Origin: Calothrix brevissima NIES-22
Lineage (GTDB): Bacteria > Cyanobacteriota > Cyanobacteriia > Cyanobacteriales > Nostocaceae
NCBI RefSeq assembly: GCF_002367995.1
Contig: NZ_AP018207.1
Coordinates: 248,001-312,000, forward strand
DNA length: 64,000 nt
Reading direction: 5' to 3'
Shown here: piece by piece, positions 1-64,000 of the stretch
Layout: the number at the start of each line of letters is the position of its first letter
Numbering within the stretch: position 1 is the stretch's first letter
Notes under the pieces: model-generated
What the model was told of the DNA's origin: nothing
The model's input: the letters and a program-made list of their open reading frames with translations, nothing else
Database searches by the model: none
Made by a program: the position numbers and the translations under genes

Positions 1-506
1 TTCTCTCCTAATGCTTCAGCAATTCTTTTACCCTCTGAAGTATCAAGTACTACACCCTTATAATCATCAAAAATAGTGTGGTCTTGATAAAAAGCACAAG
101 CATCTTGAGTTAAAGGGTCAAGTAAACGACCTAAACTTGACCAAGATTTCCCATATAGAGAATGGGCGTGTGCGGCTGCAATGACATCAGGTCGGGCTTC
201 ATGTACTTGAGAGTGAATAGCAAAGGCGGCGCGATTAACAGCTGCATCGCCTTTAACTACTTCGCCTTCTCTATCAACCAAAATTAAGTCAGAAACACGA
301 ATATGGCCGAAGTAAATTCCTAGAGGATTTACCCAAAAATGGTCAGTAAATTCTGGGTCACGGGCGGTAATATGGCCTGCGATTCCTTCACTGAAACCAA
401 AACGTCCAAATAAGCGAAATGCTGCTGCTAGGCGTTGTTTGCGGTAAAGGCGTTCATCTTCAACTTTTGCAAAAACTGGTGGTTGGGGTCTATCAAATCT
501 CGCCAT
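1..506 (-). CDS. class II aldolase/adducin family protein (3' end outside window)
   Basis: Partial gene; the ATG at 506 is seen and the frame is open to the window edge. The roughly 168 visible residues match, almost position for position, the complete class II aldolase at 48383-49162: the GHITARDPE segment, the AAAHAHS segment with two metal-binding histidines, and DTSEGKRIAE. Class II aldolase/adducin proteins are Zn enzymes that cleave or epimerise phosphorylated or hydroxylated short carbon chains. It follows the cupin by 17 bases and so is the third gene of a minus-strand operon after the binding protein and cupin. The substrate cannot be read from sequence; a carbon skeleton left after removal of sulfur is an inference from context. 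Confidence 0.85.
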   Translation of the reverse strand, partial: MARFDRPQPPVFAKVEDERLYRKQRLAAAFRLFGRFGFSEGIAGHITARDPEFTDHFWVNPLGIYFGHIRVSDLILVDREGEVVKGDAAVNRAAFAIHSQVHEARPDVIAAAHAHSLYGKSWSSLGRLLDPLTQDACAFYQDHTIFDDYKGVVLDTSEGKRIAEALGE

Positions 507-523
507 AGTCTTCTGGTTGTTGT

Positions 524-1177
524 TTATGAATTTTCTTTGTCAGGTGCATTGGAATATCCAGAACGAAAAGACTTAACGCTTTTTGCTTCTGGGTTATAGT
601 GGTGTCGCAAAATGTTACCAGTATCATTTCCCATCACATGAATGGAGATAGAGGGAGTAAATACTGTTGTTGCTTTGACTGAATGAATATCTCCGTCTGG
701 CGGTAACAGACGGTAAATATCACCACTTTTTACTTTATAAGTACCGAGGTTTTGTAACTGGGCATATCCTTCAACATCACCGTTATCTAGGCGACGGTAA
801 ACAGTTTCTTCTTGTCTGCCTTTATACAAACCCACTAGTCCCCAGGATAAATGATCGTGAACAGGTGTAATCGAATTAGGCGGAATTACTAAACTAAAGA
901 TAGTCAGCGAACGATCCTGAGAACGATATAGCAGCCATTGTCCAATGCCACCACCTAAACCGCTCTGGTGATTTGGCTGGGCGAATTGTTCTGGTAACCA
1001 ATCTTGTTTTTTTAGGAGTGTTGCAAAATGGGGTTCCAGGGTATTGAGAGTTTCTTGGCGATCGCCTGCTGTGTGTGAGACAATTTGTTTTGCGATCGCT
1101 ACAAACTCACGTAAGTCAGGACTATCAATAAACCATTCGTCTGTTTCTAAGGATTCGAGAATAGTTGTATGAGTCAT
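524..1177 (-). CDS. cysteine-dioxygenase-like cupin
   Basis: A 217-residue single-domain cupin. The metal site is readable: PVHDH gives His107 and His109, a glutamate pair lies near 123-124, and a further histidine is at about 165 (GDIHSV), the order expected for a double-stranded beta-helix Fe(II) thiol dioxygenase. Cysteine dioxygenase-type enzymes oxidise thiols such as cysteine or 3-mercaptopropionate to sulfinates. It lies between a sulfonate-type binding protein and a class II aldolase on the same strand, which supports a role with a small sulfur compound. The exact thiol is not determinable. ATG at 1177. Confidence 0.75.
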   Translation of the reverse strand: MTHTTILESLETDEWFIDSPDLREFVAIAKQIVSHTAGDRQETLNTLEPHFATLLKKQDWLPEQFAQPNHQSGLGGGIGQWLLYRSQDRSLTIFSLVIPPNSITPVHDHLSWGLVGLYKGRQEETVYRRLDNGDVEGYAQLQNLGTYKVKSGDIYRLLPPDGDIHSVKATTVFTPSISIHVMGNDTGNILRHHYNPEAKSVKSFRSGYSNAPDKENS

Positions 1178-1299
1178 AACATTCCAGATTTGTAATTTAA
1201 CTTTTGGGATTCAGACTTACGCATGGGGCATTGGGCATGGGGCATTTGTCCCCCTTGTCCTCCTTGTCCTCCTTGTCCCCCTTGTCCTCCTTCCCTTCC
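1178..1299. repeat. heptamer tandem repeat (CTTGTCC type)
   Basis: The gap between cupin and binding protein contains a run of CTTGTCC-like units (about 1250-1295), preceded by GGGCATGGGGCAT-type units. Such short tandemly repeated repetitive sequences are typical of heterocystous cyanobacteria. No gene is visible here. Confidence 0.75.
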
Positions 1300-2385
1300 C
1301 TACCTCGTCGCGGTAGTTCCCAAAGGACATACTGAAGCGGCAATATCTACTCGTTTGGGCAGAATTTTTTGCTCTAGTAGCCAATCAGCTGTTTTCTGAA
1401 GCTTGGCGACATCATCAGCATCAGGAAAAACGTAAGACTCAGGGCCGCGATTCTTAGTAGCTTGCTTGGCTACAGCTTCTGAAACTTTCAGTTCCTTCAC
1501 CATAAAATCTGCGGCTGCATCGGTATGCTGATTCAGCCATTCACCATCTTGGCTCAAAGCTGTCAGTGCAGATTTAATTGCTACAGGATTATCCTTTGCC
1601 GCATCACCGCGCACAACCATAATGCCGTAGGTAGGTGCAGGATGGGTAGTCGTGATTCGTCGCGCCTTATGTTCTAGTTCAGCAATGGAAATATAAGGTT
1701 CCCAAACTGCCCAACCATCAACCGAACCTTGGTATAGCGCTGGTGCAGCATCATTTGGCGATAGGTAAACTCGCTGAACTTTTTCTTTGGGGATATTTTC
1801 TTTTTCTAAAACTTTTAATAACAGGTATTCACCTGCACCCCCTTGGTTAACTGCTACTTTTTTACCAATTAAATCAGCAGGTTTACGGATAGCAGAATCA
1901 CCGCGAACTAAAATAGCACTACCTAAAGAATCAGCTTTAGGACGCTGTACAGAACCAATACAGAGTGGTTGTCCAGAAGCAATCCCTGAGATAGTAGGAA
2001 TATCACCGCAACCACCAATGTCTGCACGATTACCATTAATGGCTGCTAACAACGTAGCACATCGGTCAAAAGGGCCAGTCCATTCAACTTTAATATTTTG
2101 CGTTGTTAGCTGCTTTTCTAGGTCGCCGCGCTGACGGGAAATGGGAATAATCCCGCCTTTTTGGTATCCCAAGCGAACTACGTTATTTTTTTCGGAATTT
2201 TTTTCGGAATTTTGATTGTTACTCACAACCTGTGAGGCAGAATTGGAGTTAGCTGGCGGATTCACAGCCGTTTTTTGACTGCAACCAGTAACCATCAAAC
2301 TCAAATATGCAACAGCAAGTAAAAAACTCCGGGTAGAATACGCTTGTTTATAGCGAAAGTCATGCTCTTGTAAATAATTCACCAC
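1300..2385 (-). CDS. ABC transporter sulfonate-type substrate-binding lipoprotein (SsuA/TauA-like)
   Basis: A 361-residue periplasmic binding protein. The N-terminus has a hydrophobic segment ending in a lipobox (LMVTGC), so it is probably a lipoprotein. The fold signature of the SsuA/NrtA/TauA group is visible: LGYQKGG near the mature start, DIGGCGDIPTI, then KKVAVNQGGAGEYLLLKVLE and GWAVWEPY. A short NSEKN duplication lies in the linker after the lipobox. The start is a GTG (2385) with an AAGGAA-type ribosome site six bases upstream; no in-frame ATG precedes the signal. No cognate permease is seen in the window. A 26-bp dyad lies 80 bp upstream. The ligand could be an alkanesulfonate or taurine. 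Confidence 0.8.
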   Translation of the reverse strand: MVNYLQEHDFRYKQAYSTRSFLLAVAYLSLMVTGCSQKTAVNPPANSNSASQVVSNNQNSEKNSEKNNVVRLGYQKGGIIPISRQRGDLEKQLTTQNIKVEWTGPFDRCATLLAAINGNRADIGGCGDIPTISGIASGQPLCIGSVQRPKADSLGSAILVRGDSAIRKPADLIGKKVAVNQGGAGEYLLLKVLEKENIPKEKVQRVYLSPNDAAPALYQGSVDGWAVWEPYISIAELEHKARRITTTHPAPTYGIMVVRGDAAKDNPVAIKSALTALSQDGEWLNQHTDAAADFMVKELKVSEAVAKQATKNRGPESYVFPDADDVAKLQKTADWLLEQKILPKRVDIAASVCPLGTTATR

Positions 2386-2464
2386 AATTTATTCCTTCAT
2401 CTCAATTGTTGAGAGTTGAAGCAGCAGATGTATTTGTTTAATTTGAGAGGCGAAACCATTAATC

Positions 2465-2490
2465 TACTTAAACTCGATATATATATCGGA
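2465..2490. promoter_or_regulatory. 26-bp dyad site, SBP-cupin-aldolase operon
   Basis: Begins TACTTAAAC, has TCGAT at positions 10-14 and ends ATCGGA. Spacing and centre match the other dyads, but the right half is degenerate. It lies 80 bp before the GTG of the binding-protein gene, a promoter position. Confidence 0.5.
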
Positions 2491-2900
2491 GATTAAAATT
2501 CAGCATACCATCTTTTTGCTTGACTATATAAGCTCAAGCCCAGATTTTTTTGATTTCAGGCATTGCCATGAGCAGAAATCTTATATATAAAGGTTTTTGT
2601 GAGTTGGTATTGCCTGAGTATGCAGTATTATGGTTAGCGGGTGAATCAAACTAGCGTTGCTGGTGAATCAATATTGGCGCACAAATTTCACCTGTATTTT
2701 ACCTACCTTTTTTGCAGAATCAGGGTTGGCGAAATAAGTATATTTTACAAATGTTAAAAAAATATGTAGTTTTTTTAATATCTATTTTTTTTTGATTCCT
2801 GCTTCAATGTGCTTGAACGAAAAATTTTATACTCTTTTAAGATGACGAGAGAAAAAACATAAACTTTCCTCTCACACCATCGTTCAGATAGGAAAATTTT

Positions 2901-2940
2901 GACTGGTAAAAGGCAGATGTAAATAATGTTTTTACCAGTC
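2901..2940. repeat. perfect inverted repeat (GACTGGTAAAA arms)
   Basis: Arms of 11 bp with an 18-base loop. No T-run follows, so it is not a typical intrinsic terminator; it could be part of a small RNA or an operator. Its function is unknown. Confidence 0.5.
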
Positions 2941-3346
2941 AATATCTCAAGATTAGGTATCCCAATCGATCCCAGGTTAATACTCAGTACGCATCACCTT
3001 AAAAGGGGGTCGGAAATATTGAGGTTTGACGTTGGATAGAACGAAATTAAACCCAACTAACTAATGATTGAATTCTCTAATGTTGACTGTTGACTGTTGA
3101 CAGCCCTGATAATTAGTTATGCAATTTAGACGGGCGTTAGCTTATCTCTGGTTATACCTATACCTGAGTTGTTATCGATTAATAATTCTCCGAATAATAA
3201 AATTAGAGAAAACGTGCATTTTCTCTGATTTACTCTGCAATATAAAAAGTCAAAGCTTGTCTAAGTTACATCAGACTCAATCTTGAGCTATCGCCTCTCA
3301 GTTTTTCAATTATTAACAAATCTCCTCATGTGGTGAGGTGGTAATT

Positions 3347-4696
3347 ATGACAAACTTGTCAGTTTCACAAAAGTCAGGAAGCATTCAATTAGCTGAACTG
3401 GCTAAAGACACTATTGTGGCTTTAATCATTCAAGTGACTGGTTTAGTTTTGATATATCTCCTGCAAATATTTCTGGCGCAGTGGATGGGAAGAACTGAAT
3501 ATGGCATTTATGAATATGTCATGTCTTGGTCGTTATTGTTAGCAGTTCCCGCAGAATTAGGGTTACCTACCACGGTTTTGCGTTTGCTTCCTGAATACCG
3601 AGTTAAGCAGGAATGGGGACGTTTGCAAGGTTTAGTTCGTGGTTGTTGGTTACTCGTATTTTCCAACAGTTTACTGTTGATTATCTGCGCTACAGGGACA
3701 ATTTTAGTTATTAATTATTACCATAGTTTTGTCTATGCAACTCCGCTACTGTTGGGGATGGGATTAGTATTACTACAGAGTTTGGCTAGGTTCCAACAAG
3801 AAACAGGAAGGGCGATGGAGGATATTCTTGTAGCATTTATTCCATCGCAAATTATCTGGCCTGTTTTGGTGCTGGCTGGTGGCTTTGTATTTATGCAAAC
3901 CCAGGATGATTTGACTAGCGTACCAATGATTGCGATCGCTTCCGGCATGTTTATCGCGATTGTTGTCGTGCAACTATACTTGTTGTGGAAGAAATTACAC
4001 AGTGATTTTGAAGCAGCAGCGCCAGTTTATGCTTACCGTGAGTGGTTAAATATAGCGGTAATTTTGTTAATTCAACAAGCATCTTTTGGGATTTTGAGCC
4101 AAACCGATACAGTGATGATTGGTTCATTTATCGGCCCGGAAGCAGCAGGTATTTACAACGCAGCAGTAAAAACAGCCGCATGGACAAGTTTCGTTTTACA
4201 AATTGTGAATATGGTAGCTGCACCTGTATTTACAACTTTGTACACTAAAGGGGATATTCCAGAATTACAAAAGGTGGTTTCTTGCGTAACTAATTGGATT
4301 TTCTGGCCGACTGTCGCCATGACAATTGTACTCATGACCTTTACGCAACCTATTCTCAATCTATTTGGTGCAGGTTTTGTTGAAGCGAGTTTGTCTTTAA
4401 AAATTCTGATTATGGGACAGATGGTAAATGCTTTATGTGGTTCCGTAGGGATTTTGATGATTATGACTGGTCATCAAAATAAATCTTTACCTGTAATTGT
4501 TGCTAGTGCCTTACTGAATATAGTCTTGAATGCGATATTAATTCCCATATTTAATATTACTGGGGCTGCGATCGCAACAAGTTTCACCATGATTGTCTGG
4601 AATATTTGGTTAGGTGCTTTGGTTGTTAAATATGTTGGCGTGCGTCCTTCAGTTTTTTACACTCTGTTTGCTAGAGAAAATGAATCCATAACCTAA
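3347..4696 (+). CDS. polysaccharide/oligosaccharide flippase family membrane protein (MviN/Wzx-like)
   Basis: A 449-residue, very hydrophobic protein with about 12-14 predicted membrane helices. It resembles the polysaccharide-biosynthesis (RfbX/Wzx-like) branch of the MOP exporter superfamily: an early helix pair followed by MGRTEYGIYEYV, and later QTDTVMIGSFIGPEAAGIY, a family-typical loop. These proteins flip lipid-linked saccharides across the inner membrane. I chose the ATG at 3347 because GAGGTGG lies five bases before it; a GTG at 3338 would add three residues. A terminator hairpin follows at 4732. It has no evident link to sulfur metabolism. Confidence 0.75.
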   Translation: MTNLSVSQKSGSIQLAELAKDTIVALIIQVTGLVLIYLLQIFLAQWMGRTEYGIYEYVMSWSLLLAVPAELGLPTTVLRLLPEYRVKQEWGRLQGLVRGCWLLVFSNSLLLIICATGTILVINYYHSFVYATPLLLGMGLVLLQSLARFQQETGRAMEDILVAFIPSQIIWPVLVLAGGFVFMQTQDDLTSVPMIAIASGMFIAIVVVQLYLLWKKLHSDFEAAAPVYAYREWLNIAVILLIQQASFGILSQTDTVMIGSFIGPEAAGIYNAAVKTAAWTSFVLQIVNMVAAPVFTTLYTKGDIPELQKVVSCVTNWIFWPTVAMTIVLMTFTQPILNLFGAGFVEASLSLKILIMGQMVNALCGSVGILMIMTGHQNKSLPVIVASALLNIVLNAILIPIFNITGAAIATSFTMIVWNIWLGALVVKYVGVRPSVFYTLFARENESIT

Positions 4697-4731
4697 ATGT
4701 GATGAAACCGTAACTCTGTAAAGTTCTGTAG

Positions 4732-4760
4732 AGGAAAAGGGGAAAAACCTTTTCCTTTTT
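4732..4760 (+). terminator. rho-independent terminator after the flippase gene
   Basis: Stem AGGAAAAGG with CCTTTTCCT around a 7-base A-rich loop, followed directly by a short T-run. It separates the flippase from the metY promoter. Confidence 0.75.
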
Positions 4761-4789
4761 GCTTGCACCTATGGCGTAGGGTAACAATA

Positions 4790-4815
4790 TACTGTAAATC
4801 GATAGACTTACGCTA
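4790..4815. promoter_or_regulatory. 26-bp dyad site upstream of metY
   Basis: Reads TACTGTAAATCGATAG and ends CTTACGCTA. The left half and centre match the consensus perfectly; the right half is ACGCTA rather than ACCGTA. It ends 49 bp before the metY ATG. Confidence 0.6.
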
Positions 4816-4858
4816 TATTAATGGTGCTACTACTAAAAAAATATATTTGATGCAGTAA

Positions 4859-6169
<1,311 letters not shown>

Positions 6170-6278
6170 TCAAGAGTCAATAGTCCAAAGTCAACAGTCA
6201 AAGGTCATTTGTTGTTTCTTCCTTGTCCCCCTTGTCTCCCTTGTCTCCCTTGTCTTTCTTCCCCATGCCCCATTTTAA
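6170..6278. repeat. tandem repeats between metY and metX
   Basis: AGTCAA-type units are followed by CTTGTCTCC units; both are short tandem repeats. There is no terminator-like hairpin, so metY and metX may be co-transcribed. Confidence 0.65.
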
Positions 6279-7346
6279 ATGAAATACCAGCATTTAATTT
6301 CCCCACATACTCAGTATTACCATCTCTCGCAGCCGTTTAAGTTAGAGGGTGGTGAAGTTTTAACTGGGGTGCAAATTGCTTATCGAACTTGGGGAAAGTT
6401 GAACTCACTTGGCGATAATGGAGTGCTAATTTGTCATGCTTTGACTGGTTCGGCTGATGCGGATGTTTGGTGGGAAGATTTATTTGGTTCAGGAAAAGCA
6501 TTTGATAGCGATCGCAATTTTATCGTATGCAGCAACATTTTAGGAAGTTGTTACGGTACTACAGGCGCGACTAGCATCAATCCCCAAACCGGAATTCCTT
6601 ACGGCGCATCATTTCCCCCTATTACCATTCGAGATATGGTGCGCTTACAAGCTGAACTAATTCAATATCTAGGAATTAAATCTTTGCAACTGGTAATTGG
6701 TGGTTCCCTGGGGGGAATGCAAGTACTAGAGTGGGCTTTATTATATCCAGAAATTGTGAAAGCGATCGCACCCATTGCTACATCTGGGAGACATTCAGCT
6801 TGGTGTATTGGATTGAGTGAAGCCCAAAGACAAGCTATATATAACGATCCTAACTGGAAAGCTGGGAATTATACAGATAAGGAACCACCCAACCAAGGAT
6901 TAGCCGTCGCGCGAATGATGGCGATGAGTATGTATCGTTATTGGGAAAGCTTTACAGAACGCTTTGGACGACAGTATGATGACTCTGCTGACCAATATGC
7001 GATCGCTAGCTACTTACAACATCATGGACAAAAGCTAGTAGAAAGATTTGATGCCAATACTTACATTACTCTTACCAAAGCGATGGATAGTCATGATATT
7101 GCTCAAGGTCAAGACTATGAATCTGTGTTGCAAAGTATTAAACAACCTGTTTTAGTTGTCGCCATTGATTCTGACATTCTTTATCCCCCAATAGAACAAC
7201 AAGAATTAGCAAATTTCATTCCTAATGCTCAACTAGTTTGCTTAAAATCAACCTACGGACACGATGCATTTTTAGTCGATACAGAAACACTTAACGACTT
7301 TATAATTAACTTTCGCCAAACTGTAGATGTAGTAAATAATTCGTAA
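6279..7346 (+). CDS. metX: homoserine O-acetyltransferase
   Basis: A 355-residue alpha/beta hydrolase of the MetX family. The nucleophile elbow GGSLGGMQ places Ser143. The region ICHALTGSADADVWW is characteristic, and the acid (DILYPP) and base (YGHDAF) of the triad are near the C-terminus. It acylates homoserine with acetyl-CoA, feeding metY directly upstream. An FMN or other domain is absent, so this is the simple enzyme. Some MetX-type proteins use succinyl-CoA; the MetY partner makes acetyl-CoA more likely. ATG at 6279. Confidence 0.92.
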   Translation: MKYQHLISPHTQYYHLSQPFKLEGGEVLTGVQIAYRTWGKLNSLGDNGVLICHALTGSADADVWWEDLFGSGKAFDSDRNFIVCSNILGSCYGTTGATSINPQTGIPYGASFPPITIRDMVRLQAELIQYLGIKSLQLVIGGSLGGMQVLEWALLYPEIVKAIAPIATSGRHSAWCIGLSEAQRQAIYNDPNWKAGNYTDKEPPNQGLAVARMMAMSMYRYWESFTERFGRQYDDSADQYAIASYLQHHGQKLVERFDANTYITLTKAMDSHDIAQGQDYESVLQSIKQPVLVVAIDSDILYPPIEQQELANFIPNAQLVCLKSTYGHDAFLVDTETLNDFIINFRQTVDVVNNS

Positions 7347-7568
7347 TTATAGCCATCCTATCTGAGTTGTGAAAATATTTTTTAATGAACCGCCAAGACG
7401 CCAAGTACGCCAAGGATAAGAGAAAAAATAGAGAATTAGTAAATTTTATAAATGATTTAGGATTGCTATACACCAAGATTAATTTAGTTGTCTCTCTGCG
7501 TTCTCTGCGCCTCTGCGGTTCAATAAATTTTTAACCACAGAGACGCAGAGGACACAGAGAAAAGAGGA
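7347..7568. repeat. dispersed repeats and large hairpin between convergent metX and metQ
   Basis: Contains the CGCCAAG-type repeat (about 7388-7415, also at 10274, 19861, 39680 and, reversed, 55064). It also has a 28-bp imperfect inverted repeat (7493-7520 with 7533-7560, 24 of 28 paired) of the CTCTGCG family, also at 23363 and 55191. Between convergent genes the hairpin may end transcription both ways. Confidence 0.75.
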
Positions 7569-8426
7569 TTAAAAAACGGGTATTAATCTACCTTTATATT
7601 CTTTAGTAATAAAATCTCTTACTTGGGGATTAACAAGGAGATTATTTAATTTTTGAATCTTCTGCTCATTTTCTCGTCCCTGTAATGTAACCAAAGCAAG
7701 AGCATATTTTTTATCCTTAGCAGTTTCTGAACCCATAGAATTAGGTTCTATCCCTGCTAAAGCCACAGTTTGAGCCGAAGAAACAATGAAATCTACATCA
7801 TTAATTGCTCGAACAACTTGGACACCTTCTACTTCTTTAATTTTCAAACTTTTAGGATTAGCTGCAATATCTCTTTGCGTCACAAATTCGCCAATATTAT
7901 CTTTTAACTTAATTAAACCATTAGCTGCTAATAATCTCAAACCTCTATCATTATTAATTACATCATTAGCAATAGTCACAGTCGCATTCTGGGGAATTTC
8001 ATTCACTGACCTGAGATTTTTAGAAAAAAGCCCCAGAGTATTAAGATAAATTGTATTCAACGGCACCAAATTAATTTTCAGTTCCTTCGCAGCATTATTC
8101 ATAAAAGGTTTATGCTGAAAGAAATTGGCATCAATTACCTTATCTCTTAATGCTGTATTAGGCTGTATCCAGTCATTAAATTTCACCACCTCAATTTTTA
8201 ACTTTTCTTGAGGCGCGAGACTCTTGTTAATAAATTTCAAAATATCTTCCGAAACTATCCCAGTCACCCCAACTTTAATAGTCTCCTCTGCTTCAGCCTT
8301 AGCCACAGTTCCAGAAATTCGGCTACAACCTGCAAACAAGAGTGAAGCGGTAAATGCACTTCCTGCTGTGAGGAAGAAACGGCGATTAGTTTTTGTCAAG
8401 AAAAGTAAATTTTGCTGTTTCTTCAT
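7569..8426 (-). CDS. metQ: MetQ/NlpA-type substrate-binding lipoprotein (first of two)
   Basis: A 285-residue binding protein of the NlpA/MetQ family. The N-terminus has NRRFFLT followed by a hydrophobic stretch and the lipobox LLFAGC, so it may be a Tat-exported lipoprotein. The family hallmarks are GVTGIVSEDILKF and a DANFFQHKPFM segment. It captures methionine, or a related thioether, for MetNI. It is the last gene of the minus-strand metQ-metN-metI-metQ run. I chose the ATG at 8426; the longer frame from 8447 uses TTG. A paralog lies at 10312-11184. Confidence 0.85.
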   Translation of the reverse strand: MKKQQNLLFLTKTNRRFFLTAGSAFTASLLFAGCSRISGTVAKAEAEETIKVGVTGIVSEDILKFINKSLAPQEKLKIEVVKFNDWIQPNTALRDKVIDANFFQHKPFMNNAAKELKINLVPLNTIYLNTLGLFSKNLRSVNEIPQNATVTIANDVINNDRGLRLLAANGLIKLKDNIGEFVTQRDIAANPKSLKIKEVEGVQVVRAINDVDFIVSSAQTVALAGIEPNSMGSETAKDKKYALALVTLQGRENEQKIQKLNNLLVNPQVRDFITKEYKGRLIPVF

Positions 8427-8539
8427 AAACAAATTTAAAATTGACAATTAATTCAATCTCACGCAGAGACGCTAGCACAGTATCTCTAAAAACTCCGCGT
8501 ACCTCCGCGTGAACTTCGCGCCACTTTGCGTTAAAACAA

Positions 8540-9196
8540 TTACTTTTTCCGCAACTGTCGTGCTAACAAATCACCCAAAAACTGAATAATCTGCACCAAC
8601 AAAATCAGCACAATAATTGTGGCAAACATAACTCCCACATCAAACCGTTGATAGCCGTATTGAATAGCTAAATTACCCAAACCACCGCCACCAACAGCCC
8701 CAGCCATTGCAGAAGAATTCAAGAGACTCACAATTAAAATTGTTACCCCTAAAATAATCGAAGGTAACGCTTCCGGAATCAGAACTTTCAAAACAATTTG
8801 CCAATAGTCACAGCCCATTGCTTCTGCTGCTTCTATTAACCCTTTATCAACTTCGAGAATACTAGTTTCCGCAATCCGCCCAAAAAAGGGAATCGCTGCA
8901 AGAGTCAGAGGAACAAGTGCGGCGGTACTACCGATAGAAGTGCCAACAATTAATCGTGTTAAAGGCGTAAGAACTACAAGTAAAATAATAAATGGAAAAG
9001 AGCGCCCAGTATTAACTATTGCACTTAATATTTTGTTGAGCTTGGGAGCATAGAGAACATTACCAGGGCTAGTCATTACTAACAATAAACCCACAGGTAA
9101 ACCCAAAAGTATCGCTACAAAGGCGGAGACTCCCACCATGTAAAAAGTCTCCTGACTTGCGAGCAGTAAACTGTTAATTAATTCCCATCCTTGCAT
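8540..9196 (-). CDS. metI: methionine ABC transporter permease
   Basis: A 218-residue MetI-type permease with about five membrane helices. The EAA loop is readable around IEAAEAMGCDYWQIVLKVLIPEALP, the contact site for the ATPase. Its ATG overlaps the metN stop codon by one base (TAATG), so the two are translationally coupled. It is the only ABC import permease in the window, although four sulfonate-type binding proteins are present. Confidence 0.93.
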   Translation of the reverse strand: MQGWELINSLLLASQETFYMVGVSAFVAILLGLPVGLLLVMTSPGNVLYAPKLNKILSAIVNTGRSFPFIILLVVLTPLTRLIVGTSIGSTAALVPLTLAAIPFFGRIAETSILEVDKGLIEAAEAMGCDYWQIVLKVLIPEALPSIILGVTILIVSLLNSSAMAGAVGGGGLGNLAIQYGYQRFDVGVMFATIIVLILLVQIIQFLGDLLARQLRKK

Positions 9197-10173
9197 TAAT
9201 GCACCTCAACTGCATATTCTGAATTATGTAAGTATTCCAAAGCTTGCGTTACCTTAATTCCTGCAAGTTCGACTTGAAACTGACCGACACGGCGATCGCC
9301 TACAGTTTCTACGCTACCATTGAGGATATTAACATCAATATCAAAACGGCGCGTCAAGGTAGTAAATATCGAATTTTTCGCACTTTCATCAGCAAATGCG
9401 ACTGTTGCCAAAACTGTCCCAGGACGAGGTATATAGTTATGAGAACGGGGGAAAAACTCTCTAGCTAATAAAGAATCCGGTTGCGCTGCTAAATCGCTCA
9501 CGCTACCTTGTTCTACAACCTTACCAGCATGAAGTATCGCCACGCTATCGCAGATTTGTTTAACTACACCCATTTCATGAGTAATCAACAAAATCGTCAA
9601 TCCCATGCGTTGATTCAAGTCACGCAATAGTTCTAAAATTGAGCGTGTAGTTTGGGGATCGAGGGCTGATGTTGCTTCATCGGAAAGTAATACTTTCGGT
9701 TCCCCAGCTAAGGCACGCGCAATTCCCACCCGTTGCTTTTGTCCCCCAGAAAGTTGTGCGGGGTAAGCGTTGGCTTTACCTTCCAAACCCACTAACGAAA
9801 GTAATTCTTCAACTTTAGCTTTGCGTCGCAATTTACTATAACCAATCACCTCCAAAGGGAAAGCGATATTTTCAGCTACGGTTCTGCAACTGAGTAAATT
9901 AAAGTGTTGAAAAATCATTCCTATACGCTGGCGTGTTTGACGCAAAGCTACGCCGCTAAGAGATGTGATTTCTTGTCCATTAACTATTACATAACCAGAT
10001 GTAGGTTTTTCTAATTGATTAACGCAGCGAATTAAGGTACTTTTACCTGCACCACTTTGTCCTAATACGCCAAAGATTTCACCTGCTTTAACATGTAGAT
10101 TTACTCCATCTAAAGCTACTATTTTATGTTCGCCTTGATGGTAGATTTTGCGAATATCAATAAACTCTATCAT
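9196..10173 (-). CDS. metN: methionine ABC transporter ATP-binding protein
   Basis: A 325-residue ATPase. Walker A is GQSGAGKST, the signature LSGGQKQR and Walker B VLLSDEATSALD, with a switch histidine in LLITHEMG. The C-terminal part from about residue 245 is a NIL domain, which in MetN binds methionine and inhibits uptake when the cell is replete. It hydrolyses ATP to drive D/L-methionine import with MetI and the two MetQ proteins on either side. ATG at 10173. Confidence 0.94.
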   Translation of the reverse strand: MIEFIDIRKIYHQGEHKIVALDGVNLHVKAGEIFGVLGQSGAGKSTLIRCVNQLEKPTSGYVIVNGQEITSLSGVALRQTRQRIGMIFQHFNLLSCRTVAENIAFPLEVIGYSKLRRKAKVEELLSLVGLEGKANAYPAQLSGGQKQRVGIARALAGEPKVLLSDEATSALDPQTTRSILELLRDLNQRMGLTILLITHEMGVVKQICDSVAILHAGKVVEQGSVSDLAAQPDSLLAREFFPRSHNYIPRPGTVLATVAFADESAKNSIFTTLTRRFDIDVNILNGSVETVGDRRVGQFQVELAGIKVTQALEYLHNSEYAVEVH

Positions 10174-10311
10174 TTACAAACTTCTCCATAAATAAAAGTT
10201 AAATTTTCATCCTCTCTGCGCCTCTGCGTGAGATTTATATCTTCTGTTCACAATGTATAAGAATAAAAAACGAACCGCCAAGACGCCAAGAGCGCCAAGA
10301 GAAGAGAGTTT
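10174..10311. repeat. CGCCAAG-type dispersed repeat
   Basis: The spacer between metQ and metN contains a short CTCTGCG piece (about 10214) and a CGCCAAG-type repeat (about 10273-10306). It is the largest spacer inside the met gene run except that before the ssuA-like gene. Confidence 0.65.
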
Positions 10312-11184
10312 TTAAGGAATAGGAAGTACTGCGCCTTGATATTTTTCTCTAATAAATTGCTTCACTTTTTCATCGCGTAGCAATTTATGGAGTTTTTGAA
10401 TTCTCGGATCGTTTTCCTTTCCTGCTAATGTGGTTACAGTCACCGCATACAGTGGATTTTGCGCTGACTCTAGTGCTAAAGCATCTTTATCTGTTTTCAT
10501 CCCAGATTGCACAACCCAATTACCTGTAATTCCCGCTAAATCCACATCAGGAAGAGTAGGGATTGCTTGCGCTCCAGGTATCTCTTTAATCTGTAGGTTT
10601 TTCGGATTTTCAATAATATCTTTGGGACTAGCAGGTTGGGTGTTGGGTTTAAGTTTAATTAGCTTTGCTTCTTCTAATACTTTTAAAGCACGATGAGCGT
10701 TACTAATATCATCGGGAATTGTGACTAAAGCTTTATTAGGAACCTCCGCTAGAGATTTATATTTTTTAGAAAATATCCCTACAGGGTTTAAATGTATCTG
10801 GGGAGTAAAAGCGTACATTTTGAGATTTTTGCGCTTGCCATAATCTTCCATATAGGGGATATGTTGGAAGTAATTAGCATCGATTTGTCCATCTTTTAAC
10901 GCAGTATTATTTTGCACTGGATCATTAAAAGTGACAATTTCAATATCTAATCCTGCTTCTGGTGCAAGATTTTTTTTCACAAATTCCAAAATCTCTCCAG
11001 CCGGAACTGGTGAAACTCCGACTTTGATTTTCTCTTTTGCTCCTGTTGCAACTGTATTTGCAGCCGTTGTGGCTGTAGGACTATTTGTGGTGTTAGCAGC
11101 ATTATTTTGCGGTGAACTACAACTAGTGACTGTAGCTAAAAAAGATGCAGTTGCTATTACAAAAAACCGACGTTTAATATTCAT
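10312..11184 (-). CDS. metQ: MetQ/NlpA-type substrate-binding lipoprotein (second of two)
   Basis: A 290-residue MetQ-family lipoprotein with start MNIKRRFFV, signal sequence and lipobox TVTSC. It has the family segments KVGVSPVPAGEILEF and DANYFQHIPYMEDYG. The ATG at 11184 follows an AAAAAGG ribosome site; an upstream extension to 11247 is unlikely because it would bury the signal sequence. It is about half identical by eye to the protein at 7569-8426, so the transporter has two receptors, perhaps for different methionine forms. Confidence 0.86.
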   Translation of the reverse strand: MNIKRRFFVIATASFLATVTSCSSPQNNAANTTNSPTATTAANTVATGAKEKIKVGVSPVPAGEILEFVKKNLAPEAGLDIEIVTFNDPVQNNTALKDGQIDANYFQHIPYMEDYGKRKNLKMYAFTPQIHLNPVGIFSKKYKSLAEVPNKALVTIPDDISNAHRALKVLEEAKLIKLKPNTQPASPKDIIENPKNLQIKEIPGAQAIPTLPDVDLAGITGNWVVQSGMKTDKDALALESAQNPLYAVTVTTLAGKENDPRIQKLHKLLRDEKVKQFIREKYQGAVLPIP

Positions 11185-11263
11185 GCGATCGCCTTTTTCA
11201 AATATTGACAAAATTCCACTTTCATGAATAGATACACCCAAACACAAATGACTAATGACAAAC

Positions 11264-12364
11264 TCACCATTTCTGCTCAGGAACCCAGTTATAATTTTTG
11301 TCCTTCACATCTATCTTTTTCGGAATAATTTTTAGCTCATAGAAGGTATCCGCCATTCTTTGTAACCCTGAAAGCACTTCATCGGTTACAGGTAAGACAC
11401 TGCGCTCGCCTCCTCGCTTTTCCACTATTTCCATTGTCGGTTCGTCAATTTTGTAGAGTTTAGAAAGTAATTTTGCAGAATCTTTGTAATTATTTTTTGA
11501 CCAAGAACCTGCTTTTTCTAACTCTTGTAAAATTATCTTGACAATATCAGGATGGTCGCGGACAAAATCGGGAGCAGCATAATAAAATGAAGGGCTTTCT
11601 AAGGCAGCCTTATCACCAAATACAGCAGAATTATCTGCTAACAAACGAGTGCGCAGCTTTTGTTCAGCTTGTGCTGTGTAAGGGTCCCAAATCAACCATG
11701 CATCAATATCACCACGTTCAAATGCTGGTAAAGCTTCTGCTGGAGTTAAATATAAAGGTTGGATATCAGTAAATTTTAATCCTACCTTCTCTAAGGCACG
11801 TACTATAATATAGTGCTGACCTGAACCTTTAGCAAAAGCAACTTTTTTACCTTTCAAATCCGACAGCGTTTTAATAGGTGAATCTTCTTTCACCAAAATA
11901 GCGGAACCTCTAGTACTACCAATTCCGGCAGCTACTCTCACAAATGGTTTATCGCTAGCTTGTGCAAATACGCTTCCTGTACCGCCACCACCACCAAACA
12001 CAATACTACCGACACCCATACCTTCTAAAAGTGGTGCAGTAGAAGAAAATTCGTTCCATGTCACAGATATACCTTGAGGTTGTAAACGCTTTTCTAAACT
12101 TCCCTGTGCTTTCACAATATTTAAAAGTGCCATCCCTTTTTGATGACCCATTTTTAGCACTGTTAACTGGCTTTTCTGTGGTTCTTGTTTAGCTGCATTG
12201 GCAGAGTTAGTAGAGTTATGTGGGGTACAAGATGCGAGAGTTAGACTCAATCCAAAACCAATAATAAAAAAGATAATAAAATTCTTGATATTTGGTTTAT
12301 AAATTGCCTGTAATATTTTCTCGTTTATCCAAGAAAATAATTTATTTGTAATTTCGCTGAACAT
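11264..12364 (-). CDS. sulfonate-type ABC substrate-binding lipoprotein (SsuA-like)
   Basis: A 366-residue periplasmic binding protein with a long N-terminal extension, a membrane segment and lipobox TLASC. Family segments are KMGHQKGMALLNILKAQGSLEKRL-like text near residue 70, FGGGGGTGSVFAQA and DAWLIWDPYTAQAE. It is a close paralog of 44470-45564; the whole mature sequence is nearly the same. A strong AAGGAG site precedes the ATG at 12364. It sits between the diiron gene and the met transporter on the minus strand. An aliphatic sulfonate is the likely ligand, with no permease gene beside it. Confidence 0.83.
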   Translation of the reverse strand: MFSEITNKLFSWINEKILQAIYKPNIKNFIIFFIIGFGLSLTLASCTPHNSTNSANAAKQEPQKSQLTVLKMGHQKGMALLNIVKAQGSLEKRLQPQGISVTWNEFSSTAPLLEGMGVGSIVFGGGGGTGSVFAQASDKPFVRVAAGIGSTRGSAILVKEDSPIKTLSDLKGKKVAFAKGSGQHYIIVRALEKVGLKFTDIQPLYLTPAEALPAFERGDIDAWLIWDPYTAQAEQKLRTRLLADNSAVFGDKAALESPSFYYAAPDFVRDHPDIVKIILQELEKAGSWSKNNYKDSAKLLSKLYKIDEPTMEIVEKRGGERSVLPVTDEVLSGLQRMADTFYELKIIPKKIDVKDKNYNWVPEQKW

Positions 12365-12601
12365 AGGTACTCCTTAGCATTATGATTTTTTTAATTAAAA
12401 TATCTTGGTGAAAATTTGAATATTAAATACAACTTTTATAAAAATATACGTATACTTTTGATAATCGCTGGCGGTGCGTTGCGCTACGCGACAACACACC
12501 CTACAAAATGGTTTTTTATTAATTACAGATTTTCAGAAAGCCCCCAATATCATGGGGGCGACCACAAAGAGAACACGTTTGGAAACACTGACTCTATTTC
12601 A
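12365..12601. repeat. spacer with dispersed repeat
   Basis: Contains a GCGTTGCGCTACGCGACAAC-type repeat (about 12475-12505) that recurs at 45797-45829. Most of the remainder is AT-rich; no gene seen. Confidence 0.6.
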
Positions 12602-13417
12602 TCACTCACTCACACTCACAAGTTGAGGAAGTTTGGCAATGGGAATATCTAGAAAATAAGACAATACTTCCCGCCGCCAAGCGTCATATATGACTCCAAT
12701 TCCTTCAATTTCTGCGCCAGTTGCATCGTGGACAATCTGCCAATGTTTTTGTAAATAAGGATTGCGTCGCCGTTGTCCTTCTTCGTCTAGTTCTAATAAC
12801 TGGGCGGCTATTTCTGCTTTTTCTGTTGGTGAGGCTTTATCATATTTACTTTGCCACCAAGCTAAAACTCCAAATCGGTGGACGGCTTCATCAGGTAAAA
12901 TTGTTTGACTGGCAAATTTAGAAGTTTCTGGATCGACAATTTTTGTAGTACGGCTGTTTAAAATTAACTGGGCGACTATATGCAGTTCATAGTGTAATTC
13001 AAAGGCTATGAAACCCAACCAATTACGAATTGGTAAATCGCCCATAAATTCCCAGTGATTTTTTACTTCTTCTACAATCTTTTCTGTAGGGTCTTGTCCT
13101 GATAATTCCCAGACTCGCTGACGAGTAAATTGGGCATGTGCGCCATCATCACCAATTTGGCGGCTTAAAAATAGGTGCAGTTCTGGGTCGGGTATTTGGT
13201 CAATAATTTTGCTACAAACTTGGACAATATATAAATCGTGGGCTGCGCCACCAATGCGGAAGCGATAGAATTTCTCAAAGTCTTCTTTTGTTGTTAGTTG
13301 TCGCGGTTCTTGAATGCGAGTAGTAGGAAAATTTGGGGTGTGTTTAGCAATGATTTTATCGATGGTTTCAATTTCAAACTCAGTTGTCCAAGCTGGGCGA
13401 GTTAAAGTTGCACTCAT
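12602..13417 (-). CDS. ferritin-like diiron protein, paralog 1 (uncharacterised)
   Basis: A 271-residue, mainly helical protein. Four metal-ligand-like helices are visible: AHDL (His60, Asp61), DDGAH (Asp90, Asp91, His94), FELHYELH (Glu140, His142, His146) and DEAVH (Asp176, Glu177, His180). This spacing resembles diiron carboxylate oxygenases and ferritin-like proteins. No transit or membrane segment is present, so it is cytoplasmic. It starts 24 bases after an LLM flavin monooxygenase and precedes an SsuA-like gene. Two paralogs occur at 45868 and 46705 with the same four motifs. A role in oxidising an organosulfur substrate is inferred from context only. I do not recognise a characterised homolog. 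Confidence 0.65.
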   Translation of the reverse strand: MSATLTRPAWTTEFEIETIDKIIAKHTPNFPTTRIQEPRQLTTKEDFEKFYRFRIGGAAHDLYIVQVCSKIIDQIPDPELHLFLSRQIGDDGAHAQFTRQRVWELSGQDPTEKIVEEVKNHWEFMGDLPIRNWLGFIAFELHYELHIVAQLILNSRTTKIVDPETSKFASQTILPDEAVHRFGVLAWWQSKYDKASPTEKAEIAAQLLELDEEGQRRRNPYLQKHWQIVHDATGAEIEGIGVIYDAWRREVLSYFLDIPIAKLPQLVSVSE

Positions 13418-13441
13418 AAAGCCTTCCTTGATTATTGCAGA

Positions 13442-14491
13442 TTAAGCTACGAGTTCTCGCGATCGCACTCGTGGCATTACTTCTTCAGCAAAACGTTGCA
13501 TTTCTGGGGTAAAAGGTTGGAATTGCAGCATGAAGGTATCTACACCTACTTCCACAAAATCTGTAATTCTCGCGGCTACAGTGTCATAACTACCAACTAA
13601 CCCCGCCGCAGTCCCGCCATTACTTCCCACCCCTGGATATTTCGCCATATTCTTAAACATGACTACATCTGGTTCCACACCTTTCATCAGTTCGGTTCTG
13701 TCGTCTTGTTGGGCGAGTTCTCGCAGGTATTCATATTCGGCTTGAGCTTCTGCATCAGTCGCTCGCGCAATGACAAAAGCTGACATCGCAAACCCCAGGG
13801 GATTGGGTTTTTTTCGTTCTCGCTTTCTCACATCAGCAATAGTTTCTCTGATGACATCTAAGGGACGCCCATTGAGAAAGAATACATCTGCTGTTTCCAT
13901 TGCGAGATTCTTCGCCGCATCCGATTCTCCACCCAGATATACGAGGGGATGAGGTTGGGCGATAGGACGAGGACGCAAGCATAAATCGCTAATTTGAAAA
14001 TATTCACTATGATAATTAACTTTTTCACCACTCCACAAAGCTTTTACTACTTCCATCCACTGTTGTGAATAGCGATAGCGTTCATCATGGGGTAAGAAAG
14101 GAATTCCAGATTTTTGCAATTCCGGCATAAACCAGGCGCTAATTAAATTAATAGAAAATCTACCGCCACTAATCGCATCAATATTTAATGCCATTTTTGC
14201 CAAAACTACTGGATGAAATAGCAAAGGCTTAATTGCGGCGATAATTTCTATAGATTTAGTAACTTCTGCTAGGGCGGCTGCGGTTGTCCAAGTCTCTAGC
14301 TGGTCTAATTCTTGATTTCTCGGATTAATAATGTGTTCGGCGATGAGAGTGGTGGTAAACCCATAGGCTTCTGCTAGTTGGATGAGTTGTTTAGCTCTGT
14401 TGTAGCTAGCATCACGGGGTTCATACGGGTGGTTCATCGCGCCACAATTGCCGTAAACGGGAATCCAAATCCCGTATCGTGGCTGAGGCAT
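13442..14491 (-). CDS. LLM-class flavin-dependent monooxygenase (SsuD/SfnG-like)
   Basis: A 349-residue bacterial-luciferase-like TIM-barrel enzyme. Typical segments are RYGIWIPVYGN at the start, ISGGRFSINLISAWF, the HDERYRYS phosphate-binding region, LGGESDAA and FVIARATDAEAQAE. SsuD and SfnG use FMNH2 and O2 to split C-S bonds of sulfonates or sulfones and release sulfite or sulfinate. No reductase gene is next to it. It heads the long minus-strand operon reaching to metQ. The paralog at 40079 is similar throughout. The exact substrate is open. Two dyad sites lie in its promoter region. Confidence 0.8.
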   Translation of the reverse strand: MPQPRYGIWIPVYGNCGAMNHPYEPRDASYNRAKQLIQLAEAYGFTTTLIAEHIINPRNQELDQLETWTTAAALAEVTKSIEIIAAIKPLLFHPVVLAKMALNIDAISGGRFSINLISAWFMPELQKSGIPFLPHDERYRYSQQWMEVVKALWSGEKVNYHSEYFQISDLCLRPRPIAQPHPLVYLGGESDAAKNLAMETADVFFLNGRPLDVIRETIADVRKRERKKPNPLGFAMSAFVIARATDAEAQAEYEYLRELAQQDDRTELMKGVEPDVVMFKNMAKYPGVGSNGGTAAGLVGSYDTVAARITDFVEVGVDTFMLQFQPFTPEMQRFAEEVMPRVRSRELVA

Positions 14492-14562
14492 ATTTCTACA
14501 CCCTCTTATACTAGAGGCTAATTCTGCTGAAATTCAGGCTGGGCTGGTTTGGGAGATTAAAG

Positions 14563-14588
14563 TCCGGTTTATTGACCAATTTACCGTA
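14563..14588. promoter_or_regulatory. 26-bp dyad site, LLM-diiron-SBP-met operon
   Basis: Reads TCCGGTTTATTGACC and ends TTTACCGTA; the dyad arms are CCGGTTT and its partner. It is especially like the site at 47976. It lies 72 bp upstream of the minus-strand ATG. Confidence 0.65.
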
Positions 14589-15007
14589 GTATTGGTATAT
14601 AATAATTTCACAAATGGCTGATAAAAGCAATGGGTAAGGTGAAGAAAGTTTGCAATTCTTCGCGAAATGGGAGGAAGGGGGACAAGGGAAGAAGGACAAG
14701 GAGGACAAGGAGGACAAGGGGGAAGAAGAACTGAAGAAAGGCAGAGGGTGGGAAGGTAGCTTTTGCATATCTTTGAAGCGAAGGAGGCAGAGAATAACTA
14801 CATTTATTTATCAATAAAATTAATCGAAAAATACAATTTTATTGTTAAAGTTTGCGGCAATTATTATGCACCTATCTATGGGAGATTCCTTTTGTATGAG
14901 CCAAATCATTAGGGGTGAGGCAGTACCTTGCCCCTACAAGCGACTATTTTTATAAAACTCTTGATTTTTATCTTTAAATATGTGAAACTTGCTTTGATAA
15001 ATTAAAA

Positions 15008-15033
15008 TACTAAAAACTGACCGAAATACAGTA
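15008..15033. promoter_or_regulatory. 26-bp dyad site between divergent operons
   Basis: Begins TACTAAAAACTGACC and ends ATACAGTA with the exact 26-bp span. The centre lacks TCGAT. It lies 279 bp before the ssuB-like ATG. Confidence 0.5.
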
Positions 15034-15250
15034 CTTAAATTAAATTGCCTAAATATACATAAAATCTTCAGGCAGCAATGCCAAAAAATCTTTGTTAGTT
15101 ATAAATGCTTGGTCTTAAGAGTATTTATTAAATAGGGTGGCACTATTAAATTAGTTTAGGCATTAGTCAATTAGCTTATTTCTCTTCAATATTTGTTTGG
15201 GAAAGTAAAAATATCACAATGATGCCCAATCAGTAGATATTTCCAGCCCG

Positions 15251-15276
15251 TAAGTAAAATTTATCGATTTTTATTC
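15251..15276. promoter_or_regulatory. 26-bp dyad-like site upstream of ssuB-like gene
   Basis: On the minus strand the centre AAATCGATAAATTT matches well while the outer halves are degenerate. It lies 36 bp before the ATG at 15312, close to the ribosome site, so it may be an operator. This is the weakest of the listed sites. Confidence 0.35.
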
Positions 15277-15311
15277 ACAGACAATCACTCGTAAATTAGG
15301 AGGTTTTTCAC

Positions 15312-16106
15312 ATGGGATTGAAAACACACGGAATGCACTTGAAATTATCAGGACTAAGTAAATCTTTTGGCGCAAAACAAGTTCTACAAAATATTGATTT
15401 AGATATTCAGCCAGGGGAATTTGTAGCTATTGTTGGTCGTAGTGGTTGCGGGAAGAGTACCATGCTACGCCTAATTGCAGGCTTAGATGCACCGAGTGCA
15501 GGGGGTGTGTTTTTGAATAATGAACAATCCCACCAGCAGATAAATCCCACTATCAGGATGATGTTTCAAGATTCGCGACTTCTACCTTGGCAGCGAGTGA
15601 TTGCTAATGTGGAACTAGGTTTACTGGGTTCTAGTTCTAAGGTGACAGCAAGGCAGACAGCTTTACAAGTGTTGCGGGCGGTGGGATTAGAAGACAGGGC
15701 TAATGAATGGCCTTCTGTCCTTTCTGGTGGACAACGGCAACGGGTGGCGTTAGCTAGAGCTTTAACTAGTCATCCTTCGCTATTGCTGCTAGATGAACCT
15801 CTAGGGGCGCTAGATGCCTTAACCCGCATTGAAATGCAGCAATTATTAGAAAATTTATGGCAAGAACAGCAATTTACGGCATTGCTAATTACCCATGATG
15901 TAGAAGAAGCGGTAGTGTTAGCAGACCGAGTGGTGTTGATTGAAGATGGTCAAATTGGTCTAGATGTCAAGATTGATTTTCCCCGTCCTCGCTCTCGGGG
16001 AGATGCAGAATTTGCGCAGACGGTGGAGAAGATTTTACAACGAGTGATGACGAAACAAGATAGCGATCGCTCATCTGATTATGCCCTAGATTCGGAAGCA
16101 GCTTAG
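15312..16106 (+). CDS. sulfonate-type ABC transporter ATP-binding protein (SsuB/TauB-like)
   Basis: A 264-residue ABC ATPase. Walker A is GRSGCGKST, the Q-loop region [12 protein letters not shown] is the signature form of SsuB/NrtD/TauB, the signature is LSGGQRQR and Walker [13 protein letters not shown]. An AGGAGG site lies eight bases before the ATG. It should energise sulfonate import with a SsuC permease and the SsuA-like proteins, but no such permease is present in the window. The next gene, an SfnB-like oxidoreductase, follows after a 45-base spacer of ATTCGTA repeats. Gene symbol not given since sulfonate and taurine versions cannot be separated. Confidence 0.88.
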
Positions 16107-16151
16107 AACAATTCGTAATTCGTAATTCGTAATTCGTAATTAAGAGGCGCA
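16107..16151. repeat. ATTCGTA tandem repeat
   Basis: About four tandem ATTCGTA heptamers between the ATPase and SfnB-like genes. The same unit occurs at about 29925-29980 and 33730-33750. Confidence 0.8.
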
Positions 16152-17339
16152 ATGGTGCAACTATTAGTTAAAGAAGAATCTCAAGATTGGATTGGAATAG
16201 CATCTTCTGTAGCTGCGGAACTTAGAGCTACTGCAGTAGAAAGAGACCAAAAAGCGGGAATTCCCGATATAGAAATTCAACTGTTGCGGGAAAGTGGCTT
16301 ATTACCTTTAGTCGTACCTCAAGAATATGGCGGGATCGGTGCAACTTGGGTAGAAGCTTTTAAGGTGATTCAACAACTGTCAACCGCAGATGGTTCTGTT
16401 GGACAGTTGTACGGGAATCACCTGAATTTAACAGCTTTAGCTCATGTTTCTGGCACACCAGAGCAAAAAGAAAGATATTACCGCGAAACAGCCGAAAAAA
16501 ATCTCTTTTGGGCAAATGCGATTAATACCAGGGATACTAGGCTGAAAATTACCCCCGATGGCGAAAATTTCCGGGTAGATGGGGTCAAAAGCTTTGGTAC
16601 TGGTGTGGCGATCGCAGATTTGCGTGTATTCTCCGCCCTGCAAGATGGTGTAGAATTGCCCTGGTTGTTTGTCATTCCTAAAGATAGACCAGGGGTAGTT
16701 TCCAACCAAGATTGGGATAACATTGGACAACGGCGCACAGATAGCGACACATTCACCTTTCATGATGTATTGGTAAAAAAAGATGAAATCCTGGGATATC
16801 CTCATCCTACTGATAGTGCTTTTGGTACATTTTTGGGAATCATCGCTCAATTAACCAAAACCTATATATATTTAGGGATTGCTGAAGGTGCGCTAGCTGC
16901 GGCTAAAGAATACACGAAAACTCAAACTAGACCTTGGATTACCTCTGGAGTAGACAGCGCTAGCAAAGACCCGTATATTTTGCGGCATTATGGCGAATTT
17001 TGGACTCAACTACAAGCCGCCATTGCATTGAGCGATCGCACAGCCGCCCAAGTACAAAAAGCTTGGGATAAAGGATCTGATTTGACTTTTGAGGAGAGAG
17101 GAGAAATTGCGATCGCTGTTTTCTCCGCCAAAGCCTTAGTTACCCGGGTGGGATTAGATATCACCAACGGTATCTTTGAAGTCACCGGTACTAGATCCAC
17201 GGCTACTAAATACGGCTTTGACCGCTACTGGCGTGACTTGCGCACCTTTACCCTCCACGATCCAGTCGATTACAAACTCAATCACATAGGTAATTGGGTA
17301 TTAAATCAAGAGTTACCAATTATTACGCAGTACTCTTAA
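16152..17339 (+). CDS. acyl-CoA-dehydrogenase-like flavoprotein (SfnB/DszC-like sulfur acquisition)
   Basis: A 395-residue protein with the acyl-CoA dehydrogenase fold: an N-terminal helical domain (GIPDIEIQLLRESGLLPL), a middle beta domain with WDNIGQRRTDSDTFTFHDV, and a C-terminal helical domain ending RYWRDLRTFTLHDPVDYK. The text RRTDSDT and FHDVLV is typical of the SfnB/DszC group, which are FMNH2-dependent monooxygenases or associated oxidoreductases in sulfur acquisition, not fatty acid enzymes. It is in one operon with the SsuB-like ATPase. Whether it hydroxylates a sulfur compound or a different substrate is unknown. Confidence 0.78.
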   Translation: MVQLLVKEESQDWIGIASSVAAELRATAVERDQKAGIPDIEIQLLRESGLLPLVVPQEYGGIGATWVEAFKVIQQLSTADGSVGQLYGNHLNLTALAHVSGTPEQKERYYRETAEKNLFWANAINTRDTRLKITPDGENFRVDGVKSFGTGVAIADLRVFSALQDGVELPWLFVIPKDRPGVVSNQDWDNIGQRRTDSDTFTFHDVLVKKDEILGYPHPTDSAFGTFLGIIAQLTKTYIYLGIAEGALAAAKEYTKTQTRPWITSGVDSASKDPYILRHYGEFWTQLQAAIALSDRTAAQVQKAWDKGSDLTFEERGEIAIAVFSAKALVTRVGLDITNGIFEVTGTRSTATKYGFDRYWRDLRTFTLHDPVDYKLNHIGNWVLNQELPIITQYS

Positions 17340-17367
17340 TGGGGAAATGGCGTTTTTGGGCATGGAA

Positions 17368-17389
17368 TAATAGTGCTTTAGCACTATTA
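17368..17389. terminator. palindrome between convergent genes
   Basis: A perfect 22-base palindrome (arms TAATAGTGCT) lies between the convergent SfnB-like and deaminase genes and probably ends transcription in both directions. No long T-run is present. Confidence 0.5.
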
Positions 17390-17396
17390 GCTCTGT

Positions 17397-17831
17397 TTAA
17401 TCACCCTTTAATAGATATTTTTCCAGAAAATGATTCACTTCCTCGGCACATAACCCGACATGAACTATTTTCCCTGCTGCTTTGAGAATATCTAATCCTT
17501 GACCGTGATTGCGCGGATCTGGATCGACTAGCGAGACATATATTTCTTGAATGCGTGGATCTTTAGCGATCGCCAAAGCACAAGAGGGTGTGCGTCCTTG
17601 AAAAGAACAAGGTTCAAGAGTTACGTACATTTGCAAAAACGGTAAATCTTGACCTTGAATGTAGGTAAGTGCATCAGCCTCAGCGTGATGCTTTCCTGGT
17701 GAATGGGTATATCCTAGTGCTACTATCTCGCCAGAATGGACTATGGCACAACCTACTGGTGGATTCGGTAAGCATTCTGGTAAAGCTTTTTTGCTTTGAG
17801 CTAGAGCAGCCAGCATAAATTTATCGTTCAT
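17397..17831 (-). CDS. single-domain RibD-type deaminase
   Basis: A 144-residue CDA-fold protein. Zn and catalytic residues are visible: HAE at 49-51 and PCSFQGRTPSC with Cys75 and Cys84. The GRTPSC form is that of the pyrimidine deaminase domain of RibD (riboflavin synthesis). The normal C-terminal reductase domain is absent; the protein ends after the deaminase domain. It may act with a reductase elsewhere, or on another nucleotide or pterin. It sits amid flavin-using genes but is on the opposite strand. ATG at 17831. Confidence 0.75.
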   Translation of the reverse strand: MNDKFMLAALAQSKKALPECLPNPPVGCAIVHSGEIVALGYTHSPGKHHAEADALTYIQGQDLPFLQMYVTLEPCSFQGRTPSCALAIAKDPRIQEIYVSLVDPDPRNHGQGLDILKAAGKIVHVGLCAEEVNHFLEKYLLKGD

Positions 17832-17962
17832 ATTGTTAAATCTCTGTATGAAAAACTAGCCAGCAAATAACTTTTTTAATATCCTCGTTACGGGCGATGG
17901 TTTCTCTGCAACACCCTACGCGATCATCTTGCGCATACCTTCCCTAGCCCCTAACCAGATAC

Positions 17963-18008
17963 TTTGCAATATTTAATGTTTGATAACCTAATAATTCGTA
18001 TATCATAT
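17963..18008 (+). promoter_or_regulatory. conserved block shared with 55274 (motif class II)
   Basis: Contains TTTGCAATATTTAAT, then TTTGAtAACCTAATAATT and TATCATAT. The block at 55274-55318 is the same at 41 of 46 aligned positions. Here it lies 381 bp upstream of the NtaA/DmoA-type gene, in a gap without other features. It is probably a shared promoter or operator; a small repeat is the alternative. Confidence 0.6.
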
Positions 18009-18388
18009 ACTTGTGTTTGCCAGCACATATTTTTTTGGTTGGATTGTGTAAGCTGTATCTTAACTGTCCAGTTATAGGTGAATGCCTGTACCAGACATAA
18101 TTACCTCAAAGCCTTACAGTCAAAGGATTTTATAAATCTGCCATCCAGATAAAATTATTTTTTGGGCGTATGTCAGTAGTTGAAAGCTTAAACTTTCGTC
18201 TTTTCACAAATCACTTACTAGCTATTGATCGGGGTTTGATCGAGATGTGTCAGGCTATCAGTCCAATATAAGTTTTGAGCAGTTAGGAATCAGCCAAAGT
18301 TTTTTAGCAGCAGTCAAATGATGACTGATGTTGTGAGAAAAGCGATCGCTATTAGCGAACCGCATTATTGAAGAAGAGAACAAAGTAG

Positions 18389-19753
18389 ATGAGCAAAAAA
18401 CGTCAGTTTCGGTTAGGTGCATTTATTCAAGCCACTGGACATCATATCTCTGCATGGCGACACCCTGACGCCCAAATAGATGCAGGGTTAAATTTCGAGC
18501 ATTACAAAGAAATTACTCAAACAGCCCAACGCGGGTTATTTGATGCAGTCTTTCTCGCAGATAGTCCAGGAGTTTGGGGTAACGGTGGCGAAAATCAGTG
18601 TCGTAATGGTAAAATCGCCCATTTCGAGCCTGTGACTCTCTTCTCTGCTTTATCTTCAGTAACTCAAAACATCGGTTTCATCGCTACCGCCTCAACTACA
18701 TACGAAGAACCCTACACCCTAGCACGGAAGTTTGCTTCTCTAGATTACTTGAGTAAAGGACGCGCCGGTTGGAATGTCGTTACCACAGGTAATGATAACG
18801 CCGCCGCTAATTTTGGATTGGAAAATCACCCAGATCACAGCCTGCGTTATGAACGGGCGGAAGAATTTGTCGAAGTCGTCAAAGGACTATGGGATAGTTG
18901 GGAAGATGATGCCTTTATTCGTGACAGAGAATCAGGCATTTATTTCGATCCAGAGAAGCTACACATACTCAACCATAAAGGTAAACATTTCTCTGTCAAA
19001 GGCCCCTTAAACGTTGCTCGTCCGCCTCAAGGTTACCCTGTAATTGTGCAAGCTGGAGCCTCGGAAGCTGGGCGAGATTTAGCTGCGCGTACTGCTGAGG
19101 TAATTTTCACCGCGAATCAAACCCTCGCAGATGCTCAGGAATTTTATGCCGATATCAAGGGCAGATTGGCAAAATATGGACGTTCTCCGGATGATTTAAA
19201 AATTATGCCTGGTGCTTTCCCAATTATTGGGCGTACAGAAGAAGAAGCACAAGAAAAATACGAGTTTCTGCAATCATTAATTCATCCAGATGTCGCTTGG
19301 GGTATTTTAAAGACCTATTACAAGGGTGTGGATCTATCGAAATATTCTCTAGATGATATAGCTCCCGAACTACCCACCGACACCAACACCAATAAGAGCC
19401 GTCTGAAATTAGTTAAAGATTTAGCTACTCGCGGTAGTTTAACGCTGCGTCAATTGTACCGTTCTCTAGCTACTGCAAGAGGTCATCGTACTATACTTGG
19501 TACTCCCGAAACCATTGCCGATCAATTAGAAGAATGGTTTAACAACGGTGCAGCAGATGGCTTTAATATCATGCCTCCAATTCTACCTACAGGATTAGAT
19601 GACTTTGTAAATTTAGTTGTCCCCATCCTGCAAAAACGCGGACTATTCCGCACTGAATATGAGGGTAGCACCTTGCGCGAAAACCTTGGCTTACGTCGTC
19701 CTGGTAATCGTTTGGCTGCACAACAAGCAAATGAAAAATTAGTATCAGCATAA
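18389..19753 (+). CDS. NtaA/SnaA/DszA/DmoA-family flavin monooxygenase
   Basis: A 454-residue LLM enzyme of the large NtaA subfamily. It begins RLGAFIQATGHHISAWRHPDA, a subfamily signature, and has the flavin pocket text ASTTYEEPYTLARKFASLDYLSKGRAGWNVVT and SEAGRDLAARTAEVIF. Members include DmoA (dimethyl sulfide), DszA (dibenzothiophene sulfone) and NtaA (nitrilotriacetate). FMNH2 must come from a separate reductase. It leads the plus-strand run with amidohydrolase, FMO-like, esterase and aldo/keto reductase genes. The context makes an organosulfur substrate plausible but does not prove it. The upstream gap 17832-18388 holds the shared block at 17963 and nothing else I can identify. Confidence 0.8.
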   Translation: MSKKRQFRLGAFIQATGHHISAWRHPDAQIDAGLNFEHYKEITQTAQRGLFDAVFLADSPGVWGNGGENQCRNGKIAHFEPVTLFSALSSVTQNIGFIATASTTYEEPYTLARKFASLDYLSKGRAGWNVVTTGNDNAAANFGLENHPDHSLRYERAEEFVEVVKGLWDSWEDDAFIRDRESGIYFDPEKLHILNHKGKHFSVKGPLNVARPPQGYPVIVQAGASEAGRDLAARTAEVIFTANQTLADAQEFYADIKGRLAKYGRSPDDLKIMPGAFPIIGRTEEEAQEKYEFLQSLIHPDVAWGILKTYYKGVDLSKYSLDDIAPELPTDTNTNKSRLKLVKDLATRGSLTLRQLYRSLATARGHRTILGTPETIADQLEEWFNNGAADGFNIMPPILPTGLDDFVNLVVPILQKRGLFRTEYEGSTLRENLGLRRPGNRLAAQQANEKLVSA

Positions 19754-20108
19754 ATTTTGCTAGGTGCGTTATCCCAATTCACAAAGATTCGGATACAGAT
19801 TCAAATCCAGAAATTATTGCTAATACCAATTCGCTATGAAGATGCATTTAATATTTAATTAACCGCCAAGGCGCCAAGAGCGCCAAGAGAAAAGAAAGAA
19901 TTATTAAGTGCAAGTTTACAGAGAGTTAGTATAAATCTGGATTTCTGAATTTTGAATTGGTATAACCCTCCAAATAATTCTTTTGGACTTTTCACTCATG
20001 CTTAAACTCTACTGTTTCAAGCGTGTTTTTTGTAGAGCGCCTCCGATTTCAGGTTTTCCTGATGCTCTACATAACCTGAAAATCTTAGCTAAATATGAGG
20101 AAGAAAAA

Positions 20109-21647
20109 ATGACTGAATATAGCAGATTAAAGACATCACCCTCAGCCGCAATCAGAGCTACTCTAGATTATCCAGTAATCGATACCGACGTTCATACCAA
20201 CGATTTCACACCAGCGTTGGAAGATTACATCGCTAAATATGGCGGTGCAAAGCTTGTAGATGAATTACGGAAGGCAGAATCATCTCGTCTGAACTCCAAA
20301 GCAGATGGTAAAGACTGGTATCAACAAACTCCAGAAGAACGTCAATACAATCGCACAATTCGCTCTCCTTGGTGGGCAAGAGTGACTAAAAATACTCTAG
20401 ATTTAGCTACATACATCCTGCCAGAACTACTGTATGAACGTCAGGCGGAACAAGGTTCAGATTATTCTGTACTGTTTCCCAATAACGTCCTCGCACCAGC
20501 TGGAGCTAGCCCAGAGAATCGCCAAGCATTGCAAAGAGCCGTTAACCACTATCATGCTGATTTATATCGCAAATATAGCGATCGCCTGACGGTGGTAGCT
20601 GGTATCCCCATGACTACTCCTCAAGAAGCCATTGAGGAATTAGAATTTGCCGTAAATACACTAGGTTTAAAAGTAGCTAATATTCCTGGTGGTGTAAAAC
20701 GACCAATTAAAGCGATCGCAGATAAATATCCCGCCGATAAATACCCAGAAGTTGCCAGATATGCCTCATATATTGACTTCTTCGGTCTAGATAGCGAATA
20801 TGACTACGATCCATTCTGGGCTAAAGCCGTTGAGTTGGGTGTGCCCATTACTACCCACTACGGCAGCCAAGGTTGGACTGGTCGCTCCTCCATCAGTAAC
20901 TACATGAATAACCATATCGGTCACTTTGCCGATGGTTCCCAAGCCTTTGCGAAGGCGTTGTTCTTTGGTGGTGTTACCAAACGCTTCCCACAATTGCGCG
21001 TGGGAATGCTCGAAGGTGGTGCAGATTGGGGCGCTCATGTCTACATTCATTTAGTAGATCGTTACTCCAAGCGTAATCTTCAGGGGCTACAAAACTACAA
21101 CCCAGACTTGGCAAATGCTGATGAGTTGTTCGAGTTGTTTGAGCGCTTCGGTAGCGAAATTACTCAAGGGTATTCCTTCACCAAAGAAGAATTAGCCAAG
21201 ATTGTGTTGGGTTCTTCCTTTGCGCGTCATAGCCGTCAACCAGTTGGTAAGGAATTAGAAGACTTTGCCGCAGCTGGAATTGAAAGCATTGAAGATATTC
21301 GCGATCGCTGGGTGAATAGTTTCTTCTTTGGTTCCGAATCTGACGATCGCACCATCGGCGCAGCATTCAACGACAAAGCCAATCCCTTAAACGTGAAGAT
21401 TAACGCCATCTATTCTTCAGATGTCGGTCACTGGGATGTACCCGATTTAACAGATCCTCTCGCAGAAAGCTGGGAATTGGTGAAAGAAGGCGTAATTTCC
21501 GAAGCTGACTTCAAAGCTTACGTATTCGCTAATCCCTACAAATTCTACACCGAAGCTAACGCCAACTTCTTCAAGGGTACAGCGATTGAATCCCAAGTAG
21601 CTCAAATCCAATCACCACAATTAGATAAAAGCTTTGTAAGGGCATAG
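20109..21647 (+). CDS. amidohydrolase family 2 (metal-dependent hydrolase)
   Basis: A 512-residue member of the amidohydrolase-2 (ACMSD-like) superfamily. The first metal motif is VIDTDVHTND, with further conserved histidines in ITTHYGS and a late acidic DVGHWDVP segment. Such enzymes decarboxylate or hydrolyse small ring or carboxyl compounds. I chose the ATG at 20109 preceded by GAGGAAG; the longer open frame from 19983 has no ribosome site. It follows the DmoA-type gene on the same strand, after a spacer holding a CGCCAAG repeat (19861-19891). The substrate is unknown. Confidence 0.78.
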   Translation: MTEYSRLKTSPSAAIRATLDYPVIDTDVHTNDFTPALEDYIAKYGGAKLVDELRKAESSRLNSKADGKDWYQQTPEERQYNRTIRSPWWARVTKNTLDLATYILPELLYERQAEQGSDYSVLFPNNVLAPAGASPENRQALQRAVNHYHADLYRKYSDRLTVVAGIPMTTPQEAIEELEFAVNTLGLKVANIPGGVKRPIKAIADKYPADKYPEVARYASYIDFFGLDSEYDYDPFWAKAVELGVPITTHYGSQGWTGRSSISNYMNNHIGHFADGSQAFAKALFFGGVTKRFPQLRVGMLEGGADWGAHVYIHLVDRYSKRNLQGLQNYNPDLANADELFELFERFGSEITQGYSFTKEELAKIVLGSSFARHSRQPVGKELEDFAAAGIESIEDIRDRWVNSFFFGSESDDRTIGAAFNDKANPLNVKINAIYSSDVGHWDVPDLTDPLAESWELVKEGVISEADFKAYVFANPYKFYTEANANFFKGTAIESQVAQIQSPQLDKSFVRA

Positions 21648-21906
21648 GGCATAGGGCATGGGGCATTGGAATTGCTCTATTTATCCTCCTTGTCTCCCTT
21701 GTCCTCCTTGGGAGCATCCCAAATGTGCAAAAACGCCCTCACCCTATAAGGGTGGGGCTAGAAATACGAAGCCTGCCTTCTTTTGCTAAAAGTTTGATAG
21801 CCTGCGAAGGCAGGCTTTGTTGGTATAGCAATACCCTAGAAGGGTATTGCGTCAAAATTGGGATGCTTCCTCCTCCTTCTCCCCCAATCCATAACGGGAA
21901 ATCGAC
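21648..21906. repeat. tandem repeats and palindromic dispersed repeat
   Basis: GGGCATAGGGCATGG and CTTGTCTCC units are followed by a large palindromic repeat (about 21754-21850) with the core AGCCTGCGAAGGCAGGCT. The same family is at 36307-36384. A nested small stem (AATACCC/GGGTATT) is at the end. No gene. Confidence 0.7.
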
Positions 21907-23349
21907 ATGACAACAACGACTGACCTAGATTTTCGCGCTCGTGAGGCACTACGTCTCATCGGCCCCGATCCGGAAAACTGGGTGAGCGATCGCCCAGGTA
22001 TTGACCATAATGTCACAATTGTTGGTGGTAGTGGTAGCGGTAGTGTCTTTGCGTTTGCGCTGCGGCGTGCAGGTATCGGTGGCGTGACGGTAATTGATGC
22101 CGCCGAAGATGAAAGCCTTGCTGGCGTGTGGTTGACACGAGCAAGAATGAAAAAGCTCCGCACGCCAAAGAATCTACCAGGCCCGGAATTAGGTATTCCG
22201 GAATTGTCATTTCAAGCTTGGTATGAAGCGCGACATGGTGCTGAAGCTTACGCAGCAATAGACCGGATTCCCCGAGTACTCTGGGCTGAATATCTTAGCT
22301 GGTATCGTCAGTTTCTCGGTATTTCAGTACGTTACCGGACGAAGTTAGTAAGAGTTGAGCCTGCTGAAGGCTTTTTGCGCTTGCACCTTGAGGTAAACGG
22401 TGTATCGCAAATAGAAACTACCCGCAAAATTATCTTCGCTAACGGTGTGGCTGGTACTGGTGGCGCGTATATACCGCCTGTATTAGCTGATTTACCACGC
22501 AATTTATATGCACATACCTCCGAGTTGATTAACTTTGAAGGATTGCGCGGTAAAACTGTAGCGGTGTTGGGTGCGGCGGCTTCAGCTTTCGATGCTGCCG
22601 GGGTAGCGCTGGAATCGGGAGCCAAGGAAGTACATTTGTTTGCCCGCAGAGAAGCGATCGCATCTTTACCAATCAATCGCGTGCGTGGCTATCCCGGTGC
22701 TTACTTCAACTATCCAGAACTATCCGATTCGGCTCGCTGGTTTCAAGCTTGGCGATTTCGGCAAGTAGGTTCCACACCACCACCTGATGCAATTGAAAGG
22801 GTAATCGCCTTTCCTAATTTTTACCTGCATCTATCTGCACCTTGGAAATCTGCAAGGGAAAAAGGCGATCGCATTGTCGCTCAGGTAAACGATGATGTTT
22901 TCGAGTTTGATTTTGCGATCGCTGGTACTGGTTACTTTGTCGATCCCACAAAGCGCCCCGAACTAGCAGACTTTTCTCAGCATATTGCTTTATGGCGCGA
23001 TCGCTATCAGCCACCAGCCGAACAGCGCGACGAAGATTTAGGAACGCACCCTTACCTTGGCAAAGCCCACGAGTATTTAGAGAAAGTACCGGGTACTGCG
23101 CCATACCTCAAAGATATTCATGTCTTCAATCCGGCTGGTTTTGTCAGCTTTGGCTTACCAATTGGTGATGTACCCAGCATTCGCCGCGACATCCCTGCAA
23201 TAGTATCCCGCATCAGCGAGGATTTATTCTTCGCCGATTGGGAACAGCATGAAGCACGCATTACTGGTAATAACATCGCTCCCGACTTTGAAGAATCATT
23301 GTACGCCGCCGCAGTTTGGAAACAGCCAGCTAAGGTTGCCGTGAGCTGA
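21907..23349 (+). CDS. FAD/NAD(P)-dependent monooxygenase-like flavoprotein
   Basis: A 480-residue two-dinucleotide-binding flavoprotein. The N-terminal FAD motif is VTIVGGSGSGS (about residues 36-46), and a second, degenerate NADP motif is KTVAVLGAAASAFDAAG near 215-230. This arrangement fits the FMO/Baeyer-Villiger/lysine-hydroxylase class. Such enzymes add one oxygen to carbon, nitrogen or sulfur. It is the third gene of the plus-strand run, before an esterase, a pair reminiscent of ketone oxidation followed by ester hydrolysis. That reading is an inference. Confidence 0.7.
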   Translation: MTTTTDLDFRAREALRLIGPDPENWVSDRPGIDHNVTIVGGSGSGSVFAFALRRAGIGGVTVIDAAEDESLAGVWLTRARMKKLRTPKNLPGPELGIPELSFQAWYEARHGAEAYAAIDRIPRVLWAEYLSWYRQFLGISVRYRTKLVRVEPAEGFLRLHLEVNGVSQIETTRKIIFANGVAGTGGAYIPPVLADLPRNLYAHTSELINFEGLRGKTVAVLGAAASAFDAAGVALESGAKEVHLFARREAIASLPINRVRGYPGAYFNYPELSDSARWFQAWRFRQVGSTPPPDAIERVIAFPNFYLHLSAPWKSAREKGDRIVAQVNDDVFEFDFAIAGTGYFVDPTKRPELADFSQHIALWRDRYQPPAEQRDEDLGTHPYLGKAHEYLEKVPGTAPYLKDIHVFNPAGFVSFGLPIGDVPSIRRDIPAIVSRISEDLFFADWEQHEARITGNNIAPDFEESLYAAAVWKQPAKVAVS

Positions 23350-23362
23350 GTCTAGGTAGTCC

Positions 23363-23430
23363 CTCTTTCCTCTGTGTTCTCTGCGGTAAATAAATTACTT
23401 TTAAACCACAGAGGCGCAGAGTTCGCAGAG
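23363..23430. repeat. CTCTGCG-family inverted repeat
   Basis: An imperfect hairpin with arms CTCTGTGTTCTCTGCGG and CCGCAGAG-like partner around an AT loop. It is of the same family as 7493-7560 and 55191-55262. Confidence 0.65.
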
Positions 23431-23475
23431 AAAAAATAATCAATGCCCAATGCCCAAATTATTTAGGATTCACCT

Positions 23476-24129
23476 ATGTCAGTACAACAAATCAGCAATA
23501 GTTCCTTACCTTATCTTTTTTCACCCGTGGCTGAGGATGCGAATAAACCCGCACCCCTGGTATTGTTTTTGCATGGAGCGCGCGATCGCGGCAACGATTT
23601 AAATATACTGTTGAAATGGGGTTTACCACGTTTTGTGGATGAGTCAAGCCCTTTACCTTACGTCTTTGCAGCTCCCCAACTTCCCGAAGGACAAACTTGG
23701 GTAGAGAGAGAATCAGATGTCATTGCTTTACTAGATAATCTCATCGCCTCTCAACCCATCGATCCATCCCGCGTAATTATATCTGGATTCAGCTTAGGTA
23801 CGGCTGGCGCTTGGCATATCGCCGCTTCTAATCCTGGGCGCTTCGCCGGTTTGGTAGCAGTTTCCGGGCGCGCACCTAAGACATTAGAACCAACACAACT
23901 AGCTGCACTCCAAGAAATTCCCATCCAAATCTTCCAAGGTGGAAAAGACGAAAAACTCTCAATTGAAGATACAGAGCAGGTTGTCACCACCTTGCGCCAA
24001 GTCAAAGGTCAAGTAGATTTTACTCTACTGCCTGATGGCGATCATTTTATTGCCGATGAAGTCTACAGCAACCCACAATTGCAACAATGGCTAATTTCAC
24101 AAAGCCGTCGCGCATCTGTAGCTGTGTAA
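23476..24129 (+). CDS. alpha/beta-hydrolase (phospholipase/carboxylesterase-like)
   Basis: A 217-residue serine hydrolase. The elbow GFSLGTAG supplies the nucleophile at about residue 118; the oxyanion region is LFLHGARDRGND; the aspartate is in GGKDEK and the histidine in DGDHFI. These features fit the carboxylesterase/dienelactone-like group. It is cytoplasmic, since no signal is present. It follows the FMO-like gene and could hydrolyse its ester or thioester product. The substrate is not determined. Confidence 0.78.
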   Translation: MSVQQISNSSLPYLFSPVAEDANKPAPLVLFLHGARDRGNDLNILLKWGLPRFVDESSPLPYVFAAPQLPEGQTWVERESDVIALLDNLIASQPIDPSRVIISGFSLGTAGAWHIAASNPGRFAGLVAVSGRAPKTLEPTQLAALQEIPIQIFQGGKDEKLSIEDTEQVVTTLRQVKGQVDFTLLPDGDHFIADEVYSNPQLQQWLISQSRRASVAV

Positions 24130-24201
24130 TTGGAGACTAAAAAACAGGGGTAGGCAGAAATAATTAATGCCCAATGCCCCATACCCAATTTGATAAAATT
24201 T

Positions 24202-25200
24202 ATGACATTACCTACTACAAATCTCGGTAAAACTGGCTTAACGGTTTCGCGCCTTGTTTTAGGCACAATGACTTTTGGATTGCAGACTGACGAAGAAACT
24301 TCCAGAGTAATTCTCGATACAGCCGCCGATGCTGGTATCAATTTTTTAGATACAGCCGATGTTTATCCATTGGGCGGTGGAGTTACTACAGCCGGACGCA
24401 CTGAAGAAATCATTGGGCGATGGCTGAAAGGTAAACGCGAACATTTTATACTGGCTACCAAAGCTGTAGGCAAGGTAGGCCCTGCACCTTGGGATCAGGG
24501 TGCTTCACGCAAACATCTTTTAGATGCAATTGATGCTTCCCTCAAACGCTTGGGAACCGATTACGTTGATTTGTATCAATTACACTCTGATGATACGTCA
24601 ACTCCCTTAGATGAAACTCTTGAAGCCCTAGATATCATAGTTCGTTCTGGTAAAGCACGTTATATCGGTGTTTCTAATTTCTTAGCTTACCGACTCAGCC
24701 GCGCTTTAGGTCGGGCTGATGTGCGGAATTTAACTCGCTTTGTCTCGATTCAGCCTCGCTATAATTTATTATTCCGCGAGATTGAGCGCGAACTTTTACC
24801 CTTAGCGCAAGAGGAAGGATTGGGTGTAATTCCTTACAACCCATTGGCGGGAGGTTTACTGACTGGTAAACATAATCTTGCTCAAGGCCCTACTGAAGGA
24901 ACTCGTTTTACCTTGGGTTTAGCCGCAGAACGTTATCAAGATCGTTATTGGCGCGATCGCGAGTTTAACACAGTTGAAGAATTACGCACAGTCGCCGATT
25001 TAGCCGGATTATCCCTGACTACTTTATCATTAGCTTGGGTGTTGGCTAATCCGATAATCACTGCTCCCATTATTGGCGCTAGTCGTCCAGAACAACTGAA
25101 TGACACTCTCAAAGCAATTGAAGTCAAACTCGATGACAACTTAAAACAAAAGTTAGACGATATCACCGCCGAATATCGCAAAGGTGATGCTGTGCGTTAG
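24202..25200 (+). CDS. aldo/keto reductase
   Basis: A 332-residue AKR. The tetrad is readable as Asp50, Tyr55, Lys87 and His128 (LDTADVYP, ILATKAV, YQLHSDD). It reduces an aldehyde or ketone with NADPH. I chose the ATG at 24202; the frame extends to a TTG at 24190. It is the last gene of the 18.4-25.2 kb run and is followed by a clear terminator at 25224. Confidence 0.86.
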   Translation: MTLPTTNLGKTGLTVSRLVLGTMTFGLQTDEETSRVILDTAADAGINFLDTADVYPLGGGVTTAGRTEEIIGRWLKGKREHFILATKAVGKVGPAPWDQGASRKHLLDAIDASLKRLGTDYVDLYQLHSDDTSTPLDETLEALDIIVRSGKARYIGVSNFLAYRLSRALGRADVRNLTRFVSIQPRYNLLFREIERELLPLAQEEGLGVIPYNPLAGGLLTGKHNLAQGPTEGTRFTLGLAAERYQDRYWRDREFNTVEELRTVADLAGLSLTTLSLAWVLANPIITAPIIGASRPEQLNDTLKAIEVKLDDNLKQKLDDITAEYRKGDAVR

Positions 25201-25223
25201 TTAGAAATTGAAGTAATATCAGC

Positions 25224-25258
25224 AGACGGTTTGTTCAGCCGTCTATTTTTTTCTTTTT
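25224..25258 (+). terminator. rho-independent terminator
   Basis: Stem AGACGG / CCGTCT with a 9-base loop, then a run of T residues. It ends the plus-strand operon that begins at 18389. Confidence 0.85.
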
Positions 25259-25284
25259 GTCACCCTTGAGCTACTGTAGCAAGA

Positions 25285-25797
25285 ATGTTTTCCATAGAAA
25301 CAAAACGCTTAATTCTGCGAGAATTTCGGCCAAAAGATGTACATCAAATTGCGCCAATACTTGCAAATACCCAAGTAATGAAATTTTCGCCTACAGGAAT
25401 TCTCTCAGCTTTGCAAACGCAAGAGAAAATAGAGAGTTTCATCACTTCTTATAAAGCGTTTGGATTTGGAAAATGGGCTGTCATTTATAAAGAAAGTAAC
25501 CAATTGATTGGTTACTGTGGAATCGCCATTGAGCAAATTGATAATGTAACCGAACGAGAGATTGGATATCGACTACACCCCAATTTTTGGGGTAAGGGTT
25601 TAGCAACTGAAGCTGCATCAGCAACAATCCAATATGGATTTGAGCAATTCAAATTTACTGATATTATTGGCATTGTTAATCCAGCAAATACAGCATCAGT
25701 TAGAGTATTAGAAAAAATAGGCATGAAATATGAAAAAGCCACGATATTTCATGGTTTTGAAATATATATTTATAGAGTGAATTTCAATGTTACATAA
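25285..25797 (+). CDS. GNAT acetyltransferase (RimJ/RimL-like)
   Basis: A 170-residue GNAT protein. It opens with IETKRLILREFRPKDV, the RimJ/RimL group signature, and has the acetyl-CoA loop EIGYRLHPNFWGKGLATEA followed by NPANTASVRVLEKIGM. It transfers an acetyl group to a protein N-terminus or small amine. It has no operon partner. Confidence 0.82.
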   Translation: MFSIETKRLILREFRPKDVHQIAPILANTQVMKFSPTGILSALQTQEKIESFITSYKAFGFGKWAVIYKESNQLIGYCGIAIEQIDNVTEREIGYRLHPNFWGKGLATEAASATIQYGFEQFKFTDIIGIVNPANTASVRVLEKIGMKYEKATIFHGFEIYIYRVNFNVT

Positions 25798-26196
25798 ACC
25801 TGATTAAACTAAATTTATCAAGAAAGGCAGAGGGCAGGAGGCAGAAGGCAGAAGGGAATTCTGATTCCTGCCCTCTGCCACGACCGAAGGGAGTAAGGGT
25901 TTAAGACCCCCACCAAATTGAAAATTTGGTGGCTCTTGTTTAGGAGGGGTCAGAATCCCCTTCTAAACAAAACCTTCTGCCCTCTGCCCTCTGCCTTCTG
26001 CCTTCTTCAAACGATTATAACGAACCACGTAGACGCGGAGCGGCTTCCCGCAGGGTAGTACACGAAGTACACAAAGAAAGAAAACAGAGAAGATGTTTAC
26101 GAAAAATTTAGGTTTGCTGTAGTTATATTGTGTTGTGTAAATTATTAGTTACGCTGGCAGCAAAAAGTTTGAATTAAAGCGAGAAAATCGATTTTC
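25798..26196. repeat. 400-base gap rich in dispersed repeats
   Basis: Contains GGCAGAGGGCAGAAGG tandem units, their inverted copies, and a GTAGACGCGGAGCGGCTT-type dispersed repeat (about 26027-26056) that also occurs inside the HAD gene at 58023. No gene. Confidence 0.65.
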
Positions 26197-28044
26197 ATGA
26201 CAAAAAAGTCCAGACATTTTAAATCCTTTCAACGTGCTGCTGAAGCACCCAATTTACCGCCGAATTCATTCCAGTTTATTTGCTATTTTGTCAATCAATT
26301 TCGCTGGTGGTATATAGCAACCGTCATTTTAGAAATTATCCATGCGACTTGTGGCATTATGTTACCCTATGCCATTGGCGAAATTATCCGCAGTGTCACC
26401 AAATCAACGGTTAACAGCAGTGAGATTTTTGCAACCATCAGTCAACCCTTAATGCTGTTCACTGCTTTAAGTATAGGTGAAGTCGTATTTGGGCGTTCTT
26501 CGGGACTGTTATTAACTATTCTCCATCCCATCCACCGCCAGCATATTATTCGCTCACTTTATGCTTATTTACAGCAACATTCCCATCGCTACTTAAGTAG
26601 TAGTTTTGCAGGCGCTTTAGCACAACGTATTAACGAAACTGCTTACGGCGTTACCCAGACAATGCAAATGCTGATTTCTGAATTTATGTCAGTCATCATT
26701 GTCTATATCGTCGCTATCATTTTACTGTATCGTGCCTATCCGCCTCTAGCTGCATTGGTAGGGATATGGGCAGTTTTATTTATCAGTATTTCCTTTTGGT
26801 TAGCTACTCGCTGTCGAATTCATTCCCGCAAAGCCGCCGCTAGAAGTGAAACAGCTGGTATTATTGTCGATGCGGTGACAAATCTGACTTCTAGCCGATT
26901 GTTTGCGCGTTTAGGTTTTGAAAGACGCTATTTAAATGAGCGATTTAGACGCGAAATCATAGAGGTGAGAAAAGCTAATTGGTACTCAGAACGCATTCGC
27001 TGGTTTCAGTTTATCTCAGCTGCGATTTTGAAAATTGCCACTTTGTATTACTCGCTTTCTTTGTGGAGTCAAGGAAAAATTGCAACTGCTGATTTTGTAG
27101 TTGCAACTAGCTTATCACTATTAATTATTAGTGAAGCCCGCAATTTAAGTAGAAGATTTTTAGATTTATTTGAACATATTGGTAATATCGCCAATGGTGT
27201 TTTAACTATTGTGCAACCCCACGAGTTAGTTGATCGAGAAAATGCGATCGCTCATTCCATCACTACCGGAAAAATTGAGTTCCGGCGCGTTAATTTCAGC
27301 TATTCTGCGGAAAAACAAGTATTTCACGACCTTTCTGTTACCATCCAAGCAGGACAGTGTGTAGGTTTGGTAGGCTTTTCCGGTTCCGGAAAATCTACTT
27401 TTGTTAATTTAATTTTGCGTCTATTCGATCCCCAAACTGGACAAATTCTCATCGATGGGGTGGATATTTGCGATATGACGCAGGATGCATTACACGCCCA
27501 AATTAGCTTAATTCCCCAAGATCCGTCTTTGTTTCATCGCACCTTACTAGAAAACATTCGTTATGGGCGACTTGAAGCTACTGATGAGGAAGTAATCCAA
27601 GCAGCGCGCAAAGCTTACGCTCATGATTTTATTGTTCAGATGAGTGAGGGTTATGATTCTCTCGTGGGTGAACGGGGTGTGAAACTTTCAGGGGGACAAA
27701 GACAAAGAATTGCGATCGCGCGCGTTATCCTCAAAGATGCACCCATCCTAATTTTAGATGAAGCCACATCTAGCCTCGATTCCATCACCGAAAAAGCAAT
27801 TCAAGATACCCTAGATTTAGCAATGGATGGCAAAACTGTCATTGTCGTCGCTCATCGCTTATCTACTATCGCCCATCTCGACCGTATTTTAGTCTTCGAC
27901 CAAGGGCGTATTGTTGAAGATGGTACCCACAGTAAACTACTCGCAAAAGGTGGTGCTTACTACAGATTATGGCAAATGCAAGCAGGTGGATTTTTACCGG
28001 AAAAAGCCAGCGATAATTCATTATCTGAACTACAAATGGGATAG
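26197..28044 (+). CDS. ABC exporter, fused permease and ATPase
   Basis: A 615-residue half transporter. The first about 330 residues form six membrane helices; the ATPase follows with Walker A GFSGSGKST, signature LSGGQRQR and Walker B ILILDEATSSLD, and a switch histidine in VAHRLSTI. It acts as a dimer to export lipid, peptide or drug-like molecules. No partner gene reveals the substrate. It has no evident sulfur link. Confidence 0.85.
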   Translation: MTKKSRHFKSFQRAAEAPNLPPNSFQFICYFVNQFRWWYIATVILEIIHATCGIMLPYAIGEIIRSVTKSTVNSSEIFATISQPLMLFTALSIGEVVFGRSSGLLLTILHPIHRQHIIRSLYAYLQQHSHRYLSSSFAGALAQRINETAYGVTQTMQMLISEFMSVIIVYIVAIILLYRAYPPLAALVGIWAVLFISISFWLATRCRIHSRKAAARSETAGIIVDAVTNLTSSRLFARLGFERRYLNERFRREIIEVRKANWYSERIRWFQFISAAILKIATLYYSLSLWSQGKIATADFVVATSLSLLIISEARNLSRRFLDLFEHIGNIANGVLTIVQPHELVDRENAIAHSITTGKIEFRRVNFSYSAEKQVFHDLSVTIQAGQCVGLVGFSGSGKSTFVNLILRLFDPQTGQILIDGVDICDMTQDALHAQISLIPQDPSLFHRTLLENIRYGRLEATDEEVIQAARKAYAHDFIVQMSEGYDSLVGERGVKLSGGQRQRIAIARVILKDAPILILDEATSSLDSITEKAIQDTLDLAMDGKTVIVVAHRLSTIAHLDRILVFDQGRIVEDGTHSKLLAKGGAYYRLWQMQAGGFLPEKASDNSLSELQMG

Positions 28045-28214
28045 TTAGCCACCAAAATTACAAAACTTCAGCTTAATTTCTTCATTGCACCAAACTCTAC
28101 TAATAAAAGTAAATAGCCTTCAAACTCTTACAAATGACCAATGACCAATGACCAATGACAATTACATGATTTAATAAGGAGCATATTCAACAAATCGACG
28201 AAATTTAATGCTTC

Positions 28215-29045
28215 ATGCGCCGAGATTCAATTTTTTACAAACTGTTTCAACAATCGCCTAGTTTATTATTTGAACTCTTGACAAATCCCCCAATCAATGC
28301 TGAATCCTATCGATTTGATTCAGTCGCCATTAAAGAACCCAAGTTTGAAATTGATGGCGTATTTCTACCACCAGAAAATGATACACCGGGGATTGTCTAT
28401 TTTTGCGAAGTTCAGTTTCAAAAAGATGAAAGGCTTTATGAAAGAGTCTTTGCGGAATCTTCGCTATATTTTTATCGCAACCGTGACAGATTTAATGATT
28501 GGCAAGCTGTCATAATTTACCCATCTCGCAGTCTGGAACAAACTGATATTTATCCCCATCGTTCATTACTTAACGGTGGACAAGTACATCGCATATATTT
28601 AGATGAGTTGGGCGATATTCGTCAATTACCTGTATGGGTAGCGCTGATGGTGTTGACAACAGTAGATGATGAACTTGCACCCCAAGAAGCGCGTTATTTG
28701 TTAACCAGAACATCTCAAGAAGCGCCAGAAAGAGCCAGTCGCGCCATAATAGAGATGATCGTGACCATAATGGTTTACAAGTTTGAACAATTAACTCGAA
28801 CTGAGGTAGAGTCAATGCTAGGAATCACGCTCAAGGAAACACGAGTTTACCGCGAAATTAAGGAAGAGGAAGCAAAATTACTCGTGTTTCGTCAATTAAA
28901 TCGACGGGTGGGTGAATTATCCCAAGAACTACGCGATCGCATTGATAGTCTTTCTCTAGAACAATTAGAAAATCTGGGCGAAGCACTGTTAGATTTTACA
29001 GGTGTAGCTGATTTGTCGTCTTGGCTAGACGCAGTTCAAAATTAA
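28215..29045 (+). CDS. Rpn-type PD-(D/E)XK nuclease family protein (DUF2887 plus DUF4351)
   Basis: A 276-residue protein. The N-terminal part has the nuclease core: Asp47 in FEIDGVF and the Glu65-x-Gln67 pair in FCEVQFQ. The C-terminal about 50 residues (LNRRVGELSQELRDRIDSLSLEQLENLGEALLDF) form a DUF4351-like helical tail. Such proteins are numerous in cyanobacteria and are related to recombination-promoting nucleases. It is isolated and may be a mobile, low-function gene. ATG at 28215. Confidence 0.78.
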   Translation: MRRDSIFYKLFQQSPSLLFELLTNPPINAESYRFDSVAIKEPKFEIDGVFLPPENDTPGIVYFCEVQFQKDERLYERVFAESSLYFYRNRDRFNDWQAVIIYPSRSLEQTDIYPHRSLLNGGQVHRIYLDELGDIRQLPVWVALMVLTTVDDELAPQEARYLLTRTSQEAPERASRAIIEMIVTIMVYKFEQLTRTEVESMLGITLKETRVYREIKEEEAKLLVFRQLNRRVGELSQELRDRIDSLSLEQLENLGEALLDFTGVADLSSWLDAVQN

Positions 29046-29223
29046 GAGTTGAAAATTAGATTAGTATAAATTAGTAGCGATCGCCTGATTTTTACCTAAT
29101 ACCTCAACTTTTTCCATCCCCATAAGGGGTAATTGAAATGTGCGATCGCATCTACAATTCAAATATCGCCAGTGACAACCGCGATCGCAATAGGCTAGCT
29201 AATCTTATCTTGAGCAAGATAAC

Positions 29224-29670
29224 CTATGATGTTTGCTTATAAACATTAGGATTCACGATTTCCATAAAGCGATATTTATCATGAAGTTCAGTAAACCCAA
29301 ATTTTCGATATAACTCGTGCGCATCTTTCGTAGCAAGTACCCATCGCCGCAATCCTTGTAATTCAGGATAAGCCAGAATAGTTTCTATTAACCATTTACC
29401 TAAACCTTCTCCGCGAAATTCTTCCAAAACAAATACATCAGAAAGATAGGCAAATGTAGAATAATCTGTAATTACACGAGCAAATCCAATTTGTTCTTTA
29501 CCTTTATATATACCAAACACAAGGGAATTATCAATTGAACGCTGTAATACTTCTAATGGTAATCCTGCTGCCCAATATGAATTTGCTAGAAATTGGTGTA
29601 CAACAGTCAAATCTAGCCGTTTGATATCTGTACTAATGGTATACTCGCCGCGTTGCCATTCTCGAAGCAT
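29224..29670 (-). CDS. GNAT acetyltransferase
   Basis: A 148-residue GNAT with the acetyl-CoA loop FVLEEFRGEGLGKWLIE and C-terminal AHELYRKFGF. It is similar to small ArgA-like or YjdJ-like acetyltransferases. It has no clear partner. Confidence 0.8.
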   Translation of the reverse strand: MLREWQRGEYTISTDIKRLDLTVVHQFLANSYWAAGLPLEVLQRSIDNSLVFGIYKGKEQIGFARVITDYSTFAYLSDVFVLEEFRGEGLGKWLIETILAYPELQGLRRWVLATKDAHELYRKFGFTELHDKYRFMEIVNPNVYKQTS

Positions 29671-30035
29671 TTACAGGGATTTCCTATTAATATCACACGC
29701 ATCAATTGCTTAACAACGATTATAATAAAAACTAGCGAAACCACATCTATTTTGAGAACCATAGTTTTAAAAGTAGTGGGAGCATCTTGCTCCCTGCTGG
29801 CAGGGAAAGTATTAGCGGGCAAGATTCCCGCACTACTCAAGATTTCAAAATGGACGAGGTTTATAATTAAAAGTCTGTTTTGGATAAATTGAAACAATTC
29901 ATATAAACTCAATCTGAAAAAATAATTCGTAATTAATAATTCATAATAAAAATTACGAATTACGAATTACGAATTACGAACTTGTACTGAGCGTTCGCGT
30001 AGCGTCTCGCAGAGAAGCCGAAGTATTACGAATTA
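29671..30035. repeat. gap with hairpin and ATTACGA repeats
   Basis: A large imperfect hairpin (about 29773-29836; TCTTGC core) and a run of ATTACGA heptamers (about 29950-29980) followed by a GCGTTCGCGTAGCG repeat. No gene. Confidence 0.6.
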
Positions 30036-30707
30036 CTAAGCAGCAACAGGAGTAGGTTGAGCAAACTTTGCATATCGCTCGATATAGAACTCTTTAGAAT
30101 GAGCGATCGCTTTCACAGATGGACGTTCTTTCAGCGCGTGTTTCCACTGTTTTACACGAGTAAATTCCGCAGGTATACCAAAACCACGATATTCTTTAAG
30201 CGCAGGCCAGCGTTCAAACCAAGGGAAAAATGTGAAATCAACCAAACTGATAGATTCACCAAACCAATAGGGGCCATCTTGAGAGAGTTTCCCTAAAGCT
30301 TCAGTTTCAATAAATTCTAGATGTTTGTACAATTCTTGTTTAGCTTCTTCTTGTTTTTGAATATCTGTACTGCGTAAGAGAGTAGAAAAAGCAGGTACTA
30401 ATCTTGTATTAGCAAAATCAATCCAAATTCGAGCTTGAGCTTTAGCAATTGGATCGCTAGGTAAAAGTGGTGGATTAGGGAATACCTCATCTAAATATTC
30501 ATTAATTACCGCCGATTCCCACACTCGACTTTCGCCATGTGTAATTGCAGGTACTTTGCCATAGGGAGAAACTTTTGTAAAACCTTCTGGCTTATTTTGC
30601 AAATCAATTTCAATCAAATCAAAATCAATGCCTTTTTCTTGCAAAACTAGGCGTGTGCGGTGAGCGTAAGGACAAACAACTGCACTATAAATCTTAATGT
30701 CAGCCAT
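30036..30707 (-). CDS. glutathione S-transferase (omega/CPYA type)
   Basis: A 223-residue GST. The thioredoxin-fold domain has VVCPYAHRTR with Cys12, and AVINEYLDEVFP for the glutathione site; the C-terminal helical domain follows from about residue 85. Omega-type GSTs act as thiol transferases or reductases. It is the second gene after the nitroreductase on the minus strand, which has a dyad upstream. Confidence 0.85.
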   Translation of the reverse strand: MADIKIYSAVVCPYAHRTRLVLQEKGIDFDLIEIDLQNKPEGFTKVSPYGKVPAITHGESRVWESAVINEYLDEVFPNPPLLPSDPIAKAQARIWIDFANTRLVPAFSTLLRSTDIQKQEEAKQELYKHLEFIETEALGKLSQDGPYWFGESISLVDFTFFPWFERWPALKEYRGFGIPAEFTRVKQWKHALKERPSVKAIAHSKEFYIERYAKFAQPTPVAA

Positions 30708-30821
30708 GTTAATGTTCCTCTATAAATAGGTTTGGTTGCTTGGCATTGTGATAGAGATTTTCTATCTAAAAAAATCTCATAATTTTTGGGATGAATTATT
30801 AATTCAAAATCCAAAATTATC

Positions 30822-31427
30822 TTAGCCTTTCAATAAAGGTGAGGTATTTCCCCACTGTCCCGTAAACACAAATTCGCTTAAAGGTTTGCGGGTACGGGGT
30901 GCTAATTCGCGATCGCGTAATCCATCAGGGAGATTCTGCGGATCGCCTGGATAGCCAATTGTCAACACAGTTGCAGGTTCATAATCTGCGGGAATTTGGT
31001 ATGTTTCTCTGGCGGTGTCTGCGTTAAATCCCCCGATTTGATGAGCAAATAAACCCAGAGATGTCGCCTGAAGAATCAAGTTTTCTATAGCCAGTCCCAC
31101 ATCATGAAATGCGTGTCTGTTTGTCTTTCCATCATCAGTACGAATTTTGGCGATCGCAAGGATCAATACCGGCGCATTTTTCGCCCATCCTTGATTAAAC
31201 TCAACCAAGGCACTAAGTAGACGGTTGTATTCTGTTGCATCCTCTTTAGTTGCAACAATAAAGTTCCAAGGCTGATGATTAAAGGAAGAAGGTGCCCAAC
31301 GCGCCGCTTCTAACAAAGAAAGTAGTTTCTCTGGTTCAACAGCGCGATCGCTAAAAGCTCTAGGACTCCAACGACTGCGAATGAAATCATGAACAGGGTA
31401 TTCCGTAGGAGCAAGTTTCTGCGTCAT
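30822..31427 (-). CDS. nitroreductase-family FMN oxidoreductase
   Basis: A 201-residue nitroreductase. It has RSRWSPRAFSDR at the start, the FMN segment RWAPSSFNHQPWNFIV and the C-terminal IGYPGDP. Such enzymes use NAD(P)H to reduce nitro compounds, quinones or flavins. Because the island has several FMNH2-using enzymes, it could be a source of reduced flavin; this is an inference. A dyad lies 121 bp upstream. Confidence 0.85.
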   Translation of the reverse strand: MTQKLAPTEYPVHDFIRSRWSPRAFSDRAVEPEKLLSLLEAARWAPSSFNHQPWNFIVATKEDATEYNRLLSALVEFNQGWAKNAPVLILAIAKIRTDDGKTNRHAFHDVGLAIENLILQATSLGLFAHQIGGFNADTARETYQIPADYEPATVLTIGYPGDPQNLPDGLRDRELAPRTRKPLSEFVFTGQWGNTSPLLKG

Positions 31428-32222
31428 CTGAGTGAATTTCCTGGGTAATGAACTGAATAGATCTACATCACCGATTTATATTTGATTGCTGCTTGCCAAA
31501 GGCTTGTAGCAGTTAAAAAACTTGTTTAGAGAAGAAATACTCAATACTACGGTAAATACGTGTAAAAACCGATTTTTAATTATCCTACTGCATCCATCAG
31601 CAGTTAATCAAGTATCAGGGAATCAAAAACCGAGAAGTTACGGAATATTGCAATTAATTGCAACTATGAAACATTTATTCAGGAATTGTGATTTAGAGAG
31701 CGATCGCTTTTTGCAGGAGATTGTCAAAATGCTCTCAGAAACATCAAAGTAAGAAACTCAACACGAGAATTTCTTACTTGAGGTGTAAAAATCAAAGTAT
31801 ATCAATGCTTTCGAGAGCCAATGTCGCGCACTGTTCTTGCGAAGTCGCAGATGGCGGAGTGCGATCGCCCGGTGGTGCAGATAGAAACAATACAGACATA
31901 AGTAAGAAAATCCAGTTGCTCTGTTTCTTACTTTTATTTGCACAAGCCAAGCAAAAGCAATGGTTTTGAAAGGCAATGTCTTGGATCTCTATTGCGCGGT
32001 CGCGGCTGGGCGATCGCCGCCAGTGCTTCGCACTCAAGGTGCGACACATTGGCGGCTGAAAGCCTTCTGTTGTAAGCTATATTAGCTAACTAACTCAATT
32101 TTTTCGGAATTTTTTTCTTAAAAGACGACCCGATGTCGTCATACCCCACTTTCCCGACATAAAAAAATTGCGATCGCAGCAATAACTATATTTGAGGTTA
32201 GAAAAAATTTAGAAATTATATT
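31428..32222. other. 795-base gap
   Basis: Holds the dyad at 31548-31573 and HIP1 octamers. Several small open frames are present, but none has a ribosome site, conserved domain or non-repetitive composition I could support. Confidence 0.5.
31548..31573. promoter_or_regulatory. 26-bp dyad site, nitroreductase-GST operon
   Basis: On the plus strand starts TACGGTAAATACG and ends AAACCGAT. The right half (in minus-strand reading) is perfect ACCGTA; the left half is CGGTTT-like. It lies 121 bp before the nitroreductase ATG. Confidence 0.5.
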
Positions 32223-32762
32223 ATGGCTTGGGAAATTACCACTGAAGAGTTGTTGAAAAAATACACTTCCGGTAAGCGCAACTTTGCTGGGGCTGTCGTA
32301 ATTAGAGAAAAAAGATATGGTAGAGAATTTATTGACCTCGAAGGTGCTGACTTACGGGATATCAACTTGCGTGGAGCCGATTTAAGTTTCGCTAATTTGA
32401 GTGGAGCCAATTTGACTGGAGCCGATCTCTTTGCTGCTTCCTTGAGAGAAGCTCGGTTGGATGGTGCGATTATCAGAAATGCTAATTTGGAATGTGTTAA
32501 TTTGTTCAGGTCTTATTTAATTGGTGCTGATTTAGTTGGAAGTAACTTGTATCATGCTAATGCCATCGGTGCTATTTTCCGTGAAGCTAGATTTTTGTAT
32601 GGTGGTGAGCATAACATTTTCATTCGTGCGGATTTTCGGGGTGCTTCCATTGCTCATGACGCAATCTGTCGAGGCATGAATGTAATTTGGGATACTATTA
32701 TGCCGGATGGCAGTATTGAACGAGGGCCTTATTTCGGAGAGTGGAAATCTATCAGTAAATAA
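32223..32762 (+). CDS. pentapeptide repeat protein
   Basis: A 179-residue protein with about 14 tandem A(D/N)LxX pentapeptides between residues 40 and 140, for example DLRDI, NLRGA, DLSFA and NLSGA. These form a right-handed quadrilateral beta helix. Function is unknown; the family is abundant in cyanobacteria. It has a short N-terminal helix and an unrelated C-terminal 40 residues. Confidence 0.9.
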   Translation: MAWEITTEELLKKYTSGKRNFAGAVVIREKRYGREFIDLEGADLRDINLRGADLSFANLSGANLTGADLFAASLREARLDGAIIRNANLECVNLFRSYLIGADLVGSNLYHANAIGAIFREARFLYGGEHNIFIRADFRGASIAHDAICRGMNVIWDTIMPDGSIERGPYFGEWKSISK

Positions 32763-32977
32763 GGTAATTTGTATAACCTCGACCTCGCAAGGAAGTTGCG
32801 AGGTAATGGCTAACTCAATATAAGACTACAATTGATTTACAGCTTTTATTTAGAAACCATTTCTTACCAAATTTTCTTACTAAGTCTCCGGACTAATATA
32901 AATACGCTCACGGAACAGTATTGCCAGCAGACTTGATTTTGCATCTACATCTGTGATACTGTGCGTTCATTGCAAAA

Positions 32978-33003
32978 TACTGTTAATCGATAGATTTGCC
33001 GTA
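32978..33003. promoter_or_regulatory. 26-bp dyad site, methyltransferase-GST-SBP operon
   Basis: Reads TACTGTTAATCGATAG and ends TTTGCCGTA: all three motif parts match. It ends 69 bp before the ATG at 33073. An upstream in-frame extension of the coding sequence would cross it, which argues against that extension. Confidence 0.65.
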
Positions 33004-33072
33004 GTTAATTATTGTGCAGTGTACTTGTCACACTGCAAAGCCACAGTTTGCAAGGAATGGGAATCACCCCTT

Positions 33073-33729
33073 ATGCCAAAAGATTGGTTTGAATGGCACG
33101 AGCTCTATAATACGGAACCGAAATTACAACAACGCCTAGAAATCGTGCGGGAATACATCACCTACAGCTTAGATGCATCACCAGCAGGAAGAATCCGTGT
33201 AGTTAGTGTTTGCGCTGGTGATGGTAGAGATTTACTCGGAACCTTAGCAAATCACCCCCGCGCCCAAGATGTCTATGCAAGACTGGTGGAGTTAAACCCC
33301 AATTTAGTTGAACGCGGAAAAGCAACTATAGAATCATTGGGTTTAGCCAAGCAAATAGAATTTATCAATGGAGATGCAACTATCTCCGCTAATTATGTAG
33401 GCGCTGTACCCGCAGATATTGTGATTGTCTGTGGTGTGTTTGGTAATTTGGCTGATGAAGCTGAACTTAAACGCTTGCTAGATAACTTGAGTTTTCTCAG
33501 TAAAAAAGGTGCTTTTGTTCTCTGGACTCGCGGACATTCTAACGGTATTACTTACTCTGATACTGTGCGGAAAGTTTTACAAGCATCTCAATTTGAAGAA
33601 GTTAAGTTTAAACTCACTGCTACGGGAGATATGGGAGTAGGTATTAATCGTTACGTTGGTGAAAATTTACCTGCACCAAAAGAGCAACAATTATTCGTAT
33701 TTTCTGGCGTTCCCCATAAAGCTAGGTAA
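33073..33729 (+). CDS. class I SAM-dependent methyltransferase-like protein
   Basis: A 218-residue Rossmann-fold protein. Motif I is VVSVCAGDGRDLLG (about residues 43-56), followed by an acidic LVELNP strand end. Later strands ADIVIVCGVFGN and GAFVLWTRGH fit the methyltransferase topology. I use the ATG at 33073; the upstream extension to 32953 would include the dyad and has no homology I can see. It is the first of a three-gene plus-strand operon with a GST and a sulfonate-type binding protein. The substrate is unknown. Confidence 0.7.
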   Translation: MPKDWFEWHELYNTEPKLQQRLEIVREYITYSLDASPAGRIRVVSVCAGDGRDLLGTLANHPRAQDVYARLVELNPNLVERGKATIESLGLAKQIEFINGDATISANYVGAVPADIVIVCGVFGNLADEAELKRLLDNLSFLSKKGAFVLWTRGHSNGITYSDTVRKVLQASQFEEVKFKLTATGDMGVGINRYVGENLPAPKEQQLFVFSGVPHKAR

Positions 33730-33924
33730 TTCGTAATTCGTAATTCGTAATACCCTACGGGAAGCGCAAAGCGCTACGTAATTAAATTTAGGGTTAGAGT
33801 CCTCAGTTTAAATCACCATTTATAACGTAATTACGAATTGTTAATTTCTGTTGCTTTTCTATCTAATAGGATTGCTTTAATTTTGAGGTTGTCCGACATA
33901 ATTTTTTTAAAATAGGTGTCAAAA
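33730..33924. repeat. ATTCGTA repeat and GAAGCGCAAAGCGC element
   Basis: The spacer before the GST gene contains three ATTCGTA heptamers and a CCCTACGGGAAGCGCAAAGC-type dispersed repeat (about 33752-33775). No gene; only a weak promoter-like AT stretch follows. Confidence 0.55.
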
Positions 33925-35151
33925 ATGGCTATTCAAGACGCTGTATCTAATTGGGAACAACTCTTAGAAACTGCTCGAAAAAATACCCCAGCGCGGAGGG
34001 TAAAAAGACCAGGACAAGCTCCATCTACTGCACCTATACCCAGCAGTTTGCATAAACTTCCACCAGACACTAAAGCACCAGTTTTGTTATATAGAGATAC
34101 TAATTCTTGGTGTCCTTTTTGTGAGAGAGTGTGGTTTGCTCTAGAAGAAAAAGAAATTCCTTTTGAGACAGAGTTTATTGATTTAAGTAATAAGCCAAAA
34201 TGGTATACTGATTTAGTACCGACTACCCTTGTACCTGGCGCAAAAATTGAAGGTAAGTTAGTGTATGAATCTAAAGATATTCTCTTAGCTTTAGAAGAAA
34301 GATTTCCTACACCAGCCTTACTTCCAGAAGATTCAGAAGAAAACGCTGTTGCTAGACAATGGGTAGAAGAATCAGAAACGAATGGTTTTAGAGATATTGC
34401 TTACAAATTCCTCAGAGAAAAAGTTACCGATGCTGATGAATTAGCTAAGTTACAAGCAGAATTTGAAGCTAAATTAGATGAACTTGAACAAACTTTAGGT
34501 AAATATCCCGGCCCCTATTTTCTTAGCAGTTTTAGCTTGGTAGATATCCTCTACAGTCCCCATCTTGATAGATTAGCGGCTAATTTGCCTGTTTATCGAC
34601 AGTATCATATCAAAGGTAATCCCCGTTACCCCCGAATCAACGCTTGGTTTGACGCACTCAATCAACGCCCAGCTTATCATCGGGTGAAATCGGATAATAT
34701 CACCAACAATTTACTTTTACGCCGCAGATGGGGTGTAGAACCGATTGGGAATCCTTTACCCTTAGATCCAGCAGAAAGCGAAGCTATCCAGTTTCGTGCA
34801 GAAGCGGCGGAGAGATTGAGCGATAATCGAGAAAATGCGATCGCAGATATTTTGAAAAATTCTGGCGTTCAAGCTTTAGCTACAGATGGTGATGTTTCCG
34901 CAGTTCAAGAGGTGGTTGATTTCCACCTGAGATTGCTTGCTGATTACCTCATCAATGGTAATGGCGCACCCCTACCAGGTGGACGCACAGGCGGTAAAGA
35001 TGGTAATACTATCGATCCCAAGATAGCCGCAATTGGCGCAATTACCCTCGCCTATGTGCGAAATCGCATCTGTGCGCCTAGAGATATGAGTGCTGGTGCT
35101 GCGACTGCATTCCGCGCTGCTGCTGATAAGGTTTTGGCTTCTCTTTATTAA
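33925..35151 (+). CDS. glutathione S-transferase with C-terminal extension
   Basis: A 408-residue protein. A GST N-terminal thioredoxin domain starts at about residue 53 with SWCPFCERVW (Cys63, Cys66), then ESKDILLALEERFP; a helical GST C-domain follows to about residue 235, and about 150 extra residues with an acidic helical segment remain. The ATG at 33925 has AGGTG seven bases upstream; a GTG at 33916 is less likely. It is longer than common GSTs (200-240). The extra domain is of unknown role. It lies before the SsuA-like gene in one operon. Confidence 0.75.
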   Translation: MAIQDAVSNWEQLLETARKNTPARRVKRPGQAPSTAPIPSSLHKLPPDTKAPVLLYRDTNSWCPFCERVWFALEEKEIPFETEFIDLSNKPKWYTDLVPTTLVPGAKIEGKLVYESKDILLALEERFPTPALLPEDSEENAVARQWVEESETNGFRDIAYKFLREKVTDADELAKLQAEFEAKLDELEQTLGKYPGPYFLSSFSLVDILYSPHLDRLAANLPVYRQYHIKGNPRYPRINAWFDALNQRPAYHRVKSDNITNNLLLRRRWGVEPIGNPLPLDPAESEAIQFRAEAAERLSDNRENAIADILKNSGVQALATDGDVSAVQEVVDFHLRLLADYLINGNGAPLPGGRTGGKDGNTIDPKIAAIGAITLAYVRNRICAPRDMSAGAATAFRAAADKVLASLY

Positions 35152-35164
35152 TTTTCCTCAATTT

Positions 35165-35192
35165 TCATCGGTGACGGGTATCAACCTGTCAC
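35165..35192 (+). promoter_or_regulatory. hairpin between GST and SBP genes
   Basis: GGTGACGGG and CCTGTCACC pair with one G-T mismatch. It is followed by TTTTCAAG and may attenuate or stabilise the mRNA of the downstream binding protein. Confidence 0.4.
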
Positions 35193-35208
35193 CTTTTCAA
35201 GTGCAAAT

Positions 35209-36216
35209 ATGAAAACTCGTCGCTATATTTTAACTGCGATCGCCACTTGTGTATTAACCTGGCTTTTAGCCTTGGCTGGCTGTAGTTCGCAAAATACCTC
35301 ACAAAGTAACGTTTCTCCCGTTGCACAACCCTCTCCTAATTCTTCACAGTTAAAGGTGATTAATATCGGTCACCAAAGCGGTACACCTGGACTAAATTTG
35401 CTAAAAGCGCAGGGTTTATTAGAAAAACGCCTAGCACCAGAAGGTATTCAAGTTAAATGGATATCCTTCCAAGGAGGGCCCCCAATGATGGAAGCAATGG
35501 CAGCTGGTAGTGTTGATATTGGAAACGTAGGAAATCTACCGCCTGTATTTGCTCAAGCTGGTGGTAATCCCATCCTTTATGTAGCGGCTACGGGTTCAAA
35601 TGCAGGCGCTCAGGCTATTATCGTACCTAAAGATTCTCCGATTAAAACCCTTGCCGATTTAAAAGGAAAAAAATTAGCAATTCAAAAAGGGACAGCCCTA
35701 CAATACTTTGTACTCAAAGCTTTAGAGAGTGCAAAACTAACGCTAACTGATATTCAACCTGTTTACTTAAAAATTCCCGATAGTACCACAGCTTTTGAAG
35801 GTGGTAATGTCGATGCTTTACCTATTGGCGATCCTTATCTAGCTTCTAAAGAATTAAATGGTAGCGTGCGTGTATTAGTTAGAGGTTCTGATGTTGCACC
35901 TCAACGCGCTTTTTACATCGCTACAGAAAATTTTGCCAAAAATCACCCCGATTTAGTCAAAATCGTTTTGGAAGAACAAACAAAAGTAGAAGATTGGGCG
36001 AAAGCTAATCCTACTGAAGTTGCCAAACTTTTGGCAGTAGAAACTAAATATAAGCCAGAGGTTTTGGAATATTCTTTAAAAAATCGTCCTTACTTTGGTG
36101 TCTTTGAAATGAAGGATGAATATATCGCCGAACAACAACAAGTAGTTGATTTGTTCTACAATCAAAAGCTGATTCCTAAAACATTTCAAGTTAAAGATGC
36201 TATTTGGAAACCTTAA
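35209..36216 (+). CDS. sulfonate-type ABC substrate-binding lipoprotein (SsuA-like)
   Basis: A 335-residue lipoprotein: signal ending LALAGC, then NIGHQSGTPGLNLLKAQGLL, GSVDIGNVGNLPPVFAQA and a C-terminal helix. It belongs to the SsuA/TauA binding-protein group but is a more distant paralog of 11264 and 44470. It follows the GST by 57 bases. Aliphatic sulfonate or taurine are possible ligands; no permease or ATPase is adjacent. Confidence 0.82.
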   Translation: MKTRRYILTAIATCVLTWLLALAGCSSQNTSQSNVSPVAQPSPNSSQLKVINIGHQSGTPGLNLLKAQGLLEKRLAPEGIQVKWISFQGGPPMMEAMAAGSVDIGNVGNLPPVFAQAGGNPILYVAATGSNAGAQAIIVPKDSPIKTLADLKGKKLAIQKGTALQYFVLKALESAKLTLTDIQPVYLKIPDSTTAFEGGNVDALPIGDPYLASKELNGSVRVLVRGSDVAPQRAFYIATENFAKNHPDLVKIVLEEQTKVEDWAKANPTEVAKLLAVETKYKPEVLEYSLKNRPYFGVFEMKDEYIAEQQQVVDLFYNQKLIPKTFQVKDAIWKP

Positions 36217-36497
36217 GTAGGTTTTGTCATTTGTCATTTGTCATTTGTAAGGGTTCAAGCCTTGTTCTCTCGCTTACCCGATACACCGCCCGCAGGCTGG
36301 AAGCCTGGGGCTAGCGCTACAAAGCCTGCATTTGCAGGCTCAATTTCTTTAGCCTGCAAATGCAGGCTTTGTTCGGTTAGCCCCACCCTTCTAGGGTGAG
36401 GGCGGGATTTCGGGATTATCGAGGGATCTTATCCCTGATTCGCCAGTTACATCCTTGAGAGTTAGGGCGTTAATGTGCAGCTAAACCAAACTTTGCT
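36217..36497. repeat. large palindromic repeat (AAGCCTGC family)
   Basis: A stem spanning about 36307-36384 with GGGGCTA and TAGCCCC ends and AAAGCCTGCATTTGCAGGCT arms. The same family occurs at 21754-21850. It sits between convergent genes and could form a strong hairpin. Confidence 0.75.
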
Positions 36498-36920
36498 TCA
36501 CAAACGTTTACCCATACTAATAACATCATCTATTTTGAATCCTAGATGCTCGTAAAATTGAATAACATCTGTATTTGTATTACGTATCTGGATGTTAATT
36601 TTTGGGCAGTTTATGGACTTTAATTTAATAGTTGCTTGCTCAACGAGATACTTACCAATACCTTGTCGTTGATACTCTGGTGCTACCGCTAAATAGTTGA
36701 GCCAACCACGATGTCCTTCATATCCAGCCATAATAGTAGCAACAACTTGAGTTTCCATCAAACCAACAAGAAATAATTCTGGTTGGACTTGCAATTTAAG
36801 TTCAATATCTTGTTTAGGATCATTCCAAGGTACTACTAAATTACATCGATACCATAAATTAATTACTTGTGCTTCATCTGTTGTTTGATAAGGTCGTATT
36901 TCTAAATTTATGTTTGGCAT
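36498..36920 (-). CDS. GNAT acetyltransferase
   Basis: A 140-residue GNAT similar to YpeA-type enzymes: EIRPYQTTDEAQVINLW start, VAPEYQRQGIGKYLVEQA acetyl-CoA loop, FYEHLGFK end. It is the last gene of the MFS-GNAT-GNAT run. Confidence 0.83.
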   Translation of the reverse strand: MPNINLEIRPYQTTDEAQVINLWYRCNLVVPWNDPKQDIELKLQVQPELFLVGLMETQVVATIMAGYEGHRGWLNYLAVAPEYQRQGIGKYLVEQATIKLKSINCPKINIQIRNTNTDVIQFYEHLGFKIDDVISMGKRL

Positions 36921-36942
36921 CTGCGATTCATGAAATTTCTAA

Positions 36943-37368
36943 TCAAATCGGCAATCGACGCATTAAAATGACCTTCATTTCCCTAGAAATATAATTATCA
37001 AATCGCTCGCGTAAGAAGATGGGAACTTCGACTGGTGAAACTTCTTGAAACTTTACTTGTTGATAAAAAGAGCGCAAATGTTGCCAAGGAATACAGTAAC
37101 AAACTCGATTGACTAATTGCTGAGTACATATCTGAAGCAGTTGTGTACCAATACCTTGACGCTGAAATGGTGCTATAATTTGCATCCCTCGCAACACAAA
37201 AAAATCAGTATTGGGACACAACCGGACTGCACCAATAATTTTGTTATCTAATTGAGCAATAAATATCAAATCTTCTTCACTTATAGAACCGCCTCCATAA
37301 CCACATTCGCCATAAAAAACTTTCACGGCTTCAATATAATTTGGTTTTGCTTGGCTAATTTCGATCAT
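36943..37368 (-). CDS. GNAT acetyltransferase
   Basis: A 141-residue GNAT with the loop IAPFQRQGIGTQLLQIC and a C-terminal FYQQVKFQEV. Its start codon overlaps the stop of the MFS-COQ4 gene by four bases, so it is co-translated with it. Confidence 0.82.
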   Translation of the reverse strand: MIEISQAKPNYIEAVKVFYGECGYGGGSISEEDLIFIAQLDNKIIGAVRLCPNTDFFVLRGMQIIAPFQRQGIGTQLLQICTQQLVNRVCYCIPWQHLRSFYQQVKFQEVSPVEVPIFLRERFDNYISREMKVILMRRLPI

Positions 37369-39515
37369 TTTGCTAATGAAGATAAATAATTGCTCGAAAT
37401 AGCAGTTTCTATCCCAAGTTCTGCTCTCAAATTAGCTAAAGATTTGTGCCAGTTTTTTTCCCATTTTTGCGCTAATAAAGGTTTAGCTTTTAATCCCATA
37501 TTCCATCCCTGATGAATGTAGTTGATCATCTGAGATAAATCTTCTCTAGAATACAGAGTATGGACAAGACCAATAGCTATAATTGCAACTGATAAAGGGT
37601 TTCGAGTTTGCGCTAACAGAAATGCCTGTAATCCAATTTCACCTGTCAGGTTATTGTCAAAACCTGTAATTATATGATGAATGTGGTGATTCTGGCGTAT
37701 GCGTAAGCTAATATATCTGTTGTCATCTGGCACATTTACGTTGCTGTTAACTTCAGAATTTAACTCAGATTGTTTCAGGTAAGTGGCATAAATATAAGCC
37801 AAAGAATCTGAAGGATATTCTAATAGTTCATCCAAGTTAATATTAGGCTCAAAATAACGTTCTTGGACAATCTGCAATACTTCTGGCTGAGATTTGATAT
37901 ATTCTCTTGATGCTTGATAAATCTCTGTATGACTTAATCCTTCAGCTAATTCATCAACAGCATCCAAATCGCTAGGATTTTTCACAAGCTTGACAAAACT
38001 TTTTAAGCTTTGAATTTGATAAGCAGGGATTTTTTGTGGCTTTTTGAATGAGAAAATCCTGGGAAAGTTTTGACTTAAGGAAACCTGGGGTACTTCATTA
38101 CGTAATTTGAAAACTGAAACAGCCGCAGACGCACACAGAATTAGCGCTGCAAACCGAAAGGTACCTTGAAAACCTGTAACGATCGCATCCGGAGGAGCCA
38201 CGGATACATCTGCACCTGCGGCTACACTAGCAATTAAACCGCCAAATACTGCACCGATCAGGGAAACGCCGACAGTATTACCAGATGTGCGTGATAAAGA
38301 GAGTAATCCCGAAGCAATCCCCAGGCGATCGCGAGATACAGCTCCCATAGCTGTGCTATTATTGGGCGATTGAAATAAACCTAGTCCAATACCGTAAATA
38401 AAGTAACGCGATATATATCCAAATTCAGTAATTTGCGCATCAAAAGTACTGATACCTAAACAACCGCCAATCATCAATCCTAGCCCAATTGAACTGATTA
38501 ATCTTGCACCAAAGCGGTCTGCAAGTATACCAGCAAGCGGGGCAACTAATCCGCTAAGTATAGGCGAAAAAGCTAAGAGTAACCCAACTTTTACTGTCGG
38601 GTAGTTCTTGACTCGCTCTAAAAAGAAAGGGGTAATCAGTAAAGAACCACCAATCACAGTGAATGTTAACCAACCACTGAGCAAACTTGTACTCAGCTGA
38701 AGATTGCGGAATAGGTGCAATTCTAGTAATGGCTGATCGAGGATGGCTTCGACTACTAGGAAAGTGACAAAGCTGAGAGCTGCGATCGCAAGTAAGACTA
38801 AGCTGTTAATACTGCTAAAGCCTTCGCTTTGTCCGATCGTCATCCCTAAGCCAAAACTACCCAAAGTCCATAAAGCTAATAAGGCTCCTAATGGGTCGAA
38901 TTTCTGTTTGCGATCGCTAGTAGGGATAGAAGGTGGTACTAACCGCGCCACAAGAAAACTAGCTACGATTCCCAAGGGCACATTGATCAGGAATATACTC
39001 TGCCAACCTGACAAGCTCAAAAATAATCCACCCGCAGAAGGCCCAGAAGCAATCCCCAGTGACACTACACTACCAATGATCCCAACCGCCCGACCTCGTT
39101 CGGAAGCGGGAAAGACTTCTGTAACAATCGCCAAACCCAGTCCAGAAATGAACACCGAACCGAGTCCTTGAAGTGCGCGAAAAGCAATCAACCACTCAAT
39201 AGTAGGTGCAAAACTGCACAACAGCGAACTTAAGGTAAATATAATCAGCCCTGCTTGATAGAGGGGTTTTTTCCCCCACATATCCCCTAGACGAGTTGCA
39301 CCTAAAACTAGACCAGAACTGACTAACTGATAACTCAACACAGCCCACTGGGCTATAGGAAAGCTAGTGTGAAAGCTTTGCACCAAGGTGGGTAAGGCCA
39401 CATTGATAATGCCCACATCTAGGGTAGACATAAACACCCCTAATCCTACACCTAACAAAACCCAAGATTTTTGAGAGGGGGATAAAGTCAGAGATTGCAT
39501 TGGCAGTTGCGACAA
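37365..39515 (-). CDS. MFS transporter (DHA2 type, 14 TM) fused to COQ4-like domain
   Basis: A 716-residue protein. Residues 1-480 form a DHA2-type MFS exporter with the motif GDMWGKKPLYQAG after helix two and LGLAIVTEVFPASERGRAVG. Residues about 496-716 look like COQ4: a DSLAYIYATYL segment and HHIHH (610-614) followed eleven residues later by Glu626, matching the HDxxH-x11-E metal motif with Asp replaced by His. COQ4 acts in ubiquinone synthesis; a link to an MFS is unusual. The start is TTG with AGGAG eight bases upstream; an ATG five codons in lacks a ribosome site. It is followed by two GNAT genes. Confidence 0.78.
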   Translation of the reverse strand: MSQLPMQSLTLSPSQKSWVLLGVGLGVFMSTLDVGIINVALPTLVQSFHTSFPIAQWAVLSYQLVSSGLVLGATRLGDMWGKKPLYQAGLIIFTLSSLLCSFAPTIEWLIAFRALQGLGSVFISGLGLAIVTEVFPASERGRAVGIIGSVVSLGIASGPSAGGLFLSLSGWQSIFLINVPLGIVASFLVARLVPPSIPTSDRKQKFDPLGALLALWTLGSFGLGMTIGQSEGFSSINSLVLLAIAALSFVTFLVVEAILDQPLLELHLFRNLQLSTSLLSGWLTFTVIGGSLLITPFFLERVKNYPTVKVGLLLAFSPILSGLVAPLAGILADRFGARLISSIGLGLMIGGCLGISTFDAQITEFGYISRYFIYGIGLGLFQSPNNSTAMGAVSRDRLGIASGLLSLSRTSGNTVGVSLIGAVFGGLIASVAAGADVSVAPPDAIVTGFQGTFRFAALILCASAAVSVFKLRNEVPQVSLSQNFPRIFSFKKPQKIPAYQIQSLKSFVKLVKNPSDLDAVDELAEGLSHTEIYQASREYIKSQPEVLQIVQERYFEPNINLDELLEYPSDSLAYIYATYLKQSELNSEVNSNVNVPDDNRYISLRIRQNHHIHHIITGFDNNLTGEIGLQAFLLAQTRNPLSVAIIAIGLVHTLYSREDLSQMINYIHQGWNMGLKAKPLLAQKWEKNWHKSLANLRAELGIETAISSNYLSSLAK

Positions 39516-40078
39516 TATTAAGTCTCCTCTAGTTAGTTCAATATGATTAATCTTTGGCTTTTAGATTAATTTTATGGAGATAAAATTCGGTTTTCTCGAA
39601 AAGTTTATTTAAGGCTTGTCTTAATAATTTTATAGTTTATATAAAAATTTTCACCTGAGTAGGAAAATATTTTTTATTTAACCGCCAAGTGCGCCAAGTA
39701 CGCCAAGAGTTAGAGAAAAATTTAGAATTAGTAAGTTTACTAGATATTTTATCAAAGCTAGGATTTATTATAGAATTTGCCATTTGCACATTATAATTAA
39801 GTTCATTTTTTGGGAAATGTATGTTGCAAATTGCTTGCCTCGTAATAGGGCGATCGCAGTAAATATTTAACCTCTCGCAAATTTCTAGGTTAGTATTTAT
39901 TGAATACCCATCAATGAAAAAATATTAATAATAATTTTGATTAAAATACGTTAAGTCGATAAATTTGCCGTATTTTATAGATAAAAACTTATCATACACA
40001 AAGAAAACAAGCAAGCTCCAGTGAACCCAAAAGACAAGGAAACAGAGGGCAAATGCCCAATGCCCCATGCCCAATGCC
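39516..40078. repeat. 563-base gap with dyad and CGCCAAG repeat
   Basis: Spacer upstream of the MFS-COQ4 operon, holding a CGCCAAG repeat (about 39680-39708) and the dyad at 39947-39972. No supported gene. Confidence 0.6.
39947..39972. promoter_or_regulatory. 26-bp dyad site, distal to MFS-COQ4 operon
   Basis: Reads TACGTTAAGTCGATAAATT and ends GCCGTA, and the flanks AAAA and TTTT extend the dyad to about 34 bp. It is 432 bp from the TTG of the MFS gene, the farthest of the set, and faces the 3' end of the LLM gene on the other side. Confidence 0.6.
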
Positions 40079-41152
40079 CTACACCAACTGTAACTGCCGC
40101 ACGCGAGGCATAATTTCTTCAGCAAAACGGGTCATTTCCCTGACAAAAGGATTGAATTGCAGCATAAATGTATCAATACCTGCATCAGAAAAAGCGGCAA
40201 TTCTTGTAGCAACTGTATCGTAGCTGCCAACTAAGCCTGCAGCTGTGCCACCATTACCACCAACGGCAGGATTTTTAGCGAAGAGTCGGAACATAACTGC
40301 ATCTGGATCTACACCTTTAGCGACGCTTAATTTCAAATGTTCTTCTCTTTGCTGAAGTTCTGTAAGTCGCTGGAGTTCTGCTTGCGCTTCTGCATCGGTA
40401 GGTCGAGCAATGACGAAGGCTGATAAACCAAAACGCACTGGTTGAGGTAGCGTAGGCGTAGCCCGCCGTAGGCATCGCGATCTACTCAATACTTGTTTAA
40501 TTACCTGACGTACATCTTCTATGGGCTGACCATTGATAAAGTATACATCTGCTTGTTCTGCCGCTAAAATCTGGGCGGGATCGGATGCGCCACCAAGGTA
40601 AATCCGGGGATAGGGTTTGGCGATGGAAGTAGGATTTAACCTTAAATCTGTGATTTTGAAATATTCTCCCTCAAAGTTAACCCTCTCCCCGCTCCACAAA
40701 GCTCTGACAACTTTTAACCATTCACCAGAATAGCGGTAACGTTCATCATGGGGAGGAAAGGGAATATTTGTGCGTTCCATTTCTGGACGAAACCAAGCGC
40801 TAATCAAGTTGATGGCGAAACGTCCGCGACTAATTGCGTCAATCCCTAACGCCATCTTTGCTAGAACAGCTGGATGGAATAATAAAGGTTTAATGGCGGC
40901 GATAATCTCAATTTTTTCTGTCGCCTCAGCTAAAGCCGCAGAAGCAGTCCAAGTTTCTAGCTGCTCTAACTCTAAACTGCGTGGGTTGGCGAGATGCTGT
41001 GCTACCAAGGTTGTAGCGTATCCCAAGCGTTCAGCTGCTAAAATCAGCGATCGCGATCGCTCATAACTCGCATCGATGGGTTCTTCTTGAGTATCTAGAG
41101 GGCCAAAATTACCACCAACAGGTGCCCAAATACCATAACGAGGTTCTGACAT
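40079..41152 (-). CDS. LLM-class flavin-dependent monooxygenase (SsuD/SfnG-like)
   Basis: A 357-residue paralog of 13442-14491, with the same motifs: PRYGIWAPVGGNFG, ISRGRFAINLISAWF, HDERYRYSG, LGGASDPAQ and FVIARPTDAEAQAE. I chose the ATG at 41152 behind a GGAG ribosome site; a TTG extension is possible. At about residues 225-236 the protein has seven extra residues relative to its paralog, made of the in-frame dispersed repeat at 40449-40479. It is divergent to tauD, and one dyad serves both promoters. It likely cleaves a C-S bond of a sulfonate or sulfone. Confidence 0.8.
   Translation of the reverse strand: MSEPRYGIWAPVGGNFGPLDTQEEPIDASYERSRSLILAAERLGYATTLVAQHLANPRSLELEQLETWTASAALAEATEKIEIIAAIKPLLFHPAVLAKMALGIDAISRGRFAINLISAWFRPEMERTNIPFPPHDERYRYSGEWLKVVRALWSGERVNFEGEYFKITDLRLNPTSIAKPYPRIYLGGASDPAQILAAEQADVYFINGQPIEDVRQVIKQVLSRSRCLRRATPTLPQPVRFGLSAFVIARPTDAEAQAELQRLTELQQREEHLKLSVAKGVDPDAVMFRLFAKNPAVGGNGGTAAGLVGSYDTVATRIAAFSDAGIDTFMLQFNPFVREMTRFAEEIMPRVRQLQLV
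40449..40479. repeat. dispersed repeat inserted in-frame in the LLM gene
   Basis: The sequence AGCGTAGGCGTAGCCCGCCG, continuing TAGGCATCGC, is a common Nostoc-type small dispersed repeat. It encodes Arg/Pro-rich residues in a segment where the paralog has seven fewer residues and does not disrupt the frame. Confidence 0.6.
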
Positions 41153-41223
41153 GGTGAACTCCAAGTTAATTGAGAGAATGAGGAGATGAGGTAGGGGAAA
41201 TACTGTGTTGGATTATTTTATAA

Positions 41224-41249
41224 TACGGTAAATTTATCGAGTTAGTGTA
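41224..41249. promoter_or_regulatory. 26-bp dyad site between LLM and tauD
   Basis: Reads TACGGTAAATTTATCGA and ends TAGTGTA; on the minus strand the right half is perfect ACCGTA with a TCGAT centre. It is 72 bp from the LLM start and 87 bp from the tauD start, so one site could regulate both divergent genes. Confidence 0.65.
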
Positions 41250-41336
41250 TTATATTAAAAGTTGCGATCGATGGAAGCGATCGCTTGCACATAAATAAGT
41301 GCTAACACCGCCCAGGTAAACCTCTGGAGAATTTAT

Positions 41337-42299
41337 ATGAGCAATAAGCATATTGAAGTCAAACCGGTAGCTGGTCACATCGGTGCAGAAATCGGTGGTG
41401 TAGACCTTTCTCATCCTCTTTCAGATGAAGCAGTAGCCGAAATTCGCCAAGCGCTGTTGAAATGGAAAGTCATATTCTTTCGCAATCAGAACATTGACCA
41501 CGCAGCACAAATTGCTTTCACATCTCGGTTTGGCGAAGTGACTTATGCACACCCCCACGAGGATGAACCAATCGAAGGTTTTGCCGAAATCTTACCAATC
41601 GACCGCAGCCGCTACGAACGGAAAAATGGACTGCGTCGTTCCAGCTATGAAAACCGTTGGCACACCGATGTCACAGCAGTTGTTAACCCACCAGCAGGTT
41701 CTATTTTGCGTGCGGTTAACGTCCCTAGCTTTGGTGGTGACACACAGTGGACTAATTTAGTTGCTGCTTACGAGGGTCTATCAGCACCCGTGAAGGCGCT
41801 AGCAGACACATTAAAAGCACAACATCACTTCAATGCACGCTTGCGTTTATCCAGCAGCAGCAAACTTGCACAACGCATCGCCGCCAATCCCCAGGTTTCC
41901 ATTCACCCAGTCGTGCGAGTGCATCCAGAGACAGGCGAACGTGCATTATTTGTGAATCCTGGCTTTACCTCTCACATTCTCGATGTATCGCCACAAGAAA
42001 GCGATTTACTACTAGAGTTGTTCTTCAATCAGATTACCAAACCTGCTTATACCACCCGTTTCCATTGGAACAACGGTGATATTGCCTTCTGGGACAACCG
42101 CGCCACCGCACATTTAGCACCCCAGGATCTAGATCATATAGAAGTCGAGCGCGTACTTTATCGCACCACAATTACTGGTGATATCCCCGTCGGCCCCGAT
42201 GGCTTCCGCTCGCAAATCGTTGAAGGTGAGCCTTTAACTAGCGAATTACCAACCGTACTCAAAAACAAAGCCGAACAGCGACAACCCGTGCTTTCATAA
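41337..42299 (+). CDS. tauD: TauD/TfdA-family 2-oxoglutarate dioxygenase
   Basis: A 320-residue Fe(II)/2-oxoglutarate oxygenase. The facial triad is His109-x-Asp111 (RWHTDVTAV) and His259 (ATAHLAP), and Arg272 is the likely 2-oxoglutarate ligand. TauD hydroxylates taurine to give sulfite and aminoacetaldehyde; alkylsulfatase AtsK is a close relative. The GGAG ribosome site precedes the ATG. It follows the shared dyad promoter. Taurine is the usual substrate, but an alkyl sulfate or sulfonate cannot be excluded. Confidence 0.85.
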   Translation: MSNKHIEVKPVAGHIGAEIGGVDLSHPLSDEAVAEIRQALLKWKVIFFRNQNIDHAAQIAFTSRFGEVTYAHPHEDEPIEGFAEILPIDRSRYERKNGLRRSSYENRWHTDVTAVVNPPAGSILRAVNVPSFGGDTQWTNLVAAYEGLSAPVKALADTLKAQHHFNARLRLSSSSKLAQRIAANPQVSIHPVVRVHPETGERALFVNPGFTSHILDVSPQESDLLLELFFNQITKPAYTTRFHWNNGDIAFWDNRATAHLAPQDLDHIEVERVLYRTTITGDIPVGPDGFRSQIVEGEPLTSELPTVLKNKAEQRQPVLS

Positions 42300-42394
42300 G
42301 CCATATAGTTTTCAACTAGGCTGCTGATACACTTCACAGCCTAGTTGATTTGATAGCAAATAACAAATGACCAATGACAAATGACCAATGACCA

Positions 42395-43348
42395 ATGACA
42401 AAACTAATTTTACCTATAGAACTTGCTACTGAAATTGAGCCAAATTTACCATCAGATACAAAATTTGTCAGAGTAGATAGTGATGGTAATTTTGATGGCG
42501 ATCCCAGCGATGCTGAAATTTATCTGAATGGGTTTAAATTAAAGCCCACGACTCTACATAAAGTGCTAGAAACTGCGCCGAAAATACGTTGGCAACAAAC
42601 TCCTAGTGCGGGTGTAAATCACATCCTCACGCCCACTTTTCTCGAACACGATATTATCCTGACTAATGGCGCAGGGGTTCATGCAATTCCGATTTCCGAA
42701 TTTGTCTTGAGTTTGATTCTCTATCACGCCAAGCAGTTACGAGAATTGCAAGCATCTCACGATCAGCAGCATTGGCGCAAAAGTTGGTTAGTACTACCAG
42801 AGTTAGCAAATTCCACTGTGTTAATTCTTGGTACTGGTAATATAGGACAGGCGATCGCATCTCGTCTCAAAGCATTCGGAACGCGAGTTTGGGGTGGTCG
42901 TCGTCGTCCAGAAGCGCTGCCAAATTTTGATAAAATTGTCGGTCAAAATGAATGGCACGCCTTGTTACCAGAAGTTGACTATTTAATTGTCGCCACACCC
43001 CTGACACCAGAAACCAAAGCTTTAATTGATGAAAAAGTACTGCGATCGCTCCCTGATCATGGTTATTTAATTAATGTGGGTCGTGGTGCAGTTGTGGATG
43101 AATCAGCCTTAACTAAAGCCCTCACTGAAGGCTGGATTGGAGGTGCAGCATTAGACACCGTTTCTATTGAACCTCTACCACCAGAAAGCCCTCTGTGGTC
43201 GTTACCCAATCTCTTAATTACACCGCATACTTCCGCAATTTCCCCAGCATTAAAAGAGCGCATCGCCGCCTTATTTCTGGATAATTTAGAGCGTTTCCGA
43301 ACTGGTCAGCCTTTACGGAATATAGTCAATAAACAAGCAGGATACTAA
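42395..43348 (+). CDS. D-isomer 2-hydroxyacid dehydrogenase family protein
   Basis: A 317-residue dehydrogenase. The NAD-binding motif is GTGNIGQ (about 146-152), the catalytic arginine is in NVGRGAVVDE, and the histidine is in ITPHTSA. It oxidises or reduces a 2-hydroxy acid or a related aldehyde. It follows tauD by 95 bases that carry CCAATGA repeats, so co-transcription is possible. The substrate is unknown. Confidence 0.85.
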   Translation: MTKLILPIELATEIEPNLPSDTKFVRVDSDGNFDGDPSDAEIYLNGFKLKPTTLHKVLETAPKIRWQQTPSAGVNHILTPTFLEHDIILTNGAGVHAIPISEFVLSLILYHAKQLRELQASHDQQHWRKSWLVLPELANSTVLILGTGNIGQAIASRLKAFGTRVWGGRRRPEALPNFDKIVGQNEWHALLPEVDYLIVATPLTPETKALIDEKVLRSLPDHGYLINVGRGAVVDESALTKALTEGWIGGAALDTVSIEPLPPESPLWSLPNLLITPHTSAISPALKERIAALFLDNLERFRTGQPLRNIVNKQAGY

Positions 43349-43419
43349 TTTATACTTCACCGTCCTGATAGAAAGAGTCCAGTTAGATAAGAATTTGAAA
43401 AAAGAATGCAACAGATGGT

Positions 43420-43442
43420 AGGGCATGGCATTGCCATGCCCT
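43420..43442. terminator. palindrome AGGGCATGGCA between convergent genes
   Basis: A perfect 23-base inverted repeat between the dehydrogenase (plus) and carbonic anhydrase (minus). It may act as a bidirectional terminator; a T-run is lacking. The remaining gap 43349-43608 is otherwise featureless. Confidence 0.5.
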
Positions 43443-43608
43443 CTAGAATGTATTGATCTACTGCAAACATTATTTAAGGGACTTCCAGAAAATAAATTAT
43501 CCAATTTCCGAAAGAACATATTTTTATTTTTCCCCCTGCTCCCTGCTCCCTGCCCCTCTGCCTACACAGTGATAGTATATTTTTTTAGTTGGAAGTCCCT
43601 AAATTTAT

Positions 43609-44193
43609 TTATTTCTTAGCTTGACCAACTTTTGTGGCTTCAAGCACTTCAATTAATTGCCCAGTTTTCACATCGTAAATATAACCATAAATAGGAATTT
43701 CTGGAGGAACTAACGGATGCAAACGAATCCTTTGCACATCTGCATAAACACTTTGAGCCAGATCATCAATAGTCAACCAATTGATAAACTTACCTTCGTT
43801 TGATCCCGGCCCAGATCCAATATCAGACCAACCAGTTTCATCTAGTTTGGCTGTTTTGAAGCTATTAGCAAGTAAGTTACCCATGATGTCATTCGTGAAG
43901 GTTTCCATCCCACAATTAGTATGATGAATGACAAACCATTCACGAGTCCCCAGTAGTTTGTAAGAAATCACCAAAGAGCGAATTGCATCATCGCTAGCAC
44001 GTCCACCTGCATTGCGAATTACATGAGCATCCCCTTCAGCTAATCCAGCAAATTTAGCTGGATCAAGTCTTGCATCCATGCAAGTGAGAATTGCAAACCG
44101 ACGAGCTGGGGGTATGGTGAGATTACCCTTATCACCGAAGTTTTGCGTGTAAGTCAGATTTGCTGCCAGAACTTCTTCTACAATTTGGCTCAT
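43609..44193 (-). CDS. beta-class carbonic anhydrase (small type)
   Basis: A 194-residue beta-CA. The Zn ligands are Cys38 (TCMDARLD, with Asp40-Arg42 dyad), His91 and Cys94 (HHTNCGM). It interconverts CO2 and bicarbonate in the cytoplasm. A link to sulfur metabolism is not obvious. A dyad-like sequence with a 28-bp spacer lies upstream at 44285-44312. Confidence 0.88.
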
Positions 44194-44284
44194 TTTTAAT
44201 CTTGATAGGCAAGCACTTGATTAGCAAAGCAAAAGCCAGATTTCTATCTATTGACCCTAGTTTGAGAAAATTACTTATCTAAAC

Positions 44285-44312
44285 TACAGTAACTTGATAG
44301 GAATTTGCTGTT
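44285..44312. promoter_or_regulatory. possible off-spaced dyad upstream of carbonic anhydrase
   Basis: TACAGTAAC and TTGATAG match, then two extra bases and ATTTGCTGTT. It is 92 bp before the gene. It fails the strict 26-bp spacing and may be chance. Confidence 0.25.
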
Positions 44313-44393
44313 TTATAAAGAGTAATTTGCCATAAATTGATATAAAAAGCAAGTTAGGGGACTCAAAAAAATCAGTTATCCTGCTGAAAGTTG

Positions 44394-44432
44394 TTGACGG
44401 TTGACTGTTCAATGTGAATAATCAACCGTCAA
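44394..44432. terminator. inverted repeat downstream of the SsuA-like gene
   Basis: TTGACGGTTGA and TCAACCGTCAA arms, the same element as 57457-57490. It is just downstream of the minus-strand SsuA-like stop and could be its terminator. Confidence 0.5.
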
Positions 44433-44469
44433 TAACAGCAATGAAATATTTTTTTAATTCAGGAATGCT

Positions 44470-45564
44470 TTACCATTTCTGGTCAGGAACCCAGTTGTAA
44501 TTTTTATCTTTGACATCAATTTTCTTGGGAATAACTTTGAGTTCGTAGAAGCTGTCTGCCATATTTTGCAGGCCTGAGAGAACTTCATCAGTTACAGGTA
44601 ATACTTTGCGATCGCCTCCACGCTCCTCTACTATTTCCATTGTGGCTAAATCAACTTTGTAGAGTTTGGAAAGTAATTTCGCTGAATCTTTGTAGTTACT
44701 TTTCGCCCAACTACCTGCTTTTTCCAATTCTTGTAAAATTATTTTCACAATATCTGGATGATCGCGGACAAAATCTGGCGCAGCGTAATAAAATCCTGGG
44801 CTTTCTACAGCAGCTTTTTCGCCAAATACCGTAGTATTATCTGCCAACAAACGAGTACGCAGCTTACGTTCCGCCTCAGCAGTATAAGGGTCCCAAATTA
44901 CCCATGCGTCAAAATCACCACGTTCAAAGGCTGGTAAGGCTTCAGCTGGCGTGAGATAGACAGGTTGAATATCTGTGTATTTCAAACCGACTTTTTCTAA
45001 AGCACGCACGATCATGTATTGCGAACTTGCACCTTTAGCAAAAGCGACTTTCTTACCTTTTAAATCAGCAAGAGTTTTAAGGGGTGAATTTTCTTTCACC
45101 AGGATGGCGGAACTTCTGGTACTACTGGTACTTGCAGCCACTCGCACGAAAGGTTTATCAGCCGCTTGAGCAAAGACGCTTCCTGTACCACCACCACCAC
45201 CAAAAACAATCGCACCTACACCCATACCTTCCAGCAGAGGAGCAGTCGAAGAAAATTCATTCCAGGTGACAGAAATACCTTGAGGTTGCAAACGCTTCTC
45301 TAGGCTACCTTGGGCTTTGAGGATATTCAGCAGCGCCATCCCTTTTTGATGTCCCATTTTCAACACTGTTAACTTGCTGGCTTGGGGTTTTTCTGCTGGT
45401 GCATTCGCTGAATTACTGGGAGCGCAAGATGCGATCGCAAAACTCAAGCCTAAACCGATGACAAATAATAATGCAAATGAGCGAATTCCCGGTTGCTTAA
45501 AAAATTTAAACAAACCCCTCTGATTTATCCACACTAAAACCTGATTTCTCAGTTGCTTGAACAT
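44470..45564 (-). CDS. sulfonate-type ABC substrate-binding lipoprotein (SsuA-like)
   Basis: A 364-residue lipoprotein with N-terminal cytoplasmic/membrane segment and lipobox AIASC. The mature sequence closely follows the protein at 11264-12364 (KMGHQKGMALLNI, FGGGGGTGSVFAQAADKPFVRV, WDPYTAEAERKL). I use the ATG at 45564, in line with the start of that paralog; an earlier ATG at 45597 is also in frame. It is the last gene of the minus-strand diiron-diiron-SBP run. A gene duplication of the two operons is likely. Confidence 0.83.
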   Translation of the reverse strand: MFKQLRNQVLVWINQRGLFKFFKQPGIRSFALLFVIGLGLSFAIASCAPSNSANAPAEKPQASKLTVLKMGHQKGMALLNILKAQGSLEKRLQPQGISVTWNEFSSTAPLLEGMGVGAIVFGGGGGTGSVFAQAADKPFVRVAASTSSTRSSAILVKENSPLKTLADLKGKKVAFAKGASSQYMIVRALEKVGLKYTDIQPVYLTPAEALPAFERGDFDAWVIWDPYTAEAERKLRTRLLADNTTVFGEKAAVESPGFYYAAPDFVRDHPDIVKIILQELEKAGSWAKSNYKDSAKLLSKLYKVDLATMEIVEERGGDRKVLPVTDEVLSGLQNMADSFYELKVIPKKIDVKDKNYNWVPDQKW

Positions 45565-45867
45565 ATTTATTACTCTTAATTTTGGCAATATTTGCATATT
45601 TAAAACTTTTAATTTTATTGCAATAAATTAAAGCTTTAACTGTAGGGTGGAATAGCACTTACTGAAGCAAAAGTTGCTGCCCAGATCCCCGACTTCTTTA
45701 AGAAGTCGGGGATCTAAATCTCGCTTAAGTAAGTGAGATTCAAGTGTAGGGTGTGTTATGCCGGAGGCTAACGCACCATAAATATTTGATAGTAAGTCGG
45801 TGCGTTGCGCTGCGCGACAACACACCCTACGTCAATTGTTTTGATTACAGATGAGAATAATATCAAC
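45565..45867. repeat. gap with 33-bp palindrome and GCGTTGCGC repeat
   Basis: Contains AGATCCCCGACTTCTT and its mirror (45683-45715) and a GCGTTGCGCTGCGCGACAAC repeat (about 45797-45830). No gene. Confidence 0.7.
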
Positions 45868-46671
45868 TCACTGATTAATAGAAGTAAGTTGAGGATTAGG
45901 AATATCTAGCAAGTAGGAAAGTACTTCTTTGCGCCATGCATCATATATTGGTTCAATGCCTTGGCTATTAGAGCCATTAAAGTTTTCTGCATCTTGCCAG
46001 CGTTGTTTGATATAAGCAGCACGTCGCTTTTGAATTTCTTCATCCAATTCTAATAATTGTGCAGCTAGTTCAGCACGTTCATTAGACGAAGCTCGCTCAA
46101 ATTTCTTACGCCACCAATTAGCAATTGTCACTCGATGAATTGCTTCATCATCGCTAAATCTTTCGCTACTTTGTTGGGCTAATATTGCATCGCCAATTGT
46201 TGATGTCAGTTTATTAAACCAAACTTGGGGCAAAATATGATGCTCATAATGTAGTTCCCAAGCAATAAATCCTAGCCAGTTACGATAGGGTAAATCTTCG
46301 AGAAATTCCCAATGGCGTTCAGCTTCTTTACGGATATCGTCAATGGGATCGCGTCCAGTCAGAGCAATGACTCTTTCACGAAATGCGATCGCATGTGCGC
46401 CGTCGTCACCAATTTGTCTACTCAAAATTAAATGCAAATCTGGGTCGGGAATCAATAAGATTGCCTTACTTGCAGCCTGCACAATAGACAAATCATGACC
46501 ACCAGTAGCAGCCCAATATTGATAAAAATGCTCTTTTTCTGCTTCTGTAATTGGCGGACGGCTGGGATGTTCGCGAGTTAATGGTACATGTGGCGCGTGC
46601 TGACTAAAGAGTTTTTCCAGGTTTTCTTTTTCAAACTCTACACTCCAGCTTCGGGTTAAATTTGCAGCCAT
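45868..46671 (-). CDS. ferritin-like diiron protein, paralog 3 (uncharacterised)
   Basis: A 267-residue paralog of 12602 and 46705. The four ligand motifs are GHDL, DDGAH, WELHYEHH and DEAIH. The spacing is the same, and sequence between them is diverged from 46705, so these are different subfamilies of one family. It follows paralog 2 by 33 bases on the minus strand. Function unknown. Confidence 0.65.
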   Translation of the reverse strand: MAANLTRSWSVEFEKENLEKLFSQHAPHVPLTREHPSRPPITEAEKEHFYQYWAATGGHDLSIVQAASKAILLIPDPDLHLILSRQIGDDGAHAIAFRERVIALTGRDPIDDIRKEAERHWEFLEDLPYRNWLGFIAWELHYEHHILPQVWFNKLTSTIGDAILAQQSSERFSDDEAIHRVTIANWWRKKFERASSNERAELAAQLLELDEEIQKRRAAYIKQRWQDAENFNGSNSQGIEPIYDAWRKEVLSYLLDIPNPQLTSINQ

Positions 46672-46704
46672 ATAGCGGTTCCTTGAAGTATTGTAGATTG
46701 CGTC

Positions 46705-47520
46705 CTAATCGTCAATGCTGACAAGTTTGGGTAACTGAGAAACTGGAATATCGAAGAAGTAAGACAATACCTCTTGTCGCCAAGTATCATAAATTACACC
46801 TGTCCCCTCAACTTCAATACCCAGCGCCCGACGGCTAACTTTTTCATGCTCTTTTAAATAGGGTTTGCGACGGCGTTGTACTTCTTCGTCTGCTTCGATT
46901 ACCTGGGCGGCTAACTCAGCTTTTTCTGTTGGCGAAGCTTTGTCAAATTTACGTAACCACCACTCTGCAACACCTGCACGGTGAAATGTTTCATCTGGGA
47001 TAATTCTCGCTGTCGCAAAGCTGGAGGATTCTGGATCGTACAGCCTTGATAAACGGCGATTTAATGAGCCAATGGCAACAATATGATGTTCATAATGCAG
47101 TTCAAAAGCTAAAAAGCCTAACCAGCCTCGTCGGGGTATATCTCCCATAAAATCCCAATGCTTTTGTACTTGCTTTTGGATATCTTCAATGGGATCGTGA
47201 CCAAATAATGCTTCTACACGGCGACGAGTATTTTCTGCATGTGCGCCATCATCACCTAATTGGCGACTTAAAAATAACTGCAATTCTGGATCGGGAATTT
47301 TATCGATAACGTTGGCGACAACTTGCACAATAAATAAATCGTGGGCTGCACCACCAACACGGAAATGGTAAAAATTATCTAGTTCTTCGGCTGTAGCGAT
47401 CGCTTTTGGATCTTGCAAGCGCTTTTTCGGAATATGGGGCGCGTGTTTATCAATTAACCTATCAATAGTTTCATTTTCAAATTCAATTGTCCAAGCTGGA
47501 CGAGTGATAATAGCAGTCAT
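46705..47520 (-). CDS. ferritin-like diiron protein, paralog 2 (uncharacterised)
   Basis: A 271-residue protein very like paralog 1 (start ...TRPAWTIEFENETIDRLI; DDGAHA; FELHYEHHIV; DETFH). It heads the minus-strand run leading to paralog 3 and an SsuA-like gene. The dyad at 47976 lies 456 bp upstream. As for the other two, a diiron oxygenase or oxidase function is an inference from the ligands. Confidence 0.65.
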   Translation of the reverse strand: MTAIITRPAWTIEFENETIDRLIDKHAPHIPKKRLQDPKAIATAEELDNFYHFRVGGAAHDLFIVQVVANVIDKIPDPELQLFLSRQLGDDGAHAENTRRRVEALFGHDPIEDIQKQVQKHWDFMGDIPRRGWLGFLAFELHYEHHIVAIGSLNRRLSRLYDPESSSFATARIIPDETFHRAGVAEWWLRKFDKASPTEKAELAAQVIEADEEVQRRRKPYLKEHEKVSRRALGIEVEGTGVIYDTWRQEVLSYFFDIPVSQLPKLVSIDD

Positions 47521-47687
47521 ATTTTGCTCCTGTGTGTGAGTTGTTCACTGATTTGGAACAGAGCCGATTAATACTTAGTCATTTGTCATTTGTAAGCGGG
47601 AACAGGATATGATTGTGAATCTTTGTCACTTGTCTCCCTCATTGCTAAATAACTAGTGCTTTTTCTCATTAATTTTGCGGTGCTGCG

Positions 47688-47720
47688 AGATCCCCGACTT
47701 CTTCAAGAAGTCGGGGATCT
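47688..47720. repeat. 33-bp palindrome (AGATCCCCGACTTCTT)
   Basis: A near-perfect palindrome, the same as 45683-45715 except for one base in the loop. Confidence 0.75.
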
Positions 47721-47975
47721 GAACATCCGCGACTCATCAGAATTAATGCGATACACCACTAGTAAATTTAAGTTGTGAAATTTGTTGTCATCCACACATT
47801 TTTTGCAACTGTGGGATAGTCTTTGGCTCATAATTAGCTAGGGTTTAAGAAAAAAGTGAGCCTAGTTGCTGGAATTTGAAATCTTACTCCCTTCTCTAGG
47901 CTCAGGCGGCATAACTGTTCAGAACCTTGGCAATCAGCGTTTGAAAGTAAATGTTTAATTTCTTAAACCATAAAC

Positions 47976-48001
47976 TACGGTAATTTGACCAATAAACCGT
48001 A
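47976..48001. promoter_or_regulatory. 26-bp dyad site, near-perfect palindrome
   Basis: Reads TACGGTAATTTGACC and ends AAACCGTA, and the flanks ATAAAC and GTTTAT extend the perfect arms to 12 bp. It is the most symmetric of all sites and shows the recognition is a dyad. Confidence 0.7.
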
Positions 48002-48104
48002 GTTTATAAATATGAGATTTGCATATATGGCGATAAAAAACAAGGGGTGAGATTTTCAAGCTTGCTTCTTGAGGTGAACTGTGGTAGGTTCATATTGCAG
48101 AAAA

Positions 48105-48130
48105 TACAGTAGCTCGACTGATTTACCGTA
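48105..48130. promoter_or_regulatory. 26-bp dyad site upstream of class II aldolase
   Basis: Reads TACAGTAGCTCGACTG and ends TTTACCGTA. It is 253 bp before the ATG of the aldolase. Together with the site at 47976 it makes a pair 129 bp apart. Confidence 0.6.
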
Positions 48131-48382
48131 GTTTAATAAAAAATATTACTAACCTATTCCAAAGAGTTGCTGTGCTAGATAATTTCCTACCTAACTTTGG
48201 GTAAATAGTAATGATCCGAAAGATTTTATTAATTCAGTGCGATCGCGTCTGTTAAGAAATTTCATCAAATAATTCTGTCACTAGTTTGACGGTGCAGTCA
48301 TCTGAATCGTCACGCCTAATATATCAGGCTATTTCATGGCTGTATTTATTAAATAATCTTCTATTTATAGGAGTCGAGAATC

Positions 48383-49162
48383 ATGGTGCAAACTTCCATC
48401 GTCCGCAATGGTACTCTCGTTAAACCACCAACCTTTACCTCCACAGAAGCAGAGCGTCGTCATCGCAAAGAACGGTTAGCAGCAGCTTTACGCATTTTTG
48501 CTCGCTTAGGTTTTGCTCAAGGATTAGGAGGACACATCACAGCCCGCGATCCGGAACTTACCGATCATTTTTGGGTAAATCCTTTTGGGATTCATTTCAG
48601 CCGCGTGCGCGTTTCCGACTTAATCTTGGTTAATGCTCAAGGTGAAGTTGTTCAAGGTAATGGCGCACTCAATCAAGCTGCATACGCTATTCACTCCCAA
48701 ATTCACGAAGCCCGTCCAGATGTAGTAGCGGCGGCTCATGCTCATTCCTTCTATGGCAAAACTTGGTCAGCACTAGGTCGCTTAATCGATCCAATTACCC
48801 AAGATTCTGCGGTTTTCTACCAAGATCATGCTTTATTTGATGATTACAAAGGCATTGTGTTAGATACCAGTGAAGGAAAACGCATTGCTGAAGGATTAGG
48901 TAATAAAAAAGCGGCAATTCTCCGCAATCATGGATTATTAACCGTAGGACACACTGTAGATGAGGCGGCTTGGTGGTTCATTCGTCTAGAAGATGCGACT
49001 AAATCCCAGTTGCTAGCCGAATCCGTAGGTAAACCAATTCCTATTGAGCATGATCTTGCTTTGAGTATTCAACAACGCAATGGTACTCATGAAGCAGGTT
49101 GGCGTGCATTCCAATATTTGTGGGATGAAATTACCCGCGATCAACCAGATTTATTGGATTGA
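48383..49162 (+). CDS. class II aldolase/adducin family protein
   Basis: A 259-residue class II aldolase. The Zn ligands are His119 and His121 (AAHAHS) and His183 (RNHGLL). An AGGAG ribosome site precedes the ATG. The partial protein at 1-506 is close to it. Substrates of this family are phosphorylated sugars or hydroxy aldehydes, and sulfur-linked members exist (methylthioribulose-phosphate dehydratase); the present ligand is unknown. It is first on the plus strand before the SsuD-like gene, separated from it by a MITE-like element. Confidence 0.82.
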   Translation: MVQTSIVRNGTLVKPPTFTSTEAERRHRKERLAAALRIFARLGFAQGLGGHITARDPELTDHFWVNPFGIHFSRVRVSDLILVNAQGEVVQGNGALNQAAYAIHSQIHEARPDVVAAAHAHSFYGKTWSALGRLIDPITQDSAVFYQDHALFDDYKGIVLDTSEGKRIAEGLGNKKAAILRNHGLLTVGHTVDEAAWWFIRLEDATKSQLLAESVGKPIPIEHDLALSIQQRNGTHEAGWRAFQYLWDEITRDQPDLLD

Positions 49163-49207
49163 TACCCTTTCACGTTAATTATGATACAAAGACGCTGGTA
49201 GAGGCAT

Positions 49208-49420
49208 GGCATTGCCCAGTGGTGTCAACTTAACGTGAAACCCGCTTGGTTGCAAGGTTTCGCCCTCACCCCCAGCCCCTCTCCCACCAGGAGAAGGGAG
49301 CAAGAGATTTAGTTCCCCTTCTCCTGCGGGAGAAGGGGTTAGGGGATGAGGGCGCGAGGTATTTGTACAACGCCCGCCCTATATAGCTTTTAGCTTAAGT
49401 TGACACCAATGGGCATTGCC
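49208..49420. mobile_element. MITE-like element with 26-bp terminal inverted repeats
   Basis: The ends GGCATTGCCCAGTGG(T...) and the opposite end form 26-bp inverted repeats with two mismatches (24/26). The interior carries a second palindrome with CTCTCCC and GGAGAAGG arms. No ORF inside. A duplicated target is not clear. It sits between the aldolase and SsuD-like genes. Confidence 0.65.
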
Positions 49421-49506
49421 ATTCCCTGAAGCGAAATCTATATGTATCAGGGTTGAAATGGCATAAAAGGGAATAGAAAACAGGGTAGTATTCAGGAGAA
49501 TTTATC

Positions 49507-50607
49507 ATGCCAGTTGAGTTTATTGGGTTAATCCGCACCAAACCAGCTTCGGAGTTAAACAGTTTACCGGGTAGTCTAGCGGATGATATTATTGACCCCG
49601 CCTATGTGCGTGAGTTTGCCCAAGCTCATGAACAAGGGGATTTTGATAAGGTACTAATCGGCTATAGCTCTAGTAGTCCTGATGGTTTTACCGTTGCTAC
49701 CCATGCAGCTGCATTTACTGAGCGCTTAGGCTTTTTGATTGCTCATCGTCCAGGTTTTGTTGCACCAACTTTAGCAGCACGCAAAGCAGCTACCCTCGAC
49801 CATTTTACTAATGGTCGGATTGCGGTACATATTATCACTGGTGGTAGTGATGCAGACCAGCAAAGAGATGGTGACTGGCTCGATCATGACAATCGCTATC
49901 GTCGTACAGATGAGTATTTAGAAATAGTCCGTCGTGTCTGGACAAGCGATACACCCTTTGATTACGAGGGTGAATTTTATCGTGTTAAAGATGCTTTCTC
50001 TGCTATCAAACCACTGCAAAAGCCTCATATTCCCCTTTACTTTGGCGGTGCATCCGGCCCAGCCGTAGAAGTAGGAGCCAAGCATAGTAACGTTTATGCT
50101 TTGTGGGGTGAGCCAATAGCCGCAGTTAAAGAAAGAATTGCTCAAGTTAAGGCTGCTTTACCTCGCGATCGCTCTATTCGCTTTAGTGTATCTCTGCGTC
50201 CTATTTTGGGTGTGACAGAAGAACAGGCTTGGGAAAGAGCCAGAAATATTTTAGGACGGATTCAAGAACAACGCGGAGGTGCAAAAGTCGCGCCCCCAGC
50301 TAGACCACAGGCGGTAGGTTCGCAACGGTTACTGGATTTCGCAGCTAAAAGCGAGATTTACGATAAACGTTTATGGACACCGATCGCATCTGCTACTGGT
50401 GCCGCAGGTAACACAACTGCATTAGTGGGAACACCAGAACAAGTTGCAGAGGCTTTAGTTGATTACTATGACGCAGGTGTCACTACATTACTAATTCGGG
50501 GCTTCGATCCGCTAGCAGATGCTATTGATTACGGGCGGGAAGTTATTCCTTTAGTGCGGAAAGAAGTAGCAAAACGAGAACGCCAAGCTGTTACAGTTGG
50601 GAGATAA
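49507..50607 (+). CDS. ssuD: alkanesulfonate monooxygenase (SsuD-like LLM)
   Basis: A 366-residue LLM enzyme closest in pattern to SsuD. GYSSSSPDGFTVATHAA, the HIITGG nucleophile-side strand, DGDWLDHDNRYRRTDEYLEI and YFGGASGPA are SsuD-typical. SsuD uses FMNH2 and O2 to turn an alkanesulfonate into an aldehyde and sulfite. No SsuE reductase lies beside it. It heads the plus-strand SsuD-HbpS-LLM run; its upstream spacer holds a MITE and no dyad. Confidence for the exact substrate is lower than for the family. Confidence 0.76.
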   Translation: MPVEFIGLIRTKPASELNSLPGSLADDIIDPAYVREFAQAHEQGDFDKVLIGYSSSSPDGFTVATHAAAFTERLGFLIAHRPGFVAPTLAARKAATLDHFTNGRIAVHIITGGSDADQQRDGDWLDHDNRYRRTDEYLEIVRRVWTSDTPFDYEGEFYRVKDAFSAIKPLQKPHIPLYFGGASGPAVEVGAKHSNVYALWGEPIAAVKERIAQVKAALPRDRSIRFSVSLRPILGVTEEQAWERARNILGRIQEQRGGAKVAPPARPQAVGSQRLLDFAAKSEIYDKRLWTPIASATGAAGNTTALVGTPEQVAEALVDYYDAGVTTLLIRGFDPLADAIDYGREVIPLVRKEVAKRERQAVTVGR

Positions 50608-50612
50608 AAATT

Positions 50613-51047
50613 ATGGTACAAACATCTACATCTAAAAGAACTGTTGAATTAATTACAGTTGATACTGCATTAGCCGCAGTCAAAGCAGGTTTAAAAGAAA
50701 GCCAAAATTTAGGTGCTAACGTATCTATTGCTGTTTACAACTCCCTTTTAACTTTGGTAGCCTTTGCACATGGTGATGATGCACCGCCTCACAGTGTGCA
50801 AACAAGCAAACGCAAAGCGCAAACAGCAGCTTCGATTCGTCGCCCTACAGGAACCTTTGCCGATCATCTAGCTGTGGCGTTACCTCTAGCTTCTGGTAAC
50901 TTGCTAACAAATCTCGGTGGAGGTTTACCTATTCGCTTTGGTGGTGTCCATGTAGGAGCCATTGGTGTTGGCGGTGGTACTGTTGAACAAGATATTGTGA
51001 TCGCCAAAGCCGCGTTAAGTGCGATCGGTGCAGAGCCAATAGATTAG
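50613..51047 (+). CDS. HbpS/GlcG-like heme-binding family protein
   Basis: A 144-residue DUF336-family (HbpS/GlcG) protein. It begins with a helix, then SIAVYNSLLTLVAFAHGDDA and GAIGVGGGTVEQD typical of the fold. Members bind heme or cobalamin, or lack a cofactor. It starts six bases after the SsuD-like stop and thus is in one operon. A role in flavin enzyme function is unknown. Confidence 0.82.
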   Translation: MVQTSTSKRTVELITVDTALAAVKAGLKESQNLGANVSIAVYNSLLTLVAFAHGDDAPPHSVQTSKRKAQTAASIRRPTGTFADHLAVALPLASGNLLTNLGGGLPIRFGGVHVGAIGVGGGTVEQDIVIAKAALSAIGAEPID

Positions 51048-51067
51048 TTATCTACCCCATTTGAGCG

Positions 51068-52252
51068 ATGATTCTTAGCCATTACCCTGGTTCAATTGTC
51101 GGCAGCGATCGCTTTTTGGCTCCGACAGATTTTCCCGACAGTCCGCTCTCCCAAGCATTGCAACAGCCTGTATTGTTGGGGTTATTTCTCCCCATTCAAG
51201 CAGGCGGTTGGAGTGCTTCCACATTACCACGCACTACCGACTGGAGCTTTGAATACAACAAGGATTTGGTGCTAAAAACTGAGGCGCTGGGTTTTGATTT
51301 AGTATTTGCGCTGTCACAGTGGTTACCCAAAGGTGGCTATGGTGGCGTGTTCAATGGTCAAGCACTGGACTCTTTTGTGACTACAGCTGCACTCACCAGC
51401 GTGACACAGAAGATTATGCTCATCTCTACAATCCATGTGTTGTACGGGCCGATTCATCCCTTGCACTTAGCTAAATATGGTGCAACACTCGACCATATAT
51501 CAGGGGGGCGCTGGGGTATTAACGTGGTGACTGGACACCGCGCAGTTGAACATGAAATGTTTGGTTGGAATCGGATTGAGCATGACCATCGTTATGAACT
51601 TGCAGCCGAGTTTATCGAAGTACTGCAACGTTTATGGGGTGATAACGAGAATTTCTCATTTGAGGGTAAGTCTTCGTGGAAACTCAATGGTGCTTATGTA
51701 ACGCCTAAGCCCAAATATGGCCGTCCGGTGCTAGTCAATGCTACAGGCTCAGATGCAGGTATTTCCTTTGCTGCACGTTATTCTGACATTGTGTTTATTA
51801 CTAGCCCAGCAGGTTCAGATTTCCAGAGTGCCATTGAAGCATTACCCCCACATACTAAAAGAGTCAAGCAAGCTGCACGGGATATTGGGCGGGAAGTACG
51901 GACACTCCTCAACCCGATGGTAATTAGCCGGGAAACTGAGCGCGAAACTTGGGAATATCACGATGCGATCGTTGCTCATGCTGACCCAGCTGCGCCTTCA
52001 GGCTTTAGTAGATTTGATAGTGACGCACATGCTTGGAAAGGTCGTGTCGGTAGAGATGAACCAAAGCGTCGGGCGATTGGCGGTAACATCGAGGTCATCG
52101 GTACGCCTGAGCAGGTAGTCGAGCAGTTTGTCCAGTTGAAAGAGGCTGGTATTGATGGCTTGCAATTGAGCTTTTATGACTTTAAGCCTGATTTGGAATT
52201 TTTTGGCGATCGCATCCTCCCACTCATGAAACAGGCAGGTTTGAGGTTATGA
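51068..52252 (+). CDS. LLM-class flavin-dependent monooxygenase (SfnG/RutA-like)
   Basis: A 394-residue LLM enzyme. GLFLPIQAGGWSASTLPRTT, ISGGRWGINVVTGHR, EMFGWNRIEHDHRYELAAEF and FYDFKPDLEFFGDRILP fit the group with dimethylsulfone monooxygenase SfnG and pyrimidine monooxygenase RutA. It is the fifth LLM in the window counting the NtaA type. It follows HbpS by 20 bases and ends the operon; substrate is undetermined. Confidence 0.78.
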   Translation: MILSHYPGSIVGSDRFLAPTDFPDSPLSQALQQPVLLGLFLPIQAGGWSASTLPRTTDWSFEYNKDLVLKTEALGFDLVFALSQWLPKGGYGGVFNGQALDSFVTTAALTSVTQKIMLISTIHVLYGPIHPLHLAKYGATLDHISGGRWGINVVTGHRAVEHEMFGWNRIEHDHRYELAAEFIEVLQRLWGDNENFSFEGKSSWKLNGAYVTPKPKYGRPVLVNATGSDAGISFAARYSDIVFITSPAGSDFQSAIEALPPHTKRVKQAARDIGREVRTLLNPMVISRETERETWEYHDAIVAHADPAAPSGFSRFDSDAHAWKGRVGRDEPKRRAIGGNIEVIGTPEQVVEQFVQLKEAGIDGLQLSFYDFKPDLEFFGDRILPLMKQAGLRL

Positions 52253-52438
52253 GTTTCTTGCAAATCAATAACACTCAAGTACTTGAAAGCAATTTCTGAA
52301 TATTTCACAGTCATTATTAAGCCATTTAAAAGAAAAGAGCATAAGTTGTTCCCTGTTGTTCCTAGTCTCTTGACAAAGAAATTGTATCTGGTTAAGTTGG
52401 ATACATTCTACCAAGCAGGCACAACCAGGAACAACAAA

Positions 52439-54733
52439 ATGCCTATTAAACATTACACTGCTTCAAAAACTCGTTCACAAGGAAGATCAGCATGGGCAAT
52501 TACCTTCCGACATCCTTTACGTCCCGATCCCCGGACTCGGCAAGGTTTGAAAGTTCGCCGTGGGTTAGGAACATCAGATGAGGTAGAAGCTGACAAACTC
52601 GTAGCACAGATGAATAAGTTGTTAGCCGATGAAAGTTTTCACAGCATATCTATGCGTTCAGAAGCAGCTCGTCGGTTCTCATCAGTAATAGTTGATGCTT
52701 TCTACGATGGAATTGAGAACCCTCCTTTAGAACCTTGGAAATTACGTGAACAATACTTACCATTACCAACAATAGAAGATGGATATTCTAAGGTATTACT
52801 GGTTGGTACAACAGGAGCAGGCAAAACTTCATTATTACGACATTTAATTGGAACAGATCCTCAGAAAGACCGTTTCCCGTCAACTTCTACTGCAAGAACC
52901 ACCGTCTCAGACATAGAAATAATCACATCTGATGAATCTTACAAAGCAGTAGTGACGTTTTTCTCTGAGTGGGCTGTTCGTAGTAGTGTACGTGAATGTG
53001 TAGCAGATGCTTGTTTAGCTGCTTGGGACAAACTTTCTGATGAAAAATTAGTAACTCGCTTATTGAATCATCAAGACCAAAAGTTTAGACTCAGCTATAT
53101 TCTAGGTTCTTGGCAAATCAATAATAATATAGATGATGAAGACGATTGGGAAGATGAAGAGGATTCTTCATTAAAAAATGATTTAGAACTGGATGTTAGT
53201 ACTACAGGAATTCCGACTCCAGATGAGCGCTTAAAAATGCAGAAAATACTTGAAGGATATGTTCAACGTATCCAGCAAATGGCTGAAAATACCATTCAAA
53301 ATTTGAATAAAGAATTGGATGAGGATGTCAGTCTTTATAGAGGAAAAGATCGAGAAGCTGCAGAAGAACTTTTCGATGCTGAAGTTCAAGCTTCAGATTC
53401 TTTTGATGAGCTAGTAAACGATATCATAGAAGAGATTCAACAGCGCTTTGAGCGATTAACTGTTGGTAATCTTCTTAAACGACGTACTGGTTGGCCAGAA
53501 GTTTGGATTTATGAAAACGATGACAGAGAAAAATTTATTTCCCAAATTAAGCAGTTTTCCAGCAACTATGCTCCAGCCTTTGGTCGATTACTAACACCAC
53601 TAGTTCAGGGAATAAGAATTCAAGGTGCATTTGACCCAATTTTCACAGATGAAAAGCGAAGTTTAGTTCTGATGGACGGACAGGGGCTTGGGCATACTCC
53701 TGATTCATCAGCTAGTGTGACAACTCATATTACTAGTCGCTTTGAAAGTGTAGATGTTATTCTTCTGGTTGATAATTCTCAACAGCCTATGCAAGCTGCT
53801 CCTTTGTCTGTAATTCGGGCAATTGCTACTAGTGGCTATCAGCATAAATTAGCAATTGCTTTTACACACTTTGACAATGTGAAAGGAGATAATTTACCTA
53901 GATTTGAAGACAAAAAAGCTCACGTTATGGCTTCATTGACTAATGGTTTAACTAGCTTGCGAGATATTCTAGGTCAGCCTATCGTTAGGGCAATTGAACG
54001 AAACCTAGAAAAACGCTGTTTTATGTTAGGTGGACTGGATAAGTCTTTAGAAGATGTCAAAAAACGCAAAGTCAACAGAATTGAACTAGAACGTCTCTTA
54101 CAATTTTGCCAAGATGCAATTGAACAAATACCTTTGCCAGAAGTAGAACCGATATACGATCCTGCGGGATTAATGTTTGCCGTTCAGCAAGCCACAAGAG
54201 ACTTCCATAAAAGATGGGATGCAATTCTTGGGCTAGGAGAATTAGACGGAGTTTATAAGGAACATTGGACTCGCATCCGGGCGCTTAATAGGCGTATGTC
54301 AGAGCAAACGGATGTAGAATATGACACATTGAAGCCAGTTGCAGATTTACTAGCAAGGCTCAATGAGGCTATTTCAAAATTTTTAGATAACCCAATTGAT
54401 TGGGCTACAATGGTTAACTCAGAGGAAGAAGCCGAGCAAGCAATTAATAACATTCGTCAAAAGGTTTTTGCGGAACTGCATTCGTTTACTGCTAAACGTT
54501 TGGCTGAAGACCCTTTAATTTCTTGGGTAAAAGCATATCAGCACAGTGGAAAAGGCTCTACATTAGTTAGAGCAAGAGATATCAAAGTTATCTATGATAC
54601 TGCTGCACCAGAACTAACTCCAATTATGGATATTCGTAAACAAGAATTTTTGCAAAAAGTTCGTGAACTTGTTCATGATGCTATAGAACAAGGAGGTGGT
54701 CAGCTCATAACCTCTATTTTTGCTAAAGCATAA
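52439..54733 (+). CDS. large GTPase-like protein with integrase-arm-like N-terminus
   Basis: A 764-residue protein. Residues 1-70 ([33 protein letters not shown]) resemble the arm-binding domain of tyrosine recombinases. A P-loop GTPase follows: GTTGAGKTS at 113-121, a long acidic coiled-coil-like insertion, DGQG at 403-406 and THFD at 466-469 (a TKxD-like motif). It looks dynamin- or septin-like in arrangement but I cannot place it. The ATG at 52439 has AGGA upstream; an upstream TTG frame (52283) is unlikely. Its stop overlaps the next ATG (TAATG). It may be foreign: sequence and function are unlike the operon around it. Confidence 0.6.
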
Positions 54734-54945
54734 TGCAAAATCCAACTACCGGTGAATTTGCCGATTTGTTTGAAGCTGGGATTGTTGATCCCGCCAAAGT
54801 AACTCGTTCCGCCGTGCAGAATGCTGCATCAATTGCAGGTATGGTATTAACCACCGAAGCCATTGTAGTTGATAAACCAGAACCGAAGGATGCTACACCT
54901 GCTGCACCCGGTGGTGGTGGCTTAGGTGGCGATTTCGATTACTAA
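54733..54945 (+). pseudogene. stand-alone GroEL C-terminal fragment
   Basis: Seventy codons that match the last part of cyanobacterial Gro[22 protein letters not shown], then [20 protein letters not shown] and a Gly-rich GGDFDY tail. Upstream of the ATG no GroEL homology continues; the frame meets a stop three codons before. It may be a remnant of a chaperonin gene or, because it overlaps the GTPase stop by one base, an expressed tail peptide. GroEL residues 460 onward form part of the equatorial domain, so alone it would not fold as a chaperonin. Confidence 0.8.
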
Positions 54946-54993
54946 TCCTGAATTGGTTGTAAAACAATAGGTTTTGGGTCTTTTGTAATCTTC

Positions 54994-55030
54994 AGGGGCG
55001 ATCGCCAAATATTGCGATCGCCTCTTTACT
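54994..55030 (+). terminator. hairpin GGCGATCGC / GCGATCGCC
   Basis: The stem is made of HIP1-type sequence: GGCGATCGC and its partner with an 8-base loop, followed by a weak T-rich stretch. It lies 49 bases after the GroEL fragment. Confidence 0.5.
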
Positions 55031-55190
55031 TACGATTTTAGGGCTTACGCATACTCTACAAACTCTTGGCGTTCTTGGCGTCTTGGCGGTTCATTAATTT
55101 AGGCTTTTGGGAATTTTTGTGTAAGTCCTAGACTTCTCTTCCTTCTCTCTATAACCACTCATTTCCAAGTGACTTATAAAATATGTTTTT

Positions 55191-55262
55191 TCTCTGCGCC
55201 TCCGCGCTCTCTGCGGTTTAAAAATAATTTATCTAACCACAGAGACGCAGAGAACACAGAGA
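55191..55262. repeat. CTCTGCG-family inverted repeat
   Basis: Arms TCTCTGCGCCTCCGCG and its partner around an AT loop; a third copy of the family at 7493 and 23363. The reversed CGCCAAG repeat precedes it at about 55064-55092. The rest of 54946-55471 shows no gene. Confidence 0.7.
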
Positions 55263-55273
55263 TAAGAGATTAA

Positions 55274-55318
55274 TTTGCAATATTTAATTTTGAAAACCTA
55301 ATAATTAGGGTATCATAT
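55274..55318 (+). promoter_or_regulatory. conserved block shared with 17963 (motif class II)
   Basis: Same block as 17963-18008 (41 of 46 aligned positions identical): TTTGCAATATTTAAT, AACCTAATAATT and TATCATAT. Here it lies 154 bp before the TTG start of the FAD protein. Confidence 0.6.
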
Positions 55319-55471
55319 TATCTGAAATCTTACGTTTATCAATACTGTTTGAACTTGCTTACCGACGCAACTTACCAAACAACATGAATTCAACCCCCAG
55401 ACTCATCTGCGGGGTTATTAATTTTTGAATTCCCCAAACAGGGTGCAACTACCAACAAGGAGGAAAAACAA

Positions 55472-57112
55472 TTGCTCACAGTCGATAGCGAAACAGAACT
55501 CCAACTAACCGCCGATGTGCTGGTAATTGGTGGTGGGCCCGCCGCAGCATGGGCCGCATCAGCAGCAGCCGCCCAAGGTGTAAAAGTCATCATTGCAGAT
55601 AAAGGCTATTTGGGTACGAGTGGAGCCGCAGCCGCCAGTGGTAATGGCATCATGGCCCCTTCTCCAGAAAATTGGGAGAAAGTTGTATCAGAACGTTACC
55701 GCATCGGAAAAAACCTCGCTAACTTACGTTGGATTGAACGTGTCATTGAAAAAACTTGGTTAAGTTTGCCCCTAGTGGAAGATTGGGGCTATCGTTTCCC
55801 TAAAGAAAATGGGGAATCTGTGCGCCAGAGTTATTATGGCCCGGAATATATGCGAGTACTCCGCAAACACCTGTTGCGTGTGGGCGTGCAAATTCTTGAC
55901 CAAAGCCCCGCTTTAGAACTGTTATTAGCTGAAGATGGCTCTGTAGCTGGCGCTAGAGGTGTACAAAGGCAAAATCATCGTACCTATACAGTTCGCGCTG
56001 GTGCAGTAGTTTTAGCAAATGGCGGTTGTGCATACTTGAGTAAAGCTTTAGGTTGCAATACCAACACAGGTGATGGATTGCTGATGGCGGTAGAAGCTGG
56101 TGGCGAACTCTCCAGCATGGAAGCTTCTAATCACTATGCTATTTCGACGGCTTTTAATGCCACAGTTACAAGAGGTGTTCCCTTTGGCTGGGCTAGTTAT
56201 AGCGATGAAGCAGGTAACGATTTAGGCGGTTATATCAATGGTCGTCGCGATCCCGCATTCCTTCCCAACGCCCTCTTAAAAGGCCCGGTTTATGCTCGTT
56301 TGGATCGAGCTACGCCTGAAGTTAAAGCCGTAATTGAAAAGTCTCATTTCATCGCGTATTTACCTTATAAAAAAGCTGGTATTGACCCCTATACAGAACG
56401 AGTACCTGTAACCCTAGTTTTAGAAGGTACAGTTCGGGGTACTGGTGGAATTCGGATTATCAATGATAGTTGCGGGACAAAAGTACCTGGACTTTACGCC
56501 GCAGGTGATGCTGCATCGCGGGAATTTTTAGCCGGTTTAGCTTCTGGGGGTGGTGGCCCTAATGCTGCTTGGGCAATATCTACAGGACAATGGGCGGGAG
56601 AAGGTGCAGCCACTTTTGCGAAAAGTTTGGGCGCTTATGCAAATGAAAGAGTTGTGTATCCTGCTGGACAAGCGGGAATGCGTTCCCAATCTACCACATC
56701 TGAAACATTCGATAGTCAGGCGATCGTGCGTGGTGTTCAAGCTGAGGTGTTCCCCTTAGAGAAGAATTACTTGCGTTCTGAGCAGAAACTTCTAGATTCT
56801 CTCGCCAAATTAGAAACTTTGTGGCAGCAAGTACAAGGAAATCCGAAACAAGATACCGTGCGCGATGTAGAATTTTCTCGCAGAGCTGCTGCGCTGACTG
56901 CTGTAGCAAGATGGGGATATTTTAGCGCTTTACATCGCAAAGAAAGCCGCAGCGAACATATTCGCATAGATTATCCTGAAACCGATCCCAATCAGCGTTA
57001 TTACCAAGCCATAGGCGGCTTAGATAAGCTGTGGGTAAGACGGGATTGGATTACAGATGAGACTAAGACATCACCAGTATTAACAACTCAAACTACAGCC
57101 TCAGTATCATGA
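55472..57112 (+). CDS. FAD-dependent oxidoreductase of the AprA/fumarate reductase family
   Basis: A 546-residue flavoprotein. It has the FAD motif VLVIGGGPAAAWAA near the start and the covalent or tightly bound FAD region typical of succinate dehydrogenase/fumarate reductase/AprA proteins (GTSGAAAASGNG, GLYAAGDAASREFLAG, ASGGGGPNAAWAIST). The start is TTG with a strong AAGGAGG eight bases before; no ATG in frame upstream. Its 3' end overlaps the ferredoxin start by four bases (ATGA). The pair resembles AprA/AprB, adenylylsulfate reductase, and could reduce or oxidise a sulfur compound. A true AprA is about 100 residues longer, so an unknown substrate is as likely. Confidence 0.75.
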   Translation: MLTVDSETELQLTADVLVIGGGPAAAWAASAAAAQGVKVIIADKGYLGTSGAAAASGNGIMAPSPENWEKVVSERYRIGKNLANLRWIERVIEKTWLSLPLVEDWGYRFPKENGESVRQSYYGPEYMRVLRKHLLRVGVQILDQSPALELLLAEDGSVAGARGVQRQNHRTYTVRAGAVVLANGGCAYLSKALGCNTNTGDGLLMAVEAGGELSSMEASNHYAISTAFNATVTRGVPFGWASYSDEAGNDLGGYINGRRDPAFLPNALLKGPVYARLDRATPEVKAVIEKSHFIAYLPYKKAGIDPYTERVPVTLVLEGTVRGTGGIRIINDSCGTKVPGLYAAGDAASREFLAGLASGGGGPNAAWAISTGQWAGEGAATFAKSLGAYANERVVYPAGQAGMRSQSTTSETFDSQAIVRGVQAEVFPLEKNYLRSEQKLLDSLAKLETLWQQVQGNPKQDTVRDVEFSRRAAALTAVARWGYFSALHRKESRSEHIRIDYPETDPNQRYYQAIGGLDKLWVRRDWITDETKTSPVLTTQTTASVS

Positions 57113-57450
57113 TCGAGCTTGTCAGCCATCAACTTTGCATTAATTGTAATGTCTGCGTTCAAGTTTGCCCTACCAATGTCTTTGACGCAGTTCCTAATCA
57201 ACCACCTGCGATCGCGCGTCAGGAAGATTGTCAAACTTGCTTTATGTGTGAAGCATACTGTCCAGCAGATGCGCTTTATGTTGCACCCCAATCTCATACC
57301 AATGTTGCAGTTAACGAGGATGAGTTAATTGACAGTGGGATTATGGGTGAATATCGCCGCATTTTAGGTTGGGGATATGGTAGAAAAAACAACAGTGAAT
57401 TAGACACTGCTCATAAATTGCGCCAACTACCACGCCCTTATCAAAGTTAG
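57109..57450 (+). CDS. 2[4Fe-4S] ferredoxin (AprB-like)
   Basis: A 113-residue protein with two clusters: CINCNVCVQVCP and CQTCFMCEAYCP. It has a C-terminal tail of about 45 residues without cysteine. It overlaps the flavoprotein and would pass electrons to or from the FAD. In AprB a longer tail wraps the alpha subunit, which is consistent in general form. Confidence 0.87.
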   Translation: MIELVSHQLCINCNVCVQVCPTNVFDAVPNQPPAIARQEDCQTCFMCEAYCPADALYVAPQSHTNVAVNEDELIDSGIMGEYRRILGWGYGRKNNSELDTAHKLRQLPRPYQS

Positions 57451-57456
57451 TTCACT

Positions 57457-57490
57457 GTTGACGGTTGACTGTTAACTGTTAACCGTCAAC
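57457..57490. terminator. inverted repeat GTTGACGGTT
   Basis: Perfect 10-bp arms GTTGACGGTT and AACCGTCAAC directly after the ferredoxin gene, a family member of 44394-44432. The remaining gap to the HAD gene has a CGCAGAGGCGCAAAG repeat near 57545-57570. Confidence 0.5.
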
Positions 57491-57650
57491 GATTTGAAAC
57501 GGAACAATTTCTGGCGTTGCACAATTGCGGAATGATTTAGCTCACGCAGAGGCGCAAAGACGCAGAGAGAATAAGGAGTTTAAGATTTTAATACATCGAA
57601 ATTTATCCTCTAATTCAGCAATGCCTAATTTCTTTTTTCGTTTTTCATAA

Positions 57651-58325
57651 ATGAAGCATCTTTGTGTCATTTTTGATTTGGATGGAACTTTAGTTGATAG
57701 TGAAAAGCTTTGTAACCAAGCATTTATCGATTTGCTACCTTTTATAAATGAATCAATTGACAGTCTTATTTGTCGATATCGTGGCAGAAAGTTAGCTTTA
57801 ATTTTAGCGGATATAGAAATAAGATATAGCGTAAAGCTGCCGATAGATTTTGAAGCAACATATCGTCAAAGAGTAAATGAATTATTTGAATTTTATTTAC
57901 AGCCAGTAACAGGCGTTCCAGAGATGCTCAAAACTTTGGAATATCCTATTTGCGTGGCTTCAAGTGCACCCATAGCAAAAATTCGTCAGGCTCTAAATGT
58001 CACAAATCTATCCCATTATTTTGGCGTAGACGCGGAGCGGCTTGTCGTCAGACATCGCTTATTTAGTTCTTATGATGTAGGCTCGTGGAAACCCGACCCA
58101 GGTTTATTTTTATACGCAGCTAATCAAATGGGATTCCCACCCGAATCTTGTGTTGTTATAGAAGATAGCGATGTCGGAATTCAAGCTGCACATTCAGCCG
58201 GAATCTATGCTTTGAAATATTCTACAGAGGAGAAAGCAGAGACACAAAATAATGTGTTTTCTCATATGAAATATCTGGGAAAGCGGCTGGATGATATTTA
58301 CGCGCTGAAATGCGATCGCTCATAA
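57651..58325 (+). CDS. HAD-family phosphatase (beta-phosphoglucomutase-like)
   Basis: A 224-residue HAD hydrolase. Motif I is FDLDGTLVDS (Asp9, Asp11), motif II CVASSAP, motif III KPDPGLF and motif IV VIEDSDVG. It removes phosphate from a small metabolite. Around residues 125-136 it carries VDAERLVVRH, coded by an in-frame dispersed repeat (58023-58058) with no equivalent in typical members. ATG at 57651. Confidence 0.85.
   Translation: MKHLCVIFDLDGTLVDSEKLCNQAFIDLLPFINESIDSLICRYRGRKLALILADIEIRYSVKLPIDFEATYRQRVNELFEFYLQPVTGVPEMLKTLEYPICVASSAPIAKIRQALNVTNLSHYFGVDAERLVVRHRLFSSYDVGSWKPDPGLFLYAANQMGFPPESCVVIEDSDVGIQAAHSAGIYALKYSTEEKAETQNNVFSHMKYLGKRLDDIYALKCDRS
58023..58058. repeat. dispersed repeat inserted in-frame in the HAD gene
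   Basis: GTAGACGCGGAGCGGCTTGT and CGTCAGACATCGC form a small dispersed repeat, related to one at about 26027-26056. It adds roughly ten residues between the cap and motif III and keeps the frame. Confidence 0.6.
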
Positions 58326-58699
58326 AATAGCCCAGGATATGTAATAAGTTAATAACTTTTGGTGACAGGGCATATCGAGAATCGTTGCCTGAATCAGGAA
58401 TCCTTCTATTGCGATAGCCGATGAGTTGTCAGGCTATATCAATGCCAGTAAACAAAGTTCTTGACTTATTTTTGCTTAAGAGGTAGGTTATCAATATTGT
58501 CTTAAATACGGTAAGTACATCGATATATAGTATGATACAAATTTAAAACAAGATAAACTTTTTTACAATAGCGCACATTCATGGCAATTTTCAATAAATG
58601 AAAAATTGCTAATTTTTTGCATATTAATAGACTGATGAATATTTATCAGCAATATTGAGTCTGAATTTTGATTTCTTTTTGTTAACAGTCAACACCACT
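58326..58699. other. gap upstream of the FGE gene
   Basis: Holds the dyad at 58507-58532 and no other element I can support. An open frame extends upstream of 58700 to a TTG at 58655, but a signal sequence begins only at 58700. Confidence 0.5.
58507..58532. promoter_or_regulatory. 26-bp dyad site, FGE-sulfatase operon
   Basis: Reads TACGGTAAGTACATCGAT and ends TAGTA. On the minus strand the right half is perfect ACCGTA and the centre is ATCGAT. It lies 168 bp before the GTG at 58700. Confidence 0.65.
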
Positions 58700-59704
58700 G
58701 TGTTAAGGAAAAGTTTTTTAGCGCTGTTATTGGTTATAGGAGTAGCAATGTCTACGGCGATTCCTCCCGCTTTTGCTGCTTCCGCTAATCCCTGTCCCCC
58801 AGACATGGTAATGATTCCCGGCGGGACATTTACGATGGGATCGGATAATTCCGGTTATATAGAAGAACTCTCAGCACAAGAAGTAAGAGTTAGTTCCTTT
58901 TGTATCGATAAATACGAGGTCACAAATTCCCAGTTTGCAGAGTTTGTCAAAGCCACGGGCTATTTAACAGTTGCAGAGAGACCTTTATCAAAAGAACAGT
59001 TTCCCGACTTACCAGATGAGCAGAGATTACCCGGTTCTTTAGTGTTTGCAATAGTACAACCAGGAGCAAAACAACTTAGTTGGTGGCATTGGCAGACTGG
59101 GGCGAATTGGCGACATCCATTTGGCAAAGAAAGCGGAATTGCTCATCAAGGTAACTATCCAGTTGTTCATATTGCTTACGAAGATGCTGTAGCTTACGCC
59201 CAATGGGTAGGAAAATCACTACCTACAGAAGCCCAATGGGAATATGCTGCCCGTGGTGGGTTAGATGCTGCAACTTATGCTTGGGGTGATCAATATTCGG
59301 AGAAAAAAGCCAACACTTGGCAAGGAATATTTCCCTTTTTTAATACTCAAAAAGATGGTTACACAGGTATTGCCCCCGTTGGTTCATTTCCACCCAATGG
59401 TTATGGACTTTATGACATGACTGGTAATGTTTGGGAATTAACATCTGATTGGTTTATGCCAGGACATAACCACAAAACCCACAGTGTTAATCCTACAGGC
59501 CCGGAACAAAGTTTTGACCCCAATAAACCTACAGAAAACGCCCTACATGTTATTAAAGGTGGCTCTTATCTGTGTGCTACTAACTATTGCAGCCGTTTCC
59601 GTCCTGCAGCGCGAGAATCTCAAGCGCCGGATACGGGAACAACTCATATCGGATTTCGCTTAGTAAAGAACCTGACTACAGAAAGGATGAAGAATGAAGT
59701 TTGA
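58700..59704 (+). CDS. formylglycine-generating enzyme (sulfatase activator), exported type
   Basis: A 334-residue FGE. After a signal sequence ([17 protein letters not shown]..., ending about PPAFA) come [13 protein letters not shown], the family start, and near the end [17 protein letters not shown] with Cys292 and Cys297, the copper-binding active pair. It converts a cysteine in CxPxR to formylglycine on sulfatases. The start is uncertain: GTG 58700 fits the signal, a TTG at 58655 adds 15 residues. The sulfatase gene overlaps its 3' end, so it is its dedicated activator, working probably in the periplasm with export of both proteins. Confidence 0.85.
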
Positions 59705-62054
59705 ATCTAAGCCCTGGAATTTATTTCCAAGAATAGCAAAGGCGATCGCTTTATCATTATTGATAGTTTTGTTAACGATCAATGGCCCCGCCTTAGCTGC
59801 TACATCTGAGGTTTTACCTGTGCCCTTACCAGAGTTTAAGGGAAAAATCGGCCTCACCTACAAAGAATCACAACCAGACTTTCCCCAACCTATCACCGCC
59901 CCCGCCAACGCCCCCAACGTCTTGCTAGTAATTCTAGATGATGTGGGCTTTGGACAAGCCAGTACCTTTGGCGGCCCGGTAGACACTCCCAACTTAACGC
60001 GCCTAGCCGAAACAGGATTACGCTACAACCAATTTCATACCACCGCCCTGTGTTCCCCTACCAGGGCAGCTTTGTTAACTGGACGCAATCATCATTCAGT
60101 GAATACAGGGGTAGTTGAGGAATTAGCTACAGGTTATCCTGGCTACACAACAGTTTTACCTAAGAGTGCTGCTACCGTTGCTGAAATCCTGCGACAAAAT
60201 GGTTATAACACAGCCGCTTTTGGTAAATGGCATAATACACCAGACTTTGAAACCAGCGCCGCCGGGCCTTTTGATCGCTGGCCTACAGGGTTAGGATTTG
60301 AGTATTATTACGGCTTTCTTGGTGGTGATACTAACCAGTGGAGTCCGGCTTTAGTGGAAAATACTAAGCGTGTAGATAAACCCAACAAGCCAGATTATCA
60401 CCTAACACCTGACTTAGTAGACCATGCGATCGCCTGGATTCGCAACCAACAATCCATTGCACCAGAAAAACCATTTTTCGCCTATCTCGCCACCGGTGCT
60501 ACCCACGCACCCCACCACGCCCCTAAAGAATGGATTGATAAATATAAAGGTAAATTTGACCAAGGCTGGGATAAATTACGCGAAGAAACCTTTGCCCGAC
60601 AAAAGCAACTAGGTGTAATTCCCGCTAATGCCCAACTCACCCCCCGCCCTCAAGAATTGCCAGCTTGGGATTCCCTCTCAGCAGAACAGCAAAAACTCTA
60701 TGCCCACATGGCCGAGGTATTTGCTGGATTTTTAGGCCATACAGATTATGAAGTGGGCAGGTTAATTAATGCCGTTGACCAACTTGGTGAACTGGATAAC
60801 ACCTTAGTCATATATGTGGTGGGAGATAACGGTGCTAGTGCCGAAGGTGGATTAACAGGTAGCGTCAACGAACTGCAAGTTTTCAATGGTGTACCCGAAA
60901 ATCTCCAACAATTGCTAGCTGCTTATGATGACTTGGGTAGCCCTAAAACCTTCAACCATTTTCCAGCTGCTTGGGCATGGGCAGTCAATACTCCCTTTCA
61001 ATGGACAAAGCAAATCGCCTCTCACTTTGGCGGTACTCGCAACCCCTTAGTAATCTCCTGGGGCGCAAATATCAAAGACAAAGGCAGTATTCGCAGCCAA
61101 TTTCACCATGTAATTGATATTACACCCACAATTTTAGAAGTAGCGGGAATTACTGCTCCCAAACAAGTAAATGGTGTGAAGCAACAACCAATAGAAGGTA
61201 CTAGCCTCGCATATACATTTAATAATCCTAATGCCTCTTCTCATCGGGAAACACAGTATTTTGAGATGCTGGGTAACCGAGCCATTTACGATGAAGGTTG
61301 GGTAGCTGCGGCGCGTCACGGTCGCTTACCTTGGGAACGAACGGTAAAAGGTAGCTTTGATACAGATGAGTGGGAACTGTACAACATTGCCGAAGATTTC
61401 AGCGAGGCGAATAATCTAGCTAAGAAAAACCCAGAAAAGTTAGAAAAACTGCAAAAGTTGTTTTTAAAAGAAGCCAAGAAGCATAACGTCTTACCGCTAG
61501 ACGATCGCATCGCTGAAAGATTTGATGTTAAAATTCGTCCCAGCCTCACCAGAGGACGCACAACATTCACCTACTATCCAGGTACAGTGGGCATTCCCGA
61601 AGGTAGCGCCCCAAATTTGAAAAATCGTTCTTTCACTATTACAGCTAATGTAGAAGTTCCAGAAAACGGAGCAGAAGGTGTAATTTTAACCCAAGGCGGT
61701 CGCTTTGCTGGCTGGAGCTTTTTCCTAGAGGATGGTAAGCCTACTTATGTTTACAACTATGCCAATACCGCCCGCTATACTATTCAATCACCAGAAAAAT
61801 TACCCTCCGGTAAATCTACAATCCGGTTCAACTTTGATTATGACGGTGGTGTAGGTGCAGGTGGCATCGGCAAATTATTTATTAACGATCAACTCTTAGC
61901 AGAAGGTCGAGTTGATAAAACCATCGCTTACCGTTTAGCCCTAGACGAAACATTTGATGTAGGCAGAGATACAGGTACTCCTGTAGTTGACACCTACCAA
62001 GTACCCTTTAACTTCACTGGTAACTTACAACAAGTCAGCCTGGATTTGAAGTAA
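59694..62054 (+). CDS. exported sulfatase (type I, formylglycine)
   Basis: A 786-residue arylsulfatase-type protein. The signal sequence covers residues 1-36; the metal aspartates are at 82-83 (LDDVGFG) and the modification motif CSPTR starts at Cys120, followed by AALLTGRN. Other conserved parts are GKWH and VVGDNGAS. About 170 C-terminal residues after 610 look like a beta-sandwich ([12 protein letters not shown]). It hydrolyses sulfate esters in the periplasm, releasing sulfate. Its start overlaps the FGE stop, with AAAGGATG upstream. The exact ester is unknown. Confidence 0.9.
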
Positions 62055-62181
62055 TTAAGATTTGATATGGGGCATGGAAACAAGGAAGCAGAGAAGAAAT
62101 AACAATGCCCCATGCCCCATGCCCCATGCCCCATGCCCCATAAATCATGCCCCATGCCCCATAAATCATGCCCCATAAATC
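62055..62181. repeat. CCCCATGC tandem repeats
   Basis: Several copies of the heptamer ATGCCCC and the variant CCCCATAAATCATG fill the spacer between sulfatase and transporter. No gene. Confidence 0.8.
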
Positions 62182-63060
62182 ATGAATGAAATATTAGTAA
62201 TAATTGATAAACTTGCACTATTCACATTCATTGTGTTCACTATGTTAGGTGCAGGTTTAGGTTTAACCATCAAACAAATTTGGGAACCACTCCGTAGCCC
62301 TAGACTTGTCATTTTATCTTTGCTGACAAATTTTATATTTGTACCAAGTTTTGTCTATCTGCTAGTACAAATAGTACCTCTCAGTGAAGCATTAAAAGAT
62401 GGTTTACTCATCATGGCATTAGCATCAGGCCCCCCAGCTTTGCCTAAACTTGCTCAAATAGTTAAGGGTAATATAGCCTTTTCTGTGGGATTAATGATGT
62501 TGCTGATGCTTGGCACGATTTTTTATATGCCGTTAGTACTACCCTTAGTGGTGCAAGGTGTGCAAATCAATTCTTGGGATATTGGCAAACCTTTGTTATT
62601 GATGATGATTAGCCCGTTAGTAATTGGACTATTTATCAAAGCCAAATTTGCTGCGATCGCTCCTGTTATCCAGCCTATTTTATTCAAGTTATCTAGTAGT
62701 GGATTATTGTTGGGTTTAGTAGTCAGGTTAATAATTCACACCAACGATATTATTGGTTTATTAAAAACAGGTGCAATCTTTGTTTGTGCAGTATTTATTA
62801 TCTTTTCTTTTAGCGTTGGTTATCTTTTAGGCGGTCCTGGTATTGATACTCAAAGGGTGCTAGGAGTAGGAACAGCGCAACGCAATTTTGCCGCAGCATT
62901 ATTAGTAGCTACAAGTAATTTTGACGACCCCAATGTGGTGAGCATCATCATGGTGACAAGTATATTAATGATGGTGACAGTTTTGATTGTCGGGACAAAG
63001 TTTATCGAATTAGACCAACCAAAGGATGGAGATATCAAACAGTTAGAGATATCAGGGTAA
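62182..63060 (+). CDS. BASS-type (bile acid:sodium symporter family) transporter
   Basis: A 292-residue membrane protein with about nine helices. The segments TMLGAGLGL, ASGPPALPKLAQ and GTAQRNFAAALLVATSNFDDPNVVSI fit the BASS/SBF family, which uses sodium to move organic anions. It follows the sulfatase on the same strand, and could import the desulfated alcohol or an organic anion. Whether it is in one transcript is unclear due to the repeat spacer. Confidence 0.78.
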   Translation: MNEILVIIDKLALFTFIVFTMLGAGLGLTIKQIWEPLRSPRLVILSLLTNFIFVPSFVYLLVQIVPLSEALKDGLLIMALASGPPALPKLAQIVKGNIAFSVGLMMLLMLGTIFYMPLVLPLVVQGVQINSWDIGKPLLLMMISPLVIGLFIKAKFAAIAPVIQPILFKLSSSGLLLGLVVRLIIHTNDIIGLLKTGAIFVCAVFIIFSFSVGYLLGGPGIDTQRVLGVGTAQRNFAAALLVATSNFDDPNVVSIIMVTSILMMVTVLIVGTKFIELDQPKDGDIKQLEISG

Positions 63061-63243
63061 ATGCCTTTACAAGCAAAAATCAATAATATGCCAATACAAT
63101 CTCACTTTGAAAATTAATTTTTAATAAAATTAATTAACCAAAATGGTCTTATCTTTTAGAAATATCTTTGGCAATTCATCCTCAAAAGCAAAGGATAAAT
63201 AATTATCAATTTTATGATAAAATCCTAAATTTGGGGTAAGAGA

Positions 63244-63378
63244 ATGGGCAAGAATCGATTCGAGCTTGTGATTTTTGATGTTTTTGGCTATGCTTATCAC
63301 AGCGATCGCACTGCTTTAGCTGAGGCTGGAGCCAAAATAGTTTTTCACGATATGCGCCAGCTTTCTCAATTGTTATAG
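63244..63378 (+). pseudogene. remnant of a HAD-hydrolase C-terminus
   Basis: A short ORF of 44 residues ending ALAEAGAKIVFHDMRQLSQL, like the end of HAD-IA phosphatases (the last strand and helix). The catalytic Asp motif and the upper two thirds are missing, so it is a likely broken gene. The rest of 63061-63650 shows AT-rich spacer and a GGGAGCAAGGGAG repeat. Confidence 0.4.
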
Positions 63379-63652
63379 CTAGCGCATTGGGCAGAGGTAA
63401 GCTGTTAAGCATTTAATTTGCACATTGAGGCTGCAGAGGAGCAGGGAGCAAGGGAGAGGGTTTGTAACTTTTACCTGCATGAAAACAATACCTTTGCCCA
63501 TTTACGAGGGATGAAGCAACATCAAAAATATAGACACAAAAAAAGATGGTAAAAATTATCAGTCTTATTTAACCTGAGTTCGGGTTAAGCAGATTGAGGT
63601 AAAAGCCATTCCCTGCAACTCTTGACGAATATTTCCGGGTACGCAACCTTAA

Positions 63653-64000
63653 AAAGGTGCTGTACCTGTTGACAAGCTACGAGAGCAAATCAAAACTTGG
63701 CTTGTTAAACCTGTTAGGAAAGCCCGGAAGAATATTAGAGACAACTGGGCAGAAGTTAAAAAGCAAAAAAGCTCTACCCCGCACAACTATAATGAAGCTG
63801 AAGAAATTGCTCGAGCTGTTCAAACCACCCTGCCGCTTGGGTTGGCTGGTACCACTTCAACGAATGCGGACGCACAGCGTGCGGTTGAAAAACTAATTGA
63901 GGATCTTCAGCTAACACAAGAGAATAACTCTAAAGAAGTTGAGATGCTTCGAGAACGCGTCTCAGAAAATCCAATTACGATAGAGGATGTTCCTTGGCCC
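63653..64000 (+). pseudogene. partial open frame running off the right edge
   Basis: A frame free of stops for 116 codons, from just after a TAA at 63650. It encodes a charged, helical-looking protein (VDKLREQIKTWLVKPVRKAR and KLIEDLQLTQENNSKEVEML). No start codon with a ribosome site is found; it may be a 5'-truncated gene or a frameshifted one. I do not recognise the family. Confidence 0.35.

Follow-up and report, generated by a model that had tools for sequence, protein, structure and literature searches.

The organosulfur genes of this locus raise two questions: whether the symmetric dyads that lie before many of them form the operator of a single sulfur regulon, and which regulator would bind it. 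The preliminary description listed twelve dyads of 26 bp in the window (the whole 64 kb stretch of DNA analysed here) and read them as the sites of one dimeric regulator.

Dyad sites in the window

We trained a symmetric matrix on ten of the listed sites, excluding 15251, which had been called weak, and the degenerate site at 2465. When the training sites were left out in turn, nine of the ten outranked every other position not used for training, and 31548 came third. The site at 2465, outside the training, scored 15.4 and came first among the untrained window positions. Eleven window positions score 14 or more, ten of them training sites; in the simulated control (50 sequences from a third-order Markov model of the window) the mean is 0.1 such position per sequence. 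The site at 15251 scores 3.3 and ranks 33rd in the window, so it is without support. Eleven of the twelve dyads stand on these grounds.

2465..2490, unstranded: degenerate dyad core, 79 bp upstream of the substrate-binding protein gene 1300-2385 (-), PF09084
4790..4815, unstranded: dyad core, 43 bp upstream of metY 4859-6169 (+), then metX 6279-7346 (+); leave-one-out rank 1
14563..14588, unstranded: dyad core, 71 bp upstream of the luciferase-like monooxygenase gene 13442-14491 (-), PF00296; leave-one-out rank 1
15008..15033, unstranded: dyad core, 278 bp upstream of the ABC ATPase gene 15312-16106 (+); leave-one-out rank 1
31548..31573, unstranded: dyad core with one weak arm, 120 bp upstream of the nitroreductase gene 30822-31427 (-), PF00881; leave-one-out rank 3
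32978..33003, unstranded: dyad core near the 5' end of the methyltransferase-like ORF 32953-33729 (+); leave-one-out rank 1
39947..39972, unstranded: dyad core, 431 bp upstream of the MFS-Coq4 fusion ORF 37365-39515 (-); leave-one-out rank 1
41224..41249, unstranded: dyad core between divergent genes, luciferase-like monooxygenase 40079-41164 (-, 59 bp) and TauD 41337-42299 (+, 87 bp); leave-one-out rank 1
47970..48007, unstranded: full 38 bp putative operator with perfect 12 bp arms, core 47976-48001; leave-one-out rank 1
48105..48130, unstranded: second dyad core in the same gap as 47970..48007; leave-one-out rank 1
58507..58532, unstranded: dyad core, 122 bp upstream of the FGE-sulfatase-factor gene 58655-59704 (+); leave-one-out rank 1

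The metY and metX genes pass the NCBIfam cut-offs. The ABC ATPase gene is followed by an SfnB/DszC-like gene at 16152-17339 (+), which scores under both NCBIfam cut-offs; the name SsuB for this ATPase is that of the preliminary description. A sulfatase-like gene at 59694-62054 (+), under the NCBIfam cut-offs, comes after the FGE-sulfatase-factor gene. Downstream of the methyltransferase-like ORF are genes for a GST (33916-35151) and a substrate-binding protein (35209-36216). The claim that all sites lie in gaps needs a qualification here, since 32978 falls within the mechanically longest form of this ORF, the true start of which probably lies further downstream. The full element at 47970..48007 occupies the divergent gap between the genes 46705-47520 (-) and 48383-49162 (+), and its core begins at 47976, where a near-perfect palindrome had been described. 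The second core in this gap is 252 bp upstream of 48383-49162, which encodes a class II aldolase domain. Lastly, the statement that the dyad is found in nearly all organosulfur promoters was too strong, as scores stay at 8 or below ahead of the 18389-25200 cluster and ahead of 55472.

Dyad sites elsewhere in the genome

The scan of the same genome scored 150 of 3389 first-look candidates. High-scoring matches outside the window sit in gaps, often ahead of a sulfur gene, and the dyad recurs before the sulfate permease, cysE/cysK and organosulfur genes. One of the top matches lies between rrf2-cysK and the divergent cysE, two precede the CRP gene and one precedes sbpA-cysT. The regulon first described as one of organosulfur genes does include these, and it also takes in the sulfate permease, cysE, cysK and two regulator genes. 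The search for a regulator gene with its own site found this pair, encoding a CysR-like CRP protein and a CymR-like Rrf2 protein; both genes lie outside the window and carry their own dyads. Some dyad targets in this genome have no evident sulfur role.

Shape of the proposed operator

In related genomes both the symmetry and the span of 26 bp are retained, as proposed, and the conserved element proves to be longer, about 38 bp, with the symmetric consensus ATAAA(A/C)-TACGGTAAATCGATCGATTTACCGTA-(G/T)TTTAT. The 38 bp model was built from 53 of 65 collected sites, 12 being left out by hand. We considered a -10 box at the dyad edge, where TAnnnT occurs in 37 of 52 oriented sites (divergent sites counted twice), and rejected it, as conservation is just as strong in the flank that faces away from the gene (27 one-sided sites). 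The end of the core lies within 30 bp of a mechanically predicted start codon in 11 of 62 gene-dyad pairs (genes with a relative in the reference set), including 4 of 13 LLM3-type genes of conserved length (381-385 aa). If the predicted starts are right, this closeness leaves little room for an activator site upstream of -35, and the position would then count toward repression.

Distribution across cyanobacteria

With at most 43 matches counted per genome, the 38 bp model finds its element (E<=0.05) in 92 of the 155 genomes sampled from the class and in 5 of 149 control genomes, one of which reaches E 7.4e-4. It was partly trained on genomes of the searched order; the fairest tests therefore come from the control phylum and from families that lie outside this order. 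The strict pattern occurs in at least 116 stretches; among the matches listed, 106 are cyanobacterial and 10 are not. Among the same matches, 111 of 113 cyanobacterial sites are intergenic, compared with 577 of 2180 random positions in the same loci (60 of the 2180 come from three non-cyanobacterial loci). Genes of the sulfur set follow 77 of the 113 listed sites and 285 of the 2180 random positions, the set being partly defined by the dyads because it was drawn from window, own-genome and pANL genes judged sulfur-linked. When the set is stripped of GST, AKR, methyltransferase, nitroreductase, aldolase, diiron, FRD and similar genes, the values are 49 of 113 listed sites and 173 of 2180 random positions. 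We take the 155 genomes to be cyanobacterial because proteins of the window share 94-99% identity with ones encoded in Nostoc, Dendronalium and Dolichospermum contigs.

These counts bear on the idea that the palindrome is a mobile repeat or a terminator-like element and not an operator. The ten strict stretches from outside the cyanobacteria would suit such an element; three, from Clostridia, resemble terminators in being long and almost perfectly palindromic. However, the cyanobacterial sites show a degenerate consensus instead of a copied sequence, and their intergenic position and sulfur-set neighbours exceed those of the random positions, which makes this explanation very improbable.

In some small genomes the best site precedes a sulfate-binding protein gene, and the dyad lies before an SbpA-, CysT- or transport-ATPase-like gene, with no CRP match, in 6 of 17 genomes (L200, L204, L206, L207, L210 and L212). 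The best position on plasmid pANL of S. elongatus has a weak score of 10.4 and lies 35 bp before its Rrf2 gene, inside a sulfur gene cluster; the second-best (9.4) is within an unrelated gene, and matrix scores do not exceed 6.0 in the gaps that precede the remaining sulfur genes of pANL. The site before this Rrf2 gene may belong to the regulon, on suggestive grounds only. At the level of sequence, the comparison establishes a class-conserved palindrome of about 38 bp that stands before genes for the sulfate permease and for cysteine and methionine synthesis and, in the present genome, before many organosulfur genes. The core of the preliminary reading, one dimeric regulator and one sulfur regulon, is supported by both the genome scan and the related genomes, the two comparisons that could have refuted it.

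Co-occurrence with candidate regulators

We compared the dyad, the Rrf2 gene (E<=1e-21) and the CRP gene (E<=1e-25) in the same 155 genomes. Of the 133 genomes that have the Rrf2 gene, 91 hold the dyad (E<=0.05), as does 1 of the 22 that lack it (Fisher p 9e-9); at E<1e-3 the values are 55 of 133 and 0 of 22 (p 5e-5). There is no dyad in 42 of the 133 Rrf2-bearing genomes. Seven of the listed genomes have a CRP match and no Rrf2, and the dyad occurs in one of these, G195 (E=0.0056). Eighteen of the 20 Rrf2-less genomes listed belong to three families (f34, f43 and f52), so independent losses of Rrf2 are few, and four of those in f43 are less than 90% complete. With the CRP gene, the dyad at E<1e-3 is found in 48 of 89 genomes with a match and in 7 of 66 without one (p 1e-8); at this threshold the Rrf2 correlation is the weaker by p-value.

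The CRP correlation, together with the 15 of 20 loci where a dyad precedes the CRP gene or the operon presumed to contain it, favours a reading in which the operator belongs to CysR, of the CRP family, and Rrf2 is merely a regulon member. Nicholson and Laudenbach reportedly described in 1995 the control of sulfur genes by CysR in Synechococcus. However, the dyad at E<=0.05 is present in 31 of the 66 genomes where no CRP match reaches E<=1e-25, a cut-off at which a more diverged CysR could be missed; G188, with no CRP match, has it at E 1.2e-6. The recognition helix of the CRP protein, STRVTITRILG, is one that we take to resemble the NtcA helix. NtcA reads GTA-N8-TAC, whereas the spacing in the dyad is GTA-N12-TAC, and the 26-38 bp conserved here make a long site for a CRP dimer. 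An NtcA-type site adjoining the dyads was sought in the flanks and rejected for want of excess (10 occurrences of GTA-N8-TAC observed and 9.8 in shuffled sequence, for 116 sites among the matches listed). We regard CysR as an unlikely owner of the operator; the CysR-like CRP protein is probably a regulon target and a second regulator, not the binder of the dyad.

A third, unlinked regulator could also bind the dyad, with CysR and Rrf2 both as its targets. Most rrf2-cysK promoters are without the dyad: the site expected there, with a score of at least 12 upstream of the gene, was found in just 2 of 30 Rrf2 loci (L039 and L040). Moreover, the dyad of G195 is marginal, and its sole Rrf2 protein is distant and without the YYI tail. 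Set against this, the annotated genes adjacent to dyads include no other dyad-bearing regulator, many such ORFs being outside the annotation. We judge a third regulator to be improbable as well.

The Rrf2 protein and the proposed mechanism

The preferred binder, the Rrf2 protein of this genome, matches PF02082 (E 3.4e-35) and, by phmmer, CymR 2y75 (E 3.3e-16). It scores 90.8 bits where the NCBIfam CymR equivalog cut-off is 195, so our claim is that it would work like CymR, not that it is CymR. The C-terminal end is YYI or FYI in 57 of 58 Rrf2 rows, and the final isoleucine is present in all 58 (gene L134/L178 counted twice). Four distant paralogs (32-36% identical) end in FVV, FVV, FIV and FVI, one of them thus also in isoleucine, and CysE of this genome ends in GAGI. 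In 40 of the 58 rows a cysK gene follows on the same strand, no more than 320 bp downstream; at most type-B Rrf2 loci outside the nearest kin of this genome (L176-L183), cysK is not directly downstream. The Rrf2 tree is weakly resolved outside the smaller group. Three Rrf2 paralogs in this genome bear the tail, which leaves more than one candidate gene for the binder. The Rrf2 protein encoded beside cysK is 155 aa long. A passage of PMC12895370 lists B. subtilis CymR among the CysK partners with a C-terminal isoleucine motif, and one in PMC4961446 reports that CysK stabilises CymR on promoter DNA about sevenfold.

We consider it fairly probable that the dyad serves a cyanobacterial sulfur-acquisition regulon as its operator and is bound by a CymR-like, CysK-coupled Rrf2 repressor. 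A dimer of this protein would occupy the operator. Under sufficient sulfur, its YYI tail would dock in the active site of CysK, and the Rrf2-CysK complex would hold the operator over the promoter. Under sulfur shortage, O-acetylserine would build up and displace the tail from CysK, leading to derepression. The chances are evenly balanced, in our judgement, that this is a class-wide master sulfur repressor undescribed before: an Rrf2 protein often encoded beside cysK, with a YYI tail that would compete with CysE for CysK and a 38 bp operator, placed above CysR and controlling dozens of scavenging promoters in large genomes.

Comparison with known systems

The closest parallel is the CymR-CysK repressor of Bacillus subtilis and Staphylococcus aureus, which shares the Rrf2 domain, the C-terminal isoleucine tail, targets in sulfur and cysteine acquisition and the linkage to cysK. 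In contrast to CymR, the cyanobacterial Rrf2 protein stays below the equivalog cut-off, its regulon takes in the sulfate permease and a large organosulfur set, and the operator is about 38 bp; CysK coupling of the CymR type and the O-acetylserine response are predictions here, gene order being the observation that bears on them. IscR also has the Rrf2 domain, and IscR sites are long imperfect dyads, like this operator. However, the cyanobacterial targets are sulfur acquisition genes and not Fe-S assembly genes, and the cysteine triad with which IscR ligates a [2Fe-2S] cluster is absent, in that spacing, from 20 aligned Rrf2 proteins. Scattered cysteines are present in many Rrf2 proteins of the widespread type. 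CysR of Synechococcus elongatus is a sulfur regulator, and CRP-family genes that resemble it carry the dyad here; the differences are the 31 dyad-holding genomes without a CRP match and the NtcA-like helix, which predicts another half-site spacing. In proteobacteria, SfnR and CysB/Cbl control organosulfur genes (ssu, tau, sfn) through other regulator families and DNA sites. Their target functions are similar, and no gene of these types is found among the annotated dyad neighbours.

Significance for sulfur regulation

Profiling of a cyanobacterium under sulfur starvation is described in PMC2491639, and such starvation induces the sbpA-cysTWA operon of Synechocystis PCC 6803 (PMC2491639). Our literature search, with subscription journals and regulon databases outside its scope, found no operator or Rrf2 regulator for cyanobacterial sulfur starvation. 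An operator and a candidate sensor make the question of sulfur regulation directly testable. The operator also predicts which uncharacterised monooxygenases, transferases and transporters may serve sulfur scavenging. If the proposal is true, CysK-coupled repression would reach from Firmicutes to phototrophs.

Dyad sites and length of the element

All 12 sites of the preliminary description were read directly at their coordinates, and a symmetric matrix was trained on 10 of them. On leave-one-out, nine of the ten training sites ranked first in the window and site 31548 ranked third; site 2465, which was kept out of training, was also recovered. The weak site at 15251 was not recovered by this matrix and is thus not sustained. 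The window has 11 positions at a score of 14 or more, of which ten are training sites; 50 Markov-simulated sequences average 0.1. The span given as 26 bp proved too short: where only one side of the site has a gene (27 sites), conservation reaches about six bases past the core on both sides, as ATAAA(A/C) and (G/T)TTTAT. The same flanks are present in 25 sites of other genomes that were picked by core score alone. The arms at site 47976 are perfect over 12 bp.

Among the genes downstream of dyads are 12602–13417 and 46705–47520, both previously described as diiron proteins. At the thresholds used, the first product matched no Pfam or NCBIfam family and the second no NCBIfam family; both are candidates for uncharacterised organosulfur enzymes. 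Behind another dyad, an MFS transporter and a Coq4 domain are joined in a single ORF (37365–39515).

Dyads elsewhere in the genome

The whole-genome scan that had been proposed, run with the window matrix on both strands of the 9.26 Mb genome of which the window is part, gave at least 66 matches at E ≤ 10. We retrieved 20 stretches, nearly all for holding or adjoining matches. In these, 42 matches score at least 12, with seven lying within mechanically called ORFs, and all 23 matches scoring at least 19 lie between ORFs. Relatives of window genes adjoin the matches (substrate-binding proteins, SsuB, TauD, luciferase-like monooxygenases, amidohydrolase and GST), as do genes for a sulfate-binding protein, CysT, serine acetyltransferase, cysteine synthase, an arylsulfotransferase, a mercaptopyruvate sulfurtransferase-like protein, and two regulators, one of the Rrf2 and one of the CRP family. 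For MgtC, an MFS protein, a chorismate-mutase-domain protein, a GNAT protein and several methyltransferases, which also adjoin matches, a sulfur role is not evident. One dyad lies between an IS605-type OrfB gene and an aminotransferase gene (G000:C1:6351848-6354777). Elsewhere, a weak dyad adjoins a row of short ORFs, relatives of the diiron, SfnB and NlpA genes (G000:C1:728548-730942); the row looks like a decaying cluster.

MgtC/SapB-family genes stand directly at dyads or close to them in two genomes and also in the Synechococcus elongatus sulfur cluster (plasmid pANL, locus L118), and these positions hint that cyanobacterial MgtC has a role linked to sulfur.

MgtC/SapB-family genes, by locus
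L031:10515-11051
L118:34100-34648
L123:1653-2156

Conservation across genomes

Of 155 genomes from the class, 92 have a match to a 38-bp sequence model at E ≤ 0.05 and 55 at E < 1e-3; in the phylum of Tenuibacillus, used as a control, the counts are 5 and 1 of 149. Each of the five control genomes has one site only, with no adjoining gene like the reference set. A strict pattern of 14 plain bases, run on one genome per species (84,980 species), gave at least 116 stretches; among the matches listed, 106 of the 116 are cyanobacterial. In the cyanobacterial stretches among these, 111 of 113 sites are intergenic, compared with 577 of 2180 random positions in the same loci. The start of a gene from the sulfur set, which is partly defined by the dyads themselves, lies within 450 bp of 77 of the 113 sites and 285 of the 2180 random positions; for a narrower gene set the counts are 49 and 173. 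The sulfate-binding protein gene is directly preceded by the best site in several small genomes, and the Synechocystis operon for this protein is described as induced by sulfur starvation (PMC2491639).

Candidate regulators

Both regulator genes carry dyads. The Rrf2 protein has a match in 133 of the 155 genomes (E ≤ 1e-21) and the CRP (CysR-like) protein in 89 (E ≤ 1e-25). Dyads at E ≤ 0.05 are present in 91 of the 133 genomes with Rrf2 and 1 of the 22 without; for the CRP match, the split is 61 of the 89 genomes that have it and 31 of the 66 that lack it. The stricter threshold of E < 1e-3 leaves 55 of the 133 genomes with Rrf2 and none of the 22 without, and 48 of the 89 with the CRP match against 7 of the 66 lacking it. 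Therefore, Rrf2 is nearly necessary for the dyad, whereas CysR is not; since the genomes without Rrf2 fall mostly in three families, this evidence is good but not conclusive. The single dyad-bearing genome without an Rrf2 match, G195, holds only a distant Rrf2 protein that lacks the YYI tail. CysR marks the genomes with rich regulons. Across 60 genomes of the order, 20 CRP loci were read, and in 15 of these a dyad scoring at least 12 stands before the CRP gene or the operon presumed to contain it. In one genome (G058, locus L099) the CRP gene diverges from the Rrf2 gene, and three dyads lie in the gap.

The Rrf2 tree, which has low resolution beyond its smaller group, contains two groups: in the widespread one, cysK usually follows the gene, and the smaller one contains the dyad-bearing C. 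brevissima gene. RYL(E/D)Q, a motif of the presumed recognition helix, occurs in 19 of 20 aligned proteins, and the cysteine triad of IscR was not found in the 20. Of 58 rows, 57 have a C-terminal YYI or FYI, and 40 have cysK a short way downstream of the gene. On pANL, the sulfur cluster, with its cysK, cysE and ABC-transporter genes, also encodes an Rrf2 protein (L118:31647-32081) whose tail reads MFYI. The S. elongatus BadM/Rrf2 gene Synpcc7942_2585 is listed as up about 2.4-fold under phosphate starvation (PMC7401256). The CysE of C. brevissima ends in GAGI.

Proposed mechanism

CysK partners, of which CymR is named as one, are described as inserting a terminal isoleucine in the CysK active site (PMC12895370). 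CymR is reported to be a repressor (PMC2869319), stabilised on DNA by CysK in Bacillus subtilis (PMC4961446). From these properties and the isoleucine tail, we infer that the cyanobacterial Rrf2 protein is probably a CymR-like repressor, which would act on the dyad with CysK as its sensor. The Rrf2 protein scores below the CymR family cut-off. Some dyads lie close to predicted start codons, a position that fits repression. In the literature searched, we found no earlier description of the cyanobacterial operator, the class-wide regulon or its organosulfur expansion; a CysK-coupled Rrf2 repressor is of a kind already known from Firmicutes.
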